Assembly: GCF_040183065.1 (NCBI RefSeq)
Contig: NC_091123.1
Coordinates: 108,846,821-108,910,820, forward strand
Direction: 5' to 3'
From: Periplaneta americana
Lineage: Eukaryota > Arthropoda > Insecta > Blattodea > Blattidae
Length of the DNA stretch: 64,000 nucleotides
Shown: piece after piece, positions 1-64,000 of the stretch
Numbering within the stretch: position 1 is the stretch's first letter
How the letters are laid out: each line of letters opens with the position of its first letter
Translations under genes and position numbers: made by a program
Notes under the pieces: generated by a model
Told to the model about the DNA's origin: nothing
The model's input: the letters and a program-made list of their open reading frames with translations, nothing else
The model's database searches: none

Positions 1-470
1 TGACTGATTTAAATAAGTTTGAAATAAGGGAACATTCATTTCTCCCGTGTGATCGAGATTTCAGTCACGTAAAGAAAGTCTTGAAGAAGCATGATCGCTG
101 TTATATACCAAAACAAATATATGAAATGATAATATCATCACCATACCCCGGAAAATTCACAGTTCATATGGTGCAACCTCAATATTGTTTTCAATTTAAG
201 GACTGGTGGCCCAAATACTACAGAAAAAATTGTAACTCCTTAGAAACTAGTGGTCCTGAGACCCTAAGGACAAGAGACAGTGTTTTACCATCAGTAAATT
301 CATGAAGTTTCAATATGATCATAAAAGAAAAGGTACAATCATTGCTTCACTGTTTATTGGCGGATTTCAACAAACATGTTTACTTGGTTCACAAGGCTCT
401 ACAGTAATGTATGTTTTCCCTTGAAAAACTAAAGTATTATTTAAAAAAAAAAAACTGGTCATTAAATATT
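1..470. other. No gene recognised
   Basis: AT-rich unique-looking sequence. The short open frame at 81-305 has no recognisable domain or coding signature. Confidence 0.4.
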
Positions 471-472
471 TG

Positions 473-682
473 TTTATGAAAGGGCCTATGTTTTCAGATT
501 ACATTTTTTTTCTAAAAAAAATGTAATCAGTAAAAAGTTAATACCTGGCTGGTGAAATTCGTTTCAAAGTATAATTTATGGTAAAATTTTTATTTCAGCC
601 TTAATTTCAAAATTTCAGACTATAAGCAGTTTTTCTTAAATTGCCAACAATTTAGTATTCATGACTTAGGCCCTTTCATAAA
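473..682. mobile_element. Small inverted-repeat element (MITE-like) with internal hairpin
   Basis: A perfect 16-bp inverted repeat, TTTATGAAAGGGCCTA, occupies 473-488 and 667-682. Inside it a second palindrome with 14-bp arms (497-528, gattacat... pairing with ...atgtaatc) would form a strong hairpin. No target duplication is obvious, so the superfamily is unassigned. Confidence 0.55.
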
Positions 683-693
683 TAACCCATTCA

Positions 694-697
<4 letters not shown>

Positions 698-750
<53 letters not shown>
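698..750. repeat. (AT)n microsatellite
   Basis: Uninterrupted AT dinucleotide run of about 50 bp. Confidence 0.95.
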
Positions 751-756
<6 letters not shown>

Positions 757-792
757 CTGCTGTAAACATTTCCAGCAGTGGAAGGGAGAAAA

Positions 793-929
793 ATAATTGA
801 TATTCAACCAATGGCAGAGGTCACATTGGGTACTTACCTCGAAGTTGGGCGGAGGTAGAACGCTTCAGACCATCCAAATTCAAGATAAGCTTGGAATGTG
901 ACATCTGCCATTGGTTGAATAGCAATTAT
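793..929. mobile_element. MITE-like element with about 35-bp inverted arms
   Basis: Arms at 793-827 and 895-929 are inverted copies of each other with about two mismatches (core attcaaccaatggcag). The spacer is about 67 bp. It is non-coding; similarity continues weakly outside the arms. Confidence 0.6.
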
Positions 930-1321
930 CCTTCTTCTGGCGGCAATGTTAACGCATTCTGTCAGACATTATATAACGCAGTATAGTCTTATTTTGATTG
1001 CGGTATGGACATCTCTGCTTTTCATAATTATGGACAGTGTTATGGTTGCTATAAGACATTAAGCCTAAAAGAATTATGTTATAGAAGGAGATTTTTTCCT
1101 ACAACATCTGTCTTCTTGTCATCGAAGTATCAGTAGGTACATAAATTTGAGTGACATATTGTATTAGCATGTAAAAAAGTTTCCGCAAATGAACACAAAG
1201 GAATTTTGATTGTTCATAAGTCATAATTTATGAAAGCGTTCCCCTCTAGAAATAATACGCCGAAAATAGATATAGACCTATTTTGTCGTCATAGATACTG
1301 CCTACATTGATCCGTTTAAAG

Positions 1322-1787
1322 TTGAATTTATATCTTCTTCTTCTTCTCCTTCTTCTTCTTCTTCTTCTTCTTCTTCTTCTTCTTCAAGGTTTAGGCATTT
1401 CGGCCTGTTCCGCCTCCATTAAAATTGATCTCGCCAACGTTTTACTGGTCTTCCTAATGATCTCCATCCTAATGGATTATAATTCATGGCTGCTCTCGTT
1501 ATATTTGTTGTTGGTATTCTATTTAAATGTTCTTTCCAATTATGTTGATATTCTTTAATAAGTTGAATTATACTATCTATTTTCAATTCTTTTCTAATAT
1601 CTTCATTTCTTTTTTTGTCCAATAGTGTATAACCCGCAACATATCTAAGAAATTTCATTTCACCTGCTTCAATTCTTCTTTCTTCATTTTTCTTTAGAAC
1701 ACAAGATTCGCAGCCGTATAGAAGGGACGGAATTGCCATTACTTTGTAATATTTGATTAATGTTTCCTTTACTTTATTATCATACAT
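1322..1787 (-). mobile_element. 3' end of a non-LTR retrotransposon with (GAA)n tail
   Basis: Minus-strand frame 1787-1419 encodes the region after the reverse transcriptase: KVMAIPSLLYGCESCVLKKNEER, then a WKEHLNRI segment and the GRPVKRWRDQF terminal motif. This is typical of arthropod LINE 3' ends (recognised from memory). On the minus strand it runs into a (GAA)n tract at 1386-1322, the tail of the insertion. The copy is truncated at its 5' end and contains no catalytic domain. Confidence 0.85.
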
Positions 1788-1799
1788 TAATTAATAAAT

Positions 1800-3430
1800 A
1801 GTAGACTAATGGTTGGGGAAACGGGAGTACTCTGGAACAACCTATTCTGAACACAGATTTTATCGACATAAATGTTATTTTTACTCCCTGGAATTTGAAC
1901 GTGAACGTCCAGGATGGCAAACAGATTATCTCTAGGCATTGGGTTAACAATGCACCATAAACTATTAATAATTTTTTCTTGATTTATTTTAGACCACTAA
2001 ATACGAGTGTGATGCAGTGTAAATTTAGAATGACGTAATTCCCTTTACTCAAACCTTCACTAGTGGTTAATTAAAGAGGATTTTACTGAAATAAATGAAG
2101 AGATGACATGGCAGACTTCATTGTATGTGTGGGATCTTTATCATAAAATTCCATTAAGGTAATTTTGCTTGAACGTCATCAACTAATTGGCAACGACTCT
2201 AACTAAAATGCAAGTTATGTAAAATTCTGGGCAGGTGTGATTTGCTTGCACAGGAAATCAATCAGCTGATAGTGCAGCTGGTAGTAGATAGCGAATGTTG
2301 CAGCTGTATACATCATAAACTGAGGAGTCAGTAATGTAGGGCTACAATCCATACAAGACTGTAAGCGTAGAAATACTAACTAAATACAAAAGTATATGAA
2401 ATATGAGTTTGATTAAAATAAACTTACATATTAAGGGTAAGGGAAATAAAAGGATTAAGTCCATTTTCCATTTTTAAAATAGTATGTCATTCAAACCATC
2501 GAAAAGCAAGCTTTCCGGTGTACTTACCAATTTGAGAATCATTTGCAGTAATTTAAGCTCAAAGAATTAGAAAAAAAATAAACACACCGGTATGTAGAAT
2601 GTTATCAGGTTTTATTATGCTTTAAATGGCTCTCCCCAAAAATTGCCGAAGTAGACTAACCCCCTTTAACCCTTCTTTACCATTATAGACTTATAGACGG
2701 TTTTCTCTTTACACATGTATTAATTAATTAATAATCCATTGTTTTAAATAACGGCTTAATAAATTTTATTTTGCACTGATGAAGAATGAGATCTGCTACG
2801 GGAAACTGTAATTACTTAGAACTAACAGTTTTTCGATACATAGATTTACATTGCTACATTTAATACAATAAAAATCGGAAAAAGGTCGCTAGACGAGATT
2901 TTGACGATTGTGAAATAAGGTTTTCTTGTAACATAATCCCTTACCGTTATTGGAATAAAAACACATTTTATATACACTTTTCACATTAATTAATTTGCGG
3001 AATTTAAGATAAACCACACGCCCTTGACATGGAAATATATAACAAATAGCTACAATTTTCCATCAGTGGTTACATACACTGAACAACAAATTTTTACTTA
3101 TTGTCTTGCTCCGAAATAAAAATAGATGAATATTACTAATATGTGTGTCCTAAATCTGAATTTAAAACCTAAATTACCCCATCACGTACCATTTTCCTGG
3201 GAAAATAAATTAATTTTTTTATGAAAAAAACTTTTTTTTTTTCTGCTAATGGTAAAATTACAACACACTAGGGATTGAAAATTCCTCATAATACTTGAAA
3301 ATCTATACTGGATACAAAAATGATGTTACATAGTTTAAAACACAACAACAATAAAAATATTTCATGCGTAAAATGAGAAAAATCTCGGAATTTGAACTTA
3401 CATTTTAAAAAATGTTCTGGATGACTTCTG
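1800..3430. other. No gene or repeat recognised
   Basis: AT-rich sequence with homopolymer runs. No coding frame over 60 codons and no clear inverted repeats were noticed. Confidence 0.4.
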
Positions 3431-3437
3431 TTTATAA

Positions 3438-3884
3438 CTAGATCCGGGACTCTCTTTTATTTAGGAACCAACAATAGTCTGCAAGCATGATGCGTGATGA
3501 TCTTCCTTTATATCGCCTTTCCATTTCAGATATCTCTTGATGACATCTTTTTCCATGCTCGTCGTTTACCGCTCCAAGGTTAGGAGGAAAGCAATCCAAA
3601 TGAGAATGTAAAAAATGTATTTTGAGAGACATATTACACCCCATTTTCTCATATGCACTTGACATGGCTTCCACAACAAATTCTATGTAGTTATCTGCCC
3701 TATAATTTCCAAGGAAATTTGAGCAATCATCTTCGAAAGCGCGCCATGCCATTTTTTCTGTAACGGAAAGTTTTTCCTCAAACAAAGATTCAGTCATGTG
3801 AATTTGTGGACCGATGAAAATTCTCTCTTTTAATTTGTCTTCACTCAAAACGTAAACTTTTCTTTTAAATACTGAAAACCACAC
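3438..3884 (-). pseudogene. Fragment of a repeat-associated arthropod protein (HSHLD...DEHGKR...ADYCW family)
   Basis: Open frame of 148 codons on the minus strand. It contains KIHFLHSHLDCFPPNLGAV, DEHGKRCHQEISEMERRY and MLADYCWFL, a conserved block that I recognise as occurring in many copies in arthropod genomes, usually in uncharacterised or transposon-linked proteins. Its function is not known to me. It ends in LNKRESRI shortly after the ADYCW motif. The N-terminal part is short and the Met may not be a true start. There are no stop codons across the conserved block, so this copy is fairly young or still constrained. It could instead be a terminal exon of a multi-copy host gene. Confidence 0.6.
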
Positions 3885-4499
3885 CCTTGTTTGTTCATTG
3901 CGCAGACCTCACTTTAAACTGTTCTAAAATTTACTGAATGGAAAGGACCAATACCTGTTTATTTATTATAAGTACAAAAGAACATCCCAACAACCATAAG
4001 AAATCGGAAATAAGTCATAAACTCATAAAATGCATTAGCTTTCGTTTTGGTTTACAACCCCCAACCCGCGCCAGATATTTACTGGGAGAGCGCTTATCGA
4101 AAAGTGAAATCATGATATATTTTTAAAACCTTATATGATACGAAGAAAAGAAATGCATTTTCGGATTCAGCGCACACCAAACCATAAGGGTCACATTGTT
4201 TTAAGTCAGGGCAGAATTCTTAATGTTCAGTGATATTTGTGTTTTGAGGAAGAAATGTGAGGTTAGAGGTACAAAAGTTAGAAAGTCATACTTTTTAGGG
4301 AACCCAAGCGTTTTACGTAACTATTAGACACTGGTTTTATTTGGTTCAAGATCTTGCTATATTGGCCTAACGTCTAAAATGCTATGTCATGTAGCATGTT
4401 TCATAAATGTAACATGTTCCATAAATAGTTGAAAAACGGAGTATTTATTACTTTGGCTAGTGCTACTCAGAAAGTGTGAAATGAAGTTTTGCTAGCATC

Positions 4500-4860
4500 G
4501 TGAACAGGATATACTGGGTCATCCAATTATTTTCTGACCAGAGCTGCGGCGAGAACTGCCTCAGCCGATAAGGCAATGCCTACGACCGGACGGAGAAGTG
4601 GGCGAGCGGGGTTAACTGGTTTTGCCTGACTCTGACGCGACACAGTGTTGTTCAAACAGTGCAAGTCACTATAGCTCGCGCAAGCAACGATTACCGAAAA
4701 GCAATGGTGGCGTTGCTGTCTGTTTTGACGTGGGTATGTAGGCACGCCGAGGGAGCGAGAGGTGAGGTCCGATGGAAGTACTGTCTCTTTGAAAAAGATG
4801 AACAAATGAGGACATTGCTGTGAAAATAAAGAACGTAACAAGAGAAAAATTCGAAGGTAA
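4500..4860. other. Higher-GC block of unknown nature
   Basis: GC content is clearly above the surroundings. The minus-strand open frame at 4841-4527 is not recognised and is low in conserved features. Confidence 0.3.
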
Positions 4861-4988
4861 TTAAACGCGCAACATATGTTTACGAATGAAATAATAATAC
4901 CGTCCCTACCTGCGGTTACTTGTTATGCTAGAGTGACTGCCTATTAAAGTCTAATGCATTTTAAAAGGTATGTATTCATTCATGTCAC

Positions 4989-5261
4989 TCAAGGAGATGC
5001 TGGAACTGCCTGCCTGTATTTTTCACATATTTCTGGCATCACCTTACTTAGTTCTATTTGAGAATTGAATTGAGTTTCTTCTGTGAGCACTGTACGTCGC
5101 CTTCTCTGCTTCTCATCTTGAACACTTCTCGTTTCCGGAAATTTATTAACTAATTTATGAATCGCACGACTTGCAACTCGATCACCTGGGAATTTATCTT
5201 GAAATAATCTCCTAACAGCACAAGCGGATTCTGTACGTACATAAGAATTGTAAATAAACAT
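4989..5261 (-). pseudogene. N-terminal helix-turn-helix fragment of a Tc1/mariner-like transposase
   Basis: Minus-strand frame of 90 codons with YVRTESACAVRRLFQDKFPG, then RVASRAIHKLVNKF, then a QRRRRTVLTEET linker. This arrangement resembles the DNA-binding N-terminus of insect mariner-type transposases (family pattern from memory). The DDE catalytic part is missing downstream, so this is a remnant. The catalytic remnant at 58.8-59.4 kb could belong to a similar family, but that link is speculative. Confidence 0.6.
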
Positions 5262-5851
5262 CCGATTTGGAATAGAAAAATTAGGCCTATTACTTACTGT
5301 TTATTCTTAACAGACTGTACACGTGTATAGGTCTCGCAAGCAGGGAATACCGTCGGAAGGAATTCGAATAAAACAATGCGGTAAGGAAGAGCGGGCGACA
5401 GGAAAGGTCACGAGATAGCTTGAATGATATTCAAGAGTACAGTTAACGTTTATCATTGTTGAATTACCGCCATGTCATTTCGCCACCTCTGTGTAGGTGA
5501 CATAACATTACATAATTCTTTTCAACAACAGCAAATGGTGGATAACGTTAGCGTCAACCACTGTTACAAAAGCTATCATAAGCGCCAATACCGACAACAC
5601 TAAAACACCAACGTAAACATAACAATAGCGATAAATGAAAGCACCCCTAAAAAGGATTTGGCAACACCGCTTACATGTATTCGTTCATCACCATTGTATA
5701 TTTCACGGGTTCGAATCTGACTGCGGTAAAGGAAGAGGAGGCCCCACGTAAAACACTCGGTGTAATGGCATGCATGGATGCTGACGGGATTTCAGTTAAC
5801 TGCAGTTGCAACAGTTTTTCTTCTTTAAAAAAACATTACAATAAACGATTT

Positions 5852-6140
5852 AACTATACAAGGGGAAATCAAAAAGTTTCCGGACTTCCCTGAATGTAAG
5901 CAACACACCGGACACAGAGAAGTTTTCTAGAACTAGGGGAACTCCTGGAATATATACTAAATGCAGCAGTTGAAAGGTAGAGAACATTAGTCTCATAAAG
6001 CAAATATGGAGAGATTCCAGAAAAAATTGCAATAGGTTCTTGACATGTTTGCACAAAATCACGTGTAGAAGCTGAGGTCTTAAAGACAATCTGACGCTGT
6101 TTGATAAACTGACTCAGCAGAAATGGAAGCAATTATTTTC
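5852..6140. mobile_element. Possible degenerate mariner-type end
   Basis: The stretch beginning acaaggggaaatcaaaaagtttccggact resembles transposon ends of mariner type. No matching inverted end was found and the interior is non-coding. Confidence 0.3.
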
Positions 6141-7020
6141 AGTGACGCGCGTATATAACAAATAAGTTACAATGAATACAAGTGCAATTCGGAAATATAT
6201 TGATTGCACTCTGTATTTTACAGTTTCAAATGTCTCGAATTTCTCATAAAATTAAAGAATATATTAGGCACTCTAATTTGCTGAAGCATTATATAAATAT
6301 TACTAAATTAACTGCCAGATGTGTTGACTGTATGCCCATAACAGAGTTAGGAACTCAGTTTATGAAATCTTTAGAGTATAGGAGACGAAACAAGTCCTTT
6401 GCTCAAGTGGTGAGTGGAGGGGATCACTCTAATGACCGCTCTGGGGGAAAGAATTGCTTGAAGACAAGCGTCTAAAATGTCACATTACCTATTACTTTCA
6501 TTCATGCGCATCTTACCCCTTAGCAGCCAGCAACACACTCCGTCCATTCGCTTCTCATCGGCTCCACCCAAATGCGTCGACTTACTCTACAGATTCCAGA
6601 AACGGAGTTTAACTGTGGTTTCAAATGGTGTTCAGTATTACGACTACAAACAAAAGTATACCGCGTTACTGCGAGAAGCTTACGGTAGAGGGGCAGAGAA
6701 GGCCTACCAGGTTAAATAAATAAATACTAAATATTAAAACATCGAAAAATACGTGTAATAGGCAGGTTGTGGTGAAATTCCATGGTGTAGCTTACTTTTA
6801 ACGCCTGTTTAAATATAATTGTAACTAACGATGAAGCGAGTCTGCACATCAAACATTGAATAGCCATTTTTCACGAAATAATTGTAAGCATAAATCAGAG
6901 GGTCAGTTAAATTAGAAACTCAGCAAGTTAATTCGAAAGGAGTTAAGTGCGATAGAAAAGACTTCGCTGAATTAGATAGCTATTCTGAATGTTCGAATTG
7001 CTATGTACAGGGAAGGCCAC

Positions 7021-7259
7021 CGGCGTGGCTCAGTCGGTTAAGGCGGTTTCCTGCCAGTCTAAAGTTGCGTTCGGACGCGGGTTCGATCCCCGCTTGGGCT
7101 GATTACGTGGCTCGGTTTTTTCCGAGGTTTTTCCCAACCGTAAGGTAAATGTCAGGTAGTCTATGGCGAATTCTCGGCCTCTTCTCGCTATCACCAATCT
7201 CATCGACGCTAAATAACCTAGTAGTTGATACGGCGTCGTTAAATAATCAACTAAAAAAA
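7021..7259 (+). mobile_element. tRNA-derived SINE, full length
   Basis: A tRNA-like head (A box in ggctcagtcggttaaggc; B box in gggttcgatcccc) is followed by a body containing ttttttccgaggtttttccc. The 3' tail has the inverted pair CGACGC ... GCGTCG and ends in an A-rich run. The acceptor stem is not formed, so it is not a tRNA gene. Confidence 0.85.
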
Positions 7260-7956
7260 TGTACAAGGAAGGGGGAATAAATCACTTTCCCTTGCTCCGA
7301 AAAATTGGCTCTTTTGTAATACTGTGCTTATACTGTACAATATTTCCTCTCACAAATTGGCGCTTATGATCGACAGCCATCATAAAAATATCCTATTACA
7401 TGTTCGAGGCACGAGTCAAAATTTCTATCACCAACCATCTTCCCCTACTAGGTTGAAATCCACGAACTTGGGCTCTTGGTAGGCATGGAATTACTTTGCT
7501 TTTGAGCGCTTATATACCCAGTGTTTTCCCTGAGGAGGCCAAGTGGTCTACCCAGCGTATAGGGAATTATAAGTATGGATACTGCACGTCGGTACCTTTT
7601 GATGTAGCAGTGACTTATTTCAGTGACCTTCAAACCAGCTGTACCGTCACCAACGTGAGATTCTTCCTTTTTCCTTAGAGTTGGCGCACATATCGCACCA
7701 GCAATCGACAGCAGACACTCTTATAGCTGACTTGCCAGCGAATAGGGATTGCTGTTTCACCTTTTAAGGTTCTCGAGTATACTGATCTCTAGCGTTTGAA
7801 AGTGCATGCGCACAAAGAAACAGAACTGTGAATTTCGCTCAGCGTCCATTATTATTAATCCCTATTCGCTTGCTTACCTCTGACCTGTCATACAGGCGCT
7901 CCGGGTTCGTGTCTGGTCATATCTGGAATTTTTCGTTGAAAATTTTATAGCGATAC

Positions 7957-7960
<4 letters not shown>

Positions 7961-8019
<59 letters not shown>
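7961..8019. repeat. (TAA)n microsatellite
   Basis: About 20 uninterrupted TAA units. Confidence 0.95.
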
Positions 8020-8020
<1 letters not shown>

Positions 8021-8039
8021 TTACTATACCTGATGACGT

Positions 8040-9640
8040 TAAAACCCTGAGGTTTTCTCTTCCACTACTACACTAGTGACGGACAAGGTTGCAGTTGGTA
8101 TTTTTCTCTTGGTTGTCCCCTTTTTCTACGCTAGGTTTGCTTATTATTTCGTCCTATCTTTAATCCGTTATCATTCCTTAGCATTCCCCGAACGCCGGCT
8201 GGCGACACACGGAGAACACTAGTCTAAGAACAAGTGGGGTTGCTTCCTCGGAACCTGGATATGCAATAAACCTTAGTGCCATTAAATTATATGGAATGAG
8301 AAAACGCCTAACTGAAGAGTAAGCATCAGACAGAGGATACTGAACTTTAGATGTCACTTGTAGGGAGGTCATTGAATTCGATGCTATATTCCCTCCGTAA
8401 GCCAAAGGGTGTGACGATTTGTCGCTGTATAGCAGCGTTGTCAGACAGAGCCTAAACGGAGCGGAGCGCTCCACTATGCCTCGTTGCGTGCTCCGGTGCT
8501 TCCACAGACATAAGCAAGTTCACGCTTCGACTGCACTCTCTAGCTCCACAACCGGTTTTGGAGCTTACAACTCTGACACTACTGCTGTCTGTGGGTGCAA
8601 TGATCTACTAGGTCAAAATGGTGGGTGGTATTGGCCATCCCGTGTATTGACACGTGTGAATAGGTTTGGATTTATTTCACTCCGTAAAGCCTTTAAGGAT
8701 TGTTGTGGGAATATATACGGGAAAGAAGAAGGTAGGTATAATTTATCCAATTTTCCATTACCGATGTGAATGCCAGACTATTTTGTTATATTTCACTTTA
8801 TGATTGTCAAATTTCTCAAGCATAAAGAAGTGTTTTATAGGAGACTTTTAATCCTCTTTTTAATAGAACTTTATTGTCACAATGCGATAGGATTGAACAC
8901 ATACCTTAAGAAAAGATTGTGTTACGGTAAAATTCTAAAACACAATTCGTTAACCACGAATATTCAGAATGCAAGTATGTTGTAATATTTTGGTTATAAT
9001 TTTGATATTCTGAATTTTAAAATATCAACTAAAATCATATTAATTCAAAAAACCATATGGACGAAATTACTCCGTAATTAAAACCATGACAGGCGAGTCA
9101 CAGAATTCCGTTTCTTTATTGTTTTATGCTTTAATTATTATTTTTATTATTCAGCCTATGGTCTGTATTCTTTAATTATATTTATCGCATTTTGTTCTTG
9201 ATTATTCAGAATATAATTTTGAAGTTGTCTTTGTTGCTTATTTACGTACAAGTAGATTAAGCAACACTCAATAAATGGCAGCACGCGTGCGCTTTGGCAT
9301 ATATTACATCTATCAGACACTTTCTGAACTTCGTATTACGCTAAATATGTTACATAAGAATACAGGAGAAACGTAAAATCTGGCATTCATTATCTTAATA
9401 CAGATCATATTCTCCGATCTAGAAGCACCTGCCAATATTCTAGTTGAGATATTTGTTCCAATTGGTAATCAAAAGTTGGCTATAACAGAGTACATAAAAA
9501 ATAAAATGTGCATAACATCCATGTGTATTTATTTAATATTCACAGCTATGGATCTTTTATAATGCCCCTAATTGTTATATTCCACTCATAATAAATTAAA
9601 ATTATGATTCATTATTTATAAATTAATATCTATATACACG
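8040..9640. other. No gene recognised
   Basis: Two open frames (8419-8769 and 8770-8985) lack recognisable domains and have non-coding composition. The rest is AT-rich with no clear element structure. Confidence 0.4.
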
Positions 9641-10780
9641 TAATTTAAATGATTGAAATGTACATTTTAGGATCATTACATATCTTAAGGGCATTTTTCT
9701 GTACAGAACATAGAGGTCAGTTTTTTTCCCCACTTGTGGAACATTCGATCATTTCAAACCACTCACTCATATATTCACACATAAACACGCACACACATAC
9801 ACACATGAAGAAGAAGCTTACACATGAACGAGTTTGGTAAATGCAAGTGTTTGCGACATCCACAAACGTTTGTACTTAAAAGATTACAATCTGCCTCGCC
9901 CAGGTCATTTTCACATAATGCTTATTTGTCATACAAGGAACACCGTTCTCTGGACCACTTCAGAAATCCCTGCATCATTCGCATGTATTATTAGTCTACA
10001 TGAATAAATATCGAGAACCGTACAGTCACTTGGTCTGTCCTCGACGTAATCGATTTATCGTCATTTTACGCTATTCCTTTGTGATAGAAATATCACGAAG
10101 AAGTTACACTTTACGAACCCAAAGTAATATACGCAATTTTGTGTTCTGGTATTTCTCGAATAAGTGAAAGAATTTGCTATCAACATATTGTGCCATTCTA
10201 CATAAATTTAATAAAACTTTGAGAGATGGACACTTTCTTGTATTCAGTGTAAAATATACGTCATCATGATACTCTTCGCTCTTAATAATAATATAAATTA
10301 ATTTAATTTCTTATTAAGTTAATTACAATTGGCTCTCAAAGTCAAACTCCAACAGATGTTAATATTCTGTTCTAAATTAAAAAAAAACAGTGAAACATTT
10401 TTGAAACTAGAATAGCAACTATTTTTGTTCAATTTTAAATTTTTGTACACTAGTCGCCTGGAATCTGAAAGCATAGCGGCCGTTAGCTTCGTCTGCAAAA
10501 CAGAGAGCGCGCATGCGCAAGCATATACTATAGTACTCTTTCTACCCACCGCGTGACGTTACTCATGCTTGTAGATCCCAGGCGGTAAGTGTACAAGAAT
10601 TCGCGAAGCTTAAACTGTGGTAAAGATAATCAGTGTGAGAATACCTACTGATTATTTTCACCATATTCACTTCATTCCCTTAATCAATTTAAAATATACC
10701 CTTATCCCATATGCAGTGAAGAACTGAATATCAAGTATTGTAAATTTGCATGTCTATTACATAGAATAACGGACGACGAA
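9641..10780. other. No gene recognised
   Basis: AT-rich intergenic-like sequence with a short CA/CACA-rich stretch near 9790. No coding or transposon signature was seen. Confidence 0.4.
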
Positions 10781-10785
10781 TTGTT

Positions 10786-11940
10786 CTAGTTTTTATATTT
10801 GCTGCTACAACTCCTCCCAATAATATCTGTACAGAAGAAGAGACGAAGAATAAGTATGAGGAAAATAACATTAAGAAATAAGAGACAAATAATTAGAGTA
10901 GTAGAAGGGAAGTAAATTAAGTAGTTATGAGAAGATAAAGTAGAAGGAAGAGAAGAATATAAAGAAATTAAAGATAGAAAAGTGAAGGGAGATGTAGAAC
11001 AAGGAAAAGTAGGAAGAGACTTAGAAGAAGGAAAGATGGAAGGAGATACAGAAAAAAGAGACGAGAGGAGATGTAGAAGAATGAGAGGTGGGAGGAGATG
11101 TAGAAAAGGAAGAGATGGTAGGAGATATAGAAGAAATGGGAGCGATATAGAAGAAGGAAATGTAGGAGGAGATGAGGAAGAGGTGGTAGGAGATACAGAA
11201 GTGGGAAGAGATGTAGAAGAAGGAGATGTGGGAGAAGATATAGAAGAGAAAGAAGTGGTAGGAGATATAGAGGAAATGGGAAGAGATGTGAGAGGAGGTG
11301 TAGAAGAAGAAGAGGTGGTAGGAGATATAGAAGAAGTGGGAAGAGATGTAGAAGAATGAGCTGAGGTAGGAGACGTAGAAGAGAGAGAGGTAGTAAGAGG
11401 TATAGAAGAAGTGGGAAGAGCTGTATGAGGAGACATAGAAGAGGAAGAGGTGGTAGAAGATATAGAATAAGTGGGAAGAGATGTAGAAGAAGATGTAGAA
11501 GAGGAAGAGATGGTAGGAGATATAAAAGAAACAGAAAGAAATGAATGAGATGTAGAAGGAGAAGTGGGAGGAGACGTGGAAAGAGATTCAGAGGTGGAGT
11601 GGATGAAGAAGAAGAGATGTTGAAGAACATGAAGAAATAAGAGAGTCAAAAGTAGTAGTTGGAAGAGAAGGAAAATGAGCTGCAGAATAATGAGAAGTGG
11701 ATAGGTGTCCATAAGAAGAAAGAGTAGGAGTGGTAGAAAAATAAGAGTTGTAAAAGATGAATAAGTGAAAAGGAGCGGACGTTGGAGAAGGAGAAGGATA
11801 GAAGGAGAAGAGTAAATGGGAAAAGAATATAGTTCCAGAAATAAGAGAAAATCAAAGTGACAGGTACGGAAGTAAGAGAAAAAGAAAAGGAAAAGTAGGA
11901 CTAGAAGAATAAGTAGGAGGAAAAAATAACACTAGGAGAA
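10786..11940 (+). repeat. Polypurine tract, degenerate GA-rich tandem repeat
   Basis: Over about 1.1 kb the plus strand is almost entirely A and G with occasional T, in imperfect units such as gaagtgggaagagatgtaga. The minus strand therefore reads as Ser/Thr/Leu/Pro-rich open frames, the longest 308 codons at 11712-10786, but these arise from stop-poor low-complexity sequence. Three overlapping frames are open at once, which argues against coding. Confidence 0.85.
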
Positions 11941-11959
11941 AGAGGAGAAAGTATTTAAG

Positions 11960-12690
11960 TTATAGAAAAGTCACAGATGACATCGATTTCCAATTTGAGA
12001 TTATGAATTCGTATGCAACGAAGATGAGAAAGTGATTCAAACTTGTCAATGACTTAAGACTAGCACTACTCAATCCACGTAAATGCTCAGCAAACATTGC
12101 TGAACTCTTCATATCGTTACACATTAAAGTATGTCGAGATTCCCACATAAAAGTTTGTCTACTAATATAAAGTTGTTATTAATTGTAAAATAATGTGGGG
12201 CTTCATGAGACTATTAGAAAACTTTACGGATGAAACTTCCCTAACAACGATTTCGTTCCACACAGTTAATTGCAAACTTTGAAACCACGAAATAAAGACA
12301 TTAATTCCAACATCCCGGCAGCGTGGAGTGAACAAAAAACACCTCCCAAAGAAAGTAATAATGGTCCTGGATTTGTATTAAACTTTTAAACTGCTTCTGA
12401 ATTATTCCTACTTTTAGGATAGTGATCTAGTCTTATGTACCTCGAATCTGTACAACTTTGATTAAGTACGTCGTGTAGAGAATTAGGTCCATAACCATAA
12501 TGCTGTTTTCTCTAAGAATGAAATATTCTTACTTTTTATTATAAAACTTAAAGTAGATAGTCTGTATATTTTGGCATGTTTAAAAATATTTGTTTGTATT
12601 TCTTTTACTACAGTTTCACTGCTATAAGTGATTATTAATGGTTGGTTTATAGCATTAAAAACTAGCCTTGAAACTGTAGTAAGAGAATAC
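11960..12690. other. No gene recognised
   Basis: Unique-looking AT-rich sequence without domain-bearing frames. Confidence 0.35.
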
Positions 12691-12691
12691 A

Positions 12692-12983
12692 AAAAAAAAA
12701 ATATATATTTTATTTAACGACGCTTTAATTTGTAGTAGTTATTCAGCGTCGAATTTCAACGTAGGCGAGAAATGTCACTCAAAATTTGCCATGGTCAAGT
12801 TTTTTTGATATGCCTTAGGCCTATATCTACGATACGGAATCCACACTTTATTTCCACCCTGGAAAAAACCATAAACATTTTATCGTTCTTTAAAATCCAT
12901 TGCCCTCGGAGGATTTGAACCTCCGAAACGACGATAGAATTGTTAGTGGGCTTATGGTAACCATTAGATCATCGAGCAGGACT
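12692..12983 (-). mobile_element. tRNA-derived SINE
   Basis: On the minus strand a tRNA-like head (tgatctaatggtta; perfect T-arm cggaggttcaaatcctccg) is at the right end. The common tail pair CGACGC/GCGTCG is at the left, before an A/T-rich end. The 5' acceptor strand does not pair with the 3' end, so it is not a functional tRNA. Confidence 0.75.
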
Positions 12984-13394
12984 CTTCGTGGTTATAGTAC
13001 GAATAGTTAATGGCTAATATGAGGTAGAACCCGTGATGTAAATTTTATTTTCTCCATTAGCATAGATGTTTGTCCATTGTCAGTACGATCTCTTGTGTCC
13101 TACGTAAGGGTATTGATTGCCCTCGGATTTTCCTAAGTTGTTCCAGTGGCACTGCGCTAATCATGTGATTAAAGCTGTCGCAAGCAATGAACCGACTTCT
13201 GACAGTTCCGTAACGTCTATTTTCACTCTCTTCTATCTGTAGCCCGCTTGAACTAACCAATAGAAAGTTAATTCGTCACTCACTCTTCCGGCGCTACAAG
13301 GCAAGTGAAGACGGCGTTGCCATATTGATCTTAATCTCTGTTATCATCGTTGTGGAAGCACTTTCTTCTGCGCTTAACATGCCTATCCGGTTGC

Positions 13395-13556
13395 GTTCTG
13401 ATTCCCGAGATTTTTCCCAACCGTGAGATGAATGGCAAGTAATTTATAGCGAATCCTCGATATCTTGCCAAATATCATCTCTTTATCACCAATTCCATCG
13501 ATTATAAATAATCTAGTAGTTGATGGAGTATCGTTAAGAAATCAACTAAAAACAGT
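13395..13556 (+). mobile_element. 5'-truncated SINE of the 7021 family
   Basis: It matches the 3' two-thirds of the element at 7021-7259 (gagatttttcccaaccg through cgttaagaaatcaactaaaa) and lacks the tRNA-like head. Confidence 0.75.
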
Positions 13557-13800
13557 ATATAGGCTACTAATACCCCCCCACTGTATGCCTCCGGGTTATG
13601 GGGGATTGATGCTAGTTGCAACGCCGCATTATGGTTTTGTACCTTCCACGTACTTCACTAGAGAAATCAGAAGTCGCTTCTTTGGTTGCGGTAGCTGTAA
13701 GTAATATCTCTGTTTTTAATGTTCAATTTTAACTGAGACGGTGGTGGCAGTCTTGATATTTGTGGCAGCAGTCATAGTAGTAGGCCTAGTAATATTTTAC

Positions 13801-14000
13801 CCGTCTGTAGCTCAAGTGCTAGCGCGCTGGTCTTCCATCCAGGCAGTCCAGTTCGATCCCGGTCATGATAGAATTTATGCTGAATAAAGCAGACGCATGG
13901 GATTTTCTCGGTGTACTCTCGTTTCCCTCTGTCATTCCATCAACATTCTCCACCTTACAGATATTTCATCCATCATCTACAATAGTCAGAAATATTCTGA
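13801..14000 (+). mobile_element. tRNA-derived SINE (second family)
   Basis: The head has tctgtagctcaagtgctagc as A box and agttcgatcccgg as B box. The body is unrelated to the 7021 family. The right boundary is uncertain. Confidence 0.65.
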
Positions 14001-14037
14001 GTGAAGTCTTTGTAGTATAACGGGCTTCCACTGCAGA

Positions 14038-14175
14038 TATAGGAAAGTTTTGGGACTCTGGACCCTGGCTCATCAGGTAGTCGTTTGAGGAAGTAGAATG
14101 GCTCCCCTGTCAACATTGGATTCACGAAAATTACCCAGACCAACTGTAAGACTTGGACAATCATCGCAATGGGCC
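14038..14175 (+). repeat. Dispersed repeat shared with 18595-18735
   Basis: It shares ttggattcac, the acccag...cca...tgt segment and acttggacaatcatcgca with the block at 18595-18735 in the same orientation. The family is unnamed. Confidence 0.6.
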
Positions 14176-14286
14176 AATGTACGCTTTTAAAATTAAGTGC
14201 AAGGATCCGTCCCGGATTCGGCCCTCGAAAAGTCAAGTCTAGCGTCTGTATTTATTTTTTAAATTTTTGTGCTATATTATTGATGT

Positions 14287-14590
14287 GAGGGGCGCACGAT
14301 AACGTCGCGATTAAGACATAACACTGCAAGCTAGAAGGTTGCGGAGTTCGATTCCTGATGGGGTCATGAATTTGTCCATTGATCTAATCCTTCCGACCGC
14401 ACTATGGCCCTAAATTCTACTTAGTCTCTAACAGAAATGAGGACCAGATTCATTTCCTTGGGGGTAAAGGCGGCGGGCACGTAGAGCTGACTTCTCTACT
14501 GCCGATTCTCTGTAAAGGTGGATGCCATAACCTCTCGCCACCCTTTGGGATAATTTGGCCTGTCATCGTGTTGAATTTACCTAATCATTG
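14287..14590 (+). mobile_element. tRNA-derived SINE (third family)
   Basis: A tRNA-like head with B box gagttcgattcctg is followed by a body with ctaatccttccgaccgcact and ggggtaaaggcggcgggcac. This body is one I associate with insect SINEs. The A box is degraded. Confidence 0.7.
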
Positions 14591-14937
14591 ATGTAAAAAT
14601 ATAATGTTTCAGAGCTATGTGTTTGCTTCAATCTTTAGGTGTGCAAAGAATTGGAAAATCTTATCTGTTGAACTCGTTACAAGAACTATTCTATAGGACT
14701 GGTTCCCAAATTTGTAATTATCTGTGTGTAACGAAATTATTGGGACAGAAGTTTCATCCGTGAAGTGTTAAACTGTAGATAGGCCCTATATCTATATTTA
14801 TAAATGTTTCATATAGGCTACTTGGTTAGTCGATAACCCTATTTATAATGTAAGATAATTTTAATGCTAATAGTAGGCCTATATCTCTTTAACTTTGTAC
14901 AAAGGAGGAGAGTTCGGTCGGCACTGTGGCTCGGGTC

Positions 14938-15040
14938 TCGACATAGCTCGGATGGTAAGAGCACTCTACGCGCGAAGCTGAGGGTTCTGGGTTCAATTCC
15001 CGTTAGTGGAACGAATTTTTCTCCATTAATAGGTCTTTAA
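14938..15040 (+). mobile_element. tRNA-derived SINE head or tRNA pseudogene
   Basis: tagctcggatggtaagagc (A box) and gggttcaattcccg (B box) are well preserved. The acceptor stem is absent and no clear body follows. Confidence 0.6.
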
Positions 15041-15379
15041 CTTTTTTCCAGTTACTTTTATGGATTCAATTTTATTATATGTGTAGGTATTTTATATTTG
15101 TATATTTGACGACGTCTATAGCAAGTACAACTACTCTGCTTAGACTTAATAATAAATTAAATTAAATTACTAATCATTTCTGAGGAAAGCGATGTAGTAA
15201 AAAATCTCTTTATGCAAACAAGACTTTGGAGATAAATGTTACCAGCACAGGAAGTTATAATTTTCCAGACATGCCGCATCGTTGGGAAAATTTTCGCAGT
15301 AGCAGACATATTAATTTCTTCTACTCGGCTATAGCTAAGACGAAAATAATTTAAATTGTGTTACTCTCAGCTGGAGATA

Positions 15380-15381
15380 AT

Positions 15382-15467
<86 letters not shown>
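15380..15467. repeat. (TAA)n microsatellite
   Basis: About 29 TAA units. Confidence 0.95.
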
Positions 15468-15489
15468 CGTAATATAATCGTTATCACTA

Positions 15490-15815
15490 TCATCTACCTT
15501 CAAGGATTGGTCCTTTTTTAGTCCTGATCTCACTCGTGTAGGGCCCAAAATTATAAAAAATAAACGTATCAGACTTTTGCACCTGGACTCCGTGATCATG
15601 GCACAATAATAACAGTTGTAATCGTCATCTTCGTCGTCGTCATCATGATCATCATCATCATGATCATCAATCATCATCTATCTTCAAGGATTGGGCTTTT
15701 AATCCAGTTCTGTAGACCTACACTTAACTCGTGTGATTATGAAACAATAGACCTACTAGACATAGGCCCTATGTATCGGAACTTCCTGATCATGACATAG
15801 TTCAATAACAGTCTA
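15490..15815. repeat. Imperfect direct duplication
   Basis: Blocks beginning atcatctaccttcaaggattgg (about 15490) and atcatctatcttcaaggattggg (about 15672) are direct copies sharing ctcgtgt and cctgatcatg/cgtgatcatggca segments. Each is associated with (TAA)n or (ATC)n runs. Confidence 0.6.
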
Positions 15816-15818
15816 GTA

Positions 15819-15819
15819 C

Positions 15820-15867
<48 letters not shown>
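15819..15867. repeat. (TAA)n microsatellite
   Basis: About 16 TAA units. Confidence 0.95.
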
Positions 15868-15869
<2 letters not shown>

Positions 15870-15899
15870 GGGTTGCATATGAAACGCTTCTTTTGCAGC

Positions 15900-17680
15900 T
15901 CTTTCCTTCTCCGCAGCTAACCAAAATGAACTACAATTTCTCAATTGAGCAGGCAATATTTCGTCCATGATACGGGTGAATTGAAGTTACTATATGTGAT
16001 TGTAATGCAGAACAGTTCCAAATCAACTGAACAGGTGTCGCGAGCGTTGTCGTTGCAAAAACATGGCTTCTCCGTGACATAAATGATGGAGTTAGTTGCT
16101 CCCGTTTTCAAAGCGCGACGAAATGATGGAAATGAGAGCCAAAAGCATGAAGCAGTGCCAGCCCTCGTCTCTTGAAATGCAAATGTTAACTGCAGTCGCC
16201 TGTATAATTAAGGGGAGGGAGTCAGCGTACCTCCCTCTGAATTCTTCTTGTTTATGAACGATGCGCGAAAGCGTAAACTTCCCCATATTTGAAACACTTC
16301 CCACATTTACAGCCAAGAACGATTTTCTATTTTTCTTTTCCCGCTATTGTAGGATTATGTTCACTTCCTCTCTGACACAATTGAGCTTGGTAACAATTAG
16401 GCCTATTTAAAAGATCTATATTTTATTTTATCAAAATTTTAAATACCGCCAGAATATGAAATTTAAGCCAATATAGGTAGGCTATTTACGTTAAGCAAAG
16501 GGCTAAATTGTTGGCTATCCTAAACGGAAGCGGAGTTCGGAAAGCTGAGAGTAAGTAGGCCTATAACTTAACGACGGAGAAGAACGGTGTTGAGGGAGAT
16601 TTTCACGCGGTGTTTTTCTCTTCCATAATTCCATAATTTCTCCATCTTCATTAGTCACTGAATCAGGAGCAGTAGGAAAATTTCCTCATTACTTGATATA
16701 TTTTTTAGACCAACACTATGATTTTTCTCGGGATACTTCCACTTCACCTTCCATCATTGTATAGGCTTCATCTATCTCTGTAATTTACAGCTAGGCTACT
16801 TTTATCAGCAGCGCGCAATATGCAACGGAGAATATTGCACCATATATAGAGTCTATTTCAAGAACAAATTCCATGCACTTTGTAGAGTTACTCCCGTTAC
16901 ACGTTAGACTTTATTATTTCACCTTTTTTTCTGTTGTTTAAAATAATTATTACCCGACACAGGAAGCTACGGACGACGTTCGCAACGTGTTTCTTTTCAC
17001 CAGAAATGTTTATGGTTTTTCTCAGAATTGGCCTAGTCCAGTTTTCCCGTATACCATTCAACTATTTCTGAATATGAATAATTTAAAATGATTATTTCTG
17101 ATGCAGAAAGTAACTACAAAATTCTGCCTACCAGCTCCGAGAGAAACGTTCCCAGGAGCAAGTAACCCTAGGAATCCCTGGAGTAGCGCCGATGCCTCAG
17201 TCTTCAATTTAGGTGCAGAAAGAATTTAGTGGACTTCTCGAAGGGTAAGAATATGACTTGTTCTTTCTTGTGGCAGAGATTTTTCATTCGTAACAGCGAA
17301 AAGAAACTTGACACTTTAAGGGACAACGGCTAATTAAGGACCGGGAGATGATCTAATGACAACCACAGTGTTCGGAGATACAGGCTATCCCGCAACGGCT
17401 CTGTCTGTCACAAAGGTCACAGGATCAGTTGGAGGTCGAATCTCGATACCATTCTGAGCTGAGGCTTTACCTGAAATTTGTCATCTTGTCATAAACTGTA
17501 ATCAAAGTTGCAAGTTCCATATTGCCAATAAGTAGGGCCTACTGTATAACATTTCTACAGTTACTGAAAGAATTATTGCCACGTGTGTAATCACATTGAA
17601 CGCGTAATTTATTGTATTAGGTAAACGATTTGCTGTAGTTAGTTCTTTTCATAACAAGAGCAGCGGGTAGTACACTTTCG
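15900..17680. other. No gene recognised; some higher-complexity sequence
   Basis: The 16000-16320 part is more GC-balanced and non-repetitive and could be regulatory for vnd, whose 3' end lies 6 kb away. A degraded tRNA-like stretch occurs near 17342-17470. No coding frames were recognised. Confidence 0.3.
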
Positions 17681-17689
17681 GATTTTCGA

Positions 17690-18577
17690 TGCTTATACAG
17701 AGTGTTGAAAAAGTATCCAATATTTTAGGAGGTGATAGTATGCATCAAAACAAGAAAAAATGTCTAATAAACATGGGTCCTACAACACATACTTTCTGTG
17801 ATCTGAACACTTGTTCACAGGAGATGCTCAATGTGATGTCCATTTATGGCAATGCATTTCTCTGCCCTACAATACAGCAGACTATCAGATAATCATACCG
17901 AGTTGACACCCCTGGCATGGAATACTGATACATCGCAAGGAATACTGAAAACAAAAGTTAAATTGCGGCCATGAGCGGGGTTCAGCAGAGATGATGATGT
18001 TAATTTTCGCAATCAAATTTTATTCCCATAGTTGAAGAAATAAAGTATCAGCACCGATTCTCAGTCAACGTATGGGCAGGCGTTCTTGGCGATAGATTAA
18101 GGGCCATGCGTGCTACAACAGATATCATTATCAGGACTTTCTTATTAACGTATTGCCCACCTTGCTGCAGTGTGTGCCATGTCAGCAAAGACTAGGCCCC
18201 TACAGATGTGGTTCATGCATGATGGCATACCAGCAAATTTTTTTCGCAATAGCGTGAACACCTGACGCTGACATTTCAGGACTGCTGAATTGATTGTGGA
18301 GGCCCCACACCTTGGCCTGCTCGTTACCCAAACCAAAATCCCCTAGACGTTTGGTTATCAAGAACAACCAGGTCAATTTCAAAGAGTCGTGAAGGGCAGA
18401 GGAATGCATTGCCATAAATGGGCGTCACATTGAGCACCTCCTACGAACAAGTGCTCAGGTTTCAAAAAGTATGTGTTGTAGGACCCATGTTTATTAGACA
18501 TTATTTTCTTGTTTTGGTGCATACTATCACCTCCTAAAATAGGCCTATTGGATATTATTTTTAACACCCTGTATAAG
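17690..18577 (+). mobile_element. Mariner-like element with long (about 180 bp) terminal inverted repeats
   Basis: The left arm (about 17690-17880) and right arm (about 18400-18577) are inverted copies (cttatacagggtgtt ends; aggaggtgatagtatgca core). Between them, in the plus direction at about 18040-18400, frames in different phases resemble a mariner DDE transposase: HRFSVNVWAG, then WFMHDGIPANF, then FWL-like segments, with stops and shifts. It is a defective internally decayed copy. The arms differ by substitutions and by an extra GGCCTA at 18542-18547. Confidence 0.8.
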
Positions 18578-18594
18578 AAAGGCTTGGGTTTCCG

Positions 18595-18735
18595 ATCCCT
18601 GAGGCTTATCAGAATACTTGTCTGCGGATGGAACCTGGCCCTGTCAGGGCTGAGGCATGATTGTCTCACGGTTAGAATTGGATTCACAAATGTCACCCAG
18701 GCCACCTGTCACACTTGGACAATCATCGCATAGAC
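18595..18735 (+). repeat. Dispersed repeat shared with 14038-14175
   Basis: Same family as the earlier block; it directly abuts the mariner-like element, which may have inserted at its edge. Confidence 0.55.
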
Positions 18736-19033
18736 CTATTTTACAACGCACAATAGGTCAAAGACTGCCCATGTGCTCTCTAAAAACTAAGCAAACATTT
18801 CAGCCTATATAGAAAAATAGAACATTCACTTCCCAAAACGGTTTATTCATCTCACTTAACCCTCGAATTTAATTTTAAAATTACTTCCACAGGGAAAATG
18901 TTTTCGTCTCTGTAAAAAATAATGTTCCTCCGTCCAAGCCTACTCAATGTGACTATTTTTACTAGCGTCTTTGTTACTACTTATAAATTTAATACTTTAC
19001 AAAATAAAGTTTTGAATATTAGACCTATTGGCC

Positions 19034-19094
<61 letters not shown>
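19034..19094. repeat. (TTA)n microsatellite
   Basis: About 20 units immediately before the repeat at 19095. Confidence 0.95.
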
Positions 19095-19253
19095 TAGTAA
19101 ACTGTCCGATGATAGGTTTGAATCTCACAAGTGAAACCAATATGGCATCACTCATGAGGAAACTAAATCAGGAAATAGTGGGGTAGTTCCTTTCTCCTCC
19201 ATTGCATAGCCTACATCATTGAATAGATACATATTTCACTAATCAAACTTCAG
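19095..19253 (+). repeat. Dispersed repeat, family also present at 39851-40030
   Basis: It shares tttagt-aactgtc-gaaga, cctcacaagtgaaaccaa, actcatgagg-aact and tccattgcata with the copy at 39851. Both follow a T-rich or TTA-rich run. (ATT)n follows at 19254-19300. Confidence 0.75.
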
Positions 19254-19254
19254 A

Positions 19255-19298
<44 letters not shown>

Positions 19299-19300
19299 CT
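19254..19300. repeat. (ATT)n microsatellite
   Basis: About 15 units. Confidence 0.9.
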
Positions 19301-19366
19301 ATATTCTGAAAAATCATATACATAAAGTAAATTAATAACACAATAATAATAATAATACTGTAATAG

Positions 19367-19368
19367 TA

Positions 19369-19410
<42 letters not shown>
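19367..19410. repeat. (AAT)n microsatellite
   Basis: About 14 units. Confidence 0.9.
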
Positions 19411-20135
19411 TTTCTCACGAAAACGTTTTTATAAAATTGTACGCTTGTAAGCTTATATTCGGTATACTTTGTCCTTCAGGGCAACCCCTATTTTCGGGGA
19501 AGTTTGTTTAAATAAAAAATAAATATTATTATTATTATTTCTATTATACTTATCATTAGGCTATGTCTTGTAGCATAATATTTGTTGAGTATGATGTTAT
19601 TCAATTGACATTTAATAATTTATTACTATTTTGGTTCTTAGTTTAACAGGCCTATAACTAGTAAGGATTTAATAACTTAAAAAAATAATTAATTGTAATT
19701 CAATCAATATAAATAATGTGAGGAAACGCTCTTGATTATATTATTAATTTTAATATAATTTTATTTAGTTTGATATATAATGTTCCGAATGTTTAAATAA
19801 TTTTATAAATTTTTCTTTAATACGAGTAATTGCCAATTCCTATTCTAATTAATGTAAGTATTTCCGTAAAAACTATTCACGTTCTTCTGTCTAATATAAA
19901 TTTGGGTCGCCGTACTTCTATGTTATTTAATACAGGCCTGATCGTAATATATCGAGGCTAATCTGTTTTTCTGACATCTCATTGAATAGACTTCAGATGT
20001 CAAATATTGGCACAGAGTGCTATTTCACCAATCTCTGATACATAGGCCTATGCTACTGTCGTGATAGAACATAAACATTAATTCCTAGAAATTATACAGG
20101 TCTCTTCAACACACATTCACTAAAGTATAGTCTAA

Positions 20136-20732
20136 AGGTAAGCGTTCACTACATCGTATCGCACTCCTCGTACGAATCACACGCAACGGATATTTTAAGT
20201 GCAGTGTTTTTACTATAACTGCTCTACTTCATTGTCTGATCGGATTCTCTATCAGTTGTTTAAAACATTTGACGTACGATACTGACTTTGTTGAAAACAG
20301 AGGAGTTTTGAGGTTAGGTCTATTAATCATGGGTGTTAGCGAATAAGAATTTGTAATTGTTTCATGCTTCTTAATTGAAGAGGAAGAAACGAAAGAGTTA
20401 TTGGTTACATAATGTATATGTAAGAAACGACTTGATTACTGTAATGGGAGTACCTCATATTATATAATTCTTCGCAGTTTTCTACAAGCGAAATAAGTTT
20501 TCCGTCTACCATTTTGGCGCGACACTGAACATGGCACAACATAGTAACAGTTGAGCAATTAAAATTGATTTATTAAAGAAGGTCATGACCGCACGCATCG
20601 GAAAAGTTGCTCATCCGAGAAACGTGGACGGATTTACCGAGAGCCGTTGCGTGCGATACGATGTTACCTAACAAATACAGCAAAGATTGTCTTTTTCCGA
20701 TGAGTGCGATACAATGTAGTGTACGCTTACTT
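20136..20732. mobile_element. PIF/Harbinger-like MITE, 597 bp
   Basis: Terminal inverted repeats of about 30 bp start A(G/A)GTAAGCGT(T/A)CACTACAT and are flanked on both sides by TAA (20133-20135 and 20733-20735). A 3-bp TWA target duplication is the hallmark of PIF/Harbinger elements. The interior is non-coding. Confidence 0.75.
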
Positions 20733-20739
20733 TAATACG

Positions 20740-21715
20740 GCATTACCGAGGAATTAAATGTCGAAACACACTTCACACTAACTTCTTCTGAAAGTGTTAG
20801 ATAAGATTCCGCTATCTTGGATTTGGAATAACTTAGGATATTTTACACACCACAGTATTATTATTTATTACGTGTGTTGTTTGTAATATATTTATTGGTC
20901 TCATTTGCGTTTTGTTAAGGGTGTCAGTAGTAACATGAATGTCGTGATTTCTGGATTTCTAAGCATTGCTTAATACTCGATCATAATCCTCATATGAGTG
21001 AAGACGGAACGGACCAAAGGAACCAAACCTTGAAGGTCGATAGTGATAATCATGAATATAATTATTCTTTGTCAATAAATATAGACTTTTTAGGCTTTTC
21101 TACTTTCGTATGTGTCGCGAGATGGAGAAAATGAATCCAGAAACTTAGAAAATATCTGCAATGATTTATACGATTATAACTTGCATAGCTGGGTGTAGGC
21201 CTATATTACGTGCCTGTTTCTCTATTCTTATATCGAAGCAACTTGGACTCTTGACGAATGGAACACTGATTTTGATCGCTTCAAGAAACAAATATTACTC
21301 TTCTATCAGTAGATAAAAGGCAGCGATAACGATATCTGTATTTGCGAACGTAATCTGCACTTTCTGGTCATGTTTGAGGACACAAAGACTGTGATAATTC
21401 TGCGAAGTACATCCCATTTTATATAAAATTAGCTCTAATTACTGAACACAAGACAATGTCCATCTCTTACAATCCGCTATTCATGCTTTCAGAACCAAAT
21501 ATTGTACATTACTAAATAAAACTTCAAGAGTCTTAACACAATGATAATACCTTCTATTTTAAACTTCCTTTTTATGTAAGACCTTGAAATAGGCTATGTA
21601 GCTTCCACCGTCGTATAAGTACCTGCTTTCCCACGAAACATTTGGTCTTCCAAGTAATTATTTTCTTCCTGGATAATTCGGACTATTAGGCAGTTGTTCA
21701 CTCGACTGTCCCTCC
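20740..21715. other. No gene recognised
   Basis: AT-rich, unique-looking sequence downstream of the vnd gene. Confidence 0.4.
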
Positions 21716-22460
21716 TTTATTCTTTCTCTGGCGCAAATTAAAATATCTTGTACTTGAAATAGTTATGGAATATTCTGATTTCCTGTCCTTCCTTTCATCA
21801 ACGGATCATTCAATGAAAACTGTTTATCAGAACGTGCATCTATCGTATGATGTTATTGATCTCATACTGTATTCTGATTTTTCTGTCAAATTACAAAAAG
21901 TCTTCCACAGAAATTTGATTTTGACATTCGATCTCGAGATCTAGGCCTAAAATAGTCGTTACATTTATGTAATATATTTCTGATAATATATTATAATTTA
22001 GTCAAAATACACAAACTAAAAGAGCATTCAGTTATTTTCAGATGTTCTCATTACACATTTTGGATCAAGAACATAAAATATTAGTTTTTCCTGGTTCTCG
22101 AGGAGTTTTTCCCAAGCACATACCACCGCATACTAACACACCCATTTTCTAATGTCTCTTAAAACATATTTCGTGAAACTCTCTCATATTTCTTTCCCTC
22201 TGAATTCCTAATAGTTTAACAAAGGATATACTTTCACATGTCTGTAACATTTACCAGTTCACAAACAAGTAAAGACGTCCTTCAACCATCAGTCATTCCA
22301 ACTCTTTGAGCCTCAAAAGGGACATGAAGACAACTCGCCACCATTCTCAACTACGAACAAAGAGTTCTCTGAAGAACTCATCCCAGCAAGCAATCCGTTT
22401 TATATCGGGAACACGCGTATCGTTCAGCCAAATGCTTGACTTCAGAACCCGTAAACTTTA
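21716..22460 (-). other. Presumed 3' untranslated region of vnd with candidate polyadenylation signal
   Basis: No repeat is recognised directly after the stop codon. The first minus-strand AATAAA I find downstream of the stop is at 21721-21716, about 740 bp away. It is a chance-prone hexamer in AT-rich DNA, so the end of the transcript is a guess. Confidence 0.25.
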
Positions 22461-22766
22461 CTACCACCAACCACGGGGATGAGGCTGTTGATGATGAGGG
22501 TGTATGAGGGGATGAGAATACGAGGGCATCACGAGATGTGGATGTGAGGGGTGGGGGAGGTGCTGTTCCCCTGGGGGTTGTTGTTGTCCCTTCGCTCCTC
22601 CTGTACAGGGCTTGCCGTCCCTTACCAAAACAGGAACAGCCACTCTTCGCGGGGAGGGTAGCGTCGTGACCCCTGCACCTCCGTGGCTGCCGTGAGGGTC
22701 ATGCAACCCCTTCTCTTGTTGGGCCCGTTTCGTTTTGTATCGGTGGTTCTGGAACCAGATTTTCAC
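22461..22766 (-). CDS. vnd: vnd/Nkx2.2 homeobox gene, terminal exon with recognition helix and NK2-specific domain
   Basis: Exon of 306 bp including the stop codon on the minus strand. The acceptor is ttgttacag|gtgaaa at 22767/22766, phase 0, joining exactly to the Q44 codon of the previous exon. It encodes helix 3 ([16 protein letters not shown]) with W48, F49, Q50, N51 and the NK2-diagnostic Tyr54. Tyr54 is the residue that gives NK2 proteins their CAAG-core DNA preference (family knowledge). Codons 39-54 (about 22652-22605) encode the NK2-specific domain, [15 protein letters not shown]. The rest is a Gln/His/Pro-rich tail ending in Gly-Trp-Trp; vertebrate Nkx2.2 also ends in a Trp-containing tail. 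Homeodomain intron 44/45 is a position shared by several homeobox classes. No frameshift or stop interrupts it, so the gene looks functional. Confidence 0.95.
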
Positions 22767-22845
22767 CTGTAACAAAAGATAAAATAGACAAATTAAAATA
22801 GCGGAACGTGGAATACAAGCACTTTCAATTCTTTACTTTATTTAT

Positions 22846-22920
22846 TTATATTTGTTTGCTTCTTATTTATTTATTTATATTTGTTTCTTTCTTAGTTATT
22901 TATTTATATTTATTTGTTTC

Positions 22921-22983
<63 letters not shown>

Positions 22984-22987
22984 TTTT
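22846..22987. repeat. (TTTA)n tract
   Basis: Degenerate then perfect TTTA units inside the homeodomain-splitting intron. Confidence 0.95.
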
Positions 22988-23212
22988 TGGCCTCATTAAC
23001 CATAAAAGTGTATGTATTGACAAGTCAGATTTACATTAGATCAAAACTCAATATTAATTAACTGATCTACACTGTAGAGTGGATTCGTGAACAATGCTTC
23101 TTTAAGATAAAAACTTATTTACTTCTTATAGGCCTCTGCATAGATAAAGAATTATAAAATTTATATGATATGCGTATAAAACTATTAATTGTAGTCCTAT
23201 AGCCTACTTTTA

Positions 23213-23215
<3 letters not shown>

Positions 23216-23251
<36 letters not shown>
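23216..23251. repeat. (TA)n microsatellite
   Basis: About 18 TA units. Confidence 0.9.
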
Positions 23252-23253
<2 letters not shown>

Positions 23254-24079
23254 CTCACAGATCTTTTATGAAGAATAAACAACTTGGAAACCGCAGTATA
23301 ATTACTCCACAGAAGGACCCCGTAACTTACGTAACTAGGTATAGGCCTAAAATATGAGAATAATTAACCGTAAATAAAATTTTTGTAGGATAAAGTTTGT
23401 CAAAGAACACGTAACATGAAAATTGTTTTATTAATTTTATTAACAAGATATTTAAAGTTTGTCCTTCAGTCGAGACTTGCTTCGAGATGAATACCAAGAA
23501 ACTTAACTGAGGAGAACAAGTCGTTATTCTAATATTTCTGTTAAATGAAAATTAATATCTACAGTTTTATTAGAATTGTTAATATTGAGTTAACTGGTAT
23601 CCCATCAATGTTTTATCGTAGGCAATAAATTGTAAGTTCCTTTTTCATTAAGACATCATTCTTCTGAGAAAGTCTAAGTGCCCAAATCATCAGAAGAAAA
23701 GAGTGTTGAGGCATTCATAATTGAAGACTGAACATAAAAATTGCTGTAGGCCACAATGTGTGGCAATATCTTTGAAAATTAGTTTTTCCAAAAAAAAAAA
23801 AAATGGTCAATGTCCCTGGCTCAATCCACTAAGTTCCATTGTAATTTAATTTAGAACCTATCTTCTCCCATAGATGTGCAAAACGTATGATATTACATTA
23901 CTAATTGCAGCAGAAAGCCCTGTTATCTATGATTTTTCCCTTTGGCACTTAGGCCTACAGCCTTCTTTATGTCCAATCTTAAAATGAGACATTGCACCAT
24001 GACAATAAACAGATTGGTGTCTACCTGTTAAATAAGAATTTTAAAAACATAATATCTACAGTAGGCCTACTGTTAGAAT

Positions 24080-24260
24080 TATTAAAACAATAAAATAGGC
24101 TATCAGCTTTTCTGAAATAATATCATGGGAAATAGTGTCAAAAGCTTTGACAAAGTCGTAAAAATGGACCACCATTAACTTTGACTTCTCTAACGTACCG
24201 AAGCATATTTTCCCCACAAATTGTGAGCTTTCTTTCCAAAACTATACTATCTCCAAAATT
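24080..24260 (-). mobile_element. LINE reverse-transcriptase fragment
   Basis: On the minus strand one frame reads VHFYDFVKAFDTISHDII, the catalytic motif A block of non-LTR reverse transcriptases. Only about 60 codons survive; the fragment is opposite in orientation to the LINE end that follows it. Confidence 0.75.
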
Positions 24261-24311
24261 TGCAAAATAATACTAAATCTGTGTGAATTCTTAATGTAAT
24301 TTTTTCCATAA

Positions 24312-25068
24312 CTAATTAAATTCCTTGCGAAGTCTAAATGAGATAGCAGAGCAAGTGAACAGCTTCAAATACTTGGGATGTAGACCTACAACAAGCATTA
24401 ACATGAGCTGCTGCCATGAAGTCAAAAGGAGGATAGCAATAGCTAATAAAAAAGGAGCATCTTCTGCGGATCTCTGGAAAAAAATTAAGGAAGAGACCGG
24501 TGAAGTGCTTTGTGTGAAGTGTGGCTTTGTATGGGGCAGAAACATCGACATTACGACGAAATGAAGAGAAACGAATAGAAGCATTTGAAATTTGGATATG
24601 CAGAAGAATGGAGCGTGTGAATTTGACATACAGAGTGAGAAATGAAGTTGTGTTGGAAAGAGTGGGTAAAGAAAGAATGATGCTGAAACTGATCAGAAAG
24701 AGAAAAAGGAATTGGTTGGGTCACTGGCTGAGAAGAAACTGCCTACTGAAGGATGCACTGTAAGGAATGGTGAACGAGAGAAGAGTTCGGGGCAGAAGAA
24801 GATATCAGATGATAAACGACATTAAGATATGTGGACCATATGCGGAGACATTAATAGGAAGGCAGAAAATAGGAAAGATTGAAGAATGGTGGATTTGCGG
24901 TGAAAGACCTGCCCATGGGCAGAACACTTATGTATGTATGTATGTATGTATGTATGTATGTATGTATGTATGTATGTATGTATGTATGTATGTATGTATG
25001 CTCTGTATATATGTATATAGGCTATGTATGTATGTATGTATGTACATACGTACGTATGTATGTATGTA
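24312..25068 (+). mobile_element. LINE 3' end (family A) with (TGTA)n tail
   Basis: Frames encode EQVNSFKYLGC, a CCHEVKRRIAIANKKG segment, LYGAETSTLRRNEEKRIEAF, KRKRNWLGHWLRRN and VRGRRRYQMINDIKI, the conserved post-RT region of a LINE I associate with cockroach/termite genomes. The frame shifts near 24560. The copy ends in gcccatgggcagaacact followed by about 135 bp of TGTA repeats (24930-25068). It is a 5'-truncated dead copy; related copies lie at 43655-45340 and 52564-52715. Confidence 0.85.
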
Positions 25069-25422
25069 ATTAAATCCATAGCAAAAATGAGCTACTTTCT
25101 TTCCATGAAACTACAATAAGTTATATGCTATCTACAGGACCGCAAATAAATTCTCTAAGAGGAACAAAATTAACTTACATGAAAAATAACGCAAGTATAA
25201 ATTCCTATTTGATTTTTGCTTGTAGCGATGGCAGCAGAAATTCGCGTTTCCTCTAAAAAGAGGTTTTTGGAGATAGTGAGTTTTGGAAAGAAAGCTCACA
25301 AATTTAACTATAGCTTCAGTTGAATTGTGGGAAGATCAAAAACTGTAACTTACTGATAAATAAACAGACTTTCGCTTTACCGGGTAGACTCGTATAGGCT
25401 AATTGATACAGAATATTCGTAC

Positions 25423-25892
25423 CTGTGTGGGCGTGAGGCGGATGATGCTGGCCAGGTGCTCCCTCTCGGGTGCCGACAAGTAGCGCTGCTGTCTGAACCT
25501 CCGCTCCAGCTCGTAGGTCTGCGCCTTGGAGAAGAGCACGCGCCGCTTGCGTTTCTTGCCGGCCCCCGGCTGCGTGCCGCCCTGGCTACCCGACTCCTGG
25601 TGCCCCTCGGACTCCATCTCGGGGTCGTCCTCCTCGGTGTCCAGCATCTGGTCCTCGCTATCCTGCCCCATGACGGGCGCCCTGATCAGCGCCTGAGGAA
25701 GAGTACTAGACGAATCGGGTCCGGGGCCCCCTGAGGGGCTGTTGGGACCCTGTCCGTGAGGGGGGAAACTGTCCAGAGACACAGAGCTCGAATGGAGGTC
25801 TGGGTCTTGGTCCGGACCTCCTCGGCCGGGGTCTGGGGGCGCCAAAGAGCTGGGCGATGTGCTGTCAGGACTCACCTGCTGTTGTTGGGCTC
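25423..25892 (-). CDS. vnd: vnd/Nkx2.2 homeobox gene, exon with acidic region and homeodomain residues up to Q44
   Basis: Exon of 470 bp on the minus strand. The acceptor is tgatttcag|gagcc at 25893/25892 (phase 1) and the donor cacag|gtacga at 25423/25422 (phase 0). Order of the product: Gln-run and Ser/Pro/Gly-rich linker, an acidic stretch ([17 protein letters not shown]), then a basic KKRKRR entry and homeodomain residues 1-44 at about 25557-25423, including [20 protein letters not shown] and LTPTQ. This is the NK2.2/vnd sequence type rather than NK2.1/scarecrow, which has a different start to helix 1. A NK2.2-class protein is a nuclear DNA-binding transcription factor; in insects vnd specifies the ventral neuroectoderm column (established knowledge). 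The codons are GC-rich against AT-rich flanks. Residue 37 is Ile where fly and vertebrate proteins usually have Leu, a conservative change. Confidence 0.95.
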
Positions 25893-26059
25893 CTGAAATC
25901 AATGACATAGTTCTCCATGAAGCTCTACGATGACTATCGTGTTATTTCAGATTGATAATGCTAGTTAAGGGAATGTGTTACAGCTTGTTGCTGCTCTAAA
26001 GTGTTAGATCACATGTGATACATGTAGGCCTACTGAAGTAGGCCATATTGTATTGCCTC

Positions 26060-26528
26060 AATAGAACTTCGATCCTGGCAGAACAAAATGAGGTTAAACT
26101 CATCCGGGATCTGGGTACCAGGGCATTGTGTTATTGAGGGAAATGAAAGAGCTGACGAACTTGCAAGACAAGGAGCGGCTACAAAATATATTGGACCAGA
26201 GCCGGCTCTCGGAATAGCTAGGTGTTCTGTCATTGTATTCCTCACCTGACGTAATTAGGAACATTAAATCCAGACGTTTGAGATGGGCAGGGCATTTAAC
26301 ACGTATGCGCGAATCCAGAAGCTTATAGAGTGTTATTTGGAAGGCCGGAGGGAAAAGACCTTTGCAGAGACGGAGACATAGATGGGAGGACAATATTAAA
26401 ATGCATTTGAGGGAGATGGGATATGATGATAGAGACTGGATTAATTTTGCTCATGATAGGAATCGCTGGCGGACTTATGTGAGAGCGGCAATGAACCTCC
26501 GGATTCCTTAAAAGCCATTTGTGTATAT

Positions 26529-26579
<51 letters not shown>

Positions 26580-26580
26580 T
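26060..26580 (+). mobile_element. LINE 3' end (family B) with RNase H remnant and (TTTA)n tail
   Basis: Frame pieces around 26107-26230 resemble an RNase H domain (PGHCVIEGNERADELARQG type), with shifts. They are followed by RRLRWAGHLTRMRESR and RHRWEDNIKMHLREMGYDDRDW at 26270-26510. The copy runs into (TTTA)n at 26523-26580. RNase H is typical of some LINE clades. The same terminal motif is present on the minus strand at 33385. Confidence 0.8.
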
Positions 26581-26929
26581 ACAAACGTTAAACGAACGTT
26601 TCACAATAAAGTCAGAACTCAAACTAATGGACGGGTGAATATCGCTCTTAAAATGAGTTTAAAATCGACAATGCACAATATTTAACATCTGCACTGCCGA
26701 ACTGTCAAAACAACCTTTTCAATATATTTCACAAGAACTTAATTTTTTGAGACTGTGTCGGCTTCATTTTAATACAAGGTCGGTACTAGGTGGAAAGTCT
26801 CTATAATAAAGATATCATAGCTATAATTCTAACATGCCGCAGCACCAAGCATAGGAATTATATTAAACGAGTGGTAGGAGGATTATCCCTGATGTCGATA
26901 TAGATTTTGTTACTCTGACAGTGAAAAAT

Positions 26930-28104
26930 TAGAGAAGGGAAAACGATTATGGATTAAAAAATAATTATTCAAATCTAAATATGTATTTAAAAAAAACTAT
27001 GTTAAATTAGTTAGAAAATAACAGAATGCAATTGCAAAATTTATCGATTTTATAAAAGTCTTCGACAACGTACTTCGTAGTAAATTATAAATATTATGAT
27101 AAATGGATACCAAGAACATTGATTTTAGACTAACTCTAAAAAAATATGTAACTACATACTAAAATATTGTGATAAGAATAGATACCGTACACCAAAACAT
27201 AATCAAGAGTAAGACAGGGCTACCTATCGTCTTCCACTTTGTTTAATACCGTAGGATATATAGACGCAGCTGTTTCCGAATATAAATGAACATTAAGAGA
27301 TAATTTTAAAATAGCAACTACAGTTTTAAATACACTATATTGTTATTTGTTGATGATCGGGTAATAATTGAGAAGTGAAAGGATCAATTTACAGTTAGCT
27401 ATAAATTAATTCAACTAAGTAAAATAATGAATGAATGTAATCTCAACATATACAACAAAAACAATAATTATGGCTTTCTGGAGTAGGCCTAAGCTTCAAG
27501 TAAGATGCAAGATATCAATTAACTTAAAATTGATAATGAAAATATTGAACAGGTTCAAAACTTTACCAATGAATTAGAATACGATGTGTCTTGTATTTAG
27601 CCTATGAGAAAGACTAAAAATGGCAAAATAGGCCTAGGCCTAATTAAGTTTCAGACAATATTAAGATCGTTAAAGAAGAAAAGACACAAAGATGAAACTT
27701 TACAAGTAAACTAATGGCGGTACCCATGTAGATGTATTAATCGGAAAATTGGGTTATGAAAAGATCAGGCAGAAGAAGGATGGAAATAGTAAAAAGAAGA
27801 ATGGAAATAGTAAAAAATAAAGTTTCTGCGGTCAATTACTGGATAATTATTCCTGCACAGATAACATCAGAAAAGGAACAGTCTGAGAGCAGTTGACACA
27901 TTTAACTTAAACGAAAAAAACAGGGCTAGGCCTAAACAAGGAAAAATAATATGAAAGCATTCCTCGGATGGAGCCTACCAGGTATTACAACATAACCCTG
28001 AAGGTACTGAAGGTAATCGGGATATCGGAAGATCTGGTCGCCCATGCGAGAATGACCTCTGAGACAGAACGAGACTGACGGCTCACCGTGAAGAAGAAGA
28101 ATAA

Positions 28105-28135
<31 letters not shown>

Positions 28136-28210
28136 GAGGAGGAGGAGGAGGAGGAGGAGGAGAAGAAGGAGGATGAGAAGAAGAAGAAGAAGAAGAAGAA
28201 GGAGGAGGTT
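26930..28210 (+). mobile_element. Degenerate LINE reverse-transcriptase copy with GAA-rich tail
   Basis: Broken frames contain FIDFIKVFDNVLRSKL (motif A region), SRVRQGYLSS, TLFNT, YIDAAVSEYK, and LIQLSKIMNECNLNIYNK, in the order of a LINE reverse transcriptase. Many stops and frameshifts occur. It ends in a (GAA)n/(GGA)n polypurine tail at 28088-28207, as in the copy at 1322-1787. Confidence 0.7.
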
Positions 28211-28756
28211 TTTTTTTCTCCTGTCCTTGTCCTGAAATATGATGGTGTTGAAAAGGGAAATACTACGCTGTAAATTTTCTGAGTGTGTCTACTTCTGTTT
28301 CATTTGGCATATTGATCCCATTAAGTTATCTCATCGTCTCCGAAATGCCTATTTGAAAGGTTGTTGAACATAACTACCTCTTCATTTTATAAGCTCTAGA
28401 TAATTTATAAAAATACTAATATAATACGCTGAGATTACATAAGCTTCATATCTCAATGAGATGGTTTCAAAACATTTAATGACACAAAATGGAATTTATA
28501 TCAATTTCTGTTAAGCACTATAAAATCAAAGACCTAATCTAATCTTCCTCTAAACCTAAGAAACACTAATAATACTTTATCCTACATTAAAACTCGCATA
28601 ACAGTAGAGGAATCAAAATATTTAGACAAAAGTTTCCCCGGTGTGTGACCATACCATCCCTTTACAGGCTGGCAGGAGCAAAGAAATGATGCATTTTAAA
28701 TTGTTTAAGCAAGACTAAACTTATAGGCCGAATTTGTATTTTTATAAATGTTAAAT

Positions 28757-28865
28757 GTTATGTTTTATTTAACGACGCTCGCAACTACAGAGGTTATATC
28801 AGCGTCGCCGGATGTGCCGGAATTTTGTCCCGCAGGAGTTCTTTTACACGCCAGTAAATGTAGCC
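28757..28865 (-). mobile_element. 5'-truncated SINE with common tail
   Basis: The same family as 33936-34145 on the minus strand (gggacaaaattccggcac body). It carries the CGACGC ... GCGTCG tail pair and lacks the tRNA-like head. Confidence 0.75.
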
Positions 28866-29211
28866 TATTTTTATAAAATTGTGCATTGTCGATGGGATAT
28901 CTTATAAATGAAATTAACTTGAAAAATGTCGAATGAAATATGAGAATAGACTTACATAAGTTATTTGATATTACAATACAATTAATTATTTTATCTTTCA
29001 CAGTTATAGTAGGCCTACCTCGAATTCCTATTCCTGCACTAACTTAAGACTTGCCCAAACATTGCATTCTTTCATGAACATGATTTAGCCTATCCGAAAA
29101 TGTGTACTACTTAGGCCTATATACGTGTTTAAACTTCGTAGTGTTTGTGTAAATTCAAGTTCCGCTATATTGCTGCGTAAACTCTACAATAATCAACATT
29201 ATCAACACCAT

Positions 29212-29254
<43 letters not shown>
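29212..29254. repeat. (ATC)n microsatellite
   Basis: About 14 units. Confidence 0.9.
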
Positions 29255-29379
29255 GTCACATTCAACTTCACTGTTAGTTTTCATTACATTGTTCTGTATT
29301 TAAGGATTTAAAACTTAGGCCTAAGTGAGTAAGTAAATAAATACGCAATTAAATTAATAATACATTAACAAATAAACAA

Positions 29380-29570
29380 ACAAATAATAAATAAATAAAT
29401 AAACAATAAATAAATAAATAAATAAATAGGCTGAATACATAAATAAGTTAAATGAGAACATGGGAACCGGAGTACTCAGATAAAAGCCCAGTGTTGCCTG
29501 CATAAAGGGTTTGCCCAACTCAAGTTAAGCTTATAAATTTAGAGTGGAGCGAGATTTGAACCCAGGTTGC
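29380..29570 (-). repeat. AAAT-rich tract and possible SINE remnant
   Basis: (AAAT)n at 29380-29428 precedes a block whose minus strand contains a B-box-like ggttcaaatctcgc. The SINE call is tentative. Confidence 0.4.
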
Positions 29571-29574
29571 CTGA

Positions 29575-30330
29575 ATTAAATAAGAAAATATATGAAAGTG
29601 ATATATGTAAATAAATTCACAATAAATAAATGAGTGAATTAATAATTTAAACTGAATAAACGAGGAGATAATAACTTATAAGATGAATAGGCCTAAATAG
29701 TCTACACTCATCCTCGTAGTCATCACCTTTCTTCTCCGTTTTAGGCCCTGTGCCCTGTTACTGTCTCACTTAGTGTGGAAGTGATATATAATTGTAGAGA
29801 TTGAAGGGGGCAATGAAATATATTAAAATAAATAAAAAGCCATTATGTGTTCACTAATTAAATGCATGGTTAATTAGACGATTTGACTAGACTGAAAGTG
29901 CATCTCCGGCTCATCTACGAATACACACACGAACTCAGGTCTCAATAGCAGCATTCCGTCCCTTAGTCACTGCAGTAGGGTTGCCAGACTTCTTCATGGC
30001 AAGAAATAACGATAGGGTACGTGTTCATATTTATATTTAATTTTCAGAAAAAGAGAAAACTGTCCATTATATTTAAAAACTGCAAAGGAATAAATCATTC
30101 CTTACCAGTTACTCTAACGACAGGAGTAAAAATCAGAAGCGTACGGATAGTACTCATAGGAGGAGAAAAGTTAGGTTCATTCAACCTGACAAAAATTGAA
30201 AATACCTATCAAGGTATAAATCAAATTTGTGGAAAGAAATGTCCGAGTTTTCCCAAAGTTCTATAGGTTTACATGCATAGCCCTAACTAAACAAGAACGT
30301 CTCAAAGAATGGGCACAAAAAATGGACGGG
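29575..30330. other. No gene recognised
   Basis: The 30021-30266 open frame has no recognised domain; codon use is AT-driven. Confidence 0.35.
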
Positions 30331-30339
30331 TAGGCCTAC

Positions 30340-30847
30340 CTACCTACCTAATTTTTTTATCTATTTATTTAGTTACCTACATATATATTTATTTATTTGT
30401 TTATTTATTTATTTATTTATTTATGTTCTACTATTAAATGTTTCACTGTAAATTATTCACTAATCACTTCATTTACACGTTAATTTTCTAAATTATTTAC
30501 GTATTTCTTTTTCTACTCTTAGACCTATCTGGTTTACTTTAAATTATTAATTAATTCCTTCACTTACGAGTCAGTTTTCTTTTTTATTTACTTGTTTGCT
30601 TATTTATATATACCGGTATATACATTTATTTATTTATTTATCTTCTACTATTAAATGTTTCACTGTAAATTGTTCACTAATCACTTCATTTACATCTTAA
30701 TTTTCTAAATTATTTACGTATTTATTTTTTCTACTCTTAGACCTATCTGGTTTACTTTAAATTATTAATTAATTCCTTCACTTACGAGTCAGTTTTCTTT
30801 TTTATTTACTTGTTTGCTTATTTATATATACTGGTATATACATGTAT

Positions 30848-30894
<47 letters not shown>

Positions 30895-31060
30895 TTGCTT
30901 GTAAATGTTTCATTTCATATTAGGCCCTATGCATTACTTCCGTTATTCATTCTGCAAGTTCTCATTTATTTATTTACATTTCATACATAAATTTTATTTT
31001 ATTTATATATTTTTTCATATAGAATGTATTCACTTTCAGTTATTTATTTATTTTAGTAGG
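30340..31060 (+). repeat. (TTTA)-rich region containing a 217-bp tandem duplication
   Basis: Unit 1 (30426-30642) and unit 2 (30643-30859) are direct copies differing at only a few positions, beginning ttctactattaaatgtttc and each ending in TTTA repeats. The duplication was probably mediated by the flanking TTTA tracts. Confidence 0.9.
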
Positions 31061-31297
31061 TTATTTTACGACACTTTATAAACATCTTAGGTTATTTAGC
31101 GTCTGAATGAGATGAAGGTGATAATGCCTGTGAAATGAGCCCGGGGTCCAGCACTGAAAGTTACCCAGCATTTGCTCATATTGGATTGAGGGAAAACCCC
31201 GGAAAAACCTGAACCAGGCAACTTGCCCCGACCGGGAATCGAACCCGGGCTACCTGGTTTCGCGGCCAGACGTGCTAACCATTACTCCACAAGTGTG
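31060..31297 (-). mobile_element. tRNA-derived SINE, full length, well preserved
   Basis: On the minus strand: head with ggagtaatggttagcacg (A box) and cccgggttcgattcccgg (B box arm), body with ttttccggggttttccc, and tail gacgctaaataacctaa...gtgtcgtaaaataacc, then an AAAT run. A tail stem forms if one G-T wobble pair is allowed. Confidence 0.85.
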
Positions 31298-31469
31298 CAC
31301 TCTTTCAGTTATGAATCACGCAAGTGAAGTGGGTAGGCATTAGACACACACACACTTTCAGTTATGAATTCACTCCTTTAATTATCCCACTGTTCTACGT
31401 ATTTATTTACAGATTTATTATTTTACTCATTTTTTTTATCAAGTATGTCAACTTCGTCTCGCCTATCAC

Positions 31470-31995
31470 CTCAGTTGTTGGTCCGTAATACTGCGAACAC
31501 TCAATTTCCCATCTACAAAGCCTTTACATTTTTTTTAGACTGTGTGAGCCTGAGGAACCATGAACGTGGTCCGGAAGCGAAAGAGATTTAACTTCTGTCG
31601 ATTTTCGCCACAAATCTTGTTTCTTGTGCAGATGAAGCCTTGTGGTCCTGTTTCATTGAGCTTCCACAGGTAAGCATGGGGAAGGCGTGATGGGATATTT
31701 ATTCGCTTTGGGAAACTGCTGATCCGTCATCTTCACAGTCTTGATAATGGGGCTGTGCTGTGATCACGCCTTGCACGGGACACAAAACCCAACGCCGCAA
31801 CAAAGGTTAGGCCCCTCCCTCGATGACGCGGCCCTCCGATTGGTTGTCCTCCATTGTTTGTTGCTTCATGTGACCGCTTGAAATTCGTATTCTATTAACT
31901 GAGAACCAGCTGCCGCGGAAGGAATTCTCTTCCTGGGAAGAGTGAGCTATGTCCAACGACTATGAAGTGGGAGACCCGAATTTTAAGAATGGCCC
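31470..31995. promoter_or_regulatory. Higher-GC non-repetitive block in the vnd intron, possible enhancer
   Basis: Complex non-repetitive sequence with balanced base composition, flanked by repeats, with no coding frame. Regulatory function is only inferred from its contrast with the surroundings and its position in the large intron. Confidence 0.2.
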
Positions 31996-32000
31996 TACTT

Positions 32001-32015
32001 CCCCCCCCCCCCCCC
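32001..32015. repeat. Poly-C run
   Basis: Fifteen consecutive C residues. Confidence 0.95.
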
Positions 32016-32658
32016 GTTACAAGCCACTCCGTTATACGATAGGGACTTCATAATAAATATACAGTTTAGTGCTTATACTGCTTCAGGTAAATCTTGTTTC
32101 TTCTCAATTCTATATAGGCGAGATGTTTTATTTCAAACACTACTGATGAAGATATTTGTATCAAAAGAAAATTTGAAATAAGATAAAATTAAGAAAGTTT
32201 GAAACAATTCTGTAATAACACAAAGAACACTGAAACAGATATCTGTGAAAAAGCACAGCAATATTGTAAAATATGGCACAGCAATCTATATCAACTTACA
32301 AAAAAAGGAAATTTGACATTCATTCGAACAGACAGAAGAAAAAGTACGTCAGCAGAGGTGAGATTTTTACTTCTGCTACCGGCATAGGTCTACATACTTT
32401 TAGGTAGAAAAATAAGTTCAGACATACATGTAAAATTTATATATAGCCTACTTAATTCAGAGAATAGAAAATCATAAACAGAACACGCAAGTGCTCTTTC
32501 TAAAAACGCCGGACTCCATAAAATAAATGTAATGGATTTTAAACTCAAGAGGACACAATGACGTCAGATATCTTCTAGGCTCAATAGATATGAAAATTAA
32601 TTTTATTTAAACTAGAAACAAGTCAATAGGCACGAACCTGTGAAGAACATCATGCTAA

Positions 32659-32662
32659 TGAT

Positions 32663-32735
<73 letters not shown>

Positions 32736-32736
32736 C
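32659..32736. repeat. (ATC)n microsatellite
   Basis: About 25 units. Confidence 0.95.
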
Positions 32737-32804
32737 CAATATTAATTTGCTAGCCAACAACGATTAGACAATAATAATTTAGCACAATCGTTAAATTAAT
32801 AATA

Positions 32805-32805
<1 letters not shown>

Positions 32806-32861
<56 letters not shown>
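32806..32861. repeat. (TTA)n microsatellite
   Basis: About 18 units. Confidence 0.95.
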
Positions 32862-32862
<1 letters not shown>

Positions 32863-33274
32863 GGTAAATATTTTAAAATTATGCAAATTATACTTTTATG
32901 AAACAAATATACGTATTGCTGTAGGCCTACAATTTGGAGATTCTAATTTTATTCATCTGAAACGAGGAAAAAGGATTCAGAATTTATTTTTGAAAAGTTT
33001 GTGACTTATCACGGGCCTTAGGCCTACTTTCCATAAGAACACGTTAGTTAAACTTCAGGTTTTTATAAAAGATTCACAGGAAATTTCAACTTTAATGACC
33101 TTGGGTACGGAATCAAGATCTTGCCGTCTAGAATGTAGGCTAAACTGTGAAATTTGAAAGAATCACAATTTTTTCTCATAAGCTAAATATTCCTGGAATC
33201 ATTGAGCAAAACCTATACAGGTTTAATGGTATGAATTTGCATTGGATCAGCCCACAACACTTTCTAATTTAGCC

Positions 33275-33279
33275 GACTC

Positions 33280-33329
<50 letters not shown>

Positions 33330-33900
33330 TAATAATAATACCTTAGTAGGCCTAATAGTAATTACTTACATAGGCCTATGGTTTTTAAGAAACCCGGAGG
33401 TTCATTGCCGCCCTCACATAAACCCGCCATTGGTCCCTATCCTGAGCAAGATTAATCCAGTCTCTACCATCATATCCCACCTCCCTCAAAACCATTTTAA
33501 TATTATCCTTCTATCTACGTGTCGGCCTCCCCAAAGGTCTTGCTTTAGTCCGCAGTGAAATGGAAAAGCATCTGACAGAGACTGGCCTATACGGACTCTG
33601 CTGTACGTTTCACTGAGACACATGTTAATTAATCGAACTAGTTTCTTGGGAATACCAAATTCAATAAGAATATTATATAAAACTTCTCTCTTAATCGAGT
33701 CATATGCCTTTTTGAAATCTATGAATAACTGATGTAGGCTACAGTATCCTCATACTCCCATTTTTTTCTCCAATATCTGTCGAATACAAAAAATCTTATC
33801 AATAGTTGACTTATTACGCCTAAAACCATACTGATGATCCCCAATAATTTCATCTACGTATTGAGTTATTCTTCTCAAAAGAATATTGGACAAAATTTTG
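33275..33900 (-). mobile_element. Internally deleted LINE (family B) with TAA/TTA tail
   Basis: On the minus strand, 33900-33545 encodes reverse-transcriptase blocks: YKILSNILLRRITQYVDEIIG, HQYGFRRNKSTIDKI, LFIDFKKAYDSIKREVLYN and a PKKLVRLINMCLSETYSRV segment. It then jumps within a few bases to the family B terminal motif (about 33540-33390: WGGRHVDRR, GLILLRIGTN). The catalytic ADD block and the RNase H region are missing, so an internal deletion of well over 1 kb is implied. A (TAA)n tract at 33280-33343 lies at the 3' side. Confidence 0.8.
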
Positions 33901-33935
33901 TACGTCAACAAAAATGATAAAAAAAATTAAATTAT

Positions 33936-34145
33936 GGTTTATTTAACGATGCTCGCAACAGCGGAGGTTATATCAGCGTTGCTGGTGTGCCAGAATTTTG
34001 TCCCGGAGGAGTTCTTTTACACGCAAGTAAATCTACTGACATGAGCCTGTCGCATTTAAGCACACTTAAATGCCATCGACCTGGGCCAGGATCGAACCCG
34101 CAATCTCGAGCACAGAAGACCAGCACTATACCGATTATTATAGGC
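33936..34145 (-). mobile_element. tRNA-derived SINE, full length
   Basis: On the minus strand the head has taatcggtatagtgctggtc and a gcgggttcgatcctgg B box; the body has gacaaaattctggcacacc; the tail has CAACGC ... GCATCG, a wobble-compensated version of the common stem. Confidence 0.8.
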
Positions 34146-34162
34146 CAATTATTATTATTTAT

Positions 34163-34191
34163 TACCACCACCACCACCACCACCACTACCA

Positions 34192-34275
<84 letters not shown>

Positions 34276-34290
34276 TCATTATTATTTACA
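34163..34290. repeat. (ACC)n/(CTA)n microsatellite
   Basis: Compound trinucleotide run of about 125 bp; open in several frames on both strands, not coding. Confidence 0.95.
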
Positions 34291-34689
34291 TTGCCATGAA
34301 CATCATCACCATTAGATTCAGACATTAGGCTATACTTTGCCTTCAGCAGTAGGCTTACGGCATTGTTCTTTTCAACAAATCGAGTACAAAATTTTCCTAT
34401 AACTTATAGGTCCTCTCCTTTACTTATGGGTGTATCTGCACCCAGTATTTCTTAAATATGACGTATTTCTAAAATATGGTGCAGGTCTAATTCTAGCAGT
34501 ATGAAGTATTAATCGTAAAAGGGGAAGATAAAACTGTCAGTAAATTCATTTAGGATTTTATTTCCTCATGTACATGTGAACTGTAGGATAATAACTGTTT
34601 TCTATTGATGCATAGTCTATGAATCGGCGGGTTACCATTCTTAAGAGTGAGTTTTTATGTTTTTTACTGAATAATCAGAATTACAAAAT

Positions 34690-34987
34690 GTATACTATGT
34701 TAAGGTTCAAATGAGACTATTGGAGTGGCTGGGCCACATAATCAGGATAGACAGTAACTGAGTAGCCAAAATGCTATTAGGGCTAGATGCAGACCCAGGT
34801 GGTGGAAGGAAAGTTGGAACACTTAAGCTACGATGGTTACAAGATTTCCAGGGTGATCTTGCTAAAGAAAGAGATGGAGACAAACGGCACTGGAAAGGCA
34901 TGGTAGGTCAGCTATTCTGAAGGACAAGGCTGAACTCAGAGGACCGTAGAACCACAGATGATGATGATGATGATGATGATGATGATA
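34690..34987 (+). mobile_element. LINE 3' end (family C) with (GAT)n tail
   Basis: The plus-strand frame has RLLEWLGHIIRID, then GGGRKVGTLKLRWLQDF and RDGDKRHWKGM, the basic post-RT tail seen in many LINEs. It runs into (GAT)n at 34958-34987. One stop is present. The 5' part is missing. Confidence 0.75.
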
Positions 34988-35129
34988 TTTATTTTTTATT
35001 TAGACAATTTTTGCCTGCTTCCTCCACATTAACATGGTTCACCGTCTACCAACAGAGGGCACGTTTCTGCCAGTGTGATACTTCGACGGATAGGTGGCAC
35101 GCCTATCACTGTAGATGATAGGATGATAA

Positions 35130-35311
35130 CACAGTCTAGTATATACAGTCACGAAGCTCAATACGTAATAAATATGCATCCATAGATAGTTGCTAACCAC
35201 TATGATCGCTACTATCGCCTCATTACAGAAAATGCGAAATAGTACCGGCACAGTCTATTGTTCCTAGCACCCTCAAAACTCAAGCTTCGTGACTGTATAT
35301 ACTAGACTGTG
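35130..35311. mobile_element. MITE with about 29-bp terminal inverted repeats
   Basis: The ends (35130-35158 and 35283-35311) are inverted copies starting CACAGTCTAGTATATACAGT. Total length is 182 bp and the interior is non-coding. Target duplication is not clear. Confidence 0.75.
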
Positions 35312-36044
35312 ATGCTTATATGAGGAGTGATGGTGAGAGTTTAATTATGATGGGGAAAAATCGTGTCATAATCCTTAAAATTGATACTACACCAGTTGTA
35401 CAGTACTAAAAATATGTCCTGCATTTTAAGTTTATATTTCATTCCTATATCATCACCTTCGATTGTCCGGGTTATTTGCTCATCTTATGTCGCTTACAGT
35501 CGTCCCTCTTTTGCTCCTTGAACCCATTGGAATTTTATAAATTAAATTGGGATCTGGAATCATTCTGCGTTGGCCAGAAATATGTGATGGAATATATGCC
35601 ACTCTTACGTCGAATTGCTTTTTGAATGTGCCTATTTGGACAGATGTTGATCGAATTCTCTTTTTATCATTGTGTGTCCATTGATAATTATTATACTGGG
35701 AATATCATCGTTGCGTGTGTCAGGCAGGCAGGCTTGCAGGCACTCAAGCAACAAGCAGCCTCCCTTCACTTGTGCATTCATTGCAGTCGTAATCACACGG
35801 CTTACATCCAGCTCTCGAGGCGGCTCAGTTTCACTCTTCTCGTACGAATGCGGTTGCTTAATCCCCATTTTTAAAATTCACATCCTGGTATATAAGTACA
35901 CACTTCAAAAGCAGTGCACACACTTCTTTCTGTAAAATAACTAGAAAAGCTGCTGCATGTTGCTTTGTTTTCTTTCTTGGTAGACTGGTTAATGTTTGTA
36001 TTATTTATTATTTATTTAATTATTTATTTATTTAATCTGGCAGA

Positions 36045-37150
36045 GCCATCTGTATGGATGGCTATTTATTTTTTGGGATTGTTAGGTGATATTTTGGTTG
36101 GTTGGATTGTTGGTTGTTGGTTGTTGGTTTTATGGGGAATTATTCGGTTGGATGAATGGTTGGTTAGATGGTGGGTTGCTTAGCTGTATGGATATTGCGT
36201 TGTTTGGTTAATTTAATGTTTTTTATTAGTTTCATTATTGTTGGATTAATTAATTAATTATTTGTTGGTTTTATGGTTGATTGTTTGTTTAAGCATAGTT
36301 CGTTAATTGGTTACTTGTTTAGCGAGATATTAGACATAGTTATTTGGTCGAATGGTAGGTTGCTTGGCTGGTTGGTTGGATGGTGCGTTCTTTGGTTAAT
36401 TGTATGATTTTTTGTGAGCCTGATTTTTGTACAGTTAGTTTTGTGGTCCATTGTTTGTTTAGGTGTAGTTGTATGATTAGTTCTTGTGGTAGCTATTAGC
36501 TTAGGCCTACATTCACTTTCGGCATTTTCCCTTCAAAATTCTCTTAAATTTCTTCAACGAAGCAGTAAAAAACGGAGTGAGAGTAGTAGCCAACAGACTT
36601 GGAGATCACATAGGCCTAGATACCTCTCAGTCAAAAATTTTCTTGCAAGGGCTTGCAATCGCGTAACTTTCAATTGTTTCTCCACCAATTCCTAGTTGTG
36701 GTCGGTCATTGTGGTTGGTTATTATTAGTGAAACATTGGTTATGTGGTTAAATAGATGGTGAATTGCTTGGCAGGTTGCATGGTGCGTTGTTTGGTTAGT
36801 TGTAACAATTATGTTTTTTTTTTGTTAGTGTGATTAGGCTATTGTTTGATTAGTTTAAGGCTTGTTTTGTTAGTTTGATAGATGGTTATTCGTATGGGAC
36901 TAGTTCGATGACTACTTAGTTGGATGCTTGATTGTTTATTTGGTGAGATAGTTGGTTATTTAGTTACATGATGGTTGAGTGTATGAATATTTTAGCGGTT
37001 GGTTTTTAGTTGGGTGTTTTCGCTAAGTACTTGTTTGGTTACTTGGATGGTCTTGATTGTTTTGTTAAATGGGTAATTGATTGGGTGGTTTGTTTGTTGG
37101 ATGAAAGGATGAATTTTTACTGGATGATGGATTTGTTTTAAGATCGTTGA
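36045..37150 (+). repeat. TGGT/TTGG-rich low-complexity tract, interrupted
   Basis: Imperfect repeats such as ggttggttggatggt span about 1.1 kb, interrupted at about 36490-36705 by ordinary sequence that looks inserted. The Trp/Leu-rich frame at 35965-36183 is a by-product. Confidence 0.8.
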
Positions 37151-37620
37151 TTGATCAGTAATAGGGACGGAAAGCTGGTTTGTTTATTATGAATTTATGG
37201 CTGGATGATTAGTTGATAGACTGTGTTGATTAGTTCTGAGGTTTTCAGATACCTATAGTCAGACTCTGTCAACGTGACAGCGTTGAAGCTTTCATTCCTG
37301 AAAGAGGAACTTGCAAGGTTTAATTCAGTATTAACGATAGAATTACAATCGAAGATGATAACTAGCAGAGATATGAATTTTGACCGAGACATTACTGCAA
37401 ATTTTGCCAGGAAACTTCTTGCTAAGTATTAGGAACGTTTAGGAAATCAATTATATAAGACTGTGGTATTACTTCCCTTCTAAGAAGAAGTCATAGGCTA
37501 CCTACTATCCATCTTATCGTTCTCTGACGGATTTGTATGAGCGAACTTTTGTTCTTATGGGAAATCAATGAAACCCTCAGTCTTAGAATATGACTTTATA
37601 GGGAGTGTAAAATATAAAGG
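37151..37620. other. No gene recognised
   Basis: Short minus-strand frame at 37392-37195 without recognisable features. Confidence 0.35.
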
Positions 37621-37625
37621 GTTAT

Positions 37626-37790
37626 CGAGCGGGGTGGTCGGGACGCTATTGTCTCTGATTCGCATTGAGAGACCAGGATTCAAATCCCGAGACCAGCCAA
37701 TTTGGGTCTTTTTGGGGAGGTTTTCCACCCGCAAAGGCAAATGCCGGTTTGGAATTTACTTTCTATTTACCCCGAATGTACTGTCCGTTG
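37626..37790 (+). mobile_element. tRNA-derived SINE, moderately degraded
   Basis: ggggtggtcgggacgc and ccaggattcaaatcccgag resemble A and B boxes. They are followed by ttttggggaggttttccacc, a G-rich motif typical of these insect SINE bodies. Confidence 0.55.
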
Positions 37791-38562
37791 TCTAGGCCTA
37801 TATATGTGCTCGTGTTGTCTTCAGGAGGATGTCCCTGCGCCGGGCTGCTCTCTCACCAGGGGAATTCCTCCATGTCCGTGTCTCGTGTTCTTGTAAGTCC
37901 CAGAAAGGAGGTTAAAGAAGGGTAAAGAGGAAAATACATAGGCCTATTTGGTACTAGAGAAGGCAGAGTTTTGGATTTCATTACAAGGATCTTAATTTTA
38001 AAATCCCGAAGAGGAAATATTTTATAGGCCAATTTGTAGATAAGGAAGGTATTGAAGTTTTCTGAGGATACTTACCATTTACACTGCCACAATTATAAAA
38101 TTTACTCATAAATATAATTCACTATCATTGTCACCTTCGATTATGGGGGAATTACTAGACTGTAAAATAATTTTCCAAGAGACTAAATGTATGAGACATT
38201 ATCTAAGGACAAATAACAGAAAAGTCATCTGGAGGCTTGGGGGTGTGAGTTCAAATTTTATTTCAGTTGTACTAGGCCCTAATTGCCTGGTAGGTTTTTT
38301 TTTCGAGTTAAGATAAATGTGAAGAATGTCTTGGACATAATTACTAAACCTCGTTAGGAGGTCCAGGAATTAGACATGGAAAACAATTCATTAACAATTT
38401 ATTGCCCTCAGTCCCACGAATTTTGGATTTAAGCATGATCAGCCGTTAGACGAGAAAGAATGATCCAAATTGATGTCTACAATAGCGGCGGACTTATGCT
38501 GTTGCTTCTGATTTTAGTAACCAACAAAACCAGGCCTTGGGACACGATTTTTCACTCTTACT

Positions 38563-38844
38563 GTGCGATGTGTTATATATAAGCCTATTGATCCCGCGCC
38601 CCGGACTTCCCCGCGCCGTGTGGCCTTGCTTTACTTCTACTCGATATTCACGATGAAGTGGGCCGCACTCGTGCTTTGTGTGAGAGAGGTGACTGGCTCA
38701 AAACTCGGTCACGTGAGGGCAATTTCAGCTGTAGGCTGCCACTTCCATTACTCACTGAAACACGTGGAAAATAACCACCAGCCTTTCTTTGTTGAAGCCG
38801 ATAAGAGTTTCTGTCAGTGTAACGACATTACTTTCAACTTCTAA
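38563..38844 (+). promoter_or_regulatory. Candidate TATA promoter and first exon of a small nested plus-strand gene
   Basis: A TATATAAG box lies at about 38574-38581 inside an unusually GC-rich block. About 75 bp further on, an ATG at 38652 starts MKWAALVLCV, which looks like the beginning of a signal peptide. It is followed directly by GTGAGA, a plausible splice donor. Short first exons ending in the signal peptide are common in insect secreted and cuticle protein genes (family knowledge). Without splicing, the frame stays open to 38844 and encodes no recognised domain. No downstream exon was identified. Confidence 0.25.
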
Positions 38845-38849
38845 GTGCA

Positions 38850-39830
38850 GAAAAGCTGATATCAGAATCTTTTTCTATCTTAAAAGAAATGCTTGAATTA
38901 CTTTTGTTCTGTTTGCAGTAATAAGTAATGGGATATACAAGTAGACCCTATATTATAGTCTATATAACAATTTTTGTAGTCAAATAAAAGAGTTTCTGTT
39001 GATGAATTAACATTGATTTCAGTTTTTCAGTGCAGAAATAAAATTCTCTTTGACAAAGAATCTGTTTTTAAGTTTATTTTAATTCTGAATTTTCAACTGT
39101 GAGTAATTATATTATATAAGACTTAGGCCTAATATAATATTTCTTTATCCAAAATAAAAGTTTATACCTATATTATAGTATTAATATTATACTTTCAAGT
39201 AAGTTACAATATAAATTGATTAATTCTACATTGATTAACACAATAGCCAGATGTTTATTCCTTTTGAATTTCCTACGTATTATATTATAAACGAATGTTA
39301 AATATTTACATTAAATGTGAAGTTTCAAAGTTTATATTTGAATAATTCGAAATCAGACTTCATTAATTTTAACGAAAATAGTGTCGTACCTGAAATTCTA
39401 GAGAAGTTCTTAAAGATTTTCGTGCAAATCTCAGAGAAAAACTCAAATTCCGTTGTTTAACTTCATAATAATTGACAGGTAGTTGAAAAGAAAAAGGTCG
39501 TTATTATTGTTACCAGATTTCGTACAATTAGGCCTATCCAGTGACTGACCGCAGTAAAGAGCAACGGACAAGAAGTCCAACGCTGTTGCTTACAGATGTA
39601 GACCTACGTGCACCCTCCCTCCTACCAACCAGTCAGTAACTTGGAAGAGAACGAATTTGTGAAAACCATTTTTGTAGCCTGAGTAGTGTGTTACTGGCTC
39701 GTCTGCATTCACCAAAGACGTTAGACTATGTAGTATACCATTCACAGTGTCGAAGCGTAGAGCATAGACGTATACAATTTTAACGTTAGGCCTATCAAAT
39801 ATGTGTTTTTGTAAACTCTTTAAGACTGTA
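38850..39830. other. No gene recognised
   Basis: Very AT-rich sequence with no clear element. Confidence 0.4.
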
Positions 39831-39850
39831 CATTTTTTTTTTTTTTTTTT

Positions 39851-40085
39851 GTTTAGTCAACTGTCTGAAGACAGATCTGAACCTCACAAGTAAAAACAAA
39901 GAAGGCACCACTTATGAGGCAACTAGGCCAGGAGATAATGGGGTAGGGTGGCCTATTCCTTTCCCTCTCCATTGCATACAACGCCGACTGGCTACATATT
40001 TCACTAGTCAGACTTCAGATGCATACAAACAATTGTTCTTCTCTTCATGTGACACATATCGTCAAGTGAGATGTATTGCCTGATA
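39851..40085 (+). repeat. Dispersed repeat, second copy of the 19095 family
   Basis: About three-quarters identical by eye to 19095-19253 and follows a T run at 39833-39850. It extends further 3' through cacatatcgtcaagtg. Confidence 0.75.
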
Positions 40086-40249
40086 ATAAATATAGCCTAC
40101 ATATCAGCCAGAACCTCAATCAGAGGAAGACTGTACATTACGATGCAAAATTGAACTGTAAAGAATCAAGTTGCTAAAAGTCGTGTGATCTGTAACAATT
40201 GTTGTGACAAGTGTGTAAGAATAATTTAATTTTTAGTTTAAAATTACAA

Positions 40250-40252
40250 TAA

Positions 40253-40314
<62 letters not shown>
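40250..40314. repeat. (AAT)n microsatellite
   Basis: About 21 units. Confidence 0.95.
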
Positions 40315-40316
<2 letters not shown>

Positions 40317-41394
40317 TTTGTACAAAGCAAGTAAGATGTTAACACATTTTTAGCTTCAGAATACATTCTTTTACCCTTAAAACTAAACAAAAAAGGTTTT
40401 TTTTTTTTTTTTTCAAATTAATGTAACTCTGAAAATATTGAGAATAGAATCCATGTTTATATGACAGTGTTTGCTCAGAATGCCTTCGAAAATAAGATAC
40501 GTAATTGGCGGTAACTCCTCGTGAATCATCCTGTATACATTTTCTTAATATTTATTTTCTGGTTGGACTTAATTGAATTTTGGATATTTCGATTTTTTAA
40601 AATCCCTTTAGAGTTTGAATTAATGTATTTCCTACGATGCTATGATATTCAGAAATTCAGTTCCGTTAGTGAAGAGCTTGTGTTTAATTGCATACGGTAG
40701 GCCTACTTTGAGGCGTAAAGATGGCTACGTCCAATCCAATTTAATTTTACAATTAACAATATCAATAAAAAAACCATTACACTTCCAAAGAAATAGGCCT
40801 ACTTACTGTGAGCAGCACTGTGCGTCAAACCCAAGACAAATACGTGCCCTTGAAAACTCTGCCTGTTGATGTAGCCTAAGTACGTAAAGTTGACTATGTG
40901 CTGTTATGGCAATTTGTTTTAAAAGTCTCCTTGAACCAATTTCAAGTACTCGGTGTGTTATTAGTATTCAATAGATCTGATAGCTATAACCAGAGCAAAT
41001 TTAATCGATTTGGACCACTGAACCTGTCCCTGTCATTTCTTATACACACGAAATAATTTATATGTTACCTAGGCTGTCTCTGCGCCTTGAGAATCGAGAA
41101 GAATACAAGGGAACTTTTCTCCTACTGACCATACAGTTCGAATCTGGCATGCTTGGATTACTATTTATTTTGTTACATAAACAATCGGATGTTAGGCCAT
41201 TACATGAAGATGTACAAAGATGTACAGATGTCAAAAAAAAAAAAAAAAAAAAAAGTGGCCGCATTCGTGAACAGCGAATATTTTCTAAATCCACTTCGGA
41301 TAACGGTGATGTTACATGTTGCATGCGTTTATAGAATTAGTTTCGGAACTAAGTAAGATGATTAAGAAGGAGTAATTCACATCTGCATCTCGTA

Positions 41395-41455
41395 GAGCAG
41401 CGGTAGTGTTATCGCATAATGAATGATTCGAAGGTTGTGATTTCAAGCCTTGTTC
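41395..41455 (+). repeat. tRNA-like SINE remnant
   Basis: gtagagcagcggtagtg and ggttgtgatttcaagcc resemble decayed A and B boxes directly upstream of the minisatellite. Confidence 0.35.
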
Positions 41456-41473
41456 AAGTTATTTTATTTTTTA

Positions 41474-41755
41474 TGGTTCTTTAGCGATATAAATAATATT
41501 CAAGTTATCATTTATAGGCTATTCTGTTATCATTCTTTAGCAATATAAATAATATTCAAGTTATCATTTGTATTCTGTTTTCGTTCTTTAGCGATATAAA
41601 TAATATTCAAGTTATCTTTATCGATATAAATAATATTCAAGTTATCATTTGTTGGATTCTGTTACCGTTCTTTAGCGATATAAATAATATTGAAGTTATA
41701 TTTTACATTCCATTATCGTTCTTTGGCGATATAAGTAATATAAATTTAATGTTAG
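41474..41755 (+). repeat. Minisatellite, about 50-bp unit, about six copies
   Basis: The unit contains gttctttagcgatataaataa and ttcaagttatcattt. Copies start near 41478, 41532, 41583, 41617 (partial), 41668 and 41719. The first copy carries an extra GGCTA at a TA. Confidence 0.9.
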
Positions 41756-41849
41756 ATTTGAAACAATATAGTTGCATAATACTAGTGTTAATTTTTTTCT
41801 TCTTATATTATTACATTATACTATCCTGTAACACAATACAATGAAAAGG

Positions 41850-41935
41850 AGTGACGAGGATTTGAACCTGAGACATTGACATCTAAATTCTGATGTTCTT
41901 CCGACTGAGCTAAGGGGGCACAAGTAAAGAAGCAT
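41850..41935 (-). repeat. tRNA-like sequence (SINE or tRNA pseudogene)
   Basis: The minus strand has ttagctcagtcggaagaac and aggttcaaatcctcg, good A and B boxes. The acceptor strands do not pair, so it is not a functional tRNA. Confidence 0.55.
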
Positions 41936-42979
41936 ATGCGGAAAAATTGGCCCAATCCCCCTCCAAGACGTCCTGATGATTTGTGGAAGCTTGTCCAAGA
42001 TGCCTGGGATGCAATGGCTCAGAACTGATTCCATGCCCACTCGACTGCAAGATGTGATTGAGATGAGAGGAAGATGAACTAAATATTGAATCGTGGCTTT
42101 TTATTTTGTTTTTTAACTTCTAATTATTTGAATTTTCTAAGGCAGACGCCAGTAAGTTTGTTTTGTTTATGCCAAGAAAAATATTTTTGTTGAGTATATA
42201 ATCTTTCTTTCTTTTCATTTGCAGCCATAATGTCATAATAAATAATGATAAAGTCATGGCATAATACATTCATGAACCTGATATTAATTACTAAAACAGT
42301 CATAAAAGAGACAGGAGCAATTATATTTTCTCTCTCTCTCTTAAAAACAAACGCACGACCTCACGAACACTAATCTGAAACGCTACCATTACGCTACTAC
42401 AGTAGGCCTAACACGGAGAACATTTTAATTATGACTGTAGATATCAGCAAAGTAGTTCAACAACATGTAACATCGCCTTCTTCGAATTGTAGCGGAGATA
42501 CCCGAAGGAAACTTAGTTTCTACATAGCAGCCACTTTTTCTTTCAGCAGTTGTAGCGACAATATATTGTAGGTCATTTTCAAAAGAGTTCTACCGAAATG
42601 GTATTTTTGAACTTCTCAAAACATATAGGCCTACTAAAATTGAGTTACTTGGGATGATAATTTCGTGAGGAAATAACTATGGCTGAGAACCAAACTGTTC
42701 CACGTCCAACTTTTTATAAGAAAGAAATCTCTGTTTCATTGTGTTCCAATTCTTGTCTGCATAGCTTATATGAATCGGACAAAATTGTAAATATTCCTCT
42801 CCATAAGGTTGCTATGAAGCTATTCCAAATTGTTTCCTGAAGCTTTGAATGTCAGGAGTTTAAAACAGTTCTCCTGAAAAAAAAAATTGTAAAATGGACT
42901 TGGAACAGTCTGGTTCTGGGCCATCGAGTTGAAAATAAGTTTTCCGTCATAATCTAATTTTTCCCTCAATCTTTTCCTT

Positions 42980-43460
42980 TAATCGCGACATCAGTATGCT
43001 CATAATTTCTGACACGAACCTCGGAGAATGAATTTTGTGCGAAATGTACATAGCGTTGGTCTTTATGGGAAAACTACGGAGATAGAACTGTGACGGCAGC
43101 CATGTTGTTAACAAACAGCTGCTTCTGCTGAGGCAAATTGAGCGGGGTGAGAACAGTTTTAGCTACCCCCGTCATTAGGGGAGGGAGACAATAAAAGCCG
43201 TATTGTTATTGACACAGAAACGATGTTTAATGCTTGATTCGCACCCCCTCCCGTACTCTCGGCTCCCCGAGAGGGGAGAGAGAGAGAAGATGAACACTGA
43301 ATTGAAATTACATGCGCTGCTCCAACCCCACGAGAAGCAGCCAACCGAGTTACGATGTCATTAGTTTAACTTAACGGGTTATTGTGGCGTGCGCAAATCA
43401 AACAATTGTTAATTACTCTTCCGCTCACAAGAAAGGAGGCCAATATTAAGTCGAAATTGG
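42980..43460. promoter_or_regulatory. Higher-GC non-repetitive block, possible enhancer of vnd
   Basis: Balanced composition, no coding frame, and several homeodomain-type ATTA cores near caattgttaattac (about 43400). Regulatory role is inference only. Confidence 0.2.
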
Positions 43461-43654
43461 AGAGGATTTTTATTGTTTTATTTCTCGCCAAAACCCGAGT
43501 ATGCACGGTGATTTTTTTAAGGCAATAAAAATTCTTGCCATAGATTCTTTCGGAGGAGAATTAAAGCCGGAGATTCCATATCGAAGATTTTGGCTTGTTT
43601 ACAGGTCTTCGGCGCCAAATTCAACAACTTTTATGGTTAAAGAAGGTAAATGTG

Positions 43655-43720
43655 CGAATTCGAAATGAAGCAATGGAACAAATGGACAGCAAATACTTGG
43701 AGAGTACTATACTGTAAGTA
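43655..43720 (+). mobile_element. LINE family A, left piece interrupted by the 1.1-kb transposon
   Basis: The frame has ..MEQMDSKYLE.., matching EQVNSFKYLG of the copy at 24312. The LINE resumes at 44836. Confidence 0.7.
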
Positions 43721-44834
43721 CAGGGACATGATTTTATTTTTATTTCAATTTTTATTGTACCTAAGTTTTTGAGTGTACTTCACTCCCACCCCCTCTACTA
43801 GTGAAGTTCAAACCGTCCTCCACACAGAACCAAGGTCGTGTATGCAGTCATAGTAAACAGTACTGAGTTAGTGAGTATAGTACGTTCCAGAAACATGTTC
43901 GCGTTTTCCAGTGACGAAAGAGCTTTCAATATTGAATGATATTTTCGCACAGATACTTTCGTCCGTTTGCCTACGTCGCATCCCGGTTTTCCCCACCCGC
44001 TTCTGCTCGCCCTCCTGTAAAGGCTAGTGACTGGACTGTGTAAGCTCTTTTCTGAAAACATTAATTTCTGTTAGGAATTTGACGTCTACGTAATATTATA
44101 CAACTGTTTAAAATAACTTAAATAAAGGGGCCTCGTCAAGTAATTGTCACGTAATTTCTCCGTTTTCTACGACACTGCGACAAAAGTACTTGGACGGACA
44201 GTAGATAGCATGTTTGAGTAATTTTATCTTTTCGGATCGGGCAGAAGTAAAAATTGAATTAGGTAAGGTACTCTTCTGTAGAGTACGTAGGCCTACAGAA
44301 TTATTTCAACATGAGTTACTAGTACGAAGGAGGAAACTGGTAATTGGAATTAGTGCGATAATATGCACAAAAGAACTGAAGCCTGTATCGAAATGAACGG
44401 CCACACATTTTCAAAAATGTGTTTAAATATCCATATTATGATTATTTTTCAATTTAACTTCATTCTCTATATTGTACGCTAATGTACTGTAGACAGTATA
44501 ATATACACTGCATAATGAACACATCCGAATGGATAGCTAGTTCGTGAGTAAAAATACTTATATTTAATACAGTACTGTATTTTTATTAAACGAAAACCTA
44601 ATTAAAATTATCAAAGTCAAAATCGCGATATTTCCTAGTTTACGTAGGCCTATATGGATTCACTACTTTTCTTCCCTCCTATACCTAGTAAGGTGATTTG
44701 TTATTTTACGCCAGTATTATCGAACTTCAGTCGTGGAAGTGGATAGTAAACGGTGTTTCCGGTTCTCAACCGTTAATTCAAAGGTATTGCAGGTTGATAT
44801 TAAAAATGTTGGTAAAAATAAAATGATGTCCCTG
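43721..44834. mobile_element. TIR DNA transposon, copy 1 (1114 bp)
   Basis: The ends are CAGGGACAT... and ...ATGTCCCTG. The element is about 1.1 kb and matches 50037-51137 over its whole length in the same orientation. It sits inside a LINE frame, with TA on the left and TG (probably mutated TA) on the right. No intact gene is present: a short minus-strand frame (RKYHSILKALSSLENANMFLERTIL region) is conserved between the copies but is not recognised. TA targeting suggests Tc1/mariner-like mobilisation; this is probably a non-autonomous element. Confidence 0.85.
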
Positions 44835-44835
44835 T

Positions 44836-45340
44836 GGTAATATGAGCTGTTCCCTGGAAGTTAAAAGGGGTACACCAATGGCAAAGGAAGCATTTAATAG
44901 AAAAAAAAAGCATCTTCTGCGGACCTCTCAAAAAAGAACAAAGGAAGAGACTAGTGAAATGCTTTATATGGAGTGTGGCATTATAATGTGGCAGAAACAT
45001 GGATTATTACCACGAAGTGAAGAGAAACGACTGGAAGTACCTATTTGAAATGTGGATATGGAGAACAATGGAGCATGTGAAATGGGCAGAAAGAGTGGGT
45101 GAAAAAAGAATAGCCTAATCTGAAACTGATCAGGAAGATACAAAGAAATTGGCTGAGTCACTAGATAAAAAAAAACTGCCAACTAAAGGATGCAGTGGGG
45201 GAATGGTCAACGGGAGGAAAATTCGGAGCAGAAGAATAAATTAGGCCTATATCAGATGACAGGCCTAGATAACATTAAGATATATGGATAGTATATGGAG
45301 ACTTAAGTGGAAGGCGGACTACGTGCAAAGTTTACTTTAT
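44836..45340 (+). mobile_element. LINE family A, right piece
   Basis: It continues the LINE after the transposon: MSCSLEVKRG, MAKEAFNRKKK, the WRTMEHVKWAERVGEKR region, then a VNGRKIRSRR segment with stops and shifts. It is homologous to 24400-24870, with extra TA-GGCC-TA insertions near 45242 and 45260. Confidence 0.8.
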
Positions 45341-45714
45341 GAATTACAGGCAGTTTATCTTCTGCAAAAACGTAATGGTGCACTAATTTTCTGTTCCAAC
45401 TGATCAGTAATAAATATTCATTTATGAGTTGACGGATTTCGCCAATGTTGTCTTAATTCATCACAAGTTCGACTTCAACTTGCATTTCATTCTAGATTCG
45501 GGCTCCTAGTGATACAGATTCTAAATGTTTCTAAACTCACGATACACAATTTTATGCTTAAAGTATTTGAATATTCTGGTTTCATATTACAGAAAGATCT
45601 TGGTTCATAATTATTACAGTTACACTTCAAGGCAAGTAATTCTTTTTTTTTTATTAATGAATATTTGTTTAGATAAATCACACCTTTTTTAAACTCCGAT
45701 TGTAATTTTAGGCC

Positions 45715-45715
<1 letters not shown>
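45341..45715. other. No gene recognised
   Basis: AT-rich sequence with no features. Confidence 0.35.
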
Positions 45716-45716
<1 letters not shown>

Positions 45717-45755
<39 letters not shown>

Positions 45756-45778
45756 TTGTTGTTGTTGTTGTTGTTGTT
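45717..45778. repeat. (TTA)n then (TTG)n compound microsatellite
   Basis: About 12 TTA units followed by TTG units. Confidence 0.9.
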
Positions 45779-46439
45779 CTTATTTCGAGTTGTGTACAGT
45801 GTCAGATTTTACGTTGTTAGAACGTTTCTTGAACTGTTCTTTCAAGGCCTTCGGATTTTCTTCTCATATTAAAATTATATTCATCTTCCGAATTTAATTC
45901 GTCATAAAACATATCACTATCACCTTCCAAATCACTCATGACCGATTTTTTTTTATTTTAACCTTATGAAACTACTAAACAGGAAGTGACATCATGTTGC
46001 TGTCAGTAGATGCTAGGTTACCACATGGATCATTTCTCTTTGCCCTGTCTTAAATTTTCTTCGTCTCATTTGATATTGAAGCACTCAGGAGACTCCATGC
46101 TTCTTTCAATCACAGTGTTATTAACACTTTTACACTCGCAATAACAGCAGCAATAATACAGCACACGAAAACAACTACATATAACACCCGTGGCCTGGTG
46201 CCATACGTTTGGCAACATTGTCCCGCAGACATTATCGCTAGCAGACGAATTTCTGCATTATAAACTCCAATGAAAAGTTACGTTCTCAGTCAATGTGGCA
46301 ACGCTGTAAAGCTACCCCTCTAGCCCCACTCACCTCTCGCCGATGGAACCACTTCCTGTTTCGTCGCTTTAAAACATGGAAACTAGTAGGCCTATAGTCC
46401 CGAAGTATTTAACCATAACTTCAGATTAAACCATCTGTA

Positions 46440-47170
46440 CATGTGTCAACAGTTCAGAATTCTCAGTTCTGTTCTTAATCGAGAACCAATTTCACTCATT
46501 CCGAATGAGTTCCGAAGCACGTTGGAACAGACAGCGTATTCCGAATTTCACCGGACCGGTGGACAACAATGACGTCACGCTGTAGCGAAATAGGAACAAC
46601 TGCTGGAAGGTTTGATGGCTATCATGGCGGCAGTACAAGTTGTTGTCTGTGCTACACTAGCAAGATTTTGCGAAATTTCCGTACTTTCATCTCGTTCAAA
46701 GAAAAGGGAGCATAAACAATTTATTTCTTGAACCGGTAGTAATAACTGGTCCGTTAACATGTTCGCTCATAAGCCATTAACATATTGTTTTTACGTTGCG
46801 CTCATTACAAACAATACAGCAGAACACATCGCCATGATACAACAGCGCACGATGTCATTCGTCTGCTAATTCCCGCCCTATACAAGAACCATTCAGGTTC
46901 ACTGATGGCGGCTGATGGAGACTGACACCACCTCTGCAAGCTGATGGAACCGGTGCGACACCGGTGGAGCATTAGTGACGTCATCGTTGAAATTCGGAAC
47001 ACCGTGATGCCATCAGATTGCTCAGCGCTGAGATTCGGAATACGATCAGAGAACTGGGAGTTCAGAATCGGTTCGGACTCAGTTCTAATCTTGTTGGAAC
47101 GCACATTGGGTTATGCGCATGAACAGGCAGTTGAGACTCGATTCCGAACCGTGCTGGAACAGATCTATTG
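46440..47170. mobile_element. Imperfect inverted-repeat region, possible MITE
   Basis: Left and right parts share ttccgaatttca, accggtg and tgacgtca blocks in inverted order, with ttggaacaga-type words at both ends. The boundaries are not defined. Confidence 0.35.
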
Positions 47171-47623
47171 TTATTATATCTATTATTACTATTTTTTTTC
47201 AATGCCACCAGGTTATCATTCGAGATTTCTGGTCTCTCCTGGCAGTGGCTTATTTGTAACCCATTTCTGAGGTTGGGGCGCCTGGGAGGTCGATTACGTT
47301 GCCCCGATGATATTATGATAGGATGACTATGAATATGTCGCGCCAGGAGAGGTCTTAAACCTATACAGTAAATTCTCTGTGATCCGTTGCTATGTCGTCC
47401 GTCCGCTTCGTCGTCCGGCATTCACGTGATTTCATAGGCCACGCCTTACTGCAAGACGGTACGGAAAAAAGTAACTATCCCTCCATCGTCTACATAATTG
47501 ATATGAGTAAATATGATAAGAAAATATTTGTGAACATTTGAATAATACAGTAATTAAATCACCGATTACAATAGTTACAATCAGTATATTTTTTAATTTA
47601 TTCCAATTAACATCAAGGGAAGC

Positions 47624-48256
47624 TTATTTGTTTGCCCCTGATGCATTGTAGCAAGCTAATACAGTCACACGTTCTTTTTGGATTTTGAAACCGGGCGCAG
47701 TTTTGTATGATGTAGATTCTAAAGTTCTTTTTGGTACACATTTGATATTTAAACCGGATAATTCTAGTTTACTCACCAAATCTCCGAATATAGTTTTATA
47801 TTCTTCAGCTGCAACGGTATCATCCTCTCTCCACAAATTGCAAGTGGACGAACACCATACTTTTCCCTCCACATTGACAACCACCCATCACTAGCAGAGT
47901 AATCATCGCCTCCATGTTTCTTAAGCATATCAAGCGCTTTCTCTTTCAGAATCGGACCAGATATTGGAGTACCTTTCCTTCTTTGGTCTTGAAGCCATAG
48001 AAACAGTTCCTTATCGTATTTGAAAACACTAGGCTGCTTCAGTGTACGGCGCTTGCATTAGAGCTTGTGGATGCACAATATTCTTCCAATGTAGCCCGAT
48101 TACGCTTCCAGTCATGAAATGTACTTCTTGGATACCAGAAATAGTTTCCCCTTCATCCAGTCGCTTCAAAATATCCAGGTTGTCTTTCAAAAAATAACTA
48201 AACTTCGAGCGTTTATCAGTACATGTCTTAGAAAGCATGGTGAACTTCTTCCACAC
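47624..48256 (-). pseudogene. Pogo/jerky-type (Tigger-like) transposase pseudogene, N-terminal half
   Basis: Read on the minus strand from 48256: a psq-type DNA-binding region (LKDNLDILKRLDEGETISGI), then broken frames resembling the CENP-B HTH region (around 48010-47890: KGTPISGPI and KHGGDDYSASDGWL-like segments), then the start of the DDE domain at 47884-47624 (LNIKCVPKRTLES, APGFKIQKERVTVLACYNASG). Several frameshifts and stops interrupt it, and the later catalytic residues are absent. It is transposon-derived, not a host jerky gene. Confidence 0.8.
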
Positions 48257-48484
48257 ACAACCTGTGATTTACTGATAGCACGACGGGGTTGCAAATAGGG
48301 GGAGGAAAAAAGTACATGGCGGGGAGGAAGAAGGCAGGTACTGTACTGTGAGTAGCCAATAATAATTACCTACCCTACTATCCGGATGAGAGGGAAGTTA
48401 CTGTACTTAATCTAAATTCTAGACCATGAACGAACACAGGAGCAATTCCCTTTAAGGAAAAATTCCTGTATTCTAAACTGGACT

Positions 48485-48546
48485 TCAAACCCAGGACTTC
48501 ATGAACTGTAGCCAAAAGCTCTGACCACTAGACCATGAGGCTGGTC
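48485..48546 (-). repeat. tRNA-like SINE head
   Basis: The minus strand has tggtctagtggtcagagc (A box) and tcctgggtttgaagtcc (B box), followed by a (TAA)n run on the plus strand. Confidence 0.5.

Positions 48547-48617
<71 letters not shown>
48547..48617. repeat. (TTA)n microsatellite
   Basis: About 23 units. Confidence 0.95.
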
Positions 48618-48674
48618 TGTAATGGAACTTCTGAAGTAAGAGAACCGATTAGCTTCTTTTTAATTTTTACTTGA

Positions 48675-48880
48675 TTTTTTAGCGCCAATGGAATTGGTGA
48701 TAGTGGAATGGTATATGTCGAGATGAGGCAGAGAATTCGTCATAGAGTACCTGACATTCGCACTACCATTGGAGAAAAGTTCTGAGAAAACCTAACCAGG
48801 TAATCAGCCAAAAGGGAATCGAACCAACTCCGAATCAGCAGACAAACGCGTTACCGCCTGGGCTACACCGATAGCGTATT
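48675..48880 (-). mobile_element. tRNA-derived SINE
   Basis: Minus-strand head with tgtagcccaggcggtaacgc and gagttggttcgattccc; the body contains ggttaggttttctcagaac. The 3' end is near the (TTA)n tract. Confidence 0.7.
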
Positions 48881-48949
48881 TCATACGAAATTTACTAACT
48901 ACATTTTAATAACGAAACATAATTAAATCCGCAATAGCAAGTTAACAGC

Positions 48950-49225
48950 TCAATCAAAAGCCATGAATCGCGGAGCAGTGAGCAGTTCATTACAGAGGGC
49001 AGGATTCCTTGTCATGCAGAGCGGGACTTAATAGCAGCAGTCCAGGCGCCCTTCCTTGCAGGCTAGGGGATCGGAGTTAATTGGCGATGTAGCGTGACGT
49101 CATTAGTAAATCACTCTCGTCCGAATTAAATCCCATCAGGTGTGGACGGTCCGGCCAATCAAACCCCCTCATGCTGAGCGGCTCCAATAATACGGACGTG
49201 GAGATTGACGATTCCCTTTAAAAGA
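48950..49225. promoter_or_regulatory. Higher-GC non-repetitive block, possible enhancer of vnd
   Basis: Complex sequence with gtgacgtcattagtaaat and several AATTA cores, no coding frame and no repeat match in the window. Regulatory role is inference. Confidence 0.25.
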
Positions 49226-49544
49226 GGGACGAGCGAAACAAATGTTTCTTCCCTAGTCCATTACATAGCACGCACAATCACCATCACTGCCATCACCACC
49301 ATCAATATCATCATATTCATTCTTATTATCACGGTTGGTCTAGTTATCATAGTCTTCATCAACGTCATCTTCGCAATCGTTGTTTTTACCATTGTAGGTA
49401 TCTGTGAACTCAACCTTCGTCGTCATCATTATAATCATCACCAATGTTATTGTGAATGCCATACCCCTCCGGTATGATGACCCCATACTCAATGGTCACA
49501 TGAAACTGGCTAATAGCAACTGGATATTCAATGACATTAAATAA

Positions 49545-51345
49545 GGAATTAGAAGAATCGGTTGGAATTTGTAAATTTTATTTAAGTTTTCATGTCCAAA
49601 AATCTCGCGAAAACAAAATGTTTACAATTTTGTTTCTTTGCGTCGAACTTCGAAACCTTTGATAGATACTTGTGTAGAAACATTAATTTAACACTTCTTC
49701 CAAGTATGAGAAGAATCCGTCTCAAATTAGTCTACAGATTTTATTAGCGTTTGAATATTTCGACATTTGCACTTTTAATAGTCTATATTTGTTCGTTTGC
49801 ATTGAACCCTGGAACTTTTGATAGAAAACTGTGTAAACTGAAAGAATTAGTAGAATCGGATGGAATTTATAGATTTTATTATAGGCCAAGTTTGAATATA
49901 TTTTATAAAATCGCGAAGTGTAGAAATAATATTTTTGTTCCTCTTCATCGAACCCTGGAAGTTTTGATAGGAAACTGTGTAGACACATGAATTTAACGTT
50001 TTCTGAAAGAATTAGCGCAATCGGTTGGAATTTATACAGGGACATCATTTTATTTTTACTTCAATTTTTATTGTACCTGAGTTTTTGAATGTACTTCACT
50101 CCCACCCCTTCTACTAATGAAGTTTCAACTGTTCTCCAGACAGAATCAAGGCCGCTTATAGTAAACAGCACTGAGTTACTGAGTATAGTACGTTCCAGAA
50201 ATATCTTCTTGTTTTCCAGTGACGAAAGAACTTTTAATATTGAATCATATTTTCGCACAGGTACTGTCCGTTTGCCTAAGTCGCATCCCGATTTCCCCCA
50301 CCTGCTTCTACACGCCTCTCTGTAAAAGCAGAGCTGTCTTAGCTCTTTTCTGAAAATAATTAATTTCTGTTAGGAATTGGACGTTTACGTAATATTATAC
50401 AACTGTTTAAAATAACTTAAATAAAAGGGCCTCGTTAAGTAATTAACTGTCACGTGATTTCCCTCCTTTTTACGATCCTGCGGCATAACCACTTGGACGG
50501 ACAGTAGATAGCATGTCTGAGTAATTTTATCTGTGCGGGTCGGGCAGAAGTGAAAATTGAATTTACAGTACATAACGTACTCTTTTGTAGAGTAGGTACA
50601 GAATTATTTCAACATGAGTTACTAGTACGAAGGACGAAACTGGTAATTGGAATTAGATGCAATAGTCTATAGTGCGGTAATATGCACAAAAGAACTGAAG
50701 CCTGTAGGCTATCGGAATGAACGGCTACCATTTTCAAAAATGTGTTTAAATATCCATATTATGATTATTTTTCAATTGAACTTCATTCTCTATAGTGTAC
50801 GCTAATGTGGTATAGACAGTGCACTGCATAATGAACACGTTCGCATGGACAACTCAGTTCGTGAGTAAAAACACTTATTATTAATACAGTACTGCGTTTT
50901 GATTAAATAAAAACCTAATGAAAATTATCGAACTCAAAATCGCGATATTTCCTAGTTTACGTAAATGGATGAAGTACTTTTCTTCCCTCCTATACCTAGT
51001 AAAGTGATCTGTTTGTGTTTTACGCTAGTATCATCGAACTCTGGTTGTGGAAGGGGTAGCGAACGGTGTTTCCGGTTCTCTAAAGTTATAGCCAGGTTAA
51101 TATTAAAAATGTTAGTAAAAATAAAATGATGTCCCTGTAGATTTTATTAACGTTTTACAGATATCGTGTTTTCGTCGCCTGAAACGCACGTTTTTCCCAT
51201 TTAGTATATGTACATTAACAAACTTATGTTTATCTGCATGAGACCATGAAACTTTTGATAGATATGTATGCAGGGACACGAATTTAATATATTTTTTAAG
51301 GAATTAGAAGAATCTGTTGGAATTTATAATTATTGTTTTATTCTA
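49545..51345 (+). repeat. Degenerate tandem array, units about 140-190 bp, interrupted by a transposon
   Basis: The word (a)attag-agaatcggttggaattt recurs near 49548, 49707, 49846, 50011 and 51303, followed by agattttatt and later by ga-accctggaacttttgatag. The fourth unit is split by the transposon at 50037-51137. Confidence 0.8.
50037..51137. mobile_element. TIR DNA transposon, copy 2 (1101 bp)
   Basis: A perfect inverted pair of about 24 bp begins CAGGGACATCATTTTATT. TA is directly duplicated at both flanks. The neighbouring tandem units show the uninterrupted site (ggaatttatagatttt), so the insertion point and the TA duplication can be read directly. About 90% identical by eye to copy 1 at 43721. 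Confidence 0.9.
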
Positions 51346-51529
51346 GCATTAGCTCTCAAAAGCTGCCGCGCCATCTCTACCTATACCAGGTAGTGACTCT
51401 ATCTAAACAAATTTAGGGAAACACACCTGTGCTAGCAAATAAAACAATTAATCTGCCGCACAGGGGGCCATGTAGCAGGAAGAAAGCTAAAGCACAGTAC
51501 TCTTCACTCGTGACTAGTCAAGTCCATAC

Positions 51530-52470
51530 CAAGTAATTCAAACTTTCTGTACTACAGCAAACTTTTCTGGACAGATGGGTAAAAAGAAAAGACAAATAGG
51601 CACACTCTTATCTGTTCAGCACTACAACATTAACAGTTTGCAGAGAAAAGTTCCACAACTAGAAACCTATCTGAATGACAACTGTGCTGAATTCTGTGAA
51701 TTAATGAACGCTACTTAAAAAAACACCTTCTTGATTTAATTTCTATTGGCAGTTATACATTAACAGCTTATTATTATCGTTCGTCTCTTAAAAGAGAAGG
51801 TGTGGCAATATTTTTTACACAGAAACCATCTTGCATTTCCATTTTTTCAATATCAGAATTCTGCATAGACAAACACTTCGAGGCTGCCCCAACAGAGGCA
51901 ATTGTCCTCAAAATATATTATTGGTTCTCAGCCAATAAATTAGTATTAAACTGCAACAAGACTAACATAATCCAATTTAAATTCTGCCCAAATTCAACCT
52001 CGCAAATTTCAAGCGCAATAACTAACAATAGGTCCCTAATAGAAACAACAACCAAATTTCTTGACTTACAAATCGATAGGCTAATGTATTAAACTGAAAA
52101 ATCATATTAAAGAAATTACCCCCAAACTAAATTCAGTATTAGATCTAATCTATGCAAGATATAGTAAATATCAATATCTTAAAAACAATATAGACTACTT
52201 TGCATACTTCCACTCGTAATGAGTTTTGGAATAATATTCTGGGGAAGTTCTACAGATATCAACAGTAGGTTATATTGCTACTTCAAAAAAAAGTAATTAG
52301 AATAATGGTAGGTACCAAATCTAAGGAATCGTGTAGGACCAATAAAAAAAAAATACAATATTAATGCCCATGCCTTGTCAGTATATTTCTTCATTAATAA
52401 ACTTCCTCGTATGTAATCGTGAAAACTTTGTAACTAATTCAACAGTTCATATGTAGCATAAATACTCGTC
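51530..52470 (+). mobile_element. Internally deleted LINE: endonuclease start joined to RT C-terminal region
   Basis: The N-terminal part (51573-51715) reads VQHYNINSLQRKVPQLETYL, the start of a LINE apurinic-type endonuclease. After a frameshift it continues to about 51900 (EGVAIFFTQKP). It then passes directly to the region after RT motif C (YYWFSANKLVLNCNKTNIIQF, 51925-51995) and a tail with SFGIIFWGSS. The bulk of the endonuclease and RT catalytic motifs is missing. Confidence 0.75.
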
Positions 52471-52563
52471 AAAAATGACTTATATTCCATTGACAAGTCT
52501 ATCGTGTTATCAAAAAGAAGTGCGGTAGGCCTATAGGTATGACAGCAACATTTTTTAATAAAC

Positions 52564-52715
52564 TCATTCATTCATTCATTCATTCATTCATTCATTCATT
52601 CATTCATTCATTCATTCATTCATTCATTCATTCATTCATTCATTTATTCTAGTGTTCTGCCCAAGGGCAGGTCTTTCACTGCAAACTCAGCTTTCTCCAG
52701 CCTGCCTTCCTTATG
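52564..52715 (-). mobile_element. LINE family A 3' terminus with (AATG)n tail
   Basis: On the minus strand gtgaaagacctgcccttggg and cagaacact match the 3' end of the copy at 24890-24930, then run into about 80 bp of AATG repeats (52645-52564) where the other copy has TGTA. Confidence 0.8.
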
Positions 52716-53035
52716 GATATAAAAAATCAAACTCAAAACATAAGATTATTTAGGGTCAAATTAAATAGTACCTAATTTCTCACGCCTTCTATTCTGTAGA
52801 TGAATTCATGACATTCAACAACACTGAATGAATATTTCTGTCTTATATTAAGTATTGATACTACCTAACTATATTGTAAAACTCTTCTGTATATATTTCA
52901 ACTAGACTGTGACTATAATTAAGACTTTATAGTAGGCCTACTATTAAGATTTTTTTACATGTTCCACATTCTATCTGTGAAGCGATGTACAAATACCATG
53001 GAATTTAAATAAATGTAGGATACAATACAATACAA

Positions 53036-55440
53036 ACTCTGATCACAGACTCCAAAACAATAATTCTCTGCCTCCTATAGGCCCCATAGCCTAGTGGACA
53101 CTTCCCTCTGTTTATCTTTAAATTAAAATTAGTCTTAGATATTCTAATAAAGATATCAAATAATATAGTTATGTTTGGTAATTTCAATGTAAATTTTTAT
53201 ATAAACTGTGTTGATAACAGAAAGAAGCATACTTTCATTGATCTCCTCTCCTGCTACAGCTTGAAGCAAACCGCATTTAGCCCCACCAGAGTGAAAGGCT
53301 ATTCCAAATTTATTATTGATAATATTTTCACAAACTTTCCTCTCCAACATTTAAATTCTTACAACTCCGAACCTGGAATTTCTGATCACTTTATACAATT
53401 TTAAAAAACATACTTAAAATTCAAGCCCAATTACAATATCAGAAATCCAGTTGTGGTAGAAGCGTTCCTTTCCCCCCCGAAGCATTCAGTCGCTTGAACA
53501 TACTTTCAACTTTAGCAAACTGGAATATTAACACGAGCATAAAAATAATGTAGACACAGTATTCTTGGATTAGCTTAGCACTTTGAAGTCGAATTTTTAA
53601 ACTGCATTCCCTTATAAAAAAAAAAAAAAAAGAAATACCTTGGAACCTCGAAGAGCAAACAGATGGATAACCCCTGAAATAAAAACATAGTCGAGCAGCT
53701 TTACGGGCCAAACGACATCCCTATTATCTGGCAATAACTTATATAAAAAGCATAAGACTTCTTACCGCAAGATGTTAAGAAATGCGAAATTGAACTGGTA
53801 CGAAGACAGAGTAACGTATTCGTCTAATTCAACGAAAGAGCTGTGGAACATTATAAATGAAGGCAGTTAGAACACCACTAATAATAAACTAATTATAATA
53901 TAATGCGGTTAAAGTTAAACTACCTGTCCCCTTTCAATTGTAACGACATTGAACGACCATGTTCTTAATGTCCCCACTCCTCTCATGTTTACTAATGTAA
54001 ATTATCTTCCTACTTTTACCTATCAAAATTCAATGGCATGTCATAAAGTTTCAGAAAAAGAAGTCTTGCTAGTAATTAAAAAACTAAAGAATACCTTTTC
54101 GTCTGATAAAGACGAAATACCTCCATTTCTTATTAAAAAGCTTGATCCACTAACAGCTAGAACTCTCACCCCGCTCATAAATCTGTCCCTCACTGCAGGC
54201 ATGTCTCCTTCATCTTTAAAGTAGCGGTCATAAAACCCCTCTACAAAGGCGGGGAGAAAACAAGTCCAAACAACTATGTTATACCACCCTGTCGCTCTTT
54301 TACCGGCAGTTTATCTGAAAATCATCATGGTTTCATATCCAAAACAAACCTAAGAAAAAGGGGGTAGGTTCAACTCTTGAAAAATTAATCGAGACTTAAA
54401 TCAAGGATATAAAATATTGACTATATTTGTGGATTTATCAAAAGCGTTTGACAGCATTAATCACGATATTCTTCTTCAAGAAATTTATATAATTACGGCA
54501 TCCGAGGTCCAGTGCACAAATGGGTTAAATCTTACTTAAGTAACAGATATCAAATTGTTGAAATAGATCTCAGGAATGGAAAGTTCCGGTCACCAAGTAA
54601 AGAAAATGCCAAAGGGATCCTAGAAGGCTCTTTGATCGGACCTCTCTTGTTCTTATTTTACATCAATGATCTTCCGTTAAGTCTATCAAATGCTAATGTA
54701 ACGATGTTTGCTGACGACTGTACCTTCATTCTTCGCGAAAATTCGGTACAAGAACTCTACTCTACTGTCTCTCGAACTGTGATAGATTTTGACAACTGGT
54801 GTGCTAGAAATCAGCTCATGATTAATACTTCCAGAACTGAATTAATATATTTCAAGTCCAGTGTCATCTACTGGCAAGCAGCACAATATTTTTATTGAGG
54901 AAGCCTCAACTTGTATATTCCTCGGTCAGACAATCAACACTTATTTGAATTATAAAGATCACGTGCACCATCTCTCAAATCAACTTCAAATTCCGCCTTT
55001 CTCATCTCTAAATGTAACAATACTGCAGCAGGAAAACTCTTATGTTTTGATATACATCTATTCCAGGACAAAACAGGCTACAATATAATCTCTTGGGGTG
55101 CAGCAGACCAATACTTAATAGATAGAATTCTTGTCCTACAAAAACGAATAACTGGAACCATTTTCAAAATTAAACCTCGCGATTCTTGCAAACGTCTGTA
55201 CAAAGAATAAAAGATTCCAACAGTTCCGTCATTAATTATTTTCGAATGTGCCCAATATGCTTTCAAAGATAAAAATTGATTTATGCGAAGTTCTGATTAT
55301 CATTCTTATGATACTTGAAACAAGAACGCCGTAATTCCTTTCGAAACTCTCTAAGGCATTTCCTCGTAAACTATTATTTTTATAAGTTGGACGAGTAGTT
55401 TGCTTCTTCAGAAACGATATATAAACGGACAACTAATATA
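53036..55440 (+). mobile_element. LINE (jockey/CR1-like) with decayed endonuclease and reverse transcriptase
   Basis: In order: an endonuclease C-terminal part (53171-53404, FGNFNVNFYI, then DNIFTNF), RNAKLNWYEDRV and STKELWNIINEG (about 53775-53870), RT entry (53949-54224, SEKEVLLVIKKLKN, KDEIPPFLIKKL), motif A (about 54420-54465, FVDLSKAFDSINHDI), a VKSYLSNRYQIVEI segment and motif C (54512-54898, PLLFLFYINDLP and FADD). Then comes the C-terminal ISWGAADQYLIDRILVLQKR region. The catalytic DD of motif C survives, but multiple frameshifts and stops make the element dead. Confidence 0.85.
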
Positions 55441-55793
55441 GGTACTCTAAACTCAGCATACATTGTTTTCACATGGCTTTAATCATAGTCCTTATCTCTG
55501 TACCTCCTGCTCTGCTATATCCCTCGATTTATGTTTGCTCTGTTCTGTTACTAGTTCTGTGAGTAATTATTGTTAATTTTAGTTAGTTGTAATTCGCTAG
55601 TTATGAGTAATTGAACATTCATTTTTACTGTAGATGTTAAATTCAGTTAGTTTGTGGGTAATTTGCTAATTAAGTCAAAAATTCCGCTACACTGCTCAGC
55701 TTGTGATTTGTGATTTATTTTACAAATTCATTTGTATTATTGTTAATTTGAGTTAGTTTGTAATTTGCTATTTACTCACTAAAGAATATATTT

Positions 55794-56373
55794 ATGATGA
55801 TCACTTTGACGTGTTAAATGTAAACTAAGTTTGTAAATATCTACGCATACAGAACACAAAACACTCTACAAAAGCATCTCAACACACAAAAACACAAACA
55901 AATACAATCTAACAGATATATTCAAACTCACATGCAATAGCTGCAACAACTTCCACATCGACCAGACAGGAAGATCATTTCAAACACGTTACAAAGAATT
56001 TATCACAGTCATAACCAAATCACAACACATACACATACGCAGAACACATCACAAACAACAACCACGTCTACAGCAACATAGACACGGACATGGAAATTCT
56101 ACATATCCAACGGAGAAACCAGAAACTAAACACCCTAAAACAATACGAAATATACAAACAAACAGACCCGCAACGAATCCTCAATACACAATTGAATTTC
56201 AGAACACACACATTATTTGGCTCCACACTACCTAACACAAACGCACCATCCAGAAAAAAAAAAAAAAACCGGAAGATGCAAGGACCTGACTAATTCTGAA
56301 GATGATTACTACTAAATTGAAACTAGATATTTACAAACTTAGTTTATATTTAACACGTGAAAGTGATCATCAT
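55794..56373 (+). mobile_element. Penelope-like element fragment (GIY-YIG endonuclease) between 49-bp inverted repeats
   Basis: Frames at about 55910-56010 read IFKLTCNSCNNFHIDQTGRS then FQTRYKEF. After a frameshift, 56076-56230 reads NIDTDMEILHIQRRNQKLN, then a LNTQLNFRTHTLFG segment. This is the GIY-YIG endonuclease of Penelope-like retroelements (family recognised from memory). The copy is frameshifted and lacks the reverse transcriptase. It lies between inverted repeats 55794-55842 and 56325-56373, which differ at only two of 49 positions. Confidence 0.8.
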
Positions 56374-56384
56374 CATTATCCTGT

Positions 56385-57060
56385 ATACCTATGTGATATC
56401 AATGAGTGAATGTTGGTTACTATTCACAATTAGAATACGGGTGTGAATAGGGTTGGTGGATTTTTGTCACAATTAGATTATGATACCTATTTACATAATT
56501 TCCCTTGACGCTGCTCCCAGAATGTTCAACGTTTGTTGTTCATAGCAAAAAAAATTAAGATTAAGATGAAATTCAAGATTTAATCGAAAATGTTATTACA
56601 TTAAAACAACCAACACGGTGGCTATTTGCCTTGGTAAACAAACGATCAGATACCTCAAACTTCCTTTAGAGGTCATCATATCATTGCTTCCAGTATTCAA
56701 CAATTTTTTCAACCATGTCGGTATCTATGTTTAATTCCTGTCTGATCTCTTCAAATCGTGTCAGTTCTCGAAATGATCTCATAAATTTAATTTCTGTTGT
56801 TTCTATTATTTCTATTTTATCTGACTCAGTATCCAAAATTCACTCTCATCTAATATAGTTGACTGGAAAACAGCAGGCCTACTTAATTTAATTCAGAGCT
56901 TTGCTAACTTCAATAATAGAAATTTCGGAGTATATTTATTAACTCGATGCCCCCATCATCTACACGTTTGCTAAAGAACTATTAATTCAAAAGAGGATTG
57001 CATGGACTCTCGTTCTTAAGAATATGACGAAGATAAATATAAGAAAATGACATTTTCAAT
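56385..57060. other. No gene recognised
   Basis: AT-rich sequence next to the vnd exon. The block near 56700-56830 may be a minus-strand LINE remnant (cgatttgaagagatcag-like), unproven. Confidence 0.35.
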
Positions 57061-57068
57061 AAACTCAC

Positions 57069-57260
57069 CATGGTCAGTGCTTGTGGTGACTGGTGTGGTC
57101 CAGTGGTGCCTGGGGTGGGGCAGTAGGGGGCAGTGAGGATCCAGCCCCGGAACACCTCCCGGGGCACCGGGGAATAGCACCGTGTGGTGTCCCATAGCCG
57201 CAGCGTAACTCGCGGCTATTGACGTCAGCTCTGGAGGACCGGGAGCCAGTGACATGGGTC
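57069..57260 (-). CDS. vnd: vnd/Nkx2.2-type homeobox gene, internal coding exon upstream of the homeodomain exon
   Basis: Open exon of 192 bp on the minus strand encoding 63 complete residues plus split codons at both ends. The acceptor is a pyrimidine-rich run ending in ctactgcag just above 57260; the donor is catg|gtgagt at 57069/57068. Both ends fall after the first base of a codon, and the exon at 25892 needs exactly that phase, forming a Gly codon across the junction. The product is rich in Pro, Gly, Ala and His (MSLAPGPPELTSIAASYAAA near the start), as expected for the poorly conserved region before the NK2 homeodomain. The local jump in GC content against AT-rich surroundings supports coding. 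Assignment to the gene rests on phase, strand, composition and order, not on a diagnostic motif. An in-frame Met occurs six bases inside the exon, but the entering phase and acceptor suggest the true start is further upstream, outside the window. Confidence 0.72.
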
Positions 57261-57269
57261 CTGCAGTAG

Positions 57270-58360
57270 AAAGAAAGTCTTGCGTTAGATTTCGTGTGAA
57301 CATTCTGACATTAAATTTATGTGTAACTTAAGCACAGTCAGTAGAAAGGTCAGAGCGTCGGCTCTCTACGCTGGAAACTCTAGTTCAATTTCCGGGCAGT
57401 TCTAACCTACTGGACAGATTTCCGAGGGATATTTTCGTTTCTCAAAGCAATCTTTTACAATTTCTCTTTTAATGCATATCAAGTGCAATATCTACGACGG
57501 CCCTGTGTCGTAGAAGTCTGACGCTTGGGATCGGAACCAGAGTGTGACAACCGTCTGCATCTCTCTGTTAAACCCATGGTATGGCAAATATCTCAACGCC
57601 GGTGAGGAATATAGTGAAAAACAGCTCGACAATTGTTGTAGCTGTTCCAATAAAACATCTCTTCGTGAAATTGTGTTTTCTTCCTGTAAACGGTCTCAGA
57701 GAAACTTACTTTCGGGACACCTTGTAATCGAGTAGCCAAAATTTGTATAAGCATTTATTTTGACATTATTAACATAATGGAAGGGAAAAAATTAGCTTTT
57801 TATCTGCTCCCAAGAGAATGTTTGCTTGTTAGCTGGAGGTAAGTTGCACGAACTTAAATCCACAGGCAAATCTCCACGTGTATGGGCGAAAAGTATCAAG
57901 ACTTTCGGTCTTGAGATAAGTCACCAGACTTCTGTGACTTTCTGAATTTTTTCTACTCCAGCGCTCGCCAAATTAAGCGGGATAAAAAGCAAGCATAGTA
58001 GAAAAAAACGATATTGCCAGCTTCTGATTGAGATTTCGTCATTGTTTCGTTTTAAGTAGTTCTCTGTAGCGAAATGGCGGCAGGCTATGAAAGTACAGAC
58101 TTAAAAAACTCTACTCACGCATTTATATCGTACGTAGAGTCATGAAGAAATAGTATTTATCGAGTGATCGCATTTCTCCACGGAGAATTATTGTTTTCAA
58201 TATCCTCTTAAGGCTATTTTGTAAACTATATGTTTAGGAGGTAAGTCTGAGCATATATGAACAATTATTCAATTCAGATATACTTCTATGAGGTAAATTT
58301 GTACAGATAAGTCTCCAATAAGTCTTTGTGTCTAGGTAGCCCTTAAAACTATCCACAGTC
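57270..58360. other. No gene recognised
   Basis: A degraded tRNA-like stretch occurs near 57345-57405. The open frame 57544-57735 has no recognised domain. Confidence 0.35.
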
Positions 58361-58366
58361 ATAGTA

Positions 58367-58488
58367 CAGGGAACATCTTTTAACTGTCCCTGCCGCCAAC
58401 CGGGAACTGCGTCATCAGCGTGTTAGTCACAAGGTCGCCTTGGAACGGGAAGCGGCAACTCTCCGGGACAGTTGAAAGATATTTGCTG
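58367..58488. mobile_element. Small TIR element (122 bp) flanked by TA
   Basis: The left arm starts CAGGGAACATCTTTTAACTG and the right end is its imperfect inverse (about five mismatches in 24). TA lies on both sides (58365-58366, 58489-58490). Its first bases resemble the 1.1-kb transposon ends. Confidence 0.6.
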
Positions 58489-58744
58489 TACCCACCTTTT
58501 GAAATAAATGTAGCCTATTTAAAGAAGAAATGTTTTTTTTTTTAAGTATTGTACAGAATGCACCATAAATGACCGTATCCCTATATTTTGTCATTATATT
58601 TCATGTTTTAGCTTATTTATGTAAATTATAACTTGGAATATCATCTAGTGACGAATAAGAGTATTTTGGCAACAATCATGCGTCGTCACACGAAGAAGGA
58701 CATACAGGTGAGACCATTTCGACATTGTTACCAATGAACATAGA

Positions 58745-59420
58745 GATGGTGATAGCTATAAACAAAGATAGCGGAGCGTGTGCTTTATTATAGGAGTTCC
58801 CATCATTATCTCGACGACATGTCCTCTTTTCGGATGAGTGTGTGATTTACCGTAGCAATCGGAATCATAATATCGTTTTTGGGCAAAGAAAATCCACATT
58901 TCAAGTTGGAATTGTAACACAATCCATCACATGTTATGTTGAAGGCAGGTGTTGCTGCAAATTATATGATTGGGCCGTATATTTTTGAAGACCTGTTAAT
59001 GGAAGAACCTATCTGGAGATGCTTCGAGATTGGTTAATACTCAAATAACTGAAAAAGGAGTTATGGATAAGGTACGGTTGCAAAAGGATGATGCGCCGGT
59101 CCATTTCGCGTTACCTGTTCGTGATTTTCTTAAACGATAACTTTTCAGGAAGGTGGATTGGTCGTGGATCTCCGTTACCATGGCCTCCACAAAGTCATGA
59201 TTTGATCACACCGGACAACAGCCTATGGGGATACATCAAAGAGAAAGTGGCTGGAAATCGCTACCAAACAAACAATGAACTAAAAGATGCTGTGAGAGTT
59301 GCCTTCGCAACCATTACAGCACAGATGTTACGTAAAATGTCACAAAGGACCTGGAGAATATCCAACTCTGCAGATACAACGATAAAGCTCACACAGACCC
59401 TAAGATCAACAGATAATTAG
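58745..59420 (+). pseudogene. Mariner-type transposase remnant, catalytic half
   Basis: Broken frames at 58815-59080 (LFSDECVIYRSNRNHN; later EDLLMEEPIWRCFEI) are followed by an open frame 59088-59420 with FLNDNFSGRWIGRGSPLPWP, PDNSLWGYIKEKVAGNRY and ATITAQMLRKMSQRTW. This is the C-terminal catalytic region of insect mariner-like transposases: LFSDE carries the second acid, and the final acid lies near PDNSLWGY. The N-terminal DNA-binding part is absent and several shifts occur. Confidence 0.85.
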
Positions 59421-59523
59421 GCCTACTACCATCAATGTTAAATCTAGCGGTACAACTCGTAGACTATATGAGCAAAACTCGTCGGTTAGATTAGGATAAA
59501 ATACAGTTTCTACCTTCAAAAGT

Positions 59524-61596
59524 GATATTTCACTCCTGTTCTTATAGCCTACTTACATGAAACCATCTGATGTTTACAAAGGGACCTAATGCTTGTGAAA
59601 AAAATGTTTTTTACTGTAAACCCAATCTCTGTAGGTATATTTGAAACTGCAGATTATGTAACAATTTTTCTGCTATGAAAACTTATTTAAAAAATACATT
59701 TTTTTGTAGGAGAAAAAATAATTACTCCAGAATGAATGTACTTAGATCAATGAATTTTGGGATAGAGTTAGGAATATCTGAAAGGCTTCTTCTGCAAATA
59801 TTACAAATTGTGACACCTCGTTCACGCATTAAAATCCAGATTTTCTCTATTTTCTTTAGGAAAAATTACCATTTTCTAAAATTCTCTTAAGTTTGAAATT
59901 CGCAGCAAATTGATCCCGGACCGCCACTGCCACTGACATCATAACTAGATCTCAGATTTTTAGGCCGTTAGAAATGCACTTTTAGGCACCTGAAATAGGC
60001 TCTAAAAATGGTCAATTACGCACTAAAAATACAAATTTAGGCACCCAAAATACAATTAAAGGTAACTCAAAATAGTTTTTCACACCTAAAATGTGTATCT
60101 ACCTACTGAAATTGCAATAACTGTAGACCCTAATAATTAATATTAGGCATTGCGATGTATTAATTATAGTTACAAGAACAGAAAAATTACTTTGGTTAGT
60201 ATATAGGTTTATTAAAATATCAAATTATATTTCATTAAGTCATTAATTATAATGGATTTGTCTTGTTCTGCAGTAGGTATTAGTGGTATTACTCTGGGCG
60301 CCTTTAGCTTTATGCCCGGAGCCATTAACATGCTAACAAGTGAGATTTTTTCTCTTGTGACACCTAAACGCCAGAAAACAATAGCTATAATTACTCTGTA
60401 ATGTTCGTTATTGATATTAGAGCTGAATTATTGAAATGCACTTGTACCGGTATTTTAAATTAAGTCTACTTCATCTGCTACTGCTACATAGTTCATTGTT
60501 TCGTTTTTATTCAGTATTTACTCACCTCTTTGCAACAATACCAGCTGAATTGTCCCATCATAGGTCAATCCCGAAACTTGTTAGATCCATTGCTTAATTA
60601 GTAAACTTTTGTTTCCTTTCTCCTTCCGCATTACACAATTTCACACAACTTAATTTAAACCTATATAAATTTAGGCTACTCAGTAAAAAGCTGTACTACG
60701 CGCTTAACTTACTATGTGTAACACTTTGCACACTATTCGACTACAGACAAGTAAGAGCCAGTTCGATTCGTGTGCTTTCTTTTCGGCTTCAGAGTCTGTA
60801 TTTTGGGAAATCCAGTTTCCTTATTACCTGCAAAAGTACTGAACAAAGCCAGCAACATTCCAGGAATTTCTTTTTTCCTACAACAAAAGTAATTGAAAGG
60901 TCTGTGATTTGATATTCAAAATTTATAGTATTGCAGCAAAAAAAAAATATATATATATAAGTTATACCCGAAATAGGCACTTTTAGGCTCTAAGGTATTA
61001 AAATAGGTCATAATGAGCAAAATGGGCATTTTAGACGCAATAAAACTTCTATCAGACGTTCATATTTTGTGTGAAACGTGAAGTTATATAAGTAATTTTA
61101 GTTTTGCTCTACAAAAAAAAATTTAAAAAAAAAGGTACTTAGCCTAAAATCCGAGTCTATTCATAAGATTTATTAATACTGATCAGTCAGCTTATTCCCT
61201 TCATTTTGGTAACAGTTATGGAGTTTGCTACAAGTGTGGAAAGGTTAGATTTCTTCCCTGAAAGAACTTAAAAATGGGTCGAAATTCAGGAGGTGGGCGT
61301 GAAATGCCAGATTATTGAGATGTAGAAAAATGACTTGAGATAATATCTAACTCTATCCCAAAATTCATTCATCTAAATAGGCCTACATTCATTCTGGAGT
61401 AATTATTTTTTTCCTACGAAAAATGTAATTTTTCATAACAGAAGAATTGTTATAGGCCTATAGGCTAATCCACAGTTTGAAAGATAGAGAGATTGGGTTT
61501 GCAGTAAAAAAAAAAAGCTTTATTTTTCACAAGTATTTGGTCCTTTTATAAACATCAGGGTATTTCACATAAGTATAAGGGCAGGAGTGAAAGATC
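59524..61596. mobile_element. Fold-back structure: 257-bp inverted arms around 1.56 kb
   Basis: Arm 59524-59780 is repeated in inverted orientation at 61340-61596 (shared words tttcactcctg, aaacccaatctct, ataattactccagaatgaatg, tgaattttgggatagagtta). The interior contains recurring ttttaggcac/ataggctct words at both sides (59955-60065 and 60960-61030) but no coding frame. It may be a long-TIR DNA transposon or two copies inserted in opposite directions. Confidence 0.75.
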
Positions 61597-61599
61597 TCT

Positions 61600-62320
61600 T
61601 CCTAAGGGATGTCCTTAAACTTCTGCTAGACCTGTATATGTATCTAGTATTGCGTAAATATCCTACATCCAATAAGGTTAACGTTCATAACAACACAGGA
61701 CAAATCCAAGACCCAGAACATGCACTCGCTGGATTAGTAGCGTGAAACGCTACCATTTATCCTCAGTAGAGGACTGTACACGAGTCATGTAGTAGAATTT
61801 AAAGCCTTAGTACAGAATTGCTGTGGAATCCGAGAAGGAATATTGATTGCCTTTACTTAACAACGCACTTAATAATCATGCGACTAGGAGTGGGTTGCCG
61901 CCATGAGCTAGGAGGGGATTTTGAAACGTTCTGAAAACTGTAGATGGACGTAGGCAACAAAGAGTAGCCGCAATATTTTATCATGGTCGATACTGAAGTG
62001 AGTCCATTACCTTGCTACGCCGTATCGACAAGTGCGAAGGTAAGGATAAAAAGCGGCTAAAGTTTACAGCTGCCCTTTACTTTGTGTTAGGTACGAAGTC
62101 TACCAAATGTCTGAAGTTTATTTTGTGAGAGGAAGTATAATGTTTAATCGTTCACAAGGAGTTTGAATTGCACAATTTCCTTTGCTAGTGAAATATAAAA
62201 TTCATGACGTTTCTTAGGTTAAAGGTAGACCTATATTGATCTTATGGTTTAAAGGGGGGAGAACAAAAATATCGTACTCCTGAGTTCGTACTTCTGTATG
62301 TAATATTATGGTGCTGGTTA
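61600..62320. other. No gene recognised
   Basis: No domain-bearing frames or repeats recognised. Confidence 0.35.
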
Positions 62321-62326
62321 CAGTTA

Positions 62327-62772
62327 CAGTAGAGCATCGATTATCCGAATATCGATCAACCGAAACATCGGTTAACCGAAAGTGTTCCAGTCGGAAAATT
62401 CAAATTTGCGCCCGCGCCACGTAAATGTCTCACTAGTGCTGTTTGCGAGATTTAGCGGCAAAAAAACGAGTCTCAGCTCTGAAGCAAAAAAAAAAAAAAA
62501 AAAAAAGACTTCTTTTCATAAACTCTAGGCCTACTTTAATAACTATTTTGAACTTGTTAAACTAGGCTAGTCAGTTCTCTGTGTAATTTGTAAGATGTGT
62601 GATACAAAATATGTACTCTATACGTACAGTTTTGTGTTTAATATCAGTGTTTGTTTCATACTACTCCTATGACACCAATACAATTTGTTTTCGTAAATGA
62701 TCGGTTATCCGAAAAATCAGTTATCCGAACATTCCCCGTCCCCAATTGTTTCGGATAATCGATGCTCTACTG
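62327..62772. mobile_element. Pogo/Tigger-like MITE, 446 bp
   Basis: Terminal inverted repeats CAGTAGAGCATCGATTATCC are flanked by TA on both sides (62325-62326 and 62773-62774). Inside, further ttatccgaa-type copies of the end motif occur near each terminus. CAGTA- ends, TA target and cgattatccgaa are typical of pogo/Tigger elements. The interior is non-coding. Confidence 0.85.
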
Positions 62773-62947
62773 TACTCCTAGATAATCAAAGGCCATGACT
62801 TGTTCTACTGCTTTTCATTGTAGCCTCTTTGAAGTTTACATCGAATTGGTCCTTTAATTATTATTCTACATTTGTATAATCTACTCATTTGTTGTTTTTG
62901 TCTCCTTTATAAGTTAAGAAGTATCATGCCTGATAATAAAGAACTAA

Positions 62948-64000
62948 GGGCCTGTACTACGATCGCCTGTTAAAGCTCCAGATTCGTATACTCCAGTTTA
63001 GCAATCTGGAAGTTAAATATTTTGTTCTGTACTACCAGCGGATTTTAACTGCAGGATTGTTATCCGGAAGATATAGTAACATTTTTATTACGTTGGCAAT
63101 GAAGTTACTGAAAATGTAGTGAAATTTATTGCGTTGGTATACCTTTCCCCGCGTATTTCATGTTTATGTTCCGTGTTTATATGGTACTATTTATTTTGAG
63201 GTTTTATTGTAAGCATTATTGTTATTATTTATTATAATACTGAAGCTCCAGCCAAGAAAATAACAGAGTGAAGAACAGAAAATTACACATACTGTATGAA
63301 GAAACTTTACATGGAAGCAAAAGGTAAGATTTTAAAGGTTATGTTTCTTTTCGAATAGTAATAATTCCTACCATATGATAGTATTTTGATTTTAATTAGT
63401 AGGCCTAAAGAGGACGGGTGCGGGTTCCAGCAAAAGTGCGTTTTTCTCCATAATCATTGTTTTATTCATGTGTAACTGCACAAGAAGTGTAGGTGGCAAT
63501 TATTTTTGTATTGTAATTAATATTAAGTGTGCTTTCAGTTTGTTGTATAGCCTACATTATTAGTGAATAGGGCCTATTTCGGTAATTTTTTAGAAATAGT
63601 GTACTTCACGGCTTCAAATCATGGGTCGAAGGCACAATAACTCGTTTAAAAAGAAAAGTTCACTGATACTGATAATAATGAATGATGTCTTTGGCCTGGG
63701 ATTTCTAACCAACATTAGTACAGCAAGGTACACTGTTCCTAGCAAATTACCAATATTTCAGTATGTAAGGCCTACGTATTTTACTGTTAGTAAATGGGCG
63801 GATATTTTGTATTAGGCCTATAATACCATTCGATCACAGATAGGGCCTAACATTATTTTTTAAAAGAACAGCATGAGGTGGAGAGACGTTTCCACTAAAA
63901 TGCAATATCAGTTGCTGCTACCAGTTAGACTATAATCACTCACTGTAATGCACATTCAACACCTCGTAAAATAACACAGAAACAGCAGATATTAAGTTTT
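62948..64000. other. No gene recognised; possible Harbinger-like left end at 62948
   Basis: agggcctgtactacgatcg at 62948 resembles a PIF/Harbinger terminus, but no partner end was found in the window. The open frame 63621-63815 has no recognised domain. Confidence 0.3.

What the first reader, a model, noticed from the sequence alone, without database searches (positions are those of the whole stretch)
17690..61600. TAGGCCTA arises by insertion of GGCCTA at a TA: paired copies show with/without states
Duplicated sequences in this window act as internal controls. (1) Mariner arms: TA at 17721-17722 against TAGGCCTA at 18540-18547. (2) 1.1-kb transposon copies: TA at 50597-50598 against TAGGCCTA at 44288-44295. 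(3) Same pair: near 50962 against 44645-44652. (4) Fold-back arms: TA at 59739-59740 against TAGGCCTA at 61378-61385. (5) LINE copies: 24813-24814 against the CAGGCCTA at 45260-45267. In each case the longer copy has six extra bases that recreate TA on both sides of GGCC. This looks like a transposon excision footprint (a TA target duplication plus two bases from each end of an element with GG...CC termini) or a novel micro-insertion process.
Basis: partly seen in the sequence, partly recalled or inferred. Interest (0 to 1): 0.92.

Follow-up and report, generated by a model that had tools for sequence, protein, structure and literature searches.

The report
Mass scars of vanished jumping genes
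In this cockroach-like insect genome a tiny sequence, TAGGCCTA, turns up where related copies of the same DNA have only TA; it is best read as the scar left when a certain kind of jumping gene lands on a TA and later leaves, and the scars outnumber the jumping genes still present.

Summary
TAGGCCTA occurs 51 times in the window (second-order Markov expectation 0.84). The five reader pairs are there; in pair 5 the first TA reads CA. In the window plus 29 loci of the same genome (349 kb), 28 of 667 clean 3-10 bp insertions between repeat copies are TA-x-TA with x = GGC/GCC 11, GGCC 7, GG/CC 3, GACC 2, GAC 2, GC 2, GGCCCC 1. None of 31 such insertions is found identical in another aligned copy: the long form is derived.

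The series (two bases kept per end, or two and one; rarely three or four and two, the extra base G) fits imprecise excision of TA-targeted transposons beginning GGG. Five such inverted-repeat elements were found, none in the window; about 220 footprint words exceed expectation. Not found: the transposase, or one locus seen with element, scar and empty TA. Excision footprints are a known kind; my searches listed none on this scale. Host: Blattodea, species guessed.

The parts
17721..17722 (.). unoccupied TA, reader pair 1 (mariner arm)
   Evidence: alignment; sequence
18540..18547 (.). TAGGCCTA scar, reader pair 1
   Evidence: 2 length-matched empty alignments, 0 identical
50597..50598 (.). unoccupied TA, reader pair 2 (1.1-kb element copy)
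44288..44295 (.). TAGGCCTA scar, reader pair 2
   Evidence: 4 empty, 0 identical
50962..50963 (.). unoccupied TA, reader pair 3
44645..44652 (.). TAGGCCTA scar, reader pair 3
   Evidence: 1 empty, 0 identical
59739..59740 (.). unoccupied TA, reader pair 4 (fold-back arm)
61378..61385 (.). TAGGCCTA scar, reader pair 4
   Evidence: 1 empty, 0 identical
24813..24814 (.). unoccupied TA, reader pair 5 (LINE copy)
45260..45267 (.). CAGGCCTA, scar with its first TA changed, reader pair 5
   Evidence: listed there outside the TA test
45242..45249 (.). TAGGCCTA scar in the same LINE copy
   Evidence: 4 empty, 0 identical
18193..18202 (.). TAGGCCCCTA, 4+2 form
   Evidence: no length-matched empty alignment
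19207..19213 (.). TAGCCTA, 2+1 form
24381..24388 (.). TAGACCTA form
33735..33741 (.). TAGGCTA, 2+1 form
40093..40099 (.). TAGCCTA, 2+1 form
50705..50711 (.). TAGGCTA, 2+1 form in the 1.1-kb element copy that is empty at pair 2
   Evidence: 4 empty, 0 identical
52077..52083 (.). TAGGCTA, 2+1 form
52191..52197 (.). TAGACTA form
59545..59551 (.). TAGCCTA, 2+1 form, fold-back arm
59632..59637 (.). TAGGTA, possible 2+0 form; weakest class
   Evidence: no length-matched empty alignment
27629..27642 (.). TAGGCCTAGGCCTA, two scars sharing a TA
5282..63820 (.). span of the other 44 TAGGCCTA of the window, starting at 5282, 12816, 13781, 14874, 16398, 16556, 20043, 21196, 21942, 23342, 23950, 24062, 26025, 27484, 27927, 29010, 29112, 29316, 29688, 30331, 32922, 33019, 33347, 33371, 36502, 36611, 37793, 37939, 39124, 39529, 39787, 40698, 40794, 42403, 42626, 45709, 46387, 52526, 52933, 59418, 61453, 62526, 63400, 63813
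   Evidence: no unoccupied partner was examined for these

Best explanation
TAGGCCTA and its relatives (TAGGCTA/TAGCCTA, TAGACCTA/TAGGTCTA, TAGGGCCTA, TAGGGGCCTA) are excision scars of TA-targeted cut-and-paste transposons whose ends read GGG...CCC. Insertion duplicates the TA. On leaving, the transposase cuts about two bases inside each 5' end, so that each flank keeps TAGG; end joining then fills and seals the gap as TA-GG-CC-TA, or trims a base (TAGGCTA), or trims one and adds an A (TAGACCTA). Shown: the insertions are derived, sit at TA, have this spectrum, and GGG-ended TA-flanked inverted-repeat elements exist in the genome. Inferred: that GGG-ended elements made the scars, the two-base stagger and the end-joining steps. 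That the few families sampled are themselves the source I hold at about 0.6.
For: 28 of 667 clean insertions are of the series, all at TA. 0 of 31 such insertions recur identically in an aligned copy; 29 of 31 have at least one length-matched empty alignment. Kept bases, observed against order-2 expectation: 2+2 105/3.5, 2+1 111/28.5, 1+1 88/58.6, 2+0 188/149, 3+2 8/1.35, 4+2 5/0.26, 3+3 0, 3+1 6/5.5. In TAGG-N-CCTA, N is G or C in 8 sites and A or T in 2. GGCC, GGC and GACC words share a flank bias, C low and G high before the TA. Inverted-repeat elements ending TA-GGG (5 of 43 rows). The other class tied for commonest end, CAG, has its own enriched footprint, TACAGTA/TACTGTA 146/78. Passages in print describe TA-enclosed footprints of a few terminal bases for this transposon group (PMC1925063; PMC7913693; PMC9976928).
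Against: No GGG element lies in the window, where scars are densest. No transposase with such ends was found: an L004 fragment matched no Pfam model. No locus shows element, scar and empty TA. In a laxer scan GG-ended inverted repeats were only 5 of 337, at one of the lower rates per TA, and repeat boundaries were not enriched for GG (10 hits). By two-base end the scan ranks TT 9, CA 6, TA 6, then GG 5, and it was run after looks aimed at GG and GA. GAC, GC and GGGCC-type words do not clearly share the G flank bias. The 3+2 and 4+2 forms are few and could in part be altered GGCC. The GA form needs an extra step.
Confidence: 0.8

Rival explanations
1. A transposon-free micro-insertion: an enzyme breaks DNA at TA and an end-joining or polymerase step adds GG to both ends.
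For: Scars greatly outnumber recognisable GGG elements, and no element-bearing allele was seen at any scar.
Against: The growth by further G (3+2, 4+2), the trimming series, and the presence of GGG-ended TA-flanked elements are expected of transposon ends and unexplained here. The CAG class behaves alike.
Confidence: 0.12
2. Telomerase-assisted joining: a broken TA end is extended by GG on the TTAGG template, both ends are blunted and joined as TAGG+CCTA.
For: C1 starts with TTAGG-type repeats, and TAGG+CCTA is head-to-head telomere repeat.
Against: Longer forms grow by G, not by TT; T is depleted, not favoured, before the TA (0.22 against 0.33).
Confidence: 0.03
3. A functional palindrome (for example a protein-binding site) kept or spread by point mutation and selection.
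For: The word is palindromic and dense around a homeobox locus.
Against: Paired copies show whole 5- and 6-base insertions at TA, many inside transposon and LINE copies; unequal-length forms are enriched as well.
Confidence: 0.02
4. Excision scars, but of GG-ended TA transposons other than the families sampled, now extinct or unsampled.
For: 7 element copies in four families in 349 kb against about 220 excess words; none in the window.
Against: The sampled families have the required ends, and three of the four occur in copies 88-94% alike.
Confidence: 0.25

Closest known systems
Excision footprints of Stowaway and Osmar5 (Tc1/mariner group, grasses)
   Same: TA duplication enclosing a few terminal bases of the element, several forms (PMC1925063, passages).
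   Different: Single loci there; here words spread at 0 to 26 per 10 kb, with GG...CC ends.
Footprints of Tc1/mariner ZB and pogo-superfamily Passer in cell assays
   Same: Short footprints, 0-3 bp for ZB and 0-4 bp for Passer (PMC7913693 and PMC9976928, passages). Passer is listed in the cockroach Blattella germanica.
   Different: The letters of their footprints and ends were not in the text that I saw, so relation is untested.
CAG-ended TA elements in this genome (window 50035-51139, L019:4209-5416)
   Same: TA-flanked inverted repeats, with a matching enriched footprint, TACAGTA/TACTGTA 146 against 78.
   Different: Weaker enrichment, and a three-base rather than two-plus-two footprint.

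Membership tests
IS630-Tc1-mariner/pogo group excision footprint | 2-bp TA target duplicated around the footprint | tested here: met
   28 paired sites, all TA by construction of the class; other dinucleotides gave none
IS630-Tc1-mariner/pogo group excision footprint | footprint made of up to about 4 terminal bases | tested here: met
   series; range from PMC1925063, PMC7913693 and PMC9976928 (passages)
IS630-Tc1-mariner/pogo group excision footprint | element with terminal inverted repeats bearing those bases, flanked by TA | tested here: met
   L004, L015, L022, L024, L025
IS630-Tc1-mariner/pogo group excision footprint | DDE transposase of the group encoded by the element family | tested here: inconclusive
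   no autonomous copy in 349 kb; L004 fragments matched no Pfam model
IS630-Tc1-mariner/pogo group excision footprint | same site seen with element, scar and empty TA | not tested
   The genome search did not complete and no other individual is held
PIF/Harbinger | 3-bp TWA target duplication (recalled) | tested here: not met
   paired sites show a 2-bp TA duplication
piggyBac | TTAA target and seamless excision (abstract start of PMC7351741 in listing) | tested here: not met
   TA target with scars
Telomere-repeat addition | added bases follow TTAGG | tested here: not met
   extension is by G

The most novel reading that the evidence does not exclude
A clan of GGG-ended TA transposons in this insect lineage acts as near-obligate visitors: they insert and are then almost always removed, perhaps by a regulated germline excision activity, leaving of the order of half a million scars against few resident elements, so that in this window an excision scar is the most over-represented 8-mer outside simple repeats.
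Probability: 0.2. Interest if true: 0.88.

Novelty: new variant of a known kind. Interest (0 to 1): 0.66.

Why it matters
If right, past cut-and-paste transposition can be counted from its scars even where the elements are gone, which repeat annotation based on element copies would miss. The scars are also polarised markers (empty TA ancestral) and a large natural data set of end-joining outcomes at defined DNA ends. The excess of scars over elements makes it testable whether such elements are routinely removed.

Tried and rejected
Telomerase origin: set aside because extension is by G, not TT, and T is depleted before the TA. GGCC as a four-base palindromic overhang: set aside because longer forms are GGGCC and GGGGCC. 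Decay of TAGGCCTA to TAGGCTA: disfavoured because five tested substitution neighbours (AGCC, TGCC, CGCC, GTCC, GCCC) are near expectation, but not excluded at single sites. GA-ended elements as the source of TAGACCTA: disfavoured, since symmetric GA...TC ends should give TAGATCTA, which is at expectation (4 against 4.9). L004:4410-6516 looked like a 2.1-kb GGG element, but its inside is a patchwork of other repeats and it is dropped. A fragment in L004:8292-9192 that I first took for a psq-type helix-turn-helix, and called pogo-like in a note, matched no Pfam model; that label is withdrawn. The 9-base TA class ATGTTCC (9 sites) lies in similar flanks, looks like a difference between members of one repeat family and is not counted. 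Phage collection search with the 1.1-kb element: no match. Rfam: none. tRNAs: none.

Papers, listings only unless said: TAGGCCTA (182 papers, 40 listed); GGCCTA with palindrom, insertion, genome (136, 20 listed); Periplaneta americana with GGCCTA (8); footprint and pogo searches (8, 7, 22 with 15 listed, and 8 papers); GGGGAGA, mariner, cockroach terms (10); Periplaneta americana genome (7). No listed title or abstract start treats this word as a genomic feature. Passages seen: PMC9976928 (with section 19 whole), PMC7386202 (and abstract), PMC7325037, PMC1925063, PMC4423477, PMC7913693. None read whole.
Full report
WHAT IS THERE. The window is 64,000 bases of AT-rich DNA without N. TAGGCCTA occurs 51 times. 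Markov expectations are 0.67 and 0.84 at orders 1 and 2 and 2.6, 15.7 and 37.9 at orders 3 to 5; the higher orders are built from the word's own parts and are not independent of it. Nineteen other palindromic 8-mers of the same composition occur 0 to 3 times each in the window. The five reader pairs are at the stated places; in pair 5 the first TA of the long copy reads CA. TAGGCCTAGGCCTA at 27629 is two scars sharing a TA.

HOST. Two stretches on the minus strand (25399-25941 and 22461-22832) carry parts of a homeodomain, the second just below Pfam's cut-off. Of the 120 best protein hits listed, the best with an organism name is from the termite Cryptotermes secundus (80% identity over 92%) and the next is from the cockroach Diploptera punctata (60% over 97%). 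The 13 contigs that I touched are 170 to 229 Mb long. The first 10 kb of C1 is 7,500 N and otherwise rich in TTAGG repeats. I infer a cockroach; Periplaneta americana is a guess from recall and size.

MORE SEQUENCE. From the same genome I took 20 stretches of 10 kb at spaced places (L002-L021; 195,187 readable bases), L001 (left out of counts from then on) and nine more (L022-L030): seven within C1:29.98-30.06 Mb, chosen because L003 there was dense, and two on C12 and C13. With the window this makes 349,187 readable bases in 30 sequences.

WITH AND WITHOUT. All-against-all alignment gave 667 distinct insertion sites of 3 to 10 bp with at least 6 of 8 matching bases on each side and no other gap within 8 columns. 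Of these, 28 are TA-x-TA with x in the footprint set: GGC/GCC 11, GGCC 7, GG/CC 3, GACC/GGTC 2, GAC 2, GC 2, GGCCCC 1. At 5 bp 13 of 71 insertions are GGC or GAC class, against 6 other TA-type ones; at 6 bp 9 of 88 are GGCC or GACC, against 2 other TA-type ones. Another 20 insertions of 4-8 bp with GGC, GCC, GACC or GGTC fell outside the TA test. By eye some are the same kind with a mismatch beside them (for example 44648, 45260, 61377), and others are not (for example L012:6057, L023:2160). The other 15 dinucleotides gave no such class.

POLARITY. For 31 filled sites (the 28 plus 44645, 45242 and 61378) no aligned copy carries the identical insertion; 29 have at least one length-matched empty alignment and 10 have four or more, up to 25 (copies are binned alignments, so the larger numbers are approximate). 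The two without are 18193 and 59632. At some sites other aligned copies differ in further ways; at L024:1858 (TAGGCTA) one has TAGGCCTA, and at L026:5730 (TAGACTA) others read TAGACCA and TAGCTA, so those two sites are not clean evidence.

SPECTRUM. Counted in 354 kb including N, both orientations, against order 2: two bases from each side (GGCC) 105 against 3.5; two plus one 111 against 28.5; one plus one 88 against 58.6; two plus none 188 against 149; three plus two 8 against 1.35 (7 of the 8 in the window); four plus two 5 against 0.26; three plus one 6 against 5.5; three plus three 0. In TAGG-N-CCTA the extra base is G (C on the other strand) at 8 sites and A/T at 2. So the source has ends GGG or longer and is normally cut about two bases in; this is inference. 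TAGACCTA/TAGGTCTA is 34 against 7.1 while TAGATCTA is 4 against 4.9, so that change is one-sided, as loss of one base and addition of an A would give. GGCC, GGC and GACC words share a flank bias (C low, G high before the TA); GAC, GC and the few longer words do not clearly do so.

SOURCE ELEMENTS. A scan for TA-bounded inverted repeats (first five bases equal, 15 of 18 matching, outer flanks unlike, 60-6,000 bp) gave 43 rows, some nested or of low complexity. The commonest three-base ends are CAG and GGG (5 each), then TTT and TTA (4 each); by two bases the order is TT 9, CA 6, TA 6, GG 5. All five GG rows are GGG: L015:967-1183 and L022:3576-3793 (one 217-bp palindromic family, 94.5% identical), L024:8768-8989 (222 bp; partial relative in L027, 88%), L025:6491-7116 (626 bp; relative in L018, 93%) and L004:8292-9192 (901 bp). 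None is in the window. Against this, a laxer scan had shown GG ends in only 5 of 337 rows, repeat boundaries gave no excess of GG, and followed looks aimed at GG and GA ends. Two end classes and two footprint classes in one genome are the best link that I have, and it is a correlation.

SCALE. The nine footprint strings number 263 in all: 105 in the window, 68 in the 20 spaced loci. From the expectations the chance rate is about 0.115 per kb (my arithmetic), so the excess is about 1.5 per kb in the window and 0.23 in the spaced loci, about 220 in all, against seven element copies of four families. Over the 13 contigs (2.52 Gb) the spaced rate gives about 0.6 million scars, an order of magnitude only, from 20 loci with 0 to 13 words per 10 kb. 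Decayed elements escape the scan, so the ratio of scars to elements is an upper guess. Density falls weakly with repeat coverage (Spearman -0.35, p 0.035, 37 segments); 71 of the 263 words lie in repeat-covered sequence, which is 39% of the bases.

WHAT IS KNOWN. Passages describe TA-enclosed footprints with a few terminal bases for Stowaway and Osmar5 (PMC1925063), 2-4 bp for Tc1/mariner and 0-3 for ZB (PMC7913693) and 0-4 for Passer of the pogo superfamily, listed in Blattella germanica (PMC9976928). A comparison of two rice genomes classified 21 and 31 mariner excisions (PMC4423477). The kind is known; I saw no report of this word or this scale in the searches named under Tried and rejected.

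VERDICT. Open: the transposase, proof at single loci, the cause of the regional variation (0 to 26 words per 10 kb), and whether the excess of scars over elements reflects regulated excision, abortive transposition or long, ordinary turnover.

Noticed in passing
window 22461-22832 and 25399-25941, minus strand: Parts of a homeodomain gene of NK2 type; the best organism-named match is a termite protein.
   Followed up: partly
window 8-48 kb and C1:29.99-30.05 Mb (L003, L022, L024, L026, L027): Footprint words are several times denser than in most spaced loci; cause unknown.
   Followed up: partly
window 50035-51139 and 43719-44835; copies in L019, L020, L025: A 1.1-kb TA-flanked element with CAGGG ends; its class of footprint, TACAGTA/TACTGTA, is enriched about twofold.
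   Followed up: partly
L006:5243, L009:6867, L011:6494, L015:3903, L016:8925: A 9-base difference at a TA (ATGTTCC and near forms) between members of what looks like one repeat family.
   Followed up: no
window 10786-11952: Degenerate 60-base tandem repeats rich in GAA/GGA.
   Followed up: no
L001 (start of contig C1): TTAGG-type telomere repeats after a run of N.
   Followed up: no
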